Source: an uncultured Bacteroidales bacterium
Lineage (GTDB): Bacteria > Bacteroidota > Bacteroidia > Bacteroidales > Paludibacteraceae
NCBI GenBank assembly: GCA_902799555.1
Contig: CADCBB010000022.1
Span: forward strand, 1 to 41,244
DNA: 41,244 nt
Reading direction: 5' to 3'
Shown: positions 1 through 41,244 of the stretch, piece after piece
Numbering within the stretch: position 1 is the stretch's first letter
Layout of the letters: each line of letters begins with the position of its first letter
Translations under genes and position numbers: made by a program
Notes under the pieces: generated by a model
What the model saw: only the letters and a program-made list of their open reading frames with translations
Told to the model about the DNA's origin: nothing
Databases searched by the model: none

Positions 1-301
1 GTACCTCATCGGTACTCACCGCACCGCTGCAACCACCAATCCGAATTGCACGAGTCTTTATGTGCGCGAGGCAGATACGTACAAGCGTACGTCTCAGCCT
101 TCCAGCAAGGAGCTCGCAGCTCGCGCTCGCTTCACCGCTGTATCGGCGGCAATCAAGGCTCGTAAAGCGGACTTGATGAGCGTCGCCGATGACGAAGCTG
201 CGTTCATGGCGCAGAAGAATCTGCCGGGTGGCAAGAAGACCCTCAAGGCCTGGTATTGGATGGTCTGCGGCAACGAGTACGACCAGGAGCACGGCAACTA
301 A
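1..301 (+). CDS. C-terminal part of an unrecognised protein (5'-truncated by the window edge)
   Basis: Reading frame 2 is open from the first base to a TAA at 299-301, so the gene begins outside the window; an internal GTG at 62 is not needed as a start. About 99 residues are visible. They are rich in Ala, Lys and Arg, with a helical stretch (ARARFTAVSAAIKARKADL) and an aromatic C-terminal part (KAWYWMVCGNEYDQEH). No catalytic motif is recognisable. The style recalls small conserved Bacteroidales proteins sometimes seen in prophage-like or structural contexts, but this is only an impression. A strong terminator follows 23 nt after the stop, so the gene ends its own transcription unit before rpmB. 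Confidence 0.6.
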   Translation, partial: YLIGTHRTAATTNPNCTSLYVREADTYKRTSQPSSKELAARARFTAVSAAIKARKADLMSVADDEAAFMAQKNLPGGKKTLKAWYWMVCGNEYDQEHGN

Positions 302-323
302 GCCTCCGCTCCCCTTTTTAAAG

Positions 324-347
324 AACGCATCTTCGGGTGCGTTTTTT
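324..347 (+). terminator. Rho-independent terminator with TTCG loop
   Basis: Arms AACGCATC (324-331) and GGTGCGTT (336-343) close on a TTCG tetraloop with one G-T pair and run into six T. It ends the truncated first gene. Apart from A+T-rich DNA, 348-419 holds nothing else I can identify. Confidence 0.9.
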
Positions 348-419
348 GCATATATATAGCTTAATTTATTGCGCGTATACGTACAAAAGAAAAATATTTT
401 GCATTTTTTTGCGGAAAAA

Positions 420-451
420 TTTGCTCATGTCAAAAAAAAGCTGTACCTTTG
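420..451 (+). promoter_or_regulatory. Bacteroidota-type promoter of rpmB operon
   Basis: -33 box TTTG (420-423), 20-nt spacer starting CTCATGTCA, and -7 box TACCTTTG (444-451). The expected start is near 456, giving a leader of about 60 nt before rpmB, longer than for most genes here. Confidence 0.85.
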
Positions 452-517
452 CGCGATTTTTCGTGTAATTGTGCGAAGAATCCCCGAATTTGAAGAAAAA
501 TATAAATATATACTACA

Positions 518-754
518 ATGTCAAAAATTTGTCAAATTACAGGCAAGAAAGCCATGGGCGGATGCAACGTTTCGCACTCGAAGCGTCACACCAAACGCAC
601 GTTTGATGTGAACCTTTTCCGCCGCAAGTTCTACTGGGTAGAACGCGATGTATGGATCGAGCTGAACGTGAGTGCAGCTGGTCTGAGAACTATTAACAAG
701 ATCGGCCTCGACAACGCGCTGAAACAAGCTGCGGAGAAGGGCTATCTCTATTAA
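518..754 (+). CDS. rpmB: 50S ribosomal protein L28
   Basis: Structural protein of the large ribosomal subunit. The 78-residue product starts [20 protein letters not shown] and has the typical basic segment [15 protein letters not shown] near residues 19-33. Length and N-terminus match the family. It is the first gene of a unit with rpmG (16 nt downstream) and a DUF4295 gene, an order common in Bacteroidota. The ATG is preceded by TATACTACA rather than a Shine-Dalgarno sequence, as usual in this phylum. Identification is secure. Confidence 0.97.
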
Positions 755-770
755 CGAAAGGAGCTGAACA

Positions 771-959
771 ATGGCAAAGAAAACCAAAGAAGCGCGTGTC
801 CAAGTAATCCTTGAGTGCACTGAGCAGAAAGCCAGCGGTGTTCCGGGAATGTCTCGTTACATTACCACCAAAAACCGCAAGAACACTCCGGATCGTTTGG
901 AGCTCATGAAGTACAATCCCTATTTGAAGCGCTACACGCTGCATAAAGAGATTAAGTAA
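771..959 (+). CDS. rpmG: 50S ribosomal protein L33
   Basis: Small subunit protein of the 50S ribosome, 62 residues. It begins [19 protein letters not shown] and carries the family's [19 protein letters not shown] core at about 27-45. The zinc-binding Cys pairs found in some L33 proteins are absent (only one Cys, residue 16), so this is a zinc-independent form. A purine-rich GAAAGGAG lies about 8 nt before the ATG, one of the few Shine-Dalgarno-like sites in the window. It sits between rpmB and the DUF4295 gene. Confidence 0.97.
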
Positions 960-988
960 TTAACCCCTAATTAGAAAGGCTTAGAACT

Positions 989-1141
989 ATGGCAAAGAAA
1001 GCGGTCGCAACACTGCAAACGGGTAACTCCGGACGCGCGCACTCTAAGTGCATCAAGATGGTTAAGTCGCCTAAGACCGGGGCTTACATCTTCCAGGAAG
1101 AAATTGTTCTGAACGAGAAGGTTCAAGAGTTCTTTAAGTAA
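989..1141 (+). CDS. DUF4295 family small protein
   Basis: A 50-residue basic protein beginning MAKKAVATLQTGNSGRAHSK and ending NEKVQEFFK, with the conserved core KCIKMVKSPKTGAYIFQEE. In Bacteroidota a protein of this family regularly follows L28 and L33, as here, which points to a ribosome-associated role, but no function is established to my knowledge. A GAAAGG stretch lies upstream of the ATG. The stop codon is followed at once by a strong terminator. Family assignment rests on the N-terminus, the KSPKTGAY core and the gene order. Confidence 0.88.
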   Translation: MAKKAVATLQTGNSGRAHSKCIKMVKSPKTGAYIFQEEIVLNEKVQEFFK

Positions 1142-1150
1142 AAAAATCAA

Positions 1151-1190
1151 AAAAATGCGTACTAAAATTTGGTAGTACGCATTTTTTTTT
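1151..1190 (+). terminator. Terminator of the rpmB-rpmG-DUF4295 unit
   Basis: Perfect arms AATGCGTACTA (1154-1164) and TAGTACGCATT (1173-1183) are followed by a run of T to 1190; A before and T after make it usable on both strands. It overlaps the promoter of the next gene. Confidence 0.93.
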
Positions 1191-1199
1191 GTATCTTTG
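1168..1199 (+). promoter_or_regulatory. Promoter of the lipid kinase-amgK-murU operon
   Basis: TTTG (1168-1171), 20-nt spacer, TATCTTTG (1192-1199). The -33 box lies in the loop of the upstream terminator and the spacer contains its 3' arm. The leader to the ATG at 1223 would be about 19 nt. Confidence 0.85.
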
Positions 1200-1222
1200 C
1201 ACTCGATTTTGCATTTGATACC

Positions 1223-2146
1223 ATGTTAGGAATAATTATCAATCCCAAATCAGGCAAAAAAGCTTTCCGCGCGCAGCGCATATACTTATGGAAATTATTG
1301 CGTAAACGGCATATGCCTTTTGCGTATCGTGTGACCAAGTTTGCCGGTCATGCTACCGAGTTGGCCCGTGAGTTGGTCGAGAAAGGGTACGACGAGATCC
1401 TGATTCTCGGCGGCGACGGTACGCTCTCCGAAGCCATCAACGGCATCATGCGGGCGAACCTCACGGCACAGCAACGGGCGAAGATACAAGTGGGTCTCAT
1501 GCCCCGCGGTACAGGGAACGACTGGGGACGCTACTGGAATTTGGATAAGCGGTTCAAAGAGAGTCTGCGCCGCTTCTTCGAGGGCGAAGGTCATCCCATC
1601 GATATCGGTTGTGTCACCTATTGGCGAAACGGCATCGAGCATCACCGCTATTTCATCAACTCCGTCGGTTTTGGTGTCGATCCGCTCTGCTGCCAGAAAG
1701 CGGAGAACCTCAAGTACTATATCGGTTCGCATTCGATCAACTACCTCTTCGGTCTCATCGCCGCCATCATCCAACATAAGGCGCAGCATATGATCCTCAA
1801 CGTAGACGGCAAGCAGGCTGTGGACGATCGGCTCTTCACGATGAATATCGGTAACGGTCCTTTCTCCGGTGGCGGTATCCGGCAAAACCCCGAAGCGGAC
1901 CCTACCGACGGTGTGTTCCATACGATGTTCATCAAGAAACCGACCTTCAAGCAGGTCATAGAGGCCCTGCCTAAGTTATACAACGGACGACTGACCGAGC
2001 TGCCTTTCGTTTATCCTATCGTGGGACGCGAGATAGAGATGATCTACCGCAAGCATATCCTCTTTGAGGCAGACGGTATCCTGGAGAATATCATCGGCCC
2101 GTGCAAGATAACTTGTATCCATAACGCATTGCAGTTTAGGTGCTGA
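1223..2146 (+). CDS. Diacylglycerol kinase family lipid kinase (YegS/BmrU-like)
   Basis: Predicted to phosphorylate a lipid such as diacylglycerol with ATP at the membrane. The 307-residue protein has the DAGK catalytic signature: INPKSG near 6-11, GGDGT at 63-67 in ILGGDGTLSEAINGI, and PRGTGNDWGR at 94-103. The ATG at 1223 is chosen because the promoter -7 box ends at 1199; an in-frame GTG at 1169 lies upstream of the expected transcription start. Its stop codon (2144-2146) lies inside a 7-nt repeat array that fills the gap to the next gene. The substrate cannot be told from sequence. Its place at the head of a sugar-salvage operon may be only transcriptional. Confidence 0.85.
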   Translation: MLGIIINPKSGKKAFRAQRIYLWKLLRKRHMPFAYRVTKFAGHATELARELVEKGYDEILILGGDGTLSEAINGIMRANLTAQQRAKIQVGLMPRGTGNDWGRYWNLDKRFKESLRRFFEGEGHPIDIGCVTYWRNGIEHHRYFINSVGFGVDPLCCQKAENLKYYIGSHSINYLFGLIAAIIQHKAQHMILNVDGKQAVDDRLFTMNIGNGPFSGGGIRQNPEADPTDGVFHTMFIKKPTFKQVIEALPKLYNGRLTELPFVYPIVGREIEMIYRKHILFEADGILENIIGPCKITCIHNALQFRC

Positions 2147-2167
2147 ATACTGAATACTGAATACTGA
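2143..2167. repeat. Heptad array, unit CTGAATA
   Basis: Three and a half perfect copies of CTGAATA. The stop codon of the lipid kinase and the first base of the amgK start codon fall inside it. TGA recurs at 2144, 2151, 2158 and 2165, so all three frames are stopped. Confidence 0.95.
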
Positions 2168-3093
2168 TGGCTATCCAACAGCAAGGATCCAATAGAGTCT
2201 ATACCCGAGAAACGGACGCGAATGGTCGTTCCGTCATTCGTGTCGTAGGTACGAACCGCGATGAGAACCGTGCCTTCATTTATATGGCGCGGCATTTTCA
2301 TGCCCTCGGCCTGCCGGTGCCGGAGCTCTATGAGGTGAGCGAAGATGAGATGACTTATACCCAGGAGGACCTTGGCGACACCATCCTCTTTGATCATCTG
2401 GATAACACCTTATATATCGAACGCGCTATGCGCGCACTCGCGCACGTACAGGTAGAGGGTGCACGGGATTTCGACTGGTCCGTTTGCTTCCCTGTGCCGA
2501 CGATGGACGAACGGTCTATCCGTTGGGACCTCAATTATTTCAAATACTGCTTCTTGAAGGGCACCAAGATCGAGTTCTCCGAACCCAAACTCGAGGACGA
2601 TTTTGACCGCATGGTGCAGGTCATTCTGGCGCAGCCGGCAGAGACGTTCCTATATAGAGATTTTCAGAGCCGCAATGTCATGATCAAGGACGATCAGCCG
2701 TACTTCATCGATTTTCAGGGTGGTCGGCGTGGTCCTACCCAATACGATGTCGCCTCTTTCCTCTGGCAAGCCAAAGCGAACTTCTCCCAGGCGCTGCGCG
2801 AACAGATGATAGACGCCTATCTCGATGAACTGGAAAAAATCTCCAATCTTCAATCTTCAATCTTCAATAAGGACGCATGGCGTGCCGCTCTCCCGCATTT
2901 TGTCCTCTTCCGCACGTTGCAGGTCCTCGGCGCCTATGGCTATCGAGGCTATTTCGAGCGCAAACCTCATTTCCTGGAGTCTATCCCGCTCGCCCTCAAG
3001 AACCTGCACGAACTCTTCGAAAAGAATACGGATTTACAAAACGAATACCCTTATTTGTATGCTATCAGTAACGATCTACTCTTTCTCCTTTAA
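2167..3093 (+). CDS. amgK: Phosphotransferase of the APH fold, probably anomeric MurNAc/GlcNAc kinase (AmgK-like)
   Basis: Kinase-fold protein of 308 residues. The Brenner-type catalytic loop is YRDFQSRNVM at 163-172 (Asp165, Asn170; Tyr replaces the usual His at 163) and the metal-binding Asp is in IDFQGG at 181-186. AmgK phosphorylates the anomeric carbon of MurNAc/GlcNAc, and its partner MurU makes the UDP-sugar, bypassing de novo synthesis. The murU-like gene two places downstream supports this reading; without that neighbour it would only be called APH-family. Residues about 225-234 (ISNLQSSIFN) are encoded by a heptad array. The last 35 bp overlap the next gene. Confidence 0.75.
   Translation: MAIQQQGSNRVYTRETDANGRSVIRVVGTNRDENRAFIYMARHFHALGLPVPELYEVSEDEMTYTQEDLGDTILFDHLDNTLYIERAMRALAHVQVEGARDFDWSVCFPVPTMDERSIRWDLNYFKYCFLKGTKIEFSEPKLEDDFDRMVQVILAQPAETFLYRDFQSRNVMIKDDQPYFIDFQGGRRGPTQYDVASFLWQAKANFSQALREQMIDAYLDELEKISNLQSSIFNKDAWRAALPHFVLFRTLQVLGAYGYRGYFERKPHFLESIPLALKNLHELFEKNTDLQNEYPYLYAISNDLLFLL
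2840..2867. repeat. Heptad array inside amgK, unit TCTTCAA
   Basis: Four units: TCTCCAA then TCTTCAA three times, exactly 28 nt. It is read through in frame as part of the C-terminal lobe of the kinase, with no stop codon on the coding strand. Confidence 0.95.
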
Positions 3094-3463
3094 ACGAGGT
3101 ATCCCTGCGGACGCTTCCGGTAACGGAGGCGGGTATGTCTTCGACTGCCGTTCTACCCATAACCCGGGTAAGTACGACGAATACAAGACCCTTACCGGCC
3201 TCGATCAACCCGTCATTGATTTTCTCGAGAAGGACGGTGAGATCCTTACTTTCTTAGACTCGGTCTATGCCCTTGTCGATCATCATGTGGAGCGGTTCAT
3301 CGAACGGGATTTTGAGCATATGCAGGTCGCTTTCGGTTGTACCGGCGGGCAGCATCGATCGGTTTATAGTGCGGAGCATTTGGCGAAGCATCTGAAAGAG
3401 CGATATGAGGTGAAGATTCATCTGATTCATAGAGAAAGGGGCATTGACCGATGGTTGGAATGA
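3059..3463 (+). CDS. RapZ C-terminal domain protein (stand-alone)
   Basis: A 134-residue protein with the RapZ C-terminal signatures GNGGGYVFDCR (21-31) and FGCTGGQHRSV (92-102). In Enterobacteria this domain senses glucosamine-6-phosphate and binds the small RNA controlling GlmS; the N-terminal ATPase-like domain of RapZ is missing here. The ATG at 3059 overlaps amgK by 35 bp and the 3' end overlaps murU by 13 bp, implying tight coupling. From memory, related Bacteroidales have the kinase and this domain as one chain, so the +1 frame break may be a natural split, a frameshift, or a sequencing error. A link between amino-sugar sensing and MurNAc salvage is inference. Confidence 0.8.
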   Translation: MLSVTIYSFSFKRGIPADASGNGGGYVFDCRSTHNPGKYDEYKTLTGLDQPVIDFLEKDGEILTFLDSVYALVDHHVERFIERDFEHMQVAFGCTGGQHRSVYSAEHLAKHLKERYEVKIHLIHRERGIDRWLE

Positions 3464-4164
3464 TCTTTGCCGCGGGCTTGGGTACGCGCCTCAAACCCCT
3501 CACCGATACCATGCCGAAGGCCCTGGTGCCCTTAGCCGATAAACCGCTCCTCCAATGGCAGGTGGAGAAGCTCCACGATGCCGGTATCACCGATATCATC
3601 GTCAATGTGCATCATTTTCCCGATCAGATCATTGATACCGTTCGGGCGAATCAAGGATGGGGCTGTAACATTACGATCTCCGATGAACGCGACATGCTGC
3701 TTGATACCGGTGGAGGACTGAAAAAAGCCATTCGGCTTTTAATGGACAATGAACCCATCCTCGCATGCAATGTAGATATCTTATCCAATATTGATATCCG
3801 CGCGCTGATAAAGGCGTACGAACAAACAGGTGTTTCTCAACTGGTCGTCTCCGATCGTCAAACCCAACGCTATCTCTGTTTTGATGCGCAAAATACGCTC
3901 TGCGGATGGACGAATATCAAGACCGGTGAACTCAAAGGCAAAGACGGTCGGCATCTGGCTTTTTCCGGCATGCAGATCCTGAGTCCCGAAGCGCTGACCC
4001 TCCTCCGGCAGATGCCCCGGGATAAATTCTCCCTGATCGATTTCTATCTGCACGTCATGGACAAGCTTCCCCTACAAGCCTATATCCCGTCTGACTATCA
4101 GATGATGGATGTCGGCAAAATCGACCAGATAGAGGAGGCAGAACGCTTTGCAGAAAGCCTATAA
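3451..4164 (+). CDS. murU: Sugar-1-phosphate nucleotidyltransferase, MurU-like
   Basis: Transfers a nucleotidyl group to a sugar-1-phosphate; with AmgK it would give UDP-MurNAc. The 237-residue protein starts with the nucleotide-binding signature FAAGLGTRLKPLT (6-18) followed by MPKALVPLADKPLL, has the metal-binding Asp in CNVDILSN near residue 110, and ends with a short C-terminal segment. It lacks the acyltransferase domain of GlmU. Overlap with the RapZ-like gene and the upstream kinase favour MurU over a generic GDP-mannose or glucose-1-phosphate enzyme, but the substrate is inferred from context. It is the last gene before a terminator-like hairpin. Confidence 0.75.
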   Translation: MVGMIFAAGLGTRLKPLTDTMPKALVPLADKPLLQWQVEKLHDAGITDIIVNVHHFPDQIIDTVRANQGWGCNITISDERDMLLDTGGGLKKAIRLLMDNEPILACNVDILSNIDIRALIKAYEQTGVSQLVVSDRQTQRYLCFDAQNTLCGWTNIKTGELKGKDGRHLAFSGMQILSPEALTLLRQMPRDKFSLIDFYLHVMDKLPLQAYIPSDYQMMDVGKIDQIEEAERFAESL

Positions 4165-4165
4165 A

Positions 4166-4198
4166 GCAAAAAATGATGCTAAAAATGCATTTTTTTGC
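4166..4198 (+). terminator. Probable terminator after murU
   Basis: GCAAAAAATG (4166-4175) can pair with CATTTTTTTGC (4188-4198), giving an A/T-rich hairpin. It lies directly upstream of the tRNA-Lys promoter. Weak G+C content makes it moderate evidence. Confidence 0.5.
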
Positions 4199-4205
4199 AA
4201 AAAAA

Positions 4206-4237
4206 TTTGCACATGTCATAAAAAAGCAGTACTTTTG
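4206..4237 (+). promoter_or_regulatory. Promoter of tRNA-Lys
   Basis: TTTG (4206-4209), 20-nt spacer beginning CACATGTCA, TACTTTTG (4230-4237). The stretch 4186-4250 matches 10248-10312, upstream of tRNA-Cys, at 62 of 65 positions by eye. Confidence 0.88.
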
Positions 4238-4267
4238 CACCCGCTTTTGAAACGAGCAATGATTTTT

Positions 4268-4340
4268 GTCTCCCTAGCTCAGTTGGTAGAGCAACTGACT
4301 CTTAATCAGTGGGTCGAGAGTTCGAGCCTCTCGGGGGACA
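4268..4340 (+). tRNA. tRNA-Lys (CTT)
   Basis: Cloverleaf of 73 nt: acceptor GTCTCCC/GGGGGAC (one T-G pair), anticodon stem CTGA/TCAG with CTT at 4301-4303, T-arm GAGAG-TTCGAGC-CTCTC, discriminator A. CCA is not encoded. It is a stand-alone unit between its own promoter and terminator. Confidence 0.96.
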
Positions 4341-4341
4341 C

Positions 4342-4370
4342 AAAAAAGACACTTTCGGGTGTCTTTTTTT
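4342..4370 (+). terminator. Terminator of tRNA-Lys
   Basis: Arms GACACT (4348-4353) and GGTGTC (4358-4363) around a TTCG loop, closed by A before and eight T after. Confidence 0.9.
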
Positions 4371-4378
4371 TATTTTTA

Positions 4379-4410
4379 TTTGCATATATCAGATTTTTTG
4401 TGTAATTTTG
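4379..4410 (+). promoter_or_regulatory. Promoter of the acetyltransferase-fur-tRNA-Arg unit
   Basis: TTTG (4379-4382), 20-nt spacer, TAATTTTG (4403-4410). The leader to the ATG at 4434 would be about 19 nt. Confidence 0.85.
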
Positions 4411-4433
4411 CAGCCGATTTTGAAAAAAGCAGC

Positions 4434-5564
4434 ATGGCCGTACAGATCAAACCCATACAGACCAAGCGTGAGCTGAAGCAGTTTATTCAGTTCGCAAACG
4501 ATTTATATGCCGAGTGTCCGTACTACTGCCCGCCTTTGTTCTTTGACGAGATGAATTGCTTCCGTCCCGATCGGAACCCTGCTTTGCAGGTCTGTGAGTT
4601 CCGCCTCTGGATGGCCTACCGCGGCAATGAGCCCGTGGGACGTATCGCCGGTATCATCAACCATAAGGCTAACGAGAAATGGGGCTACAAGCATGTCCGC
4701 TTCGGATGGTTCGATTTTATCGATGACCTGGAGGTGAGCAAAGCCTTGCTGGATACCGTAGCTGCATGGGGTAAGGAGCATGGGATGGACGGACTGAACG
4801 GTCCCGTAGGTTTTACTGATTTTGACCACGAGGGTTTGCTGCTGGAAGGATACGACTATCCGGCGGTCATGGCCAGCCTCTATAACTACCCGTACTACGT
4901 GCGGCATATGGACGCCTACGGGCTGACCAAAGAGGCCGACTGGATCGAGATTCAGGTCTATCCGCCTACCGAGTTGCCCGAGCGACTGACGAGAATCGCC
5001 GAGTTGGTCAAGGAGCGCTCACATGTGCACGTTGATAAGGTGAAGAATACCCGTGAGTTGGTGCGCAAATACGGAATCGAGTACATGGACGTCATCGATG
5101 TGGCCTATCAGAAGTTGTATAACTTCCAGCCCATGACCGACAAACAGAAGAACTACTACAAGGATATGTACTTCCCCTTGCTCAACTTCGATTTCGTGAC
5201 CATCGTCGTTAATGAGAAAAACGAGATCGTGGGTGTGGCAGTAGGTATGCCGGATATATCCGATGCGCTGCGCAAGTGTGGCGGTAAGTTATTGCCTTTC
5301 GGATGGTTTCATCTGCTTAAGGCGCTCAAGGCCAAGAAGATGGACTCCTTCAGCTTCCTGCTCATCGCCGTTCGTCCCGACTACCAGGATAAAGGGATCA
5401 ATTCGCTCTTCTTCCAAGACCAGTTGCCCTATATCAACCAATACGGCATCAAGCGTCTGGAGACGACGAATATCCTGGAGACCAACTCGAAGAACATCGC
5501 GAACTTCACGCAATTTGACCATAAGGTGCATAAGCTGCATCGGGCCTATATCAAGCAGATCTGA
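4434..5564 (+). CDS. GNAT-like N-acetyltransferase family protein (YghO-like)
   Basis: A 376-residue cytoplasmic protein. The start MAVQIKPIQTKRELKQF is set by the promoter; the frame is open further upstream but before the expected transcript. The C-terminal half resembles a GNAT fold: a VVNEKNEIVGVAVGMPD strand pair and a VRPDYQDKGINSLFFQD segment resembling the acetyl-CoA loop (the Q/R-x-x-G-x-G/A motif appears as YQDKGI). The N-terminal half is GNAT-like too, suggesting a duplicated fold. The acceptor substrate is unknown. The next gene, a Fur-type regulator, starts 2 nt after the stop, so the two are co-transcribed. Confidence 0.7.
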   Translation: MAVQIKPIQTKRELKQFIQFANDLYAECPYYCPPLFFDEMNCFRPDRNPALQVCEFRLWMAYRGNEPVGRIAGIINHKANEKWGYKHVRFGWFDFIDDLEVSKALLDTVAAWGKEHGMDGLNGPVGFTDFDHEGLLLEGYDYPAVMASLYNYPYYVRHMDAYGLTKEADWIEIQVYPPTELPERLTRIAELVKERSHVHVDKVKNTRELVRKYGIEYMDVIDVAYQKLYNFQPMTDKQKNYYKDMYFPLLNFDFVTIVVNEKNEIVGVAVGMPDISDALRKCGGKLLPFGWFHLLKALKAKKMDSFSFLLIAVRPDYQDKGINSLFFQDQLPYINQYGIKRLETTNILETNSKNIANFTQFDHKVHKLHRAYIKQI

Positions 5565-5566
5565 GC

Positions 5567-6037
5567 GTGAAGGCGGAAAACGAGATATATCAGGCTGCGC
5601 AAGCGCAATTGGAGGCGTATGTAATCAAGCATAACATGCGTCACTCCCAAGTGCGGAATATGGTGCTGGAGCAAGTGTGCCGGCTGCCGCAACCCTTTAC
5701 CGCGGCGCAACTGGAGGAGACCTGTAAGGCAGAACGCATCTCTACAGGAACGGTCTATAATGTATTGCATCTGTTGATAGAAGCATCGCTCGTTAAGATC
5801 TACGATCGAGGGGTAGGGCAGACGGTGACGGAATACGAATTGATCACCGAAGCATCACGCTCCCATATGCAGGTCATCTGCCGGAAATGCGGAAGACGAA
5901 CCTTCTTCTACGACAAAGCGATCCAACGCATGGTGACTGAGAGACAGTACTCCAACTTTAACATGCAAAACTACACGCTGGTCGTCTATGGCGAATGTAA
6001 GATATGCCGACGACTTGCCGTGATGAGACATAAATAA
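5567..6037 (+). CDS. Fur family transcriptional regulator
   Basis: A 156-residue metal-responsive DNA-binding protein. The winged helix lies around 25-85 with the recognition segment AERISTGTVYNVLHLL, and the structural zinc site is Cys105/Cys108 plus Cys144/Cys147. The His-rich motif that usually precedes the first Cys pair (HHxHxxC) is reduced to one His (SHMQVICRKC), so metal sensing may differ from classical Fur, Zur or PerR. GTG at 5567 is the likely start, 2 nt after the acetyltransferase. The stop is only 16 nt before tRNA-Arg, with no promoter between, so the tRNA probably rides on this transcript. Confidence 0.85.
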   Translation: MKAENEIYQAAQAQLEAYVIKHNMRHSQVRNMVLEQVCRLPQPFTAAQLEETCKAERISTGTVYNVLHLLIEASLVKIYDRGVGQTVTEYELITEASRSHMQVICRKCGRRTFFYDKAIQRMVTERQYSNFNMQNYTLVVYGECKICRRLAVMRHK

Positions 6038-6053
6038 CGCGTCATCGACGCAT

Positions 6054-6127
6054 GGCTCCGTAGCTCAATTGAATAGAGTGTCAGATTCCGGTTCTGAAGG
6101 TTCTGGGTTTGAGCCCCAGCGGAGTCA
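6054..6127 (+). tRNA. tRNA-Arg (CCG)
   Basis: 74-nt cloverleaf: acceptor GGCTCCG/CGGAGTC (one G-T pair), anticodon stem TCAGA/TCTGA with CCG at 6088-6090, T-arm CTGGG-TTTGAGC-CCCAG, discriminator A, no encoded CCA. It lies 16 nt after fur without a visible promoter. Confidence 0.95.
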
Positions 6128-6130
6128 CGA

Positions 6131-6160
6131 AAATAGGCAGCAAACGCTGCCTATTTTATT
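6131..6160 (+). terminator. Bidirectional terminator between tRNA-Arg and the nuclease gene
   Basis: Perfect 11-bp arms AAATAGGCAGC (6131-6141) and GCTGCCTATTT (6146-6156) with loop AAAC, A-rich before and T-rich after. It overlaps the stop codon of the leftward nuclease gene. Confidence 0.92.
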
Positions 6161-7433
6161 TTAGAATAAGATCGACGATAATGGGATCGTGGTCGGCATA
6201 GCGGTGAAGGCTCTTGTCCTTCATCTTATACGCCCCATGCGAGTAGTACCAGTCGGCATTGATATGCCAAGGCCGCACGCGTACAATCTGCGCCGCCATA
6301 CTCGGACTCGCAAAGCAGCGATCAAGATATCCCGCTTCGCCCTTGAAACTATACGAATAGTCATTGACGGCTCCTAAAGGCAGCATGTCCGCATACCCGG
6401 CCCGCACGATCGTCTGAATCGGTTGTTCCTGCGTATAGCAGTTATAATCTCCTAACAGCAGGACGTCTTCATCCCCAAACAGCTCCTTCGCTTGCGGTAA
6501 CATCGCCAGCAGTGAATCCGTATTCTGCATGCGGCGCAAATTGGTGTCGTACTGCGTACGACCCGGACGTTTGGACTTGAGGTGGTTCAGGCTGATGATG
6601 AATCGTTCGCCGGTTGCTATCTCTTCAAAACCTACGGCGAACATGCGGCCGTAATAATGACTTGCGGTGTCTTGATACGCGGAGAGCGGACGCTCGTACA
6701 CGCGTACGCGTTCCGTATTGTATATATAGCACCCGCCGATTCGGTCCATATCCGGTAACGGCATGGATACATACGCGTATTTCTTACCGCCCTTATTGAG
6801 CGCCTCGACCAGCATCTGAGGCGCTTTGTCGCCTACCTGCATCTCGCATAGCGCAAAGATATCCGCATGCATCGCCTGCATCGCTTGCACCACTTTCTTC
6901 GTCTTCACCGCCTGTTGGGCCGGCGTAGTGCGTTTATGGGCGTAGCCGCCTAAGTCTGCGAAATAGTTTTCGATATTCGCCCCTACCACACGCAGCTCCC
7001 CTTTCTTGGGCTTGGCTAACCGGTCCTTCGGCATATGGCGCGTCTTCACCGTCTTGCCGGTCAGCAGATGTCGCTCTTTCGTCACCCGAGCCTCCAGGTT
7101 CGTCACGATATCGCCGCTACGTACCTCGTAGTAGTTGTTTCGGCAATGCACCACGATGCTCGACGCTTCGTTCTGTGCTGACAGATCGTAGTACATCGTG
7201 CTGTCTCCGTCCGACAGACCCAACGCACGCTCATCCGGACAGAAAAGCCGTTCCGGCGCCAAGACCAGCGAGTCATAGAAACTGCCACAAACCACGAGTG
7301 GGGTAGTGATACGTACCATCTGATTCGTGTAAGCCGACCAGTTCGATTGAAGGTCTTCTAACAAAACACGCTCCACCGCTTGAGCGGAGAGCGTGCAACT
7401 AACCATTAAGAGAAAAATCAGCTTTTTTGCCAT
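6156..7433 (-). CDS. Secreted endonuclease/exonuclease/phosphatase family protein
   Basis: Phosphodiesterase-fold protein of 425 residues with a signal peptide (about 1-19, MAKKLIFLLMVSCTLSAQA). An N-terminal beta-rich domain (20-145) precedes the EEP domain: GANIENYF (151-158), catalytic Glu in LCEMQVG (Glu197), SLNHLKS (281-287), GDYN (328-331) and DHDPII (414-419). A periplasmic or secreted DNase role is likely but lipid or nucleotide phosphatases share the fold. The start codon lies one nucleotide after the discriminator base of tRNA-fMet, and no other promoter is visible, so its mRNA may be released by tRNA 3' processing. Confidence 0.85.
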   Translation of the reverse strand: MAKKLIFLLMVSCTLSAQAVERVLLEDLQSNWSAYTNQMVRITTPLVVCGSFYDSLVLAPERLFCPDERALGLSDGDSTMYYDLSAQNEASSIVVHCRNNYYEVRSGDIVTNLEARVTKERHLLTGKTVKTRHMPKDRLAKPKKGELRVVGANIENYFADLGGYAHKRTTPAQQAVKTKKVVQAMQAMHADIFALCEMQVGDKAPQMLVEALNKGGKKYAYVSMPLPDMDRIGGCYIYNTERVRVYERPLSAYQDTASHYYGRMFAVGFEEIATGERFIISLNHLKSKRPGRTQYDTNLRRMQNTDSLLAMLPQAKELFGDEDVLLLGDYNCYTQEQPIQTIVRAGYADMLPLGAVNDYSYSFKGEAGYLDRCFASPSMAAQIVRVRPWHINADWYYSHGAYKMKDKSLHRYADHDPIIVDLILK

Positions 7434-7434
7434 G

Positions 7435-7506
<72 letters not shown>

Positions 7507-7533
7507 ATACACAACTCTTATCGAATTGGACTG

Positions 7534-7565
7534 CAAAAGTACTGCTTTTTTTTGATATATGCAAA
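7534..7565 (-). promoter_or_regulatory. Promoter of tRNA-fMet and the nuclease
   Basis: On the reverse strand TTTG (7565-7562), 20-nt spacer, TACTTTTG (7541-7534), in the AAAAAAGCAG context shared with the tRNA-Lys and tRNA-Cys promoters. Divergent from the promoter at 7591-7622. Confidence 0.87.
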
Positions 7566-7590
7566 TTTTTGAGCGTTTTTTTGTGATTTT

Positions 7591-7622
7591 TTTGCAAATA
7601 TGCATTTTTTTTTGTACTTTTG
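7591..7622 (+). promoter_or_regulatory. Promoter of the nucleosidase-rlmI-exonuclease operon
   Basis: TTTG (7591-7594), 20-nt spacer, TACTTTTG (7615-7622); leader of about 15 nt to the ATG at 7642. Confidence 0.85.
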
Positions 7623-7641
7623 TCGCATAATTTAGAGAATT

Positions 7642-8127
7642 ATGGCTAAATACATTGTAATGGCAGAAGAAGGCGAACATGTTTTGCTGGATAAGTTAAA
7701 AGAGCAAATCGGACTCGATTTGCAGGATGCCGAACTCATTTATACGGGCGTAGGCGCGATAAATATCATTCGGAGTCTGCAGCATTTGGATCGTGAGGCA
7801 GAGCTTTTTAATATCGGCTATGCCGGTAGTGCCAATTTTGATTTGGGTACCTGGGTGGAAGTAACCGAAGTACGCCTCAACCATCCGAATGTCACCTATC
7901 AGGAGCCGGAGTTGAAAGTGGAAAGTTTAAAGTTGAAAGGTGCTATCAATGCGATCTGCTATACCAATACGGATTTTGTATTGGCATCGGACTATAAGGA
8001 CTGTGTCTTCGATATGGAACTGGCGTTTATTGCATCGCTGGGATTCAAGCATCTGCATAGCCTCAAGTACGTCAGCGATAACTTGAGTCTGCATGCCTAT
8101 CACGAATTAACCAACGGCGTACAATGA
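7642..8127 (+). CDS. Nucleoside phosphorylase / MTA-SAH nucleosidase-like protein
   Basis: A 161-residue member of the PNP/UDP phosphorylase fold. Visible features are YTGVGAINI (34-42, the phosphate/ribose loop), FNIGYAGS (56-63), the FDMELAFIA segment (123-131) matching the family's catalytic ME-A helix, and YVSDN (143-147) with the purine-contacting Asp. It is shorter than typical MTAN (about 230), mainly in the middle. Residues about 90-99 (ELKVESLKLK) come from a heptad array. It overlaps rlmI by 4 nt (ATGA), so the two are translationally coupled. The substrate is uncertain. Confidence 0.78.
   Translation: MAKYIVMAEEGEHVLLDKLKEQIGLDLQDAELIYTGVGAINIIRSLQHLDREAELFNIGYAGSANFDLGTWVEVTEVRLNHPNVTYQEPELKVESLKLKGAINAICYTNTDFVLASDYKDCVFDMELAFIASLGFKHLHSLKYVSDNLSLHAYHELTNGVQ
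7911..7938. repeat. Heptad array inside the nucleosidase gene, unit GTTGAAA
   Basis: GTTGAAA, GTGGAAA, GTTTAAA, GTTGAAA: 28 nt. The third unit would place TGA in frame at 7927-7929 if it were GTTGAAA; a T there makes it TTA (Leu). Confidence 0.95.
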
Positions 8128-9380
8128 CTACTGTTTATCTTAAACCGCATAAAGAAGAGTCCCTCAAGCGTTTTCACCCTTGGGTCTTCTCAGGGGCGCT
8201 TGCGAAGGTCGTCTTAGACGCTTCGCATAAGGCGTCCGAGCCGCAAGAAGGAGAACTCGTCTGCGTGCGTTCGGCTGCCAACGAGGTCTTGGGCGTCGGA
8301 CATTGGCAGATCGGTTCGATCGCCGTACGTATTCTGGCCTTCGGGCTCGAAGAACTGCCTGCCGGTTTTTGGAACGAGCGGATCCGTGCTGCATACAAAA
8401 TGCGTGAATCATTGGGATTGGTAAGAAATGACAAATCACAAATTACAAATTACAAATCCCTCAACAACACCTTCCGTCTTATTCACGGTGAAGGCGATTT
8501 TCTGCCGGGACTCATCGTCGATGTCTATGCCGATACCGCTGTGATACAAGCCCATTCCGTAGGCATGCATGTGCATCGGAACGAGATCGCGCAAGCCCTG
8601 CTGGACGAAGTGCCGCAAGTAAAGAACGTCTATTATAAATCCGACGACACCCTGCCGTTTAAGGCGGCTATTGAGGGCGAAAAAGTGGGATATCTGATCT
8701 CCAATCTCCAATCTCCAATCTCCAATTCTGAAGAGTTCTGGTCTCTCGAGAACGGTCTCTCTTTCCGCATCGACTGGTTGAGAGGGCAGAAGACCGGTTT
8801 CTTTGTGGATCAACGGGAAAACCGAGCCTTGGTAGAACGGTACGCGAAGGATAAGGACGTGCTGAATATGTTCTGCTACACCGGCGGCTTCAGTCTCTAT
8901 GCTTTACGCGGCGGTGCGAAAACCGTGGACTCGGTCGATGTGAGTCAGAAAGCGATCGATCTGGTCAATGTTAATGTCGCGAAGAATTTCCCCGAGGCGA
9001 CCAATCACACTGCCGTCGCAGCTGATGCGTTCGAGTACCTGAGCGCGCAAAAGAATGCCGGTAAGACCTATGACCTGATCATCCTGGACCCGCCGGCTTT
9101 TGCCAAGCATCGCGATGCCGTCAAGAATGCCTTACGCGGCTATCAGCGCATCAATGCGAAGGCGATTGAGATGATTCGTCCGGGAGGTATCTTGTTTACC
9201 TTCTCCTGTTCGCAGGCGGTGGATAAGGAAGCATTCCGTCTGGCGGTCTTCAGTGCGGCGGCACAGGTAGGCCGAAAGGTGCGGATCTTGCACCAACTAC
9301 ATCAGCCACAAGATCATCCGATCAATATTTATCACCCCGAAGGCGAATACTTAAAAGGATTAGTTTTATACGTAGAATAA
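8124..9380 (+). CDS. rlmI: Class I SAM-dependent rRNA methyltransferase, RlmI-like
   Basis: Likely 23S rRNA m5C methyltransferase of 418 residues. An N-terminal PUA domain (1-75, starting TVYLKPHKEESLKRFHPWVF) is followed by a central domain and a Rossmann methyltransferase domain: LNMFCYTGGFSLYAL near 247 (SAM binding), DPPAFAKH near 322 and the catalytic Cys in FSCSQAVD near 361. Two 28-nt heptad arrays are read in frame, encoding about residues 103-112 (DKSQITNYKS) and 192-201 (SNLQSPISNS); neither falls in a motif. It starts on the ATGA of the nucleosidase and is followed after 1 nt by the exonuclease. Exact target base is inferred from the family. Confidence 0.88.
   Translation: MTTVYLKPHKEESLKRFHPWVFSGALAKVVLDASHKASEPQEGELVCVRSAANEVLGVGHWQIGSIAVRILAFGLEELPAGFWNERIRAAYKMRESLGLVRNDKSQITNYKSLNNTFRLIHGEGDFLPGLIVDVYADTAVIQAHSVGMHVHRNEIAQALLDEVPQVKNVYYKSDDTLPFKAAIEGEKVGYLISNLQSPISNSEEFWSLENGLSFRIDWLRGQKTGFFVDQRENRALVERYAKDKDVLNMFCYTGGFSLYALRGGAKTVDSVDVSQKAIDLVNVNVAKNFPEATNHTAVAADAFEYLSAQKNAGKTYDLIILDPPAFAKHRDAVKNALRGYQRINAKAIEMIRPGGILFTFSCSQAVDKEAFRLAVFSAAAQVGRKVRILHQLHQPQDHPINIYHPEGEYLKGLVLYVE
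8431..8458. repeat. Heptad array 1 in rlmI, unit ACAAATT/C
   Basis: ACAAATC, ACAAATT, ACAAATT, ACAAATC: 28 nt, read in frame, no coding-strand stop. Confidence 0.95.
8698..8725. repeat. Heptad array 2 in rlmI, unit TCTCCAA
   Basis: Four identical TCTCCAA units, 28 nt, read in frame. Differs from the amgK unit (TCTTCAA) by one base. Confidence 0.96.
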
Positions 9381-9381
9381 T

Positions 9382-10239
9382 ATGCAACTCGTTTGTTTTG
9401 ACACAGAGACCACGGGTCTGGACGTGCAGAAAGAGCACATCATCCAACTGTCGTTGGTGAAGTTTGATACCGATAACTGGCAAGTGACTGACCAGCGCGA
9501 CTGGTACATCTTGCCGGAAGGAGAGTTCACTATTCCGGCGGAAGCGGAAGCCGTGCACCATATATCAAAGGAATTCCTGTTGGAGCATGGCGTCAGTATG
9601 CGCAGCGTCTATGACGACTTCCTCGCTTTCACGAAAGGGTGCGATATGTTGTCGTACAACGGAAACGGATATGACGCACCTCTGCTGCACTATAACTTGC
9701 AACGTTTAGGACTGAACTTTGAATTTGACGGTCGTACCTGGTATGATGCTTTGCTCTTGGAGCGGATCCATACCGCAGGCATGGTAGATGAGAACGGCGA
9801 GAAACTGCATAATAACCTCACCTCTGCCTACACGCGCTATTACGGTCATCCGTTCGAGGGCGCGCATAACTCGCTGGACGATGTGATGGCGACCATCGAG
9901 GTCTTCAAAGCACAGATTGCCGCACACGGATGGGAATGGGCGCAACGGGATGAGTTCGATTTTATCTGCTTTGACCGGTGGCTGGTAAAGAAAGGGGACT
10001 ATTATTACCTGACCCAGGGAGCCCATAAGAACGAGTCGATCGATGCCATGGTGCGTATTGACCGCAGTTACCTGGAATGGATCGTGGATAAATGCCAATG
10101 GACTGATGATCAGACGCGTTCCATCATTAATCCCTATATCGGTCGATACACCTCTCCTTTCGCACCCGCGCTAACTCCCTCAAGAGGTAAAAAACGTTCG
10201 AAAGGTACCATCACGGACGCCGATTTGTGCCTTTTTTAA
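9382..10239 (+). CDS. 3'-5' exonuclease of the DEDDh (DnaQ-like) family
   Basis: A 285-residue protein with the Exo I motif FDTETTGLD (5-13), HHISKEFLLEHG near 60, Exo II SYNGNGYDAPLL near 95 (Asn and Asp), and Exo III HNSLDDVMAT near 174-183. It resembles the proofreading epsilon subunit and other stand-alone DEDDh nucleases; a role in replication, repair or RNA trimming cannot be told apart. The C-terminal 80 residues carry no motif I recognise. It is 1 nt after rlmI and is the last gene of the unit. Confidence 0.85.
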   Translation: MQLVCFDTETTGLDVQKEHIIQLSLVKFDTDNWQVTDQRDWYILPEGEFTIPAEAEAVHHISKEFLLEHGVSMRSVYDDFLAFTKGCDMLSYNGNGYDAPLLHYNLQRLGLNFEFDGRTWYDALLLERIHTAGMVDENGEKLHNNLTSAYTRYYGHPFEGAHNSLDDVMATIEVFKAQIAAHGWEWAQRDEFDFICFDRWLVKKGDYYYLTQGAHKNESIDAMVRIDRSYLEWIVDKCQWTDDQTRSIINPYIGRYTSPFAPALTPSRGKKRSKGTITDADLCLF

Positions 10240-10260
10240 GCAAAAAGTGCATTTTTTTGC
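10240..10260 (+). terminator. Probable terminator after the exonuclease gene
   Basis: GCAAAAA (10240-10246) pairs with TTTTTGC (10254-10260); A/T-only stem apart from the closing pairs, so modest. Similar hairpin precedes the tRNA-Lys promoter. Confidence 0.5.
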
Positions 10261-10267
10261 CGAAAAA

Positions 10268-10299
10268 TTTGCACATGTCATAAAAAAGCAGTACTTTTG
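10268..10299 (+). promoter_or_regulatory. Promoter of tRNA-Cys (and probably sufB)
   Basis: TTTG (10268-10271), 20-nt spacer with CACATGTCA, TACTTTTG (10292-10299); nearly identical to the tRNA-Lys promoter over 65 nt. Confidence 0.88.
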
Positions 10300-10317
10300 C
10301 ATCCGCTTTTGACAAAT

Positions 10318-10389
10318 GGCCGGTTGGATGAGCGACTTAGTCAGCGGTCTGCAAAACCGTTTAGAGCGGTTTGACTCCGCTACCGGCCT
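10318..10389 (+). tRNA. tRNA-Cys (GCA)
   Basis: 72-nt cloverleaf: acceptor GGCCGGT/ACCGGCC, anticodon GCA at 10351-10353, T-arm with TTTGACT loop, and T73, the identity base of tRNA-Cys. The next three bases are CCA, the only tRNA here with an encoded tail, though this may be chance because the A begins the following hairpin. Confidence 0.95.
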
Positions 10390-10391
10390 CC

Positions 10392-10422
10392 AAGCCGCCT
10401 GTAAAAGGGCGGCTTACTTTTT
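10392..10422 (+). terminator. Terminator-like hairpin between tRNA-Cys and sufB
   Basis: Perfect 8-bp arms AAGCCGCC (10392-10399) and GGCGGCTT (10408-10415), loop TGTAAAAG, then ACTTTTT ending at the sufB ATG (10423). It could be a partial terminator for the tRNA or an attenuator for sufB. Confidence 0.75.
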
Positions 10423-11862
10423 ATGGAAGAGATCATCAAGGACATAACGGAGCAGGAGTACAAGTACGGCTTCACCACCGATGTGGAGACCGATATCGTA
10501 CCTGCCGGACTGAACGAAGATATCGTTCGGTTGATTTCGGCCAAGAAACATGAACCCGAATGGCTCTTGGAGTTCCGCCTCAAAGCCTTCCGTAAATGGC
10601 AGACCATGGTCCCTCCCACCTGGGCGCATCTTACGATCCCTGAGATCGACTTCCAAGCCATCTCCTACTATGCCGCTCCGCGAACCAAGAACAAGGAGCA
10701 TGGGCAGAAAGACGAGATAGACGAAGAGATCATGAAGACCTTCGATAAACTCGGTATTCCGCTCGAAGAGCGTGCTGCTTTGGCAGGAAACATGGCCGTC
10801 GATGCCGTCATGGATTCCGTCTCTGTAAAGACCACTTTCCGTGAGACGCTGGCTGAGAAAGGGATCATCTTCTGTTCGATCTCGGAAGCCGTTCGCGAGT
10901 ACCCGGACTTGGTTAAGAAATACCTCGGTTCGGTTGTTCCGCCTACCGATAATTTCTATGCCGCCCTCAACTCTGCTGTCTTCTCCGACGGTTCGTTCGT
11001 CTATGTGCCCAAAGGCGTCCGCTGTCCGATGGAATTGAGTACGTACTTTCGTATCAATGCCGGTAATACCGGTCAGTTCGAACGCACCTTATTGGTGGCT
11101 GACGAAGGAGCGTATCTGTCCTATTTGGAGGGATGTACCGCGCCCATGCGCGATGAGAACCAGCTCCATGCTGCAATCGTGGAAATCGTGGTACACAAAG
11201 ACGCAGAGGTGAAGTACTCGACCGTGCAAAACTGGTATCCGGGTGATAAAAACGGCAAAGGTGGAATTTATAATTTTGTCACCAAACGCGGTATTACCCA
11301 CGAGAACGCACGTCTCTCTTGGACGCAGGTTGAGACCGGTTCAGCGATCACTTGGAAATATCCGTCCTGTATCCTCAAAGGCGATAACTCCTCCGCGGAG
11401 TTCTACTCGGTAGCGGTGACCAATAACTACCAGCAGGCCGATACCGGTACGAAGATGATACATATCGGTAAGAACACGCGAAGTCGGATTGTATCCAAAG
11501 GTATCTCCGCCGGACATAGCCAGAACGCGTATCGCGGATTGGTCAAGATGGGCGCGAAAGCCGAAAATGCCCGTAATTACAGTCAATGCGACTCGCTCCT
11601 CCTGGGCGATAAATGCGGCGCGCACACCTTCCCCGATATGATCATTATGAATCCGTCGGCGACGGTCGAACACGAGGCAACAACCTCCAAGATCAACGAG
11701 GATCAGCTCTTCTACTGCCAGCAACGAGGTATCAGCATGGAAGACGCCGTTGGCCTCATCGTCAACGGCTACGCCAAAGAGGTCATGGACAAACTTCCGA
11801 TGGAGTTTGCCGTCGAGGCACAGAAACTGCTGCAAGTGAGTCTGGAAGGCTCTGTGGGATAA
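10423..11862 (+). CDS. sufB: Fe-S cluster assembly scaffold protein SufB
   Basis: Core of the SufBCD scaffold that builds Fe-S clusters in the cytoplasm. The 479-residue protein has normal length and the family's blocks: YYAAPRTKN near 86, [21 protein letters not shown] near 190-210 and the C-terminal region [19 protein letters not shown] with conserved Cys and His residues. sufC, sufD and sufS do not follow; a terminator and an unrelated gene come next, so this sufB is transcribed alone, apparently from the tRNA-Cys promoter 33 nt upstream through a hairpin. Partner genes must lie elsewhere in the genome if the pathway is complete. Confidence 0.97.
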
Positions 11863-11898
11863 ATATTCTTTCGATTTTTCGAAAAATCTCAAAAAAAG

Positions 11899-11930
11899 GG
11901 CATACAAATTTGTGTATGTCATTTTTTTTG
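11899..11930 (+). terminator. Terminator of sufB
   Basis: GGCATACA (11899-11906) pairs with TGTATGTC (11913-11920, one G-T pair) and runs into eight T. The next promoter is embedded in it. Confidence 0.8.
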
Positions 11931-11940
11931 TGTACCTTTG
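11909..11940 (+). promoter_or_regulatory. Promoter of the 153-residue protein gene
   Basis: TTTG (11909-11912) lies in the terminator loop, then a 20-nt spacer with TATGTCA and TACCTTTG (11933-11940). Leader about 22 nt. Confidence 0.83.
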
Positions 11941-11965
11941 CAGCCGCAAAGGTTTAGAAAACAAT

Positions 11966-12427
11966 ATGACCACTTTAACACATAGCGAAAAAGAAGCCAT
12001 TATGAAGAATATGAAGTCCTTCGATGAGCCCATGCCGGCGGTGGGAATCTTTTGGTATGACCCTGAAGAGCACGATTTCTTCGGTGTGTATAAGAAAGAA
12101 CTGACGCCAAAAATGGTAGAAGATGCAGCAGAAAAGGGACTCCCGTATATCAACTACCAGACTTTGCACAGGCAGGTTTGGCAAAAACAGTATTTTAAGG
12201 CTTTGGCAAAGCACGAACCCACGAAGTTTAGCGGCGATTATACCCAAGTCCCGCGTGGGCGTGTAGCTTGGGCTGTGGATCATTTTGTGGTTTTTGTGGG
12301 TCAATGGGCTAAGGATATAGAGGAAGAACTGACCGCATTGTTGGAAAAATACTTTGCTCTGCCGTATTTTGAATTCAAGTACGACGAACACTGGGATTTA
12401 GGTCACGGCTGGTCTGGAGATTTATAA
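11966..12427 (+). CDS. Unrecognised 153-residue cytoplasmic protein
   Basis: Starts MTTLTHSEKEAIMKNMKSF at an ATG placed 26 nt after the -7 box; the frame is open further 5' but that lies before the promoter. No signal peptide or membrane segment. Visible features are an N-terminal part with GIFWYDPEEHDFFGVYKKEL, a central TQVPRGRVAWAVDHFVVFVG strand region and an aromatic, acidic C-terminus (EHWDLGHGWSGDL). The PRGRV and W-D-G-W elements recall small conserved proteins of unknown function in Bacteroidales, sometimes plasmid- or toxin-linked; I cannot assign a role. The DNA looks A+T-richer than the neighbouring operons. Confidence 0.7.
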   Translation: MTTLTHSEKEAIMKNMKSFDEPMPAVGIFWYDPEEHDFFGVYKKELTPKMVEDAAEKGLPYINYQTLHRQVWQKQYFKALAKHEPTKFSGDYTQVPRGRVAWAVDHFVVFVGQWAKDIEEELTALLEKYFALPYFEFKYDEHWDLGHGWSGDL

Positions 12428-12508
12428 ACTGACCCAAGTCTGACCGCTGGCACCGACAGCGTAAAAAAGCGGTGATATTAAAATAAGTGAGTAGGTAAAA
12501 TAAAAAAA

Positions 12509-13516
12509 ATGAGTAACATGAATAAGTATTTACTATCTTTACTATCTATGTTGATGGTTTGTTTTAATGCCAGCGCTACGGAAGAAGGTGCATTGAACGG
12601 CACATTTACCATAAATGGTAGCGGCGAAAAAGTACAATTTTCGCAAGGCAATTTACAGTACCAAGCCTCTACCGGTACATGGCGTTTTGCGGAAAACCAG
12701 TGGGATATAATAGGTGCAGCGAATTCCAACATTTCCTCTACATACTCAGGTTGGATAGATTTATTCGGCTGGGCAACGAGCGGTTGGGAAAGTGGCTGTG
12801 GCAATAGTGCCTATCAGCCTTATTCCACATCAACTAATCCGAGTGACTTTAGTTTGCATGATCTTTGGTTTGTATATAACATGACGGGAGATTATGCAAA
12901 CGCAGATTGGGGCGTATATAATGCGATTTCAAACGGGGGGAATGCGGCAGGACTATGGCGTACACTGAATTTCAATGAATTGAATTATCTTTTCAACACG
13001 CGCAAAAATGCCACAAATCTTCGCTCACAGGTCGCTGTGAATGGGGTGCGCGGATATGCCATTTTGCCCGATGAATTCATACTACCTGATGGGATTTCAT
13101 TCATTGCCATGGCGGAAGATTGGACGACTAATGTGTATGATACTACTGCATGGCGGCAAATGGAGGCTGCAGGCGCAGTCTTTCTGCCGGCAGCCGGCTG
13201 TAGAGTCAATGAGAACAAAATCAACTTTATAAATGAACGTGGCTATTATTGGACATCCTCTGTGCAGAATGGAGATCTTAAACGTATCTTATTTATACAC
13301 GGTGCTAACTCTACACTTCTTTACCATATGCAAGCCAACATAGGCCTGTCTGTTCGTCTTGTACAAACTCACATACCTGACGCCAATCCCACTGCCATAG
13401 AAAATACGTTTGCAGGACAAACACAACCTGCCACGCAAAAGATCCTCCGCGATGGTCAAATCGTCATCCTCCGCGGGGAAAAGGAATATACCCTCACGGG
13501 ACAGGAAGTGAGGTGA
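12509..13516 (+). CDS. Secreted FISUMP-like surface protein with C-terminal sorting-type motif
   Basis: A 335-residue exported protein. Signal peptide MSNMNKYLLSLLSMLMVCFNASA (ATG at 12518 is an alternative start). The body is rich in Asn, Trp and Tyr and has the layout of the Fibrobacter-type paralogous domain: FSQGNLQYQASTGTWRFAENQW at the start, YYWTSSVQNG and the closing LSVRLVQ. The final 25 residues (QKILRDGQIVILRGEKEYTL, then TGQEVR) look like a conserved C-terminal sorting or anchoring signal seen in this lineage, shared in form with the proteins at 34774 and 41177. Ligand and role unknown. No clear promoter; 12428-12508 holds only a weak hairpin. Confidence 0.75.
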   Translation: MSNMNKYLLSLLSMLMVCFNASATEEGALNGTFTINGSGEKVQFSQGNLQYQASTGTWRFAENQWDIIGAANSNISSTYSGWIDLFGWATSGWESGCGNSAYQPYSTSTNPSDFSLHDLWFVYNMTGDYANADWGVYNAISNGGNAAGLWRTLNFNELNYLFNTRKNATNLRSQVAVNGVRGYAILPDEFILPDGISFIAMAEDWTTNVYDTTAWRQMEAAGAVFLPAAGCRVNENKINFINERGYYWTSSVQNGDLKRILFIHGANSTLLYHMQANIGLSVRLVQTHIPDANPTAIENTFAGQTQPATQKILRDGQIVILRGEKEYTLTGQEVR

Positions 13517-13534
13517 AGTCAAAAGACGGGAGAG

Positions 13535-14461
13535 TCAGTTCAAATCAATGTGCTCCGCCTGGATAGGCGCATTGAGAAATATAGATGCGGATTGCGAAAA
13601 GCGGTACGCATTTTCTGTGGTCAGATAGTGGCAAGAGCCCATAGGGAATGATTCGCCAGAGGCGCTTAATGATGCCGTCTTCGAGAGTTGGGACTCGTAT
13701 TCCGGATGACGAGACAAATAATCCGCCAAACTCTTGGCTTCTAAGTATCCTTGCGAAATAACTTGAATATCGCTGGCGGCAAAACGTTTGCCGTTGTTGC
13801 GAATCCACTGGCTGATCTTCGGCAGAAGGAGCGGGTAGTGTGTACAGCCAAGAATGAGCGTATCTATCTGCGGATCTTTCTCTAAAATCTCGCGGAGGTA
13901 AAGATCGACAAAATAATCTGCTCCTTCACCCAAATGTTCTCCTGCTTCGATCAGCGGTACCCACATCGGACAGGCTTGTTGAGAGATGAAGAGCGGACAA
14001 ACCTCTCCCCCCGCCCTCCCCTCAAGGGAGGGAGCTTCGCTATGTGAGATTTTCTCCAATTCCAGCACATAGGATTCAGACGAAACGGTAGCCGGTGTGG
14101 CCAAAATGCCGACATGACCGGTCTTCGTGATAGCCGGTACGGCTTCAACCGTCGGGCGAATGACGCCCAGCACATTCACTTTCTTATCTTTGATAAGCGG
14201 CAGGTCTTTTTGTTGAATCGTTCGCAAGGCCTTCGCACTGGCTGTGTTGCAGGCGAGGATGACGAGGGCGCAATCTTGGGAAAAGAGGTATTTGACCGCT
14301 TGGAGCGTATAGCGATAAATTACATCGAACGAGTGCGTGCCGTACGGCGCACGTGCGTTGTCACCCAAGTACAGGTAATCATACTGAGGTAACTCTTTTC
14401 GGATCGCCTCTAAGATGGTCAATCCGCCATATCCGCTATCAAAAATACCAATTTTTGCCAT
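13535..14461 (-). CDS. murI: Glutamate racemase
   Basis: Converts L-Glu to D-Glu for peptidoglycan. 308 residues. Substrate and catalytic motifs are present: FDSGYGGLT (7-15), ACNTAS with catalytic Cys71 and GCTHYP with catalytic Cys206. The start MAKIGIFDSG is set by the promoter whose -7 box ends 9 nt before it, making the mRNA nearly leaderless. About residues 141-160 (SEAPSLEGRAGGEVCP and flanks) are an extra segment between the usual LEKI strand and QQACPMW; its DNA is a G+C-rich palindrome read in frame. Gene is divergent from dnaN with interlocked promoters. Confidence 0.95.
   Translation of the reverse strand: MAKIGIFDSGYGGLTILEAIRKELPQYDYLYLGDNARAPYGTHSFDVIYRYTLQAVKYLFSQDCALVILACNTASAKALRTIQQKDLPLIKDKKVNVLGVIRPTVEAVPAITKTGHVGILATPATVSSESYVLELEKISHSEAPSLEGRAGGEVCPLFISQQACPMWVPLIEAGEHLGEGADYFVDLYLREILEKDPQIDTLILGCTHYPLLLPKISQWIRNNGKRFAASDIQVISQGYLEAKSLADYLSRHPEYESQLSKTASLSASGESFPMGSCHYLTTENAYRFSQSASIFLNAPIQAEHIDLN
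14008..14035. repeat. G+C-rich palindromic insert in murI
   Basis: CCCTCCC (14014-14020) and GGGAGGG (14026-14032) form a perfect hairpin with loop CTCAA, flanked by CTCCCCCCG. It encodes the APSLEGRAGG segment that has no counterpart in typical MurI. The composition differs sharply from the surrounding gene. Confidence 0.75.
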
Positions 14462-14470
14462 TTTCGGCTG

Positions 14471-14502
14471 CAAAATTACAAAAAAATTTGCATATGTGCA
14501 AA
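14471..14502 (-). promoter_or_regulatory. Promoter of murI
   Basis: Reverse strand TTTG (14502-14499), 20-nt spacer, TAATTTTG (14478-14471). Its -33 box sits inside the spacer of the dnaN promoter. Confidence 0.87.
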
Positions 14503-14518
14503 AAAAAGTGTATCTTTG
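14487..14518 (+). promoter_or_regulatory. Promoter of dnaN
   Basis: TTTG (14487-14490), 20-nt spacer, TATCTTTG (14511-14518); leader about 54 nt, A+T-rich. The two -33 boxes are the ends of the near-palindrome TTTGCATATGTGCAAA (14487-14502). Confidence 0.87.
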
Positions 14519-14576
14519 CACGCTAATTTGTATCAATTACAATAAAATTGTAAAAAATAACTAAAAATATACGTAT

Positions 14577-15701
14577 ATGAAGTTTACTATTTCGAGTTCT
14601 AAACTCTTTTCGCAATTACAGGCTGTAAGCCGCGTTATTAACAGTAAGAATGCGCTGCCGATTTTGGATGACGTGCTCTTTGACGTGTCAGGAAATGAGC
14701 TGAAGTTGACCGCTTCGGACGGTGAGACAACGATCCGTACCAGCGTAGAGTTGGAGTCGGTAGAGGGTGCCGGTAAAGTGGCATCGGCTGCTAAACTGCT
14801 GCTCGAAACGTTGAAAGAATTTAGTGAGCAACCCCTGGTATTCACGATCGATGAGAATAACTTCGCGGTGAACATGGTGAGCCAGAACGGTACCTATTCG
14901 TTTGTCGGTGTGAACGGCAATGAGTACCCGGAGATGCCGGCTGTAGAAGGTGACGCACAGAGTGTAGCTGTTCCGGCGAATGTGCTGCAGAACGCGATCG
15001 AGAAAACCATTTTCTGCACGGCTGACGATGACCTCCGTCCGGTGATGAACGGTATCTTCTTCGATATCGCAGCCGACAAGGTAACGATGGTAGCTACCGA
15101 TGCGCACCGTCTGGTTCGCTACACGAATACCGGTGTAGCTTCCGGCGTAACCGCTTCGTTCATCCTGCCGAAGAAACCGGCCGGTCTGCTCAAGAACCTG
15201 CTGGCAAAAGCAGAGGAAGAGGTAAAAGTGACCTTTGGTCAGAAGAACGCTCGTTTTGAGTTTGGCAGCACGATCATCGTTTGCCGCCAGATCGAGGGCC
15301 GTTTCCCGAACTACAATGCTGTGATCCCGCAGGCGAACCAGAATATCGTGACCGTAGACCGTCAGACCCTGCTCAACGCATGCAAGCGTGTGGCTGTATT
15401 CGCGAACAACGGTACGGCGCAGCTGCGTCTGGCGCTGAGTGAGAACCAGATCAAGATCTCCGCGCAAGATATCGATTTCTCGACCAGTGCAGAAGAGACT
15501 ATCTCTTGCAACTACAACGGTACGCCGATGGCTATCGGTTTCAAAGCTCCGTTCCTCATTGACCTGCTCGGCTCGATTGCTTCGGCAGATGTGCTGCTCA
15601 AGTTGGCAGATCCTGCACGTGCAGGTCTGCTCGTGCCGGTAGAGAATGAAGAGAACGAGGACGTTCTCATGTTATTGATGCCGATGCTGCTCAACGATTA
15701 A
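14577..15701 (+). CDS. dnaN: DNA polymerase III subunit beta (sliding clamp)
   Basis: Ring-shaped processivity clamp, 374 residues, the usual length. It starts MKFTISSSKLFSQLQAVSRV and shows the three-fold repeated clamp fold: VINSKNALPILDDVLFDV (about 21-38), NGIFFDIAADKVTMVATDAHRL (about 158-179) and the C-terminal PVENEENEDVLMLLMPM. The ATDAHRL block is highly conserved. It heads a long co-directional run; the DUF4954 gene starts 1 nt after the stop. dnaA is not next to it, so this is not a classical oriC arrangement in the visible part. Confidence 0.97.
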   Translation: MKFTISSSKLFSQLQAVSRVINSKNALPILDDVLFDVSGNELKLTASDGETTIRTSVELESVEGAGKVASAAKLLLETLKEFSEQPLVFTIDENNFAVNMVSQNGTYSFVGVNGNEYPEMPAVEGDAQSVAVPANVLQNAIEKTIFCTADDDLRPVMNGIFFDIAADKVTMVATDAHRLVRYTNTGVASGVTASFILPKKPAGLLKNLLAKAEEEVKVTFGQKNARFEFGSTIIVCRQIEGRFPNYNAVIPQANQNIVTVDRQTLLNACKRVAVFANNGTAQLRLALSENQIKISAQDIDFSTSAEETISCNYNGTPMAIGFKAPFLIDLLGSIASADVLLKLADPARAGLLVPVENEENEDVLMLLMPMLLND

Positions 15702-15702
15702 T

Positions 15703-17685
15703 ATGTTTCGTTCATTGACAACGCAAGAGATTGCGCAGATGGAGGCACAAGGTTGTTCGGCAACTAACTGGGCAGATGTGCAAGTGGCGCAGGATTTCGA
15801 TGTGCAGTATGTACATCATACCCGTTTCTCCGGCCATAATCAGATCGGTGCTTTCCGCCGTGAGATAGAATTGCCGGGTGGGTTGAAGATCCATTCGGGT
15901 ATCTATAACGCGACCTTGCATAACTGCGAGGTGGGCGACGATGCGCACTTGTATAACATCCATAACTACATCGCGAACTACCATATCGGTTGCAACACCT
16001 GCATCGAGAATGTGAATGCGATTCTGGTAGATGGTAAGACCACTTTCGGTAACGGCGTACGTGTGCCGGTGATGAACGAAGGCGGTGGTCGTGAGATCCC
16101 TATCTTCAATGAGCTTTCCGCTAGTCTGGCGTATATTCTTACCCTCTATCGTCACCGTCCGGAGATGATCCATGAGGTGGAGAAACTCATCGACGCCTAT
16201 GCCGAGGAGCATGCTTCCGATCATGGCTATATAGGCGACAACGTGCGTATCCTCAACTGCGGTTCGATCAAGAATGTGCATGTGGGGGATTATGCCGAGT
16301 TGACCGGTGTCAGCCGTCTCAAGAACGGAACGATCAATTCCAACCAAGCTGCGCCGGTACGTCTCGGTAGCGGTGTCAAGTGTGCTAACTTCATCATCGC
16401 TTCGGGCGTGGAGATCGGTGACTCAACCTTGGTGGACAAGTGTTTTGTGGGGCAGGGTTGTATCTTCGACAAACACTATTCGGCAGGGGAGAGTCTTTTC
16501 TTCTCGAACTGCCAAGGCATGCACGGAGAGGCATGTGCGATCTTCGCCGGTCCTTATACCGTGACGCACCACAAGAGTACGTTGCTCATCGCCGGTATGT
16601 TCTCGTTCCTGAACGCCGGTTCGGGTTCGAACCAGTCGAACCATATGTACAAACTTGGTCCGATTCATCAGGGCATCGCAGAGCGCGGTGCAAAGACGAC
16701 AAGCGACAGTTACTTGTTATGGCCGTCTAAGATCGGTGCGTTCAGCCTGGTCATGGGACGTCATACTCATCATGCGGACACAAGTGATCTGCCGTTCTCG
16801 TATCTTATTGAGAACCAATCGGAATCGTTCTTGGTGCCGGGTGCTAACTTGCGTACCGTAGGTACGATCCGTGATGCGCAGAAATGGCCGAAACGTGATA
16901 ATAGAAAAGATCCGCATAAGTTGGATCAGATCAATTTCAACCTCTTGAGTCCGTACACGGTGCAGAAGATGTGGCGTGGTCGCGAGGTGCTCAATGAGTT
17001 GGTAGCCCTGAGCGGTGAGAACACCGAGGTATACGGCTATCGGAATTGTAAGATCCGTAATACCTCGCTCAAGCATGGTGTCGAACTCTATACGATCGGT
17101 ATCCAGAAATTCCTGGGAAACAGCCTTATCAGCCGCATGACCCAAAGCGAATGGAAGACGATGGACGAGTTACGGGCCGTTTTGCGTCCCGACAGCGAAG
17201 CTGGGAAGGGCGACTGGGTAGATATGGCCGGTCTGATCGCGCCGCGTGACGAAGTGACGAAACTGCTCAACGATATCGAAGCCGGCAAACTGACACTGGC
17301 AGATATCCAGACGAGTCTGGAGACGATGCACGCGAAATACTACTCCTATGAGTGGACGTGGGCGCTGGAGAAACTGGAGCAGGTATGGGGTTGTGGCGTA
17401 GAAGACGTGACCCTGGCGCAACTCAAGAAAACGGTTGAGGAATGGAAGAACGCTGTGGTGAACCTCGATAAGATGGTCTATAACGATGCCCGCAAGGAGT
17501 TTGACCTCAACAGTCAAACCGGTTTCGGCGTGGACGGCGATCGTAATCAGGCACAGGCCGACTTCGAAGAGGTGCGTGGTAGTTTTGAATCCAACTCCTT
17601 CGTCAAGGCCGTTTTGGAACATATTGAGAAAAAATCGAACTTAGGCAATAAAGTGCTGGAAAAACTGAACGATGTCAGAGGCTAA
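15703..17685 (+). CDS. DUF4954 family protein (left-handed beta-helix type)
   Basis: A 660-residue Bacteroidota protein of unknown function. The first half (about 50-330) has hexapeptide-like strand repeats (NCEVGDDAHLYNIHNYIANY, NVHVGDYAELTGVSRLKNG, NFIIASGVEIGDSTLVDKC), as in acyl- or nucleotidyl-transferase beta-helices. The C-terminal part (about 500-660) is helical. No signal peptide. Transferase activity on a sugar nucleotide is only a possibility suggested by the fold. It lies 1 nt after dnaN and overlaps rnz by 14 nt, so all three are co-transcribed. Confidence 0.87.
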   Translation: MFRSLTTQEIAQMEAQGCSATNWADVQVAQDFDVQYVHHTRFSGHNQIGAFRREIELPGGLKIHSGIYNATLHNCEVGDDAHLYNIHNYIANYHIGCNTCIENVNAILVDGKTTFGNGVRVPVMNEGGGREIPIFNELSASLAYILTLYRHRPEMIHEVEKLIDAYAEEHASDHGYIGDNVRILNCGSIKNVHVGDYAELTGVSRLKNGTINSNQAAPVRLGSGVKCANFIIASGVEIGDSTLVDKCFVGQGCIFDKHYSAGESLFFSNCQGMHGEACAIFAGPYTVTHHKSTLLIAGMFSFLNAGSGSNQSNHMYKLGPIHQGIAERGAKTTSDSYLLWPSKIGAFSLVMGRHTHHADTSDLPFSYLIENQSESFLVPGANLRTVGTIRDAQKWPKRDNRKDPHKLDQINFNLLSPYTVQKMWRGREVLNELVALSGENTEVYGYRNCKIRNTSLKHGVELYTIGIQKFLGNSLISRMTQSEWKTMDELRAVLRPDSEAGKGDWVDMAGLIAPRDEVTKLLNDIEAGKLTLADIQTSLETMHAKYYSYEWTWALEKLEQVWGCGVEDVTLAQLKKTVEEWKNAVVNLDKMVYNDARKEFDLNSQTGFGVDGDRNQAQADFEEVRGSFESNSFVKAVLEHIEKKSNLGNKVLEKLNDVRG

Positions 17686-18481
17686 AGTAACCATATTAGG
17701 CTGCGGAAGCGCCAAGCCGACGAAGACGACCTCGCCTTCGGCGCAACTGGTGGATATAGGCGACAAACGATTCCTGGTGGATTGCGGGGAAGGCGTGATC
17801 CTGACCATGCAGAAACTGGGTATTCGTACGGCGCGTCTGTATAACATCTTCATCTCGCATCTGCATGGAGACCATTGTTTCGGCCTCATCGGTTTACTCA
17901 CTACGCTGGGCATGCTCAAGCGTACCCAACCCATGCATATCTACGCGCAGCCGGATTTGGAGAAACTGCTTCAGCCGCTCTTGGACTATCATGCCAACGA
18001 TCGCGAGTATGATATCATCTTCCATCCGATTAATCCGCGCAAACATGAGGTGATCTATGAAGATCGCACGGTGAGCGTGGAGACGATCCCGTTGAAGCAT
18101 GGTGTGCCTACTTGCGGTTTCCTCTTCAAAGAGACCCGTCGGATCAAGCACGAAGACGGTTCGTTGGAGTACGTGACGACCAAACGGTATGCCTATTGTT
18201 CGGATACCCAGTACAATGAGAAGATCGTGCCGATCATCGAAGGCGTAGAAGCGCTCTACCATGAGTCCACCTTCCTTAATGAACACGGTGCACGCAGCAA
18301 AGAGGTGAAGCACTCGACAGCCGCTGAGGCCGCTACGATCGCTAAGTTGGCGAATGTAGGTAAGCTCATTTTAGGACACTATTCCGCGCGTGTCGAAGAC
18401 CATAGCCTCTTCCTCAAAGAAGCCAAACCGATATTTGATAACACCATCCTCGCGGAGGAAAATGATGTAATTGAGATCTGA
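17672..18481 (+). CDS. rnz: Ribonuclease Z
   Basis: Metallo-beta-lactamase-fold endonuclease that trims tRNA 3' ends, 269 residues. Zinc ligands are in SHLHGDHCFGL (His63, His65, Asp67, His68), with YCSDTQYN and LILGHYSARVED supplying the later Asp and His. The N-terminal ILGCGSAKPTKTTSPSAQLV and FLVDCGEG match the family. It is somewhat shorter than the usual 300 residues. None of the tRNAs here except perhaps tRNA-Cys encodes CCA, so 3' maturation by RNase Z plus CCA addition is required. Start overlaps DUF4954; the stop overlaps the radA ATG. Confidence 0.95.
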   Translation: MSEAKVTILGCGSAKPTKTTSPSAQLVDIGDKRFLVDCGEGVILTMQKLGIRTARLYNIFISHLHGDHCFGLIGLLTTLGMLKRTQPMHIYAQPDLEKLLQPLLDYHANDREYDIIFHPINPRKHEVIYEDRTVSVETIPLKHGVPTCGFLFKETRRIKHEDGSLEYVTTKRYAYCSDTQYNEKIVPIIEGVEALYHESTFLNEHGARSKEVKHSTAAEAATIAKLANVGKLILGHYSARVEDHSLFLKEAKPIFDNTILAEENDVIEI

Positions 18482-19845
18482 TGGCAAAAGCAACGATACA
18501 ATATGTCTGTTCGTCCTGTGGAGCCAAAGCTCCGCAGATGCTCGGTCGCTGTCCGGTGTGCGGAGAGTGGGGCACGTATGAAGAGGAGGTGATCGAAAAA
18601 GGTCGTGGTGTCGAAGTATCGAGAACTCGAAATATCGGAAGTAATCTTCCTCAACGTCTCCAAGATGTGGTAGCGACGAACGAGATGCGGATCGACATGT
18701 GTAATGGCGAACTGAACCGTGTCTTGGGCGGAGGTCTCGTGCCCGGCAGTTTAGTGCTCTTGGGCGGTGAACCCGGTATCGGCAAATCGACCCTCGCGCT
18801 CCAAGTGCTGATGCAGATGGGAGAGCGGAAAACGTTCTATGCATCGGGCGAAGAGAGTGCCAAACAACTCAAGTTACGGGCTGAGCGCTTGGCAGGAAAT
18901 GCAGAGAACCTCTATATATCCGCCGAGACATCGCTTGAACGTATCTTGGAGCAGGTCAAAGCCTTAGAACCCGAGATTGTGGTCATCGACTCGATCCAAA
19001 CCGTAGGTACCGATGCTATAGACGCTTCCATAGGTTCATTGAGTCAAGTACGAGAGTGCGCCGCACGTATCCTCGATTTTGCCAAGACGCGTAACATACC
19101 GTTCATCATCATCGGTCATATCAACAAAGAGGGTTCGCTGGCCGGACCCAAAGTGCTGGAACATATCGTGGATACCGTCCTGCAGTTCGAGGGTGACCAG
19201 CAGTATATGTACCGTATCCTGCGTGCACAGAAGAACCGTTTCGGTTCAACCGCCGAGTTGGGTATCTACGAGATGCGACAGGACGGTTTGCGTGAAGTGA
19301 CGAACCCGTCTGAGCTCCTGCTTTCTACGGCGCGCGAAGGACTTTCCGGTATCGCTATAGCAGCTGCCGTTGAAGGAGTACGACCGTTCCTGATCGAGGT
19401 ACAAGCACTTGTCTCCTCCGCAGCTTACGGCACACCGCAACGTTCCTCCACCGGTTTTGACGGCAGAAGGTTGAATATGTTGTTGGCAGTGCTGGAGAAA
19501 CGGGTTGGGTTCAAACTGCTGCAGAAAGATGTATTCCTCAATATCGCCGGTGGTCTGCGGGTGCAAGACCCGGCTATCGACTTAGCGGTATTAGCTGCGG
19601 TGTTGAGCAGTAACATGGATATAGCGCTTGACCCGAGTACATGCCTCTGCGGTGAAGTGGGCTTGGCAGGTGAGATCCGTTCGGTCAATCGTATTGAACA
19701 GCGTATTGCGGAGGCGCAGAAACTGGGTTTCAAGCGTATCCTGATTCCGGCGGAGCAGAAGATAGACAGTAAACGTTTTACAATAGAGATAGTGCCCGTT
19801 AAACGGGTAACGGATGCCTTTAGATTATTGATTAAGGGGAATTGA
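18481..19845 (+). CDS. radA: DNA repair protein RadA
   Basis: Recombination helicase-like ATPase that processes branched intermediates, 454 residues. Order of parts: zinc finger C10-C13-C24-C27 (CSSCGAKAP...CPVCGEW), RecA-like core with Walker A GGEPGIGKST (95-104), Walker B in EIVVIDSIQT, the RadA-specific KNRFGST near 251, and a Lon-protease-like C-terminal domain (SSTGFDGRRLNMLLAVL onward). Start codon shares a base with the rnz stop. Its stop codon (19843-19845) lies in the first unit of a heptad array. Confidence 0.97.
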   Translation: MAKATIQYVCSSCGAKAPQMLGRCPVCGEWGTYEEEVIEKGRGVEVSRTRNIGSNLPQRLQDVVATNEMRIDMCNGELNRVLGGGLVPGSLVLLGGEPGIGKSTLALQVLMQMGERKTFYASGEESAKQLKLRAERLAGNAENLYISAETSLERILEQVKALEPEIVVIDSIQTVGTDAIDASIGSLSQVRECAARILDFAKTRNIPFIIIGHINKEGSLAGPKVLEHIVDTVLQFEGDQQYMYRILRAQKNRFGSTAELGIYEMRQDGLREVTNPSELLLSTAREGLSGIAIAAAVEGVRPFLIEVQALVSSAAYGTPQRSSTGFDGRRLNMLLAVLEKRVGFKLLQKDVFLNIAGGLRVQDPAIDLAVLAAVLSSNMDIALDPSTCLCGEVGLAGEIRSVNRIEQRIAEAQKLGFKRILIPAEQKIDSKRFTIEIVPVKRVTDAFRLLIKGN

Positions 19846-19868
19846 AAATTGAAAAATGAAAATTGAAA
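19841..19868. repeat. Heptad array at the radA / DUF6089 junction, unit ATTGAAA
   Basis: ATTGAAA, ATTGAAA, AATGAAA, ATTGAAA: 28 nt. TGA in each unit covers three frames; the first is the radA stop. The single changed base in the third unit makes the ATG (19856) that starts the next gene. Confidence 0.95.
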
Positions 19869-20566
19869 GGAATATATATAGGATAATTGTGATGTGGATG
19901 GTGCTCCTTTCACCTTTCACCTTTCACCTTTCACCTCTTTTTGCTCAGGAGCAGCCTTACTTATGCGAACTGGGTTTGCAGGGAGGATGCGGCTATTATG
20001 TCGGCGATGCTGCCGCGCATATCTTCATGCATCCGCGCGAGGCGTACGGCGTACATTTTCGGTATAAGTTCACCAAACGTTGGGCTATACAGGCGAAAGT
20101 GTCGGGTCAACGCATCATGGGATATGACTATACGATGCGCGGAGAGAAACTGGACACCAAATGGCAGAGTCAACTGGTGAACGCCGATGTGATGGCAGAG
20201 TTCAATTTCTTCCGTTTCGGCGAGACGAACGTGAACGACAGCCGCATCAAACCTTACACGCCGTATATTTTCATCGGTCTGGGTGCAGGAGTTTCCGGCG
20301 TAGGGAATGAGAAAATAAGTGTGTCGGGTTATATCCCGTTGGGCATAGGCTTCAAGTGGAAGTTCTCTGAACATTGCGGATTGAACATCGCTTGGCAGCA
20401 TAATATATATTTTGCAGATGATTTGGAGGGGAAGAATGAGCTGAATAACAAATATCACATGAACGGCTGGAACTGGATGAACTGCGATGTCACCGGTATG
20501 CTGACGGCCGGTATCGTGTTTGAATTCGCACAGGCTCCCAAGTCATGTCGAATATGTAACTGGTAA
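19856..20566 (+). CDS. Outer-membrane beta-barrel protein, DUF6089-like
   Basis: A 236-residue exported protein. Signal peptide of about 31 residues ends [10 protein letters not shown]; its hydrophobic core ([12 protein letters not shown]) is encoded by a heptad array. The mature part has alternating amphipathic strands typical of small porin-like barrels ([33 protein letters not shown]) and carries [12 protein letters not shown] early on. In Bacteroidales a protein of this type is usually encoded just before uppS and bamA, as here, suggesting a role in outer-membrane assembly, but the function is not known. It ends 4 nt before the uppS ATG. Confidence 0.8.
19907..19934. repeat. Heptad array in the signal peptide of the DUF6089-like gene, unit CTTTCAC
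   Basis: Four units of CTTTCAC (first C shared with the preceding codon), 28 nt, supplying the hydrophobic stretch of the signal peptide. Confidence 0.95.
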
Positions 20567-20570
20567 GAAC

Positions 20571-21311
20571 ATGGATTATAGATCACAAATAGACAAGGAG
20601 CGTTTGCCGCGCCATATAGCCATCATCATGGATGGTAACGGACGGTGGGCCAAGAAGCAAGGCCTTGCGCGTATGTTCGGGCATAAGCAAGGTGTCGAGA
20701 CGGTGCATAATATCACTGTCGCTGCGACGAAGTTAGGGGTGGAGTATTTGACCCTATATACCTTCAGTACGGAGAACTGGAATAGGCCCAAAGAAGAGGT
20801 CGATGCCTTGATGAACCTACTCGTGGATACCATCGTCAAAGAGACACCGACCCTCATGAACAACAATGTTCGTCTGCAGACTATCGGCGATATCGAACGG
20901 CTGCCCGAAGGAACACGTCGTAAATTCCTGGCATGTATTGACGAGACAAGTCATAATACCGGCTTGACCATGGTCATTGCCCTTAGTTATTCGGCTCGTT
21001 GGGAGATTACCGAAGCAGTGCGTCAAGCGGTACAGCAGGCGCAGAACGGTCGTTTGCGTCCCGAAGATGTGAATGAGCAGCTCGTCTCGTCCCTCATGAC
21101 GACCTGCGATATGCCTGATCCGGACCTGCTGATTCGTACCAGCGGAGAATATAGAATCAGTAATTTTCTATTGTGGCAACTGGCTTACAGCGAACTGTAT
21201 TTTACCGATTGCTTGTGGCCGGAATTTACCGAAGAAGAGTTCTATAAAGCCATCGTAGACTATCAGAAACGTGAAAGAAGATTTGGAAAGACAAGTGAAC
21301 AGATTCATTAA
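20571..21311 (+). CDS. uppS: Isoprenyl transferase (undecaprenyl diphosphate synthase)
   Basis: Cis-prenyltransferase that makes the undecaprenyl carrier for cell-wall synthesis, 246 residues. Signature [16 protein letters not shown] (16-31, catalytic Asp21), [11 protein letters not shown] near 71-81 and the C-terminal [16 protein letters not shown] with the conserved Arg and Ser residues. The ATG at 20571 is chosen because it gives the normal N-terminus; the open frame further 5' overlaps the upstream gene. The end overlaps the start of bamA. Confidence 0.96.
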
Positions 21312-23859
21312 GATACTAGTATTTTTGCTATTCAGTGTCGGTGCCTTTGCGCAGGATATTGAATATGGCATGACGCGTAAGACCTACGAGATCGCAGGCA
21401 TTGAGGTAGAAGGAGCGGATAGTTACGAGGATTTTGTACTCATCGGTTTCTCCGGTTTAGCTGTCGGAGATAAGATCGAAGTGCCCGGAGACCAGATCAC
21501 CAAAGCTATCCGTCGTTTCTGGAAACAAGGACTTTTCTCTAACGTCAAGATCAAAGCCAGTAAGATAGAGGGGAATAAGATCTGGTTGGTGATCCAACTG
21601 GAGCAACGTCCGCGTGTGAGTGAAGTAAAGTACGAAGGCCTGAAAAAATCCGAGAAAGAGGATGTGGAGGTTAAAGTCGGTATACGCCAAGGTTCGCAGA
21701 TGACTCCGAACCTCGAGGACCATGCCAAGACCGTCATCAAAAAGTATTTCGCCGAGAAAGGATTTCATAATGCCGAGGTACATATCATCCAACGTGACGA
21801 CCCGGATCACCCCGGTTATGTACGTGTGCTGGTCGGTGTGGATAAGAAAGCCAAGACCAAAGTAGGTAAGATTTATATCACCGGTAACGAAGCCTTGACG
21901 GATGTGCAGATCAATCAGGCGATGAAAAAAACCAATGATAATCATATCATTAACCTTTTCCGTACCAAAAAGTTCGTTACCGAAGAGTACGAAAAAGATA
22001 AAGCGGCAGTTATCGAGAAGTACAATGAACACGGATATAGGGATGCCTATATCGTGGCAGACTCGGTTGTGCCGAATCCCGAAGATCCGACCCGTGTAGA
22101 TGTCTATATGACGATCTCTGAAGGAAATAAATACTATGTCCGTTCCGTCAAATGGGTAGGAAATACCGTCTATCCCTACGAGATGCTGGATATGACCTTA
22201 GGTGTCAAACCCGGTGACGTCTATAACCTCAAAACCCTCAATGATCGTCTGACAGGTGACGATGATGCTGTCAGCAAACTTTATACCGACAACGGATACC
22301 TCTTCTTCAATGTGGAGCCGGTTGAAGTGAATGTGGAGAATGACTCGATCGACTTCGAGATGCGTATGTACGAAGGAAAACCTGCTACGATCAATGAGAT
22401 CAATATCGTTGGAAATACGCGCGTATATGAGCATGTCGTTCGTCGTGAGTTATATACCAAACCCGGACAACTCTATTCGCAGTCGGATATCATGCGTTCG
22501 CTCCGTGAGTTGGCGCAGATGGGCCATTTTGACCAAGAAAAACTGGTGCCGGATATCCAGCCGAATCCCGAAGAAGGAACGGTGGATATCACTTATCAAC
22601 TGGAGACCAAGTCTTCAGATCAGATCGAGTTCTCCCTCGGATGGGGCGCTACCGGTTTGGTCGGATCGTTGGGATTGAAGTTCACCAACTTCGCTATTCA
22701 AAACTTGTTCAACAAAAAAGCCTATCGTATCGTGCCGCAAGGTGAAGGACAGACCTTCTCTATTAACGCGCGCACGAACGGTATATACTATACCTCTGCC
22801 TCGATCTCCTTCCTGGAGCCTTGGCTCGGAGGTAAACGACCGAACAGCCTCAGTGCCAGCATCTATTTTGCGAACCAGACCGGCTATTCGTCGCGCTACC
22901 AGCAGGCGTACCAGAACCTGTATAACACCTATTCGAATTATTACTACTATTCCGGAAATAGCGACTACTACCAGCAGTTAGCGGAGTCTGAGGCGGATAA
23001 GGATAAATACCTCCGTACGCTCGGTGTCTCCATCGGATATGGTAAGCGTCTTCGTTGGCCGGACGACTATTTTGCCTTCTACGGCGAGCTGAGTTATCAG
23101 ATGTATATGATGAAAGATTGGCCGTACCTCCTCATCTCGAATGGTACCAGCCATAACTTGGCGCTCAATCTCCAACTCAGCCGTTCGTCTATTGATAACC
23201 CCATCTATACGCGCCGTGGTTCGCAATTCACCTTGGGAGTCAAGATTACACCGCCTTGGTCGCTCTTCTTCCCCAAAGACTACGCCAACATGACCGTCAA
23301 CGAGAAATACCACATGATCGAGTATCATAAGTGGAAATTTTCGGGTAAGGTCTTTACGCCGCTTACCAAAGACAGCAAGCTGGTTCTCATGACCCGTGCT
23401 GAGTTCGGCTATCTGGGCCATTATAACAACAACCTCAAGTCGCCGTTTGAGACCTTCTACATGGGTGGTGACGGTATGTCGGCTTATACCAGTTATGCGA
23501 CCGAGTACGTCGCGATGCGTGGATACTCGTCCGGTTCGCTTACGCCGTACGATGTGGCTACAGGACGTAACATGGGTTACCTCTATAATAAATTCACTAT
23601 GGAGCTCCGTTACCCGATATCGCTTGAGCAGAGCGCAACGATCTGGGCGCATGTCTTCTTGGAGGCAGGTAACTGCTTCTCGGATATCCGGGACTACAAT
23701 CCCTTCGATCTCAAACGTTCTGCCGGTCTCGGTGTACGTATCTTCCTCCCGATGTTCGGTCTGCTCGGTATTGACTGGGGATGGGGATTCGACGAGATCA
23801 ACGGATCCAAACAATATGGAGGAAGTCAATTCCACTTCGTCCTCGGACAAGAATTGTAA
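21295..23859 (+). CDS. bamA: Outer-membrane protein assembly factor BamA
   Basis: Central subunit of the BAM machine that inserts beta-barrels in the outer membrane. About 854 residues: signal peptide ([20 protein letters not shown]), POTRA domains over about 25-420 (for example [18 protein letters not shown] and [20 protein letters not shown]), then a 16-stranded barrel with the C-terminal [12 protein letters not shown] at 21295 gives a clean signal peptide; GTG at 21271 in the same frame is an alternative that adds eight residues. The overlap with uppS and the chaperone genes that follow are typical. Confidence 0.95.
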
Positions 23860-23870
23860 TACAAAGAATT

Positions 23871-24389
23871 ATGAAAAGAATCAGTATAATATTATTGGCA
23901 GCCGTGATGGCTTTTGGCACGGCTTTTGCTAAAGATCAGTCGGTAGCGTTCATCGATATGAGTTATATCCTCAAGAATCTGCCGCAGTATGAGCAGGCGA
24001 ATGAGCAGTTGACCATGCTTTCCAAGCGTTGGCAGAAAGAAATCGATGCGGCGCAGCAGGAGGCACGCGTATTGGCTACCAACTACCAGACAGAGCAGAT
24101 CTTCCTCTCCGAGACCATGCGTGCGGAACGCGAACAGGAGATCGTTAAGAAAGAACAGGACGTGCTGGAGCTCAAACGTAAGTATTTCGGTCAAGATGGT
24201 GAACTGTACAAAAAACGGGAGGCGCTGATCAAGCCGATTCAGGATGAGATATATAATGCTATTCAGGAATTGGCAAGCGAGAAACGGATAGAGATCGTCA
24301 AAGATCGTTCCGCCGATCCGTCCCTCATCTATATGTCCTCTAAACTGGATATATCGGACCAAGTTCTCCATAAATTAGGTGCAAAATAA
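23871..24389 (+). CDS. Periplasmic chaperone, OmpH/Skp family (first copy)
   Basis: A 172-residue exported protein that should escort unfolded outer-membrane proteins to BamA. Signal peptide MKRISIILLAAVMAFGTAFA, then SVAFIDMSYILKNLPQYEQA, the family's N-terminal strand and helix, and a long Gln/Glu/Lys-rich coiled-coil arm (about 45-130). The C-terminus returns to the body with IYNAIQELASEKRIEIVKD. It follows bamA by 11 nt and precedes a paralogue by 19 nt; the pair looks like a tandem duplication with divergence. Confidence 0.9.
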   Translation: MKRISIILLAAVMAFGTAFAKDQSVAFIDMSYILKNLPQYEQANEQLTMLSKRWQKEIDAAQQEARVLATNYQTEQIFLSETMRAEREQEIVKKEQDVLELKRKYFGQDGELYKKREALIKPIQDEIYNAIQELASEKRIEIVKDRSADPSLIYMSSKLDISDQVLHKLGAK

Positions 24390-24408
24390 CAAAAAATCAA
24401 TTATACAA

Positions 24409-24936
24409 ATGAAAAATTTTAAAATTAATCGTGCCTTTATGGCTAAGAAGAAAATTATTATTTCTATCCTGCTGGCTATGCCTATGCTCGCCAGCGCACA
24501 AAAATTCGGTCACATCAACAGTCAGGAAATCTTCGCTCAGATGCCGGAACTGACCCAAGTTAAACTGAAAATGGACACTATTCAGTCTCAGTATGAGAAT
24601 CAGGTCGCTTCGATGACCGAAGAGATTCAAAAGAAATACCAGGACTATCAGGCTCAGGAAGCAACCATGACGGAAGCTATCAAGCAGGTTCGTCAGCAAG
24701 AGCTCCAAGAGATGCAGCAACGTCTCCAACAGTTCTACCAGATCGCAGAGCAAGATGTTCAGAAACAACAACAGGAACTCCTTGCTCCGGTGCATGAGAA
24801 AATGACCAAGGCTATCAAGGCAGTTGGTGAACGCGAAGGATACACCTATATCTTCGATTCTGCGGCTATGGTACATATCGGTGCGGATGCTATCGATGCT
24901 ACACCGGCTGTAAAGAAAGAACTCGGTATTAAGTAA
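24409..24936 (+). CDS. Periplasmic chaperone, OmpH/Skp family (second copy)
   Basis: A 175-residue paralogue of the preceding protein. Signal peptide is MAKKKIIISILLAMPMLASA, so ATG at 24439 is a plausible start; ATG at 24409 adds ten basic residues and is the annotated choice because of the intergenic spacing. KFGHINSQEIFAQMPELTQV corresponds to the family N-terminus, followed by a Gln-rich coiled-coil (IKQVRQQELQEMQQRLQQFY) and the C-terminal GYTYIFDSAAMV strand. Role in outer-membrane biogenesis is inferred from family and operon. Confidence 0.9.
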   Translation: MKNFKINRAFMAKKKIIISILLAMPMLASAQKFGHINSQEIFAQMPELTQVKLKMDTIQSQYENQVASMTEEIQKKYQDYQAQEATMTEAIKQVRQQELQEMQQRLQQFYQIAEQDVQKQQQELLAPVHEKMTKAIKAVGEREGYTYIFDSAAMVHIGADAIDATPAVKKELGIK

Positions 24937-24937
24937 T

Positions 24938-25060
24938 ATGGCGGACGGCTATTTGGAGAGTCATTACGCCGAATACGAGAAGAAAAAGGCGGAGTGGCTC
25001 AAAAAGAAAAGTAAATATTCCTACAATCATGGTAAAAGCAATTCAACAAACCCTGCGTGA
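24938..25060 (+). CDS. Small conserved-looking protein, 40 residues
   Basis: ATG at 24938 lies 1 nt after the ompH stop and the TGA at 25058-25060 lies 32 nt inside the MFS gene. The product MADGYLESHYAEYEKKKAEW plus LKKKSKYSYNHGK... is highly charged and helical. Short proteins with a MAD-x-YLE start are known to me from Bacteroidales genomes, without a function. Evidence is the tight fit between neighbours and the non-random composition. Confidence 0.6.
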   Translation: MADGYLESHYAEYEKKKAEWLKKKSKYSYNHGKSNSTNPA

Positions 25061-26399
25061 TAGCGCAGCTGCGCGTTGGACTGTCCTCGTCCTTGTGGCG
25101 TCGATGATGTTCTTCGCCTATATGTTCGTGGATATCCTCTCACCTCTGGCATCGCTTCTGAACGACTCGCTGGGATGGGACCAAGGTGTGTTCGGTACCT
25201 ATGCTGCAGGCGAATACCTGCTTAATGTCTTCGGCTTCCTCATCATTGCCGGTATCATCCTCGATAAGATGGGCGTCCGTTTCACCGGTCTGCTCTCCGC
25301 CAGCCTCATGGTTATTGGTGCGGGTATCAAATACTGGGGTATCTCATGGGCAGATGCCAATACGGTGGAATGGCTCAACGCTTGGTGGCCTTCTATGCCC
25401 GGCTCCGCTAAACTGGCGATGTTCGGTTTTATGATCTTTGGCTGCGGCTGTGAGATGGCTGGTACTACGGTAAGTAAAATCCTCGCTAAGTGGTTCAAAG
25501 GCAAAGAGATGGCGCTCGCCATGGGTCTCGAGATGGCAATCGCCCGTCTCGGTGTCTTCGGCGCGATGTGGCTCTCACCGATGTTCAGTTCGCATTTTGC
25601 AGTCGATGGCACCAACTCGGTAGTAGCTCCGCTGCTCTTTGCATCCCTGCTGCTCGTAGTAGGCTTGCTAAACTTCTTTGTCTTTACCATCATGGATAAG
25701 ACCTTTGATAATCAACTGGTTGCAATCGGCGAAGCAACGGCAGTTAAAGATCCGGAGGATGAGTTCCATGTATCCGATCTGGGTCAGATCTTCAAATCGA
25801 AGATGTTCTGGATTGTAGCGCTCCTCTGTGTGCTCTACTATTCGGCTATCTTCCCCTTCCAGCGTTTTGCAACCAACTTCCTCGAGGAGACCCTTTCCAT
25901 CTCCAATGGGGAAGCAGCGGGTCTTTTCAAATGGTTCCCGATATTAGCGATGGTTCTTACGCCTTTCTTGGGTGCGTTCATTGACTACAAAGGTAAGGGC
26001 GCCTCGATGATGCTTCTCGGTGCGGTTATCATGATCGTTTGCCATAGTGTCTTCGCATTCGTATTGCCGGCATATCCCAGCAAAACGCTTGCTCTTGTCA
26101 CTATTTTGGTTCTCGGTGTCAGCTTCTCGTTGGTGCCGGCATCTATGTGGCCTTCTGTTCCGAAGATCATTGACGAGAAAGTGCTGGGCTCCGCTTACTG
26201 CCTCATCTTCTGGGTGCAGAACATCGGTCTCTGCTTGGTACCGCTACTCATCGGTAAACTGCGTGTGGCTACTAACGGCTACCTCGTACCGATGATCGTC
26301 TTTGCTTCGTTCGGCGTACTGGCCTTCCTCTTGAGTCTCGCACTTAAGGTAGAAGATAAAAAGAAAAACTATGGATTGGAGCTTCCTAATAAGAAATAA
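25029..26399 (+). CDS. Major facilitator superfamily transporter
   Basis: A 456-residue inner-membrane protein with about 12 hydrophobic segments, the first at about 18-40 (WTVLVLVASMMFFAYMFVDI). The loop after TM2 carries GIILDKMGVRFTG, the MFS signature (G-x-x-x-D-K-x-G-x-R). A central hydrophilic loop (about 225-255, KDPEDEFHVSDL) splits the two six-helix halves. The layout recalls MFSD1-like and oxalate/formate-type carriers, but substrate cannot be read. It overlaps murF by 29 nt. Confidence 0.87.
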   Translation: MVKAIQQTLRDSAAARWTVLVLVASMMFFAYMFVDILSPLASLLNDSLGWDQGVFGTYAAGEYLLNVFGFLIIAGIILDKMGVRFTGLLSASLMVIGAGIKYWGISWADANTVEWLNAWWPSMPGSAKLAMFGFMIFGCGCEMAGTTVSKILAKWFKGKEMALAMGLEMAIARLGVFGAMWLSPMFSSHFAVDGTNSVVAPLLFASLLLVVGLLNFFVFTIMDKTFDNQLVAIGEATAVKDPEDEFHVSDLGQIFKSKMFWIVALLCVLYYSAIFPFQRFATNFLEETLSISNGEAAGLFKWFPILAMVLTPFLGAFIDYKGKGASMMLLGAVIMIVCHSVFAFVLPAYPSKTLALVTILVLGVSFSLVPASMWPSVPKIIDEKVLGSAYCLIFWVQNIGLCLVPLLIGKLRVATNGYLVPMIVFASFGVLAFLLSLALKVEDKKKNYGLELPNKK

Positions 26400-27522
26400 A
26401 TCATCGCTAAATGTCACAACAGACAGCCGGAAAGTTACCTCCGGCTGTGTGTTTGTTGCACTCAAAGGAGAGCATTTTGACGGAAATGACTTCGTGGAGC
26501 AAGCCAAAGCACAGGGAGCAGAATATGTCATCTGTGGTGACAATGCGCTTGCCGAACTGCAAGATCTGGCGCGGGCTTGGCGTCGCGAGTTAGGGCTTCC
26601 TATTCTGGCTATCACCGGTACGAACGGAAAGACAACAACCAAGGAACTCTGTGCAGCGGTGCTTAAGACGAAGTTCAACCTATACTACACGCAGGGAAAC
26701 CTCAATAACCAACTAGGTGTACCCCTCACCTTATTATCTATTACGCGCGCGCATGAGATGGCGATCGTGGAGATGGGGGCCTCGCACCCGGGGGATATCA
26801 AGGAACTGGTGGATATAGCAGAACCCGATTTCGGTCTCATTACCAATGTCGGTAAAGCACACCTGCAGGGCTTCGGTTCGTTTGAAGGTGTCATGGCAAC
26901 CAAAGCCGAACTATATGACTACTTGCGCGCGCATGGCGGTTATTGTTTCCGTAATATCGGTAACCCCTATCTGGCGAAGATGGCGGGTGACTTGAAGACG
27001 GTTGCATACCAAACGGGTACGATGCTGGAAGGTACGCACCTTGTAGGATCTTACAATGCGGAGAATATATCCGCTGCAATCTGTGTCGGAAAACATTTCG
27101 GCATCAGCGAAGAAGACGCTTTAGCCGCTATCCGCGCCTATATTCCCTCCAACAACCGCTCTCAGTTCATGCAGACCGAGCGCAATACGGTAGTCGTCGA
27201 TGCCTATAATGCGAATCCGACGTCCATGACCGCTGCGATCAATGCCTTCAAGGGCAACTGTTTCATTCTTGGCGCCATGAGAGAGTTAGGGGAATACAGT
27301 CATCTGGAGCATCAGAATATCGTCAATATGCTCCTCGAACGCAAGGCAGATAAAGTGTTGCTCGTCGGAGAAGAATACAAAGCCACGACTGCTCCGTATC
27401 CTATTTTTGATGATGTGGAAGCCCTTTGTGCCTACCTGCAAAACGAACCCCTTTCCGGCTATCATATCCTGCTCAAAGGTAGCCGTAGTAATAAATTGGA
27501 AAACGTAATACCCTTATTATGA
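26371..27522 (+). CDS. murF: UDP-N-acetylmuramoyl-tripeptide--D-alanyl-D-alanine ligase
   Basis: Adds D-Ala-D-Ala to UDP-MurNAc-tripeptide, the last cytoplasmic step of the peptidoglycan precursor. The 383-residue protein has the Mur-ligase order: N-terminal TTDSRKVTSGCVFVALKGEHFDG, ATP loop ITGTNGKTTTKE (81-92), the EMGASHPGDIKEL region that distinguishes MurF, and VVVDAYNANPTSM near 273. Slightly short compared with the usual 430-450. The start lies 29 nt inside the MFS gene and its end overlaps the next gene by 4 nt. Confidence 0.95.
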   Translation: MDWSFLIRNKSSLNVTTDSRKVTSGCVFVALKGEHFDGNDFVEQAKAQGAEYVICGDNALAELQDLARAWRRELGLPILAITGTNGKTTTKELCAAVLKTKFNLYYTQGNLNNQLGVPLTLLSITRAHEMAIVEMGASHPGDIKELVDIAEPDFGLITNVGKAHLQGFGSFEGVMATKAELYDYLRAHGGYCFRNIGNPYLAKMAGDLKTVAYQTGTMLEGTHLVGSYNAENISAAICVGKHFGISEEDALAAIRAYIPSNNRSQFMQTERNTVVVDAYNANPTSMTAAINAFKGNCFILGAMRELGEYSHLEHQNIVNMLLERKADKVLLVGEEYKATTAPYPIFDDVEALCAYLQNEPLSGYHILLKGSRSNKLENVIPLL

Positions 27523-28400
27523 ATAAGAAAGTATTTTGGATTATTGTAGTTGTCTTAGCTGTCATCATTGCCGGCTTGGTCTATTGGAATATCAGCCAGC
27601 ATCAGGAGATGAACGAGATGGTCGAGCAGATGACCATTGAGAAAGAGGAATTGGAAGAAGAGTACGAAGACCTGGCCATTCAGTTCGACGGATACCAGCA
27701 GATGGATATCCGCAATGACTCGCTCCAGGATCTGCTTAGCCGTGAGCAACAACGCGTGCAAGACCTGCTGGAAGAACTGCGTCAGACCAAGGCTTCCAAT
27801 GCGCGCCGTATATCCGAACTCAAGAAAGAACTGGCTACCGTGCGTGAAGTCATGAAAGGATACGTGCGTCAAATCGACTCCCTCAATGCGACCAATGCCC
27901 GCCTCACCGAAGAGAACATGCTGGTCAAAGAGGAGAACAAACAAGTTAAGGAGCAGAACTCTCAACTCTCTACGCTTAACTCGCAACTCTCCGAGACCGT
28001 CATTCGCGCCTCCATGCTGGAGGTGACTTCTTGCACGCTCACAACGCTCAACAAGAACGATCGTAAGACCAAGATGGCAAGTCATATCCGGAAACTGCAG
28101 TTCGATTTTGTGATCGCGAAGAATATCACCTGTACGCCCGGACTCAAGGACCTCTATGCCCGCGTCATTACGCCGGCAGGAGACCTGATGGGAGAAGAGG
28201 AATCCAAACTGTTTGCCTTTGAGAACGGCGAAATACCCTATTCGTTGGTTCAACAAATCGAATACGCCGGCGAAGCGTACCAAGGTACCTGTTATTGTCC
28301 TCTTGCAGAAAACGAGACCGTACAGTCTGGTTACTATACCATCGATTTCTTCTGCGATGGCAACCTGATTGGTTCTTTCCCCTTCCAGATAAAAAAATAA
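27519..28400 (+). CDS. Membrane-anchored coiled-coil protein of unknown function
   Basis: A 293-residue protein: one N-terminal membrane helix (KKVFWIIVVVLAVIIAGLVYW, about 3-23), a long coiled coil (about 28-165, rich in Glu, Gln, Leu), and a C-terminal globular part (about 170-293) ending GNLIGSFPFQIKK. Probably anchored in the inner membrane with the coiled coil in the periplasm. Part of the coil (NSQLSTLNSQLS, about 147-158) is encoded by a degenerate heptad array. It overlaps murF by 4 nt and is the last gene of the long rightward run. Confidence 0.75.
   Translation: MNKKVFWIIVVVLAVIIAGLVYWNISQHQEMNEMVEQMTIEKEELEEEYEDLAIQFDGYQQMDIRNDSLQDLLSREQQRVQDLLEELRQTKASNARRISELKKELATVREVMKGYVRQIDSLNATNARLTEENMLVKEENKQVKEQNSQLSTLNSQLSETVIRASMLEVTSCTLTTLNKNDRKTKMASHIRKLQFDFVIAKNITCTPGLKDLYARVITPAGDLMGEEESKLFAFENGEIPYSLVQQIEYAGEAYQGTCYCPLAENETVQSGYYTIDFFCDGNLIGSFPFQIKK
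27957..27991. repeat. Heptad array in the coiled-coil gene, unit AACTCTC
   Basis: AACTCTC, AACTCTC, TACGCTT, AACTCGC, AACTCTC: five units, two of them degraded. Read in frame as NSQLSTLNSQLS. Confidence 0.9.
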
Positions 28401-28405
28401 AGAAG

Positions 28406-28547
28406 AAGAGAGGGATTCGAAAATTGCGGAGCAATAATCGACAGAGCGAAGCGGCGGAGACCCCTCCGACCGTAGGTGTGAGAAGGCCCTGTCTTCTCAG
28501 TAAAATTAGTAGGAGCACCTACTAAAGATGCTCCTACTGATTTTAAG
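28406..28547. other. Tail element downstream of tRNA-Ser(TGA), with T-arm copy
   Basis: AAGAGAGGGATTCGAA at 28406-28421 is identical to the T-arm/acceptor part of the tRNA at 28552-28567, 146 nt away. Between them lie TTGCGGAGCAA (28423-28433), several short G+C-rich inverted repeats and the hairpin at 28502-28544. No ORF of interest. Confidence 0.65.
28502..28544. terminator. Long hairpin, probably bidirectional terminator
   Basis: 16-bp stem (28502-28517 with 28529-28544; one G-T pair) containing AGTAGGAGCA/TGCTCCTACT, loop of 11 nt, AAAA and TTTT at its ends. It separates the rightward coiled-coil gene from the leftward tRNA-Ser. Confidence 0.75.
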
Positions 28548-28632
28548 CGGAAAGAGAGGGATTCGAACCCCCGGTACCTTTCAGTACTTCGGTTTTCAAG
28601 ACCGACGCAATAGACCACTCTGCCATCTTTCC
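28548..28632 (-). tRNA. tRNA-Ser (TGA)
   Basis: 85-nt class II tRNA: acceptor GGAAAGA/TCTTTCC, discriminator G, anticodon loop CTTGAAA (anticodon at 28596-28598 on the reverse strand), long variable arm GTACTGAAAGGTAC, T-loop TTCGAAT. No encoded CCA. Confidence 0.95.
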
Positions 28633-28638
28633 TCAAAA

Positions 28639-28670
28639 CAAAGGTACTACAAAAAAACGACATGACCAAA
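28639..28670 (-). promoter_or_regulatory. Promoter of tRNA-Ser(TGA)
   Basis: Reverse strand TTTG (28670-28667), 20-nt spacer beginning GTCATGTC, TACCTTTG (28646-28639). No rightward promoter for the methyltransferase at 28686 is recognisable here. Confidence 0.85.
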
Positions 28671-28685
28671 TAAAATGACAAAAAA

Positions 28686-29855
28686 ATGAAGCAACAGGCT
28701 GATTTTTTAATGTTGGCAAAGACCTTTAAGGGCTTGGAAGAGGTTTTGGCACAAGAACTGATCGAGTTGGGAGCGAATGATGTCCAACTCGAACGACGGG
28801 CTGTCTCTTTCCGTGGAGACAAGGCCCTTTTATACCGTGCGAACATTTGTCTGCGCACCGCTATCCGCATTTTGGTGCCTATCGCTTCGTTCAAAGCCAA
28901 AGATACAGACGCCCTTTACGATCAGGTCAAAGCCCTGAATTGGAGTCAATACATGACGGCAGATCAGACATTCGCCATCGATGCAACCGTCTATAGCGAG
29001 TCCTTCCGAAATAGCCGGTTCGTTACCTATCGCGTCAAAGATGCGATCGCGGACTACTGGATCGATAAGGCGCATAAACGTCCCAGCGTCAGTACGCAGA
29101 TTCCGGATATTTTGCTGAATGTACATGTGGCAAATGAGCAGGTGACCATATCGCTGGATAGCAGCGGAGAGAGCCTGCATAAACGCGGATACCGCGTAGC
29201 TACTACCGAAGCGCCGATCAGCGAAGTGCTGGCGGCAGGTATGTTGTTGCTCGCGGGATGGAAAGGACAGTCGGATTTCTATGATCCTATGTGCGGTTCC
29301 GGTACGCTCCTCATCGAAGCGGCACTCATCGCACGGAATATTGCTCCCGGAGTATTCCGTTCATCGTTTGCCTTTGAGAAATGGCCTGATTTCGATGCCG
29401 ATCTATGGAACGATATCTATAATGATGATAGTAATGAACGGGACTTTATCCATCATATCTACGGTTCCGATGCCTCTTTTTATGCTATCCAACAGGCTGC
29501 CAAAAACGTCAAGTCAGCAGGTGTAGCCAAGGATATCGAACTCAAGCAAATCCGAATGGAGGAGATCAAAGAGGTACATGCGGAAGGGACTTTGGTAATG
29601 CTGAATCCGCCTTATGGTGAACGCCTTAAGAGTAACAAAGAGATGGAAGATCTCTATAGTGCGATCGGTACGACCCTCAAGCATCAGTTCACCGGCTCCA
29701 CAGCTTGGATCATCTCGTCCAATGTAGAGGCAATGAAGTGTATCGGCCTCAAGCCCTCTAAGAAATACCATCTCCTCAACGGTGAACTGGACTGCCAATT
29801 TAACAAATACGAATTGTTTCAAGGTAAAAGAAATGAAGCCCATATACATAGCTGA
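28686..29855 (+). CDS. THUMP-domain class I SAM-dependent RNA methyltransferase (RlmL N-terminal-like)
   Basis: A 389-residue protein related to the 23S rRNA m2G methyltransferase half of RlmL. N-terminal ferredoxin-like/THUMP region (about 1-165) with LAKTFKGLEEVLAQEL; SAM site DPMCGSGTLLIEAAL near 199-213; catalytic NPPYGERL near 313-320. The second methyltransferase domain of E. coli RlmL is absent, as usual outside Proteobacteria. It overlaps queA by 23 nt. Whether it modifies G2445 of 23S rRNA or another site is inferred only. Confidence 0.9.
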   Translation: MKQQADFLMLAKTFKGLEEVLAQELIELGANDVQLERRAVSFRGDKALLYRANICLRTAIRILVPIASFKAKDTDALYDQVKALNWSQYMTADQTFAIDATVYSESFRNSRFVTYRVKDAIADYWIDKAHKRPSVSTQIPDILLNVHVANEQVTISLDSSGESLHKRGYRVATTEAPISEVLAAGMLLLAGWKGQSDFYDPMCGSGTLLIEAALIARNIAPGVFRSSFAFEKWPDFDADLWNDIYNDDSNERDFIHHIYGSDASFYAIQQAAKNVKSAGVAKDIELKQIRMEEIKEVHAEGTLVMLNPPYGERLKSNKEMEDLYSAIGTTLKHQFTGSTAWIISSNVEAMKCIGLKPSKKYHLLNGELDCQFNKYELFQGKRNEAHIHS

Positions 29856-31011
29856 TTATAATTACCCTTTGCCCGACGAGCGTATCGCCAAATACCCGCT
29901 GGCCGAACGTGACCATAGCAAACTGCTGGTTTATCGGGACGGACAGGTCTCGGAGGACCATTTCTACAACGTAGGCGACTACATCGCGCCGGGTGCACTC
30001 CTTATATATAATAATACGCGCGTGATACAAGCGCGGCTTGAGTTCCATAAACCTACCGGCGCACGGATCGAGGTCTTCTGCCTCGAGCCCCTCACGCCGC
30101 ATGACTACCAACTGTCATTAGGTTCTACCACCGGTTGCACCTGGAAATGTATGGTAGGCAACGCCAAGAAATGGCACGATGAATCCATCGAACTCAAGGC
30201 CGGTAACTTCACGCTCCGTGCCTACAAAGAGCAGTCACTTGGTAACACCTTTGCCGTTCGTTTTGAGTGGGACGAAGAGAATGTCTCCTTTGCGGAGATC
30301 CTTGATGCAGCCGGCGAATTACCTATTCCGCCGTACCTCAACCGAAAGACCGAAGAGTCCGACCTGCGTACGTACCAAACGGTTTATTCGCGTATCAAGG
30401 GGTCTGTTGCCGCACCTACAGCCGGTCTTCATTTTACAGATCAGGTCTTAAAAGACCTGCGCTCGCGCGGGATCGAGACCGATGAAGTAACGCTGCATGT
30501 GGGAGCCGGTACGTTCCTGCCGGTCAAGACCGCTGATGCCAACGAGCACACCATGCATAAAGAGATCATCGCTGTTCCGCGTGAGACGATTGCGCATATT
30601 CAAGCCCGATTAGGACATATCGTTGCTGTCGGAACGACCTCCATGCGTACCCTCGAATCGCTTTATTTTATCGGCTGTCATCCTGAGAATCCGACGGTGA
30701 GTCAGTTCGAACCCTACGAGAACGACCATACCTTGTCGGTTTATGACGCGTTGCAAGCTATCCTCGACTATCTGGATGCTACGAACCAGCAGACGCTCCA
30801 TGCCGAGACCCAGATCATGATCAAACCCGGATATACCTTCCGTCTGGTAGATCAACTGATCACCAATTTTCATCAACCGCAATCCACACTCCTGCTTTTG
30901 GTAAGTGCCTTCGTCGGAGGCGATTGGCACACGATCTACGACTATGCACTGAGTCACGATTTTCGTTTCCTCTCCTATGGAGACTCCAGTATCCTAAATC
31001 GTAAATCATAA
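29833..31011 (+). CDS. queA: S-adenosylmethionine:tRNA ribosyltransferase-isomerase
   Basis: Transfers ribose from SAM to preQ1 at the tRNA wobble base in queuosine synthesis, 392 residues. The start MKPIYIADYNYPLPDERIA is family-typical; the frame is open further 5' inside the methyltransferase gene. Conserved blocks include IYNNTRVIQARLEF, YQTVYSRIKGSVAAPTAGLHF, LHVGAGTFLPVK and the C-terminal ITNFHQPQSTLLLLVSAF. The last residues (NRKS) and the TAA (31009-31011) come from a heptad array that fills the gap to tatD. Confidence 0.96.
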   Translation: MKPIYIADYNYPLPDERIAKYPLAERDHSKLLVYRDGQVSEDHFYNVGDYIAPGALLIYNNTRVIQARLEFHKPTGARIEVFCLEPLTPHDYQLSLGSTTGCTWKCMVGNAKKWHDESIELKAGNFTLRAYKEQSLGNTFAVRFEWDEENVSFAEILDAAGELPIPPYLNRKTEESDLRTYQTVYSRIKGSVAAPTAGLHFTDQVLKDLRSRGIETDEVTLHVGAGTFLPVKTADANEHTMHKEIIAVPRETIAHIQARLGHIVAVGTTSMRTLESLYFIGCHPENPTVSQFEPYENDHTLSVYDALQAILDYLDATNQQTLHAETQIMIKPGYTFRLVDQLITNFHQPQSTLLLLVSAFVGGDWHTIYDYALSHDFRFLSYGDSSILNRKS

Positions 31012-31030
31012 ATCGTCAAATCGTAAATCA
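30995..31030. repeat. Heptad array at the queA / tatD junction, unit TAAATCG
   Basis: TAAATCG, TAAATCA, TAAATCG, (T)CAAATCG, TAAATCA: five units, one with an extra base. TAA occurs in all frames, and one copy is the queA stop. Confidence 0.93.
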
Positions 31031-31031
31031 G

Positions 31032-31817
31032 ATGATCGATACGCATTGTCATATTGATGAAGAGGCTTTTGATGCCGACCGCGAAGAAGTCATTGCCTGC
31101 CAACAGGAGAGTGGGGTGGAACGCATGATTGTGCCCGGTGTCAACGCGGCATCGATAGAAACGGTCATGCAGGTCTGTCGTGCGCATCCCGGCTATTGTT
31201 ATCCGGCTTTGGGCTTGCATCCGGAAGATGTCAAAGGCGATTGGCAGGAACAATATGTCATCATTGAGAAAGCCATCCGTGAGCATCGGAACGAATTGGT
31301 CGCGATAGGTGAGATTGGCTTGGACTATTATTGGGACAAGACCTTCAAGGATGAGCAGCAGGAAGTCTTGCGGCGACAACTAATCCTTGCTCGCGAATTG
31401 GACTTACCGGTCATCTTGCACAATCGAGAAGCGACAGAAGATATCCTACGTATTGTAAAAGAAATCGTAAATCGTAAATCGTCCAATCGTCAATTAACTG
31501 GTGTTTTTCATTGCTTCAACGGAAGTCGAGAAACGGCACAACAGATTTTGGATATGGGGTTCTATCTTGGGATAGGCGGTGTGTTGACGTTCAAAAATAG
31601 CAAATTGGCGGAGAAACTGGATGTAGTACCGTTGGAACGTATCTTGCTGGAGACGGACGCACCCTATATGGCTCCTGTTCCCCATCGTGGAGAACGCAAT
31701 GAGAGTCGCTTCATGATTCATGTCGCAGAACGGCTCGCACAAGTGTATAATTGCCCCGTTAAATACGTCATTGAGCTCACAAGTGCCAATGCTCGACAAC
31801 TTTTTGCAATAAAATAA
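31032..31817 (+). CDS. tatD: TatD family metal-dependent hydrolase
   Basis: TIM-barrel deoxyribonuclease-like protein, 261 residues. Metal ligands are in MIDTHCHID (His5, His7), AIGEIGLDYYWD, VILHNRE, GVFHCFNGS and LLETDAPYMAP. TatD proteins act in DNA repair and 3'-5' RNA/DNA trimming. The segment EIVNRKSSNRQ (about 144-154), a surface loop before the GVFHCF strand, is encoded by a heptad array. The start is 1 nt after the junction array that follows queA. Confidence 0.93.
   Translation: MIDTHCHIDEEAFDADREEVIACQQESGVERMIVPGVNAASIETVMQVCRAHPGYCYPALGLHPEDVKGDWQEQYVIIEKAIREHRNELVAIGEIGLDYYWDKTFKDEQQEVLRRQLILARELDLPVILHNREATEDILRIVKEIVNRKSSNRQLTGVFHCFNGSRETAQQILDMGFYLGIGGVLTFKNSKLAEKLDVVPLERILLETDAPYMAPVPHRGERNESRFMIHVAERLAQVYNCPVKYVIELTSANARQLFAIK
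31462..31490. repeat. Heptad array inside tatD, unit AAATCGT
   Basis: Three AAATCGT units, then an extra C and CAATCGT. The same unit class as the queA/tatD junction 430 bp upstream. A perfect fourth unit would put TAA in frame at 31482-31484; the sequence is TCC instead. Confidence 0.93.
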
Positions 31818-31836
31818 TGAAAAAAATGCGCAAAAA

Positions 31837-31868
31837 CTTGCGTATATGAAAAAAAAGCAGTAATTTTG
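31837..31868 (+). promoter_or_regulatory. Promoter of tRNA-Ser(GGA)
   Basis: CTTG (31837-31840, one mismatch to TTTG), 20-nt spacer, TAATTTTG (31861-31868). No other promoter is evident before exbB, so this may also drive the exb genes. Confidence 0.78.
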
Positions 31869-31903
31869 TAGCCGATATTGATAAAAGCGCTTTGGGGCGC
31901 AAA

Positions 31904-31991
31904 GGAGAGATGCTCGAGTGGTTGAAGAGGCACGCCTGGAAAGCGTGTAAACTCCAAAAGGGTTTCCGGGGTTCGAATCCCCGTCTCTCCG
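31904..31991 (+). tRNA. tRNA-Ser (GGA)
   Basis: 88-nt class II tRNA: acceptor GGAGAGA/TCTCTCC, discriminator G, anticodon stem CACGC/GCGTG with GGA at 31938-31940, long variable arm, T-arm GGGG-TTCGAAT-CCCC. No encoded CCA. Confidence 0.96.
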
Positions 31992-32133
31992 CAAAGATTT
32001 TGCGTCGAGCCGGCCGGGGAAGTAAGTTTACTTACGGACACGCCGATGGCCAAAAGCTTTGAGCAAGGTGCCAGCGGCAGCTTGTGGGTGATTCGGGGGA
32101 ATTGCGCAGCAAGGCGGAGTCCGAATCCCCGTC
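31992..32133 (+). other. Tail element downstream of tRNA-Ser(GGA), with T-arm copy
   Basis: TCCGAATCCCCGTC at 32120-32133 repeats TTCGAATCCCCGTC of the tRNA (31972-31985) with one mismatch, 148 nt downstream. Between are a GTAAGTTTACTTAC palindrome (32022-32035), TTGCGCAGCAA (32102-32112) and a GATTCGG/CCGAATC inverted repeat. No terminator and no ORF; 32134-32183 is an A-rich leader to exbB. Confidence 0.65.
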
Positions 32134-32183
32134 ATATGAAAACACAAACACAAATAAATAACTTAAATTAATTTATTATTCTC

Positions 32184-33005
32184 ATGAAAAAAATTTTTGC
32201 AACTCTGACAGTGCTGGCTATGCTGACTTTCGGCAGCGCAGTTATGATGGCACAAGAAGAAGCAGCTGCTGTTGAAGAGGCTGCTGTTGAACAAGTAGAT
32301 GAGGCTGCTCCTGCAGCTGAAGAAGTAGCTGAGGCTCCTGCTGAGGAAGCCGGCGGCTTAGTAGCGCTCCACAAAACGCTGAAGACCAAATTTATCGAAG
32401 GTGGTGCCGGCTTCATGGCTTTGACCCTCGTTACTCTCGTATTCGGTCTCGCACTCTGTATCGAGCGTATCATTTATCTGTCCTTGAGCAAAACGAACAC
32501 CAAGGAGTTGCTCGCTAATATTGAGGCTGCTCTGAAGAACGGTGGTATTGAGAAAGCTTTGGAGGTTTGCCGTAACACCCGTGGTCCGGTGGCTTCTATC
32601 TTCTATCAAGGTCTCAGCCGCTATGACGAAGGTATCGACGTAGTTGAGAAGACCGTCGCTTCCTATGGTGGCGTTCAGCTTGGTCTCTTGGAGAAGAACC
32701 TTTCTTGGATCACCCTCTTCATCGCTATCGCTCCGTCTCTCGGATTCTTGGGTACCATCATCGGTATGATCGAGGCATTCGATAAGATTCAGCAAGTAGG
32801 TGATATCTCGGCTACCGTTGTTGCCGGTGGTATCAAGGTCGCTCTGTTGACTACCCTCCTTGGTTTGATTATTGCTGTTGTTCTTCAGTTGTTCTACAAC
32901 TACATCCTTAGCCTCGTTGAGGGTCTGGTAAATGAGATGGAGGACAGCTCGATTAGCCTGCTCGATATCGTAGTAGAGTACGATGCTGCACAAAAAAAGA
33001 AATAA
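32184..33005 (+). CDS. exbB: MotA/TolQ/ExbB proton channel family protein
   Basis: Inner-membrane proton channel subunit that energises TonB or Tol systems, 273 residues. It has a signal-like N-terminus (MKKIFATLTVLAMLTFGSA), a 35-residue acidic Ala/Glu-rich segment (about 25-58), then TM1 (MALTLVTLVFGLALCIERII), the LGFLGTIIGMIEAF motif near 187-200 in TM2 and TM3 (ALLTTLLGLIIAVVLQLFY). The acidic extension is unusual compared with E. coli ExbB. First of four co-directional genes; the stop is followed at once by a heptad array. Confidence 0.92.
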   Translation: MKKIFATLTVLAMLTFGSAVMMAQEEAAAVEEAAVEQVDEAAPAAEEVAEAPAEEAGGLVALHKTLKTKFIEGGAGFMALTLVTLVFGLALCIERIIYLSLSKTNTKELLANIEAALKNGGIEKALEVCRNTRGPVASIFYQGLSRYDEGIDVVEKTVASYGGVQLGLLEKNLSWITLFIAIAPSLGFLGTIIGMIEAFDKIQQVGDISATVVAGGIKVALLTTLLGLIIAVVLQLFYNYILSLVEGLVNEMEDSSISLLDIVVEYDAAQKKK

Positions 33006-33033
33006 GCTGACGGCTGAATGCTGAATGCTGAAA
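33006..33033. repeat. Heptad array after exbB, unit GCTGAAT
   Basis: GCTGACG, GCTGAAT, GCTGAAT, GCTGAAA: exactly 28 nt, starting on the base after the exbB stop. TGA in every unit. Confidence 0.95.
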
Positions 33034-33065
33034 ACTATTGTTTAATCTAAACAATTTTGTGCAAT

Positions 33066-33545
33066 ATGAAAAACTATAAAATGATTCCTAAGATTGCCCT
33101 CTGGTCGCTGCTGGGTTTGGGACTCGTGTTCATCGCGTTGTTCTTCCTCGGTGGCTCCAACGGTAGTCTCGAGGTAGCCGGTGATTTCCTGGATATTCCT
33201 CGTTTCACCGATGCTTTCCTCATCTGGGTCTACATCCTTGTTGGATTGGTAGTCCTGATTACGCTGGCTGTTGTATGCGTAGAGTTTGCCAATAACTGGA
33301 AAACCAACCGCCGCAAAGCGTACATGACGCTTGGCGTAGTAGGTGGCTTCATCGCTTTGGCGCTCATCTGCTGGTTCCTCGGTAGCCCGGAGAAAATCAA
33401 TATCATCGGTTACGAAGGTACGGATAATGAAGGCGCTTGGGCTCAATTGGCTGACGCTGTTATCTATGCTTGCTACTTCCTCTTCATCGCTACTATCGGT
33501 ACGATGATCTGGGGATACGTACATACTAAAAAACTGTCGAAGTAA
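33066..33545 (+). CDS. Small integral membrane protein of the exb cluster
   Basis: A 159-residue protein with about four membrane helices (near 11-29, 52-70, 86-105 and 131-151), starting MKNYKMIPKIALWSLLGLGL. No catalytic motif. A protein of this kind is commonly encoded between ExbB and ExbD in Bacteroidota, so an accessory role in the proton-driven complex is likely but unproven. ATG at 33066 is used; an upstream non-ATG codon in frame is less likely. Confidence 0.75.
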   Translation: MKNYKMIPKIALWSLLGLGLVFIALFFLGGSNGSLEVAGDFLDIPRFTDAFLIWVYILVGLVVLITLAVVCVEFANNWKTNRRKAYMTLGVVGGFIALALICWFLGSPEKINIIGYEGTDNEGAWAQLADAVIYACYFLFIATIGTMIWGYVHTKKLSK

Positions 33546-33557
33546 ATCACATTTATC

Positions 33558-34136
33558 ATGGCAAAGAAAGTCCCACAGATCAACGCCAGCTCTATGGCCG
33601 ACATCTCGTTCCTGTTGCTGATTTTCTTCTTGGTGACCACCTCTATGGATGTGAACCAAGGACTGGCTCGCCGTCTGCCTGCGCCTATTCCGCCTGACCA
33701 GAAAGTGGAAGATAAGGATATCAACAAGCGCAACCTGCTGGTAGTGAAGATCAACTCTGCCAACCAGCTCATGGTGCAAGGCCAGTTGATGGATGTGAAG
33801 CAACTGAAGGAGAATGCAAAGAAGTTCATCAAGAACGAAGAGAATGCGGACTATTATCCGAAGCTTGTGGAAGAGGATTTCGGTGCTCCGTTCGGTGTAC
33901 TCAAATACACCAAGGATCACGTTATCTCCGTCCAGAACGACGTGGATACCCGGTATCAGGCATATCTCGATGTTCAGAACGAACTCGTAGCGGCATATAA
34001 CGAATTGCGTGAAGAATGCGCGCAGAAGTATTTCCACAAGAGCTACAACGAACTCGACGAGGATCAACAGAAAAAGATCCAAAAGATCTATCCTCAGAAG
34101 ATTTCCGAGGCTGAACCTAAAAATTACGGTAACTAA
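33558..34136 (+). CDS. exbD: ExbD/TolR family biopolymer transport protein (first copy)
   Basis: A 192-residue inner-membrane protein with one helix (ISFLLLIFFLVTTSM, about 16-30) carrying the conserved Asp15 in SMADISFLLL that takes part in proton flow, and a periplasmic domain (about 31-192). The C-terminal region (YNELREECAQKYFHKSYNEL) is longer than in E. coli ExbD and predicted helical. It follows the membrane protein gene by 12 nt and precedes the second exbD by 1 nt. Confidence 0.92.
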   Translation: MAKKVPQINASSMADISFLLLIFFLVTTSMDVNQGLARRLPAPIPPDQKVEDKDINKRNLLVVKINSANQLMVQGQLMDVKQLKENAKKFIKNEENADYYPKLVEEDFGAPFGVLKYTKDHVISVQNDVDTRYQAYLDVQNELVAAYNELREECAQKYFHKSYNELDEDQQKKIQKIYPQKISEAEPKNYGN

Positions 34137-34137
34137 C

Positions 34138-34643
34138 ATGGCAAAGATTCGTAGAAATGAGAAACGTGAGATGCCGGCGCTCAATACGTCGTCTCTCCCT
34201 GATATTATCTTCATCTCAATACGTCGTCTCTCCCTGATATTATCTTCATGCTGCTCTTCTTCTTCATGTCTGTTACGTCAATGAAGGAAGTAAGCTATAA
34301 GGTGCAGTTCCAAAACCCGCAGGCTTCGGAGCTCACCAAGCTGGAGAATAAATCCCTTGTGCGTTATATCTACGTTGGTACGCCGACGGCTGAGTTCCGT
34401 AAGCAATACGGTGCTGAGACGCGTATCCAGCTGAATGACCAATTCGCAGAAGTGAAGGAGATCGGCGAGTATATCGTCAATGAGCGTTCCTCCATGAAGG
34501 AGAGCGACCAAGGTCTTATGACCGTCTCCATCAAGGCTGATAAGGAGACCAAGATGGGGGTCATCGCGGACATCAAGCAGGAGCTCCGTCGTGCTTATGC
34601 ACTCAAGATCAGCTATGCTGCTACACAACGCACCAGTTACTAA
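34138..34643 (+). pseudogene. exbD: Second ExbD-like gene, frame broken by a 35-bp tandem duplication
   Basis: The reading frame from ATG 34138 (MAKIRRNEKREMPALNTSSL, then PDIIF) is shifted by a perfect 35-bp tandem repeat; the rest of the protein (MLLFFFMSVTSMKEVSYKVQ onward) continues in another frame from 34248. Deleting one copy gives an intact 156-residue ExbD with the conserved Asp in LPDIIFMLLFFF, and the corrected length is an exact multiple of three. Bacteroidota exb clusters normally carry two exbD genes, so the original is expected to be functional. A real mutation and an assembly error are both possible. Confidence 0.85.
34180..34249. repeat. 35-bp perfect tandem duplication
   Basis: 34180-34214 equals 34215-34249 base for base (starts CTCAATACGTC, ends ATCTTCAT). 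It sits exactly at the membrane helix of the second exbD. Confidence 0.98.
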
Positions 34644-34660
34644 TCAGTAACTGCATATCG

Positions 34661-34693
34661 AAAAAAAAGCAACACGATTGTTGCTTTTTTTTT
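34661..34693 (+). terminator. Terminator of the exb cluster
   Basis: GCAACA (34669-34674) and TGTTGC (34679-34684) around CGAT, with eight A before and nine T after. Confidence 0.92.
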
Positions 34694-34721
34694 GTCTGTC
34701 ATTAAGGAAAAGAGGCGTAAA

Positions 34722-34753
34722 TTTGCCAGTCTCGCATATTTTTAGTAATTTTG
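34722..34753 (+). promoter_or_regulatory. Promoter of the secreted Ig-like protein gene
   Basis: TTTG (34722-34725), 20-nt spacer, TAATTTTG (34746-34753); leader about 16 nt to ATG 34774. Confidence 0.83.
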
Positions 34754-34773
34754 CATGCAAAATTAGTTCGAAT

Positions 34774-36387
34774 ATGAAGAAAATACTTGCTATAGTTGCA
34801 TCCTTGATGCTTTGTTTAGGTATCCATGCCCAGCTGGCTTGGGATACCGAGTTTACAAAAAATGATTTCAATAATGCGCAGACTGTTATCTCCAGGTCCG
34901 ATAATGTTACTTGGCCATTAACAGGTGGTCTACAAGTAGGTACTGTGTCAATTTTATCCGATTGGTCGGATGAGTGCGTGATCGCATTGCCTCAAACGGG
35001 TATTGCCAAAGAATTGCATTTTGCATGGCATGGAGCCTCAGGTGGTACTGTAAGTGTCTATCAGTCTGCGGATCATAATAACTGGTCACAAATCTTCACT
35101 GCGGATGGAAACGCTGCAGTGACAGCCTCCGATGAAGTAGTGCCTTTGGCTACTACAACACGCTATCTCAAATTTGCGGCTACTGGCCGTTTGGTTGTAG
35201 CTACTTTCCGCCGCATCAGCGTAGTGGAACTCAAAGAGCTCTCCGCTTCTACCGATGAATGGCCCTTTGGTTCTGGCATGGTAGATGACGCCGATGCGAC
35301 CAAGAATGTCACTGTTACTTGGACCAATATTGTGGCTGAAGTGAGCAGTACGGATCCGCATTTCACGGCTTCTCTGAACGCTATCGGTCAGAAGAACCTC
35401 ATCGACCAGACCACGGCGCTCACGATTCGTTATTCGCACGCAGAAGCCGGACAACATAGCGGTGAGATCGTTATCGCCGGTGAAGGCAAGGAAGTACGTA
35501 TCGCCGTTTCCGGTGAGACCAAGAAATATGACCAGACCCTGACCTGGATTCAGACGCTGGATGAGTGTGTCGCTACGGATCATCTCTCGTTCAATGCCTT
35601 TACCTCTTCCGGCCTGGACGTTATGTATGAGACCTCCGATGAGAATATCGCCTATGTTGAGGGCAACGAACTGATCATCGCTTGTTCTGGTGAGGTAACG
35701 ATCACCGCTACCCAGCCGGGTAACTATAAGTTCAATGCCGCTGAATCTGTTTCCAAGTCGCTCAATATCCGCAAAGCCGATCCTATGCTTGGCGTCACAG
35801 TAGATGACCTTACTTACGGACAGCCGCTCAGCGAAGCGAATATCCAAGAGACACTCGGTCAGGTGGAAGGCGCTTTCTCTTGGCAGAACATTGCCTCGGA
35901 TTCCGTCCTCAATGCCGGCGACTATGCCCTGACGCTGCTCTTTACGCCTACCAACACCTGCCTCTATAACACCCGCACGTTTCAGGTCGCGCTGCATGTC
36001 AACAAAGCCGTGCAGACCATTACTTGGGAGAACCAAGAGACCGAACTGACCGTTGGAACGGACATCCTCAGTACGGCCACCATCTCTTCCGGCCTGCCTA
36101 TTACCTACGCGTACACCGAGTGCTTGCTTCGCATAGAGAATGGTCGCATTTACGCGGAGAACGAAGGCGAAGTGACGGTGATTGCCTACCACCCGGGTAA
36201 TGAGAATTATCTGCCGACAATGGTCATTATGCAGACCTTCACGATCGCATCTACAGACGTACCTTCGGCTATACAACAATTGTCGCCCGAGCAGATACGT
36301 CGGGCGAACAAATGGCTCCATGCCGGAAAAACCTATATCTCTTTCGAGGGGCGCGTCTATGACGCGCAAGGCAAACTGCTTCGCTGA
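34774..36387 (+). CDS. Secreted Ig-like repeat protein with C-terminal sorting-type motif
   Basis: A 537-residue exported protein. Signal peptide MKKILAIVASLMLCLGIHAQ. The N-terminal part (about 20-165) looks like a beta-sandwich; the rest has bacterial Ig-like repeats of the type QTLTWIQTL...SSGLDVMYETSDENIAYVEG and QTITWENQ...SSGLPITYAYTE, each ending in an ITATQPGNYKFNAA-like phrase. The last 25 residues (ANKWLHAGKTYISFEGRVYD, then AQGKLLR) form a short GKTYI...G.VYDAQGK motif of the same kind as in two other secreted proteins here. Probably surface-exposed or secreted; binding partner unknown. The adjacent leftward esterase gene converges with it 1 nt away. Confidence 0.78.
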   Translation: MKKILAIVASLMLCLGIHAQLAWDTEFTKNDFNNAQTVISRSDNVTWPLTGGLQVGTVSILSDWSDECVIALPQTGIAKELHFAWHGASGGTVSVYQSADHNNWSQIFTADGNAAVTASDEVVPLATTTRYLKFAATGRLVVATFRRISVVELKELSASTDEWPFGSGMVDDADATKNVTVTWTNIVAEVSSTDPHFTASLNAIGQKNLIDQTTALTIRYSHAEAGQHSGEIVIAGEGKEVRIAVSGETKKYDQTLTWIQTLDECVATDHLSFNAFTSSGLDVMYETSDENIAYVEGNELIIACSGEVTITATQPGNYKFNAAESVSKSLNIRKADPMLGVTVDDLTYGQPLSEANIQETLGQVEGAFSWQNIASDSVLNAGDYALTLLFTPTNTCLYNTRTFQVALHVNKAVQTITWENQETELTVGTDILSTATISSGLPITYAYTECLLRIENGRIYAENEGEVTVIAYHPGNENYLPTMVIMQTFTIASTDVPSAIQQLSPEQIRRANKWLHAGKTYISFEGRVYDAQGKLLR

Positions 36388-36388
36388 T

Positions 36389-37705
36389 CTATTTCAGCCG
36401 TTTGCCGGAGATACGCAAGTCTCCTAACTCAATACGCTTACCTTTCTGCGGCCTGCCGTTGGAGTCATACCACGGCAGCACGCGGAGATGTAAAGTCTCA
36501 CCGGCCGGTACCAGTATCGGTTGGTCGATGGTGATCAAAAGCGCCTGACCGCTGGGGATGGCGGTGTTCTCATAGATGGTCGTCACCTCTTTGAACGCCT
36601 CGCCCAGGCCCGCATTGATATGGATATTCATCCCGTTGCCTCCCACCGCGCAGATTGGTACTACGATCGACTCGATCACCATCCCTTTCTTCTTGTCCGC
36701 GCTGATCGTATATTCCACATATCGGTTAGCCACCTCGTCTATCTCACCTGCCGGCCAGGCCTCGTTAAGCGGCACATAGCCGTTCATATGCTTCTTCAAG
36801 TTCCGCAGGTTAGCAACATCCAGTTGCTGTTGGAAAGGCGTTCCGTTGGCCTCAAAAGCAGCTTTCTTACCGCTCTCTTCGATAGCTTGTGCGTAAAGAA
36901 TATATTGCGTTTTGCTTGGAGAAACCAACCAGGGATGTATCGCCGTTAATTCCGCGTTCTGACGAATCAACTCGTACGCCAGATGGGCGATAGCCATACC
37001 GCCTTCTGCGCTCGTGTGCGTTTTGTCGCCGCAGTTGAAATAGTGCGCCATGCAGTAGTCCTGTCCGCATTGCTCGTAAAACTCCTGCGTGCGGGTGGTC
37101 ATATCCAGAAAAACCACACCCTCTTCTTCCGCTACCTCACGCATGGCACGCACATAGTCCTTCTCAGGCGAAAGCACATGCCGGCCTTCGTTATTGATCT
37201 TTCCTTCCTTAAAATAGGCACGGCATATCGGCGCCATCAAGATCGGCGTCACGCCCTTCTCCCATGCTTCGTGGATATACTTACGCAGATAAGCTTTATA
37301 GGTCGTATTCGGCTCCGTACCGCGCATGTCGGTTAGGGTGTCCTGTCCGTTCGCACGCAAGTCTGCATTCTTCACATACACATCTTCCCCTTTGCATTTC
37401 TCGTCATTGTGCGCAAACTGAATGATCAGGTAGTCGCCGGCACTCATCTGCGCTTTCACACTCGGCCATAAAGCTTCCGTCTCATAGAACGTACGGGTAC
37501 TTGCACCGGACTTACCTCTATTATTCACCTCCATCGAGTCGGGATCAAAGAAAGCCTGCAGATACATACCCCAGCCGCGTTTCGGCGTCGCAGCCGGCGA
37601 ATAATTGGACATCGTGCTGTCTCCGATGGTATGTACTTTCCGCTTGGCTCCCCACATCGGCACAAAGAACAAGGAGCAAAGAGCAAGGATGATTATTTTT
37701 TTCAT
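36389..37705 (-). CDS. SGNH-hydrolase, rhamnogalacturonan acetylesterase-like (CE12 type)
   Basis: Exported esterase of 438 residues expected to remove acetyl groups from pectic polysaccharides. Signal peptide MKKIIILALCSLFFVPMWGA. SGNH blocks: TIGDST with nucleophile Ser30, NNRGKSGAST (61-70), FAHND with Asn100, and the catalytic Asp227/His230 in GDKTHTSAEGG. A second domain (about 265-438) of unrecognised type follows and ends LGDLRISGKRLK. No neighbouring carbohydrate-utilisation genes are visible, so substrate is family inference. Overlaps the RluA gene by 4 nt. Confidence 0.87.
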   Translation of the reverse strand: MKKIIILALCSLFFVPMWGAKRKVHTIGDSTMSNYSPAATPKRGWGMYLQAFFDPDSMEVNNRGKSGASTRTFYETEALWPSVKAQMSAGDYLIIQFAHNDEKCKGEDVYVKNADLRANGQDTLTDMRGTEPNTTYKAYLRKYIHEAWEKGVTPILMAPICRAYFKEGKINNEGRHVLSPEKDYVRAMREVAEEEGVVFLDMTTRTQEFYEQCGQDYCMAHYFNCGDKTHTSAEGGMAIAHLAYELIRQNAELTAIHPWLVSPSKTQYILYAQAIEESGKKAAFEANGTPFQQQLDVANLRNLKKHMNGYVPLNEAWPAGEIDEVANRYVEYTISADKKKGMVIESIVVPICAVGGNGMNIHINAGLGEAFKEVTTIYENTAIPSGQALLITIDQPILVPAGETLHLRVLPWYDSNGRPQKGKRIELGDLRISGKRLK

Positions 37706-38598
37706 ATTAATACGCGATTAAACTCTTTCGGTACAGGACTCTCAAAACGTACGGTTTTCTCCGTTACAGGATGAATAAACGCCAGCACTTTAGCATGCAG
37801 ACAAAGTCGATCTATCGGGCTATACTCATTACCATGCCCGTACTTTCGGTCGCCTACAACCGGACAGCCTTTGCTCGCCAGATGCACACGGATCTGGTTC
37901 GTTCGTCCCGTTTCCAGATGCAATTCTACCAGCGAATACTGCCCGTCTGCTGAAGAACGAAGGGTCTTATAATTGGTAATAGCGATATCACCTCCATCGT
38001 CCACCGGCGACGAATAAACGACCGCATTGCGCTTGTCTTCGGTCAACCAAGTCGTGATCTTGCCTTCTGCGGGTTTCAACACGCCCTCTGCCAACGCGAT
38101 ATAGGTGCGCTCCGTGACCAATTCCCGCCAGTACTCCCGCATATAATGCTGCAGTTCCTCCGAACGTGCAAACACCAGTAAACCGCTCGTCTCTCGATCC
38201 AACCGATGTACCACATAGATACCTGCGCGCGCGTTCTGTTTCTTAACGTACGCGCGTAGGATAGAGTAGGCGGTCGTCTCGCTGCTACCCGGCGTTGCCG
38301 CCACAGTCAGCAGACCCGGTTGCTTGTTCACAACAATCAGATCATCGTCTTCATACACGATCTTCAACTTCGGGTGCGTCAACTGACTGTTTCCTCTACC
38401 CGAACTGACGGTCACTACATCGCCTTTCTTCAATGCAAAATCATGGCGTGTCTGAATGGCATTACCTACCTTCACACGACGCTGACCCAATAACTGCTTC
38501 ACCGACGACTTCGCCATGCCTCCCATCTTCGCCAATAGGAAGTCCATCAACTGCGCCGGCTCTGCCACACGCAATATTGTATCTTGTTTTCTAACCAT
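37702..38598 (-). CDS. RluA family pseudouridine synthase
   Basis: Converts uridine to pseudouridine in rRNA or tRNA, 298 residues. N-terminal S4-like RNA-binding region (about 12-65), then the catalytic HRLDRETSGLLVFA block with Asp134 at 131-144, and the C-terminal LHLETGRTNQIRVHLASKG. It belongs to the RluC/RluD/RluA group; the target cannot be decided from sequence. It lies between the PnuC-like gene (adjacent, separated only by an 8-nt-period repeat) and the esterase. Confidence 0.93.
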   Translation of the reverse strand: MVRKQDTILRVAEPAQLMDFLLAKMGGMAKSSVKQLLGQRRVKVGNAIQTRHDFALKKGDVVTVSSGRGNSQLTHPKLKIVYEDDDLIVVNKQPGLLTVAATPGSSETTAYSILRAYVKKQNARAGIYVVHRLDRETSGLLVFARSEELQHYMREYWRELVTERTYIALAEGVLKPAEGKITTWLTEDKRNAVVYSSPVDDGGDIAITNYKTLRSSADGQYSLVELHLETGRTNQIRVHLASKGCPVVGDRKYGHGNEYSPIDRLCLHAKVLAFIHPVTEKTVRFESPVPKEFNRVLI

Positions 38599-38619
38599 TT
38601 AACGTTTTAACATTTTAAC
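38597..38619. repeat. Short array of period 8 at the PnuC-like / RluA junction
   Basis: On the gene strand GTTAAAAT, GTTAAAAC, GTTAAAT: TAA in each unit; one copy is the stop of the upstream gene and the last one runs into the RluA ATG. Confidence 0.85.
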
Positions 38620-39357
38620 CCAGCCGAGGTTCTCGTCTGTCGTGCCCTTGATCCATGCGAGACCCGCCATCGAGTTGATCACCAAGAAGAAGGTGAATAG
38701 CACGATCGAGAACACATTACCTAATATAATAAACAGCCCGATTCCTGCCACGCTGTATATGAACCAGTAGATCCAACTGTCCGTCTTGCGGTAAATCAAC
38801 CAGTAGTTTGCCAGGAACGACGACGAGATCAGCAATCCGTTCAGGATCTTAACCGGCATGTTGTCCGTAAGCCCATCGTGCATCAACGCAAAAGTGGACA
38901 GCACGTAGTCACCCGCTGTGATGATCACTAACATCGCGATCGACATGACGAGACGCGGAGTGTCGAGGAACTTGGGTTCGAAACTCGCGCCTCCCTCTTC
39001 TTTGTTCCGACTCCATTTATAGATGCTCATCATCTGGAACGGAATGAATACCAGGAAGAACAGGAACGCGCTATCGTATCCTCCTTGCAGGATAAACTGT
39101 ATGCCCAGCAAGATCGACATGATAATACCGGCATAGAAACCCGTGTAGTTATGCGGGTCACGGATCGTAAGGATATATGCGACGCCAATGATAGAAGCCG
39201 GAATACCGACTACCCATGCAGGATCGTGCCATTTCAATAATGTCATCGACGGAAAGATCATCTCCGCCAACCATAGGAGCCCCAATAATGCTCCAAACAA
39301 TACCATTGAGATAATTGTGTTGCGCCCTAATGCGCGCCATAGTTGTGTGTTTTTCAT
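38599..39357 (-). CDS. PnuC-like nicotinamide riboside transporter family protein
   Basis: A 252-residue inner-membrane protein with about seven hydrophobic segments. The family's features are visible: FIPFQMMSIYKWSRNKEE near 105-122 and ANYWLIYRKTDSWIYWFIYS near 184-203, including the W-x-Y-W pattern after the conserved Asp. PnuC proteins take up nicotinamide riboside for NAD synthesis by facilitated diffusion. Other vitamin-type Pnu carriers are alternatives. Its leader is a heptad array and no promoter lies between it and the L31 terminator, so expression may depend on read-through. Confidence 0.72.
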   Translation of the reverse strand: MKNTQLWRALGRNTIISMVLFGALLGLLWLAEMIFPSMTLLKWHDPAWVVGIPASIIGVAYILTIRDPHNYTGFYAGIIMSILLGIQFILQGGYDSAFLFFLVFIPFQMMSIYKWSRNKEEGGASFEPKFLDTPRLVMSIAMLVIITAGDYVLSTFALMHDGLTDNMPVKILNGLLISSSFLANYWLIYRKTDSWIYWFIYSVAGIGLFIILGNVFSIVLFTFFLVINSMAGLAWIKGTTDENLGWVKMLKR

Positions 39358-39360
39358 AAA

Positions 39361-39388
39361 TCTTCAATTTTCAATCTTCAATCTTAAA
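39361..39388. repeat. Heptad array in the leader of the PnuC-like gene, unit TCTTCAA
   Basis: TCTTCAA, TTTTCAA, TCTTCAA, TCTTAAA on the + strand (28 nt). On the gene strand this is TTGAAGA-like, with a stop in each unit, ending 3 nt before the ATG. Confidence 0.95.
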
Positions 39389-39390
39389 TA

Positions 39391-39426
39391 AAAATAAGAG
39401 CGGACACGATCGTCCGCTCTTATTTT
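39391..39426 (-). terminator. Terminator of the rpsF-rpsR-rplI-rpmE unit
   Basis: 15-bp arms AAAATAAGAGCGGAC (39391-39405) and GTCCGCTCTTATTTT (39412-39426), loop ACGATC. Symmetric A/T flanks allow use in both directions. Confidence 0.92.
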
Positions 39427-39434
39427 GCTCCGCA

Positions 39435-39705
39435 TTACTTGCGAGTGCGGTTGCCGTAGCGAGACATAAATTTGTCCACACGACCTGCGGTGTCCACCAG
39501 TTTGGACTTACCGGTGTAGAACGGGTGACTCGTGTTCGAGATCTCCAACTTGATCAGCGGATACTGAACGCCGTCAATCTCGAACGCCGTCAATCTCAAT
39601 CGTGTCCTTGGTAGCGGCTGTAGAGCGGCTGAAGAACTGAGTACCGTCAGACATATCTTTGAAAACTACTACGCGGTAGTTCTCGGGATGAATTCCTTTT
39701 TTCAT
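39435..39705 (-). pseudogene. rpmE: 50S ribosomal protein L31 (type B), frame broken by a 16-bp tandem duplication
   Basis: The gene starts [20 protein letters not shown] and runs 43 codons to a premature TGA after [10 protein letters not shown]. Removing one copy of the 16-bp repeat restores an 84-residue protein that continues [20 protein letters not shown] and ends with SRYGNRTRK, the normal length and C-terminus. The type B form lacks the zinc-binding Cys residues. As L31 is part of the ribosome and the rest of the gene shows no decay, a recent mutation or an assembly error is more likely than an old pseudogene. Confidence 0.9.
39566..39597. repeat. 16-bp perfect tandem duplication in rpmE
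   Basis: GAACGCCGTCAATCTC occurs at 39566-39581 and again at 39582-39597. It shifts the L31 frame by one. Confidence 0.98.
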
Positions 39706-39713
39706 AAGTCTTT

Positions 39714-39745
39714 CTTTAAACTTTAAACGTTAAACTTTAAACTTT
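39714..39745. repeat. Heptad array at the rplI / rpmE junction, unit CTTTAAA
   Basis: CTTTAAA, CTTTAAA, CGTTAAA, CTTTAAA, CTTT: four and a half units. On the gene strand each unit (TTTAAAG) contains TAA. Confidence 0.95.
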
Positions 39746-39747
39746 AA

Positions 39748-40191
39748 TTACTCAGCTACAACATTCAACTTAATGTCAGCTTTTACCTCACGATGCAGAC
39801 GAGCCTGTGCGGTATACTCGCCCAACTCTTTGATCGGCTCTGCGATGGTGATCACCTTCTTGTCGATGATGATCTCCTGTGCTTTCAGCGCGTCAGCGAT
39901 GTTTTGGGTGGTTACTGTACCGAAGATCTTGCCGTCCTCGTTTGCCTTTACTTTTACCTCGATTACGGTCTCTGCCAACTTAGCCTCCAGAGCCTGAGCA
40001 TCAGCCAGGATCTTAGCAGCCTTGTGAGCCTGTTGTTTGAGGTTCTCAGCCAGTTGCTTACGGTTGCTCTCGTTTGCGATGATTGCAATCTTCTGCGGCA
40101 ACAGGTAGTTGCGTCCGTAGCCGTCACGTACTTTAACGATGTCGTTCTTGAAACCCAGATTAGCCAGGTCTTGAATAAGAATTACTTCCAT
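39748..40191 (-). CDS. rplI: 50S ribosomal protein L9
   Basis: Elongated protein of the large subunit, 147 residues. N-terminal domain MEVILIQDLANLGFKNDIVK with the KVRDGYGRNYLLPQKIA signature (about 20-37), a long connecting helix (about 42-75) and a C-terminal domain with the IFGTVTTQNIADAL motif. Third gene of the S6-S18-L9 order, which is widespread in bacteria. It starts 29 nt after rpsR. Confidence 0.97.
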   Translation of the reverse strand: MEVILIQDLANLGFKNDIVKVRDGYGRNYLLPQKIAIIANESNRKQLAENLKQQAHKAAKILADAQALEAKLAETVIEVKVKANEDGKIFGTVTTQNIADALKAQEIIIDKKVITIAEPIKELGEYTAQARLHREVKADIKLNVVAE

Positions 40192-40220
40192 GTTCTTTCC
40201 TTTCTACTTTAATGGGTTAA

Positions 40221-40487
40221 TTACTTCATCATATCCGTTACGTAAGGCAGCAATGCCAAGTGGCGTGCTTTCTTAACGGCCTGAGCAACTTTGCGTTGGA
40301 ACTTCAACGAAGTACCGGTGATACGACGCGGAAGAATCTTACCTTGCTCGTTCAGGAACTTCTTCAAAAACTCAGGATCTTTGTAATCGATGTACTTGAT
40401 TCCGCTCTTCTTGAAACGGCAGTACTTTTTCTTCTTCTGATCCGAACCTTGCGGAGTCAGATAGCGAATTTCGTCATTCTGTGCCAT
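40221..40487 (-). CDS. rpsR: 30S ribosomal protein S18
   Basis: Small-subunit protein of 88 residues with the conserved [20 protein letters not shown] (about 22-41), [20 protein letters not shown] and [12 protein letters not shown]. It lies 2 nt after rpsF, and S6 and S18 bind the ribosome as a pair. Confidence 0.97.
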
Positions 40488-40489
40488 AA

Positions 40490-40840
40490 TTAAGCCTCCT
40501 CTTCTACTTTTTTACCTTTGTTACGACGCTTCTCGGCGTACTCAAATGCGTACTTGTCAAGACGGGTCGTCAGGAAGCGGATAATACGCTCGTCACGACG
40601 GAACTCGGTCTCGAGGGTAGCGATTACAGCGGGCTCAGCATCAAACTGAAGGATGAAATAGAAGCCCGAATTTTTACCTTGGATAGGGTAAGCGAGTTGG
40701 CGCAAGCCCCACTCCTCACGGTTCAGGATGGTACCGCCATTCTGCGTGAGAAGATTCTCGAATTTTTCTACTGCCTCCTTTGTCTGCGGCTCAGACAAAA
40801 CGGGTGTCAATACGAAGGCAGCTTCATAATGATTTACCAT
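40490..40840 (-). CDS. rpsF: 30S ribosomal protein S6
   Basis: Small-subunit protein of 116 residues starting [20 protein letters not shown]. Conserved elements are [20 protein letters not shown] (about 42-61) and the [15 protein letters not shown] strand-helix. The basic tail ([14 protein letters not shown]) is typical for Bacteroidota. First gene of the leftward operon; its leader of about 105 nt contains a 9-nt-period repeat. Confidence 0.97.
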
Positions 40841-40878
40841 TGTAGTAAATTGTTAATTTTAATTAGTTAATAATATTA

Positions 40879-40914
40879 CTAGATTTTCTAGATGCTCTAG
40901 ATGTTCTAGATTCC
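40879..40914. repeat. Array of period 9 in the rpsF leader, core CTAGAT
   Basis: CTAGATTTT, CTAGATGCT, CTAGATGTT, CTAGATTCC: four units of 9 nt. It lies between promoter and rpsF start and so is transcribed. The A+T-rich 40841-40878 shows no other clear element. Confidence 0.9.
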
Positions 40915-40950
40915 TTTGTGCTTTTACGCGCATAACGCGAAAAAAGCGTG

Positions 40951-40982
40951 CAAAGGTACAATTTTTTTTTGAATTGACCAAA
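40951..40982 (-). promoter_or_regulatory. Promoter of the rpsF operon
   Basis: Reverse strand TTTG (40982-40979), 20-nt spacer, TACCTTTG (40958-40951). Between it and rpsF are the 9-nt repeats. Confidence 0.87.
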
Positions 40983-41032
40983 TTTTTTAATGCTTTTTTT
41001 ATAAAAAAAGTATTTTTGCTATCTCTAACCTA

Positions 41033-41061
41033 CAAAAGAAAGACTCCGCATTGCTGCGGAG
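41033..41061 (-). terminator. Terminator for the leftward gene at the window end
   Basis: Arms CTCCGCA (41044-41050) and TGCGGAG (41055-41061), loop TTGC; on the reverse strand the stem is followed by TCTTTCTTTT. The stretch 41062-41176, its 3' untranslated region, holds nothing else I recognise. Confidence 0.8.
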
Positions 41062-41176
41062 CCTTTGCTTATCGGGGCCCCCAGAGTAAACCAAGCCTTG
41101 GCTGTTTGCTATGGGGAAAGCGTAGTATAATACGTAGCACTTTACAAGGGCTATGCCCGCAGTCGTGCAAGTATTA

Positions 41177-41244
41177 TTACAAGCGTGCGCCCTGAGCGTT
41201 GAAGAGAACGCCGTTCTTCTCGATGAAGAGCTGACCGTTGCGAA
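41177..41244 (-). CDS. C-terminus of a protein with a secreted-protein sorting-type motif (truncated)
   Basis: Only the last 21-22 codons are in the window, ending RNGQLFIEKNGVLFNAQGARL and TAA. The G-Q-L-F-I...G-V-L-F-N-A-Q-G pattern matches the form of the C-termini at 13516 and 36387 (GQIVI...YTLTGQEV and KTYIS...VYDAQGKL). This suggests another exported surface protein, whose body lies beyond the window. A terminator lies about 115 nt downstream. Confidence 0.6.
   Translation of the reverse strand, partial: RNGQLFIEKNGVLFNAQGARL

What the first reader, a model, noticed from the sequence alone, without database searches (positions are those of the whole stretch)
2143..39745. Thirteen dispersed arrays of about four 7-nt units, each with a different unit sequence
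Seen directly: arrays at 2143, 2840, 7911, 8431, 8698, 19841, 19907, 27957, 30995, 31462, 33006, 39361 and 39714. Period is always 7 and length is usually exactly 28 nt, but the unit differs (CTGAATA, TCTTCAA, GTTGAAA, ACAAATT, TCTCCAA, ATTGAAA, CTTTCAC, AACTCTC, TAAATCG, GCTGAAT, CTTTAAA). What is conserved is period and copy number, not sequence. Simple slippage would not fix copy number near four or spread related units. This suggests a dedicated generating process or selection for a 4x7 architecture. They resemble low-complexity stretches I have seen in other Bacteroidales proteins; I know of no description of a mechanism.
Basis: seen in the sequence. Interest (0 to 1): 0.86.

Follow-up and report, generated by a model that had tools for sequence, protein, structure and literature searches.

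The report
Swapped four-by-seven repeat patches in genes
An uncultured Bacteroidales bacterium carries many tiny DNA patches, each a 7-letter word repeated about four times, and a close relative often has a different repeated word at the same spot, which ordinary copying slippage does not readily explain.

Summary
Twelve of 13 reported arrays are real period-7 arrays; 27957 is conserved coding sequence. In 841 kb of the window's genome, apparently Paludibacteraceae, lag 7 gives 120 arrays against 1 in simulated sequence, and 68 against 4 inside ORFs after synonymous-codon shuffling. Lengths peak at 31 nt: four units plus three bases, or five copies of a 3-nt core, most often AAT/ATT. Inside arrays, cores vary 2-3%, spacers 6-14%. 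In a relative with about 93% identical flanks, 63 array sites were located: 29 hold the same array, 21 a different one, 13 none. Different units are about as dissimilar as random pairs; near-identical-unit pairs keep length in 14 of 17. Only 7 of 134 array-free gene ends have an array in the relative. Near queA, 90 period-7 arrays from 34 relatives and the window fall at 21 positions. Local slippage alone does not explain this. I favour single-step writing by inaccurate, core-primed repeated copying at permissive sites; no enzyme was linked. Heptamer excess in prokaryotes is known. Fixed-site wholesale swapping with a core-and-spacer plan did not surface in nine open-access searches.

The parts
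2143..2167 (+). period-7 array CTGAATA, 25 nt; from the end of ORF 1169-2146 to the ATG at 2167
2838..2868 (+). period-7 array AATCTTC, 31 nt; inside ORF 2167-3093, at the end of its APH domain match
7910..7939 (+). imperfect period-7 array AGTTGAA, 30 nt; inside ORF 7642-8127
8426..8457 (+). period-7 array AAATTAC, 32 nt; inside ORF 8124-9380 (similar to E. coli YccW), in a stretch largely missing from that solved relative
8697..8726 (+). perfect period-7 array ATCTCCA, 30 nt; same ORF, in a poorly aligned stretch
19840..19868 (+). period-7 array AATTGAA, 29 nt; end of ORF 18481-19845; not at the same place in L103
19906..19936 (+). perfect period-7 array CCTTTCA, 31 nt; near the N-terminus of ORF 19856-20566 (DUF6089 / outer-membrane barrel match); not in L103
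30991..31029 (+). period-7 array around TAAATCG with one longer step; queA end / tatD start; the unit is TAACCCG in L103 and others elsewhere
31462..31494 (+). period-7 array AAATCGT; inside tatD, at a place where two solved relatives are 5 residues shorter; same in L103, none in L042
33006..33032 (+). period-7 array GCTGAAT, 27 nt, directly after the stop of ORF 32184-33005 (MotA/TolQ/ExbB match); CTGA-core arrays with other spacers in several relatives
39359..39389 (+). period-7 array AATCTTC, 31 nt, directly upstream of the start of minus-strand ORF 38599-39357 (NMN transporter match)
39714..39747 (+). period-7 array CTTTAAA, 34 nt, directly downstream of the stop of the minus-strand ribosomal protein L9 ORF (39748-40191)
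38598..38619 (+). period-8 array TTTAACNN, 22 nt: the same kind of object with another spacing
27957..27991 (+). NOT an array: conserved coding sequence with a weak 7/21-nt echo

Best explanation
Each patch is written in one event at a site that tolerates extra sequence (a protein loop, a gene end, a leader). A 3-nt core, most often AAT/ATT, is realigned about four times with a step of 7 nt (8 in a minority), and each round adds four spacer bases plus the core. The synthesis is inaccurate in the spacer but must match at the core, because the core re-primes the next round. The new patch replaces or refills what stood there before. Once made, it behaves much like ordinary sequence, with few unit gains or losses, until it is deleted or overwritten. 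Shown: core-and-spacer anatomy, bounded copy number, preferred ends, recurrent sites with unrelated contents in relatives, rarity of unit gain/loss between one pair of genomes. Inferred: single-step birth, core-primed iterative copying, inaccurate synthesis, replacement in place rather than loss plus new insertion. Unknown: the polymerase and the template.
For: Copy number: runs of one triplet at spacing 7 count 207/80/53/10/2 for 3/4/5/6/7 cores in the own sample and 202/64/78/9/4 in G061. Six other spacings give 113-154 runs of three, 1-6 of four and none of five or more. Ends: within a unit family the first-base phase agrees in 341 of 889 pairs and the last in 314 of 889; 127 expected. Start triplet AAT 62 of 230 against 20 expected. 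Within arrays, core positions vary 2.2-2.8%, spacer 6.3-14.1%; simulated detection bias gives a 1.4-1.8-fold contrast. Changes since the split show no significant core bias, so much of the spacer variation is plausibly older, perhaps from birth. Replacement: 63 located sites, 29 same, 21 different array, 13 none. Period-7 pairs with different units (10 of 27) lie at distances like random pairs; near-identical-unit pairs keep length in 14 of 17. Gene ends without an array: 7 of 134 have one in G061, against 21 of 34 non-shared array sites (all contexts, not only gene ends). Near queA, 90 period-7 arrays at 21 positions in 34 relatives plus the window. Codon-preserving control 68 against 4.
Against: No enzyme, template or intermediate was found. 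Unit-step changes do occur: one period-8 array has four copies in G061 and one in the window's genome (+24 nt), one same-unit period-7 site differs by 14 nt (seen from both directions), and others differ by 14 and 22 nt. The 'different array' class therefore includes a few length variants of one unit (by eye 1 of 21 and 2 of 20). At least 4 of the 13 'none' sites hold degenerate or remnant repeats. Runs of exactly three cores exceed other spacings by about 70 in each genome, so shorter arrays exist. Arrays up to 70 nt occur in other genus members and one of 15 copies in PalB. Ordered variant words shared between loci in G061 (54 pairs against a shuffle mean of 18.1, 0 of 500) point to copying of whole arrays, which core-primed birth alone does not predict. 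The simulation never reached the observed overall variation (at most 4.6% against 5.7%).
Confidence: 0.38

Rival explanations
1. Replication slippage with a preferred step of 7 nt and a length-dependent bias (short arrays grow, long ones shrink), giving a preferred length near 31 nt; content is renewed by unit turnover.
For: Heptanucleotides were reported as the commonest long simple repeats in most prokaryotes, and slippage tied to a polymerase footprint was proposed (Mrazek 2007, seen only as cited in PMC4679880 and PMC4692102). In cyanobacteria, differences between TAACTGA sets of two Cyanothece strains are mostly in 7-nt steps (PMC4679880). Unit-step differences exist here. Near 33026 several relatives keep a CTGA core while spacers differ.
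Against: Pairs with different units at one site are about as dissimilar as random pairs, and 14 of 17 near-identical-unit pairs keep length. Sites recur while contents differ. Arrays alternating 7 and 8 nt recur at several loci. Unit repertoires differ between two close genomes for 4 of the 5 units tested, not expected from purely local slippage.
Confidence: 0.2
2. Whole arrays are tiny mobile elements: a 31-nt array is copied from locus to locus, giving species-specific bursts such as AATTAAA in G061.
For: AATTAAA arrays: 22 of 133 in G061 against 1 of 120 in the own sample, Fisher p=4e-6. The same ordered pattern of unit variants recurs at unrelated loci (54 pairs against 18.1, 0 of 500 shuffles). 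Preferred ends. Insertion-like differences of 27-35 nt at three sites.
Against: By eye, no consistent target duplication, terminal inverted repeat or flank motif in the 22 AATTAAA arrays (no statistical test). The own sample shows no significant word sharing (5 against 2.8, 72 of 500). Units are diverse. No consistent reverse transcriptase or Y1 transposase.
Confidence: 0.24
3. The arrays are functional binding sites (DNA or RNA) for a protein that needs four to five cores at fixed spacing.
For: Regular spacing and a favoured core (AAT/ATT in 34 of 65 and 58 of 91 runs of five or more cores). 59 of 243 period-7 arrays overlap a gene end, by my arithmetic about nine times the share of such positions, and there the sense strand is A>T in 50 of 59.
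Against: 114 of 243 period-7 arrays lie in gene interiors. Unit and even spacing differ at one site between species. Cores are not significantly more conserved than spacers after the split (little power). The gene-end bias is expected if sense-strand TGA/TAA in a unit ends the reading frame.
Confidence: 0.07
4. Assembly artefact: short-read assemblers truncate or invent short tandem repeats.
For: The named relatives with many arrays are draft metagenome assemblies by title, and lengths mostly stop near 34 nt in the two genomes sampled most.
Against: 29 of 63 arrays are found again at the orthologous site in another assembly; arrays lie inside open frames that align to solved proteins; other draft assemblies hold longer arrays.
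Confidence: 0.02

Closest known systems
Long simple sequence repeats with heptanucleotide units in prokaryotes (Mrazek et al. 2007; paper not held; seen only as cited in PMC4679880 and PMC4692102)
   Same: The 7-nt unit is the most over-represented class; scattered through the genome.
   Different: Here most arrays stop near five cores, the unit differs from locus to locus, nearly half lie inside genes, and close relatives hold different content at the same site, which the cited slippage idea does not cover.
TAACTGA direct repeats of Beggiatoaceae, some cyanobacteria and five Bacteroidetes (PMC4679880; abstract and sections 3 and 10 read)
   Same: [quoted passage not shown] in two Bacteroidetes the repeats are missing at the same place in a close relative.
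   Different: One fixed unit, in the main genome mostly intergenic just upstream of start codons; here many units and many genic sites.
GGGAATC / GGGGA(T/C)T repeats of Xanthomonas and Nostoc (PMC4692102; abstract and passages read)
   Same: Over-represented heptamer arrays; most lie between the same genes in two close Xanthomonas species but vary much in length and sequence.
   Different: One G-rich unit tied to G-quadruplex formation; here many mostly AT-rich units.
Small dispersed repeats of cyanobacteria, 21-27 nt, often within tandem heptamers (Elhai et al. 2008; recalled, no copy held)
   Same: Very short, dispersed, mobile-looking sequences of similar size.
   Different: As recalled, they are folded sequence families; here mainly period, core and copy number are shared.

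Membership tests
Heptanucleotide simple sequence repeats made by slippage | Over-represented tandem repeats with a 7-nt unit | tested here: met
   120 against 1 simulated; 68 against 4 codon-preserving
Heptanucleotide simple sequence repeats made by slippage | Copy numbers that fall steadily from low values and differ by whole units between relatives | tested here: not met
   Peak at 31 nt; excess level to five cores, then a drop; 14 of 17 near-identical-unit pairs of equal length. A few unit-step changes exist
Single-unit heptamer families (TAACTGA, GGGAATC) | One genome-wide unit sequence, mainly intergenic | tested here: not met
   Many units; 114 of 243 in gene interiors
Phase-variable contingency repeats | Frequent unit gain or loss switching a gene | tested here: inconclusive
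   Few unit-step changes between two species; variation within one strain could not be tested
Miniature mobile elements | Dispersed copies of one sequence in a genome | tested here: inconclusive
   Yes for AATTAAA in G061, not significant in the own sample
Miniature mobile elements | Terminal inverted repeats or target-site duplications | tested here: inconclusive
   None consistent by eye in 22 AATTAAA arrays with 14-nt flanks; no statistical test made
Reverse-transcriptase systems (diversity-generating elements, retrons, group II introns) | A reverse transcriptase present wherever the arrays are | tested here: inconclusive
   RVT_1 in 3 of 4 genomes; none in G063, which has arrays (L039) but is a 2.0-Mb draft of unstated completeness
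Ku-dependent end joining | Ku present | tested here: not met
   0 of 5 genomes (the control search rang in B. subtilis)

The most novel reading that the evidence does not exclude
A bacterial process that writes short tandem arrays de novo: a 3-nt core primes about four rounds of inaccurate 7-nt (or 8-nt) synthesis, and the product overwrites the previous array at permissive positions in genes. It would be a telomerase-like way of renewing loop and leader sequences across a genome, distinct from slippage, transposition and retroelement-based diversification.
Probability: 0.28. Interest if true: 0.88.

Novelty: new variant of a known kind. Interest (0 to 1): 0.72.

Why it matters
Why 7-nt repeats dominate long simple repeats in prokaryotes is an old observation usually put down to slippage. 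These genomes offer many events at aligned sites. They show a bounded copy number, a 3-nt core that varies less than its spacer, and content that is swapped wholesale. That makes the generating process testable, and it would be a continuing source of new peptide loops and leaders, in housekeeping genes too.

Tried and rejected
Rejected: the array at 27957 (conserved coding). A fixed length of 28 nt (mode 31). Local slippage as the main source of new content. Binding sites under selection (little power). Loss of mismatch repair (MutS_V domain in 5 of 5 genomes). Ku-based end joining (0 of 5). Y-family polymerases are in 5 of 5, including the sparse isolate genome G064, so they do not discriminate. 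RVT_1 is in 3 of 4 genomes and Y1_Tnp over its cut-off in 1 of 4, so neither is consistent. High density as a mark of this family alone: the Bacteroidaceae/Prevotella loci are about as dense as the more distant Paludibacteraceae loci. Led nowhere: inheritance of the local core between different arrays at one site (mean distances 3.04 within sites against 3.19 between, pairs at distance 2 or more). Literature: nine answered searches; one search listed 12 papers, judged from the listing only. Two papers were opened (PMC4679880: outline and two sections; PMC4692102: passages). The first core-run control was a single Markov simulation, which overestimates runs of three at spacing 8, so six other spacings were used instead. 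In one search the printed label 'distinct units (d>=2 apart)' is wrong: it counts distinct consensus strings.
Full report
WHAT WAS CHECKED. The window is contig 22 of an 82-contig, 2.34-Mb draft genome. Related named records are uncultured Bacteroidales, many called Paludibacteraceae, from ruminant guts and also pig and horse. The window's own host and name were not seen. L103 aligns to the window at about 91% DNA identity. Of the 13 listed arrays, 12 are period-7 arrays of 21-34 nt. The one at 27957 is coding sequence, identical in L103 and recognisable without an array in the 15 relatives displayed of 19 found.

CHANCE. In 400 kb of the same genome, exact lag-7 runs number 39 against 1.0 in order-3 Markov sequence. 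With mismatches allowed, an 841-kb sample holds 120 lag-7 arrays against 1, plus 43 at lag 8, 20 at 9, 14 at 11, and 12-15 at each of 14, 15, 16 and 21. Shuffling synonymous codons within each gene leaves 4 lag-7 arrays where 68 are observed (the stretch L186 had no gene calls and was left out). Densities per 10 kb, my arithmetic: own 1.4, G061 1.7, nearer relatives 1.9, farther relatives 0.8, Bacteroidaceae/Prevotella loci 0.7, and the isolate Phocaeicola barnesiae 0.1 (5 in 400 kb). High density is thus not confined to one family.

ANATOMY. Lengths peak at 31 nt: 99 of 120 arrays are 24-34 nt and 9 of 120 are 36 nt or longer. The 4.5-copy bin is the largest in each of five groups. Within families of one unit, first and last bases fall at the same phase in 341 and 314 of 889 pairs, against 127 expected (23 of 253 arrays, shorter than 24 nt or holding N, were dropped). 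Arrays start with AAT in 62 of 230 against 20 expected. The first three positions vary 2.2-2.8% inside arrays and the other four 6.3-14.1%. Simulating the same detection on uniformly mutated arrays gives a contrast of 1.4-1.8-fold, though the simulations never reached the observed overall variation. The plan is core(3)-[spacer(4)-core(3)]x4. Runs of one triplet at spacing 7 count 207, 80, 53, 10, 2 for 3 to 7 cores in the own sample, and 202, 64, 78, 9, 4 in G061. Six other spacings give 113-154 runs of three, 1-6 of four and none of five. The excess is roughly level up to five and then falls 5-9 fold. At spacing 8 the own sample gives 144, 35, 18, 1, 2 and G061 142, 18, 5, 2, 0, plus one longer run. 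Some arrays alternate 7 and 8 nt (AAATGGT-AAATGACC) at several loci and in several species.

PLACE. Of 243 period-7 arrays in the two genomes (10 near stretch ends dropped), 114 are in gene interiors, 59 overlap a gene end, 43 are intergenic, 12 overlap a start and 15 are in the first or last 60 nt of a gene. Genes here are mechanical ORF calls, covering 92%. In tatD and in the YccW-like gene the arrays encode stretches that are shorter, missing or poorly aligned in solved relatives. At gene ends the sense strand is A-rich in 50 of 59, as expected if TGA or TAA inside the unit ends the frame.

CHANGE BETWEEN RELATIVES. G061 is the genome of L103. Of 200 own arrays (lags 7, 8, 14, 15, 21) with full flanks, 63 had their site located in the part of G061 that I held. 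Of these, 29 hold the same array (96.4% identical, flanks 93.2%), 21 a different array, 13 none. The reverse search gives 28 (93.8%, flanks 93.1%), 20 and 13 of 61 (the two directions share sites). By eye, 1 of the 21 and 2 of the 20 are length variants of one unit, and at least 4 of the 13 'none' hold degenerate or remnant repeats. Period-7 pairs with near-identical units keep their length in 14 of 17 and 13 of 15. Those with different units (10 of 27 and 11 of 26) lie about as far apart as random pairs. Own gene ends without an array have one in G061 in 7 of 134 cases, against 21 of the 34 non-shared array sites; the latter include gene interiors, so the comparison is rough. Around queA, 153 arrays of seven periods fall at 37 positions. 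The 90 period-7 arrays, from 34 relatives and the window, fall at 21 positions, 15 of them used by three or more species. Of the within-site pairs, 81 of 222 have near-identical units; the rest are about as different as units at different sites (3.04 against 3.19). After the split, cores and spacers changed at rates not significantly different (10/493 and 17/561, p=0.33, 38 pairs).

DISPERSAL. G061 has 22 AATTAAA and 7 TAACCCG arrays where the own sample has 1 and 0. The own sample has 9 AAAAGTG and 9 AAGATTG arrays against 1 and 1; a fifth unit tested, AAAGGTG, does not differ (7 against 4, p=0.36). In G061, ordered words of unit variants are shared between loci more than shuffling allows (54 against 18.1, 0 of 500); in the own sample they are not (5 against 2.8, 72 of 500). 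Copying of whole arrays therefore probably contributes at least in G061.

READING. Local slippage explains neither the wholesale swaps nor the bounded copy number, though unit-step changes occur (+24 nt as three 8-nt units; 14-nt differences at two sites; 22 nt at one). My preferred account is single-step writing by core-primed, inaccurate, repeated copying at permissive sites, with some copying of whole arrays. The enzyme is unknown: Ku is absent from 5 of 5 genomes, Y-family polymerases and MutS domains are in 5 of 5, a reverse transcriptase is in 3 of 4.

AGAINST THIS READING. Longer arrays exist in other members of the genus and family. Runs of exactly three cores exceed other spacings by about 70 in each genome. 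The core contrast partly reflects detection. The replacement counts rest on one pair of genomes. The relatives with many arrays are draft metagenome assemblies by title.

KNOWN WORK. Heptamer over-representation and a slippage hypothesis are in print (Mrazek 2007 as cited in PMC4679880 and PMC4692102), as are single-unit heptamer families. [quoted passage not shown] Rehm et al. (PMC4692102, passages) note that most repeats lie between the same genes in two Xanthomonas species with extensive length and sequence variation. The fixed-site swapping of unrelated units and the core-and-spacer plan were not found in the nine answered searches.

Noticed in passing
L119-L138 and L184-L203 (own genome sample): Period-8 arrays, many built of near-palindromic units (CGTCATGA, TAACGTTA, TCTCGAGA) or GTTAAANN, often 4-5 copies; 43 in 841 kb.
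   Followed up: partly
window 40879-40911; L120:4523, L120:7112, L120:10055: Period-9 arrays of CTAGATNNT/CCTAGGNNT; the L120 ones look as if they encode the hydrophobic part of signal peptides.
   Followed up: no
L132:10150, L133:4622, L187:2296, L196:5815, L199:9821: Period-11 (some scored as 22) arrays such as ACCTACTAATC, TTCCCATAGGA, ATTAGTAGGTT; 28 of 33 lag-11 arrays in the two genomes are intergenic.
   Followed up: no
L113 near window 39375; L053 near window 39730: Long inverted-repeat-like patches at array sites, with TTTGA-type repeats on one side and TTTCAAAC-type repeats on the other around a GTTAAC centre.
   Followed up: no
L133:6806, L133:7175, L134:13611; G061 site matching L184:1730: Period-16 arrays of CTGTAAGACCGCTTCG, also as the content of an array site in G061.
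   Followed up: no
window 34180-34249: Perfect tandem duplication of a 35-nt unit, spanning the start of minus-strand ORF 33042-34214.
   Followed up: no
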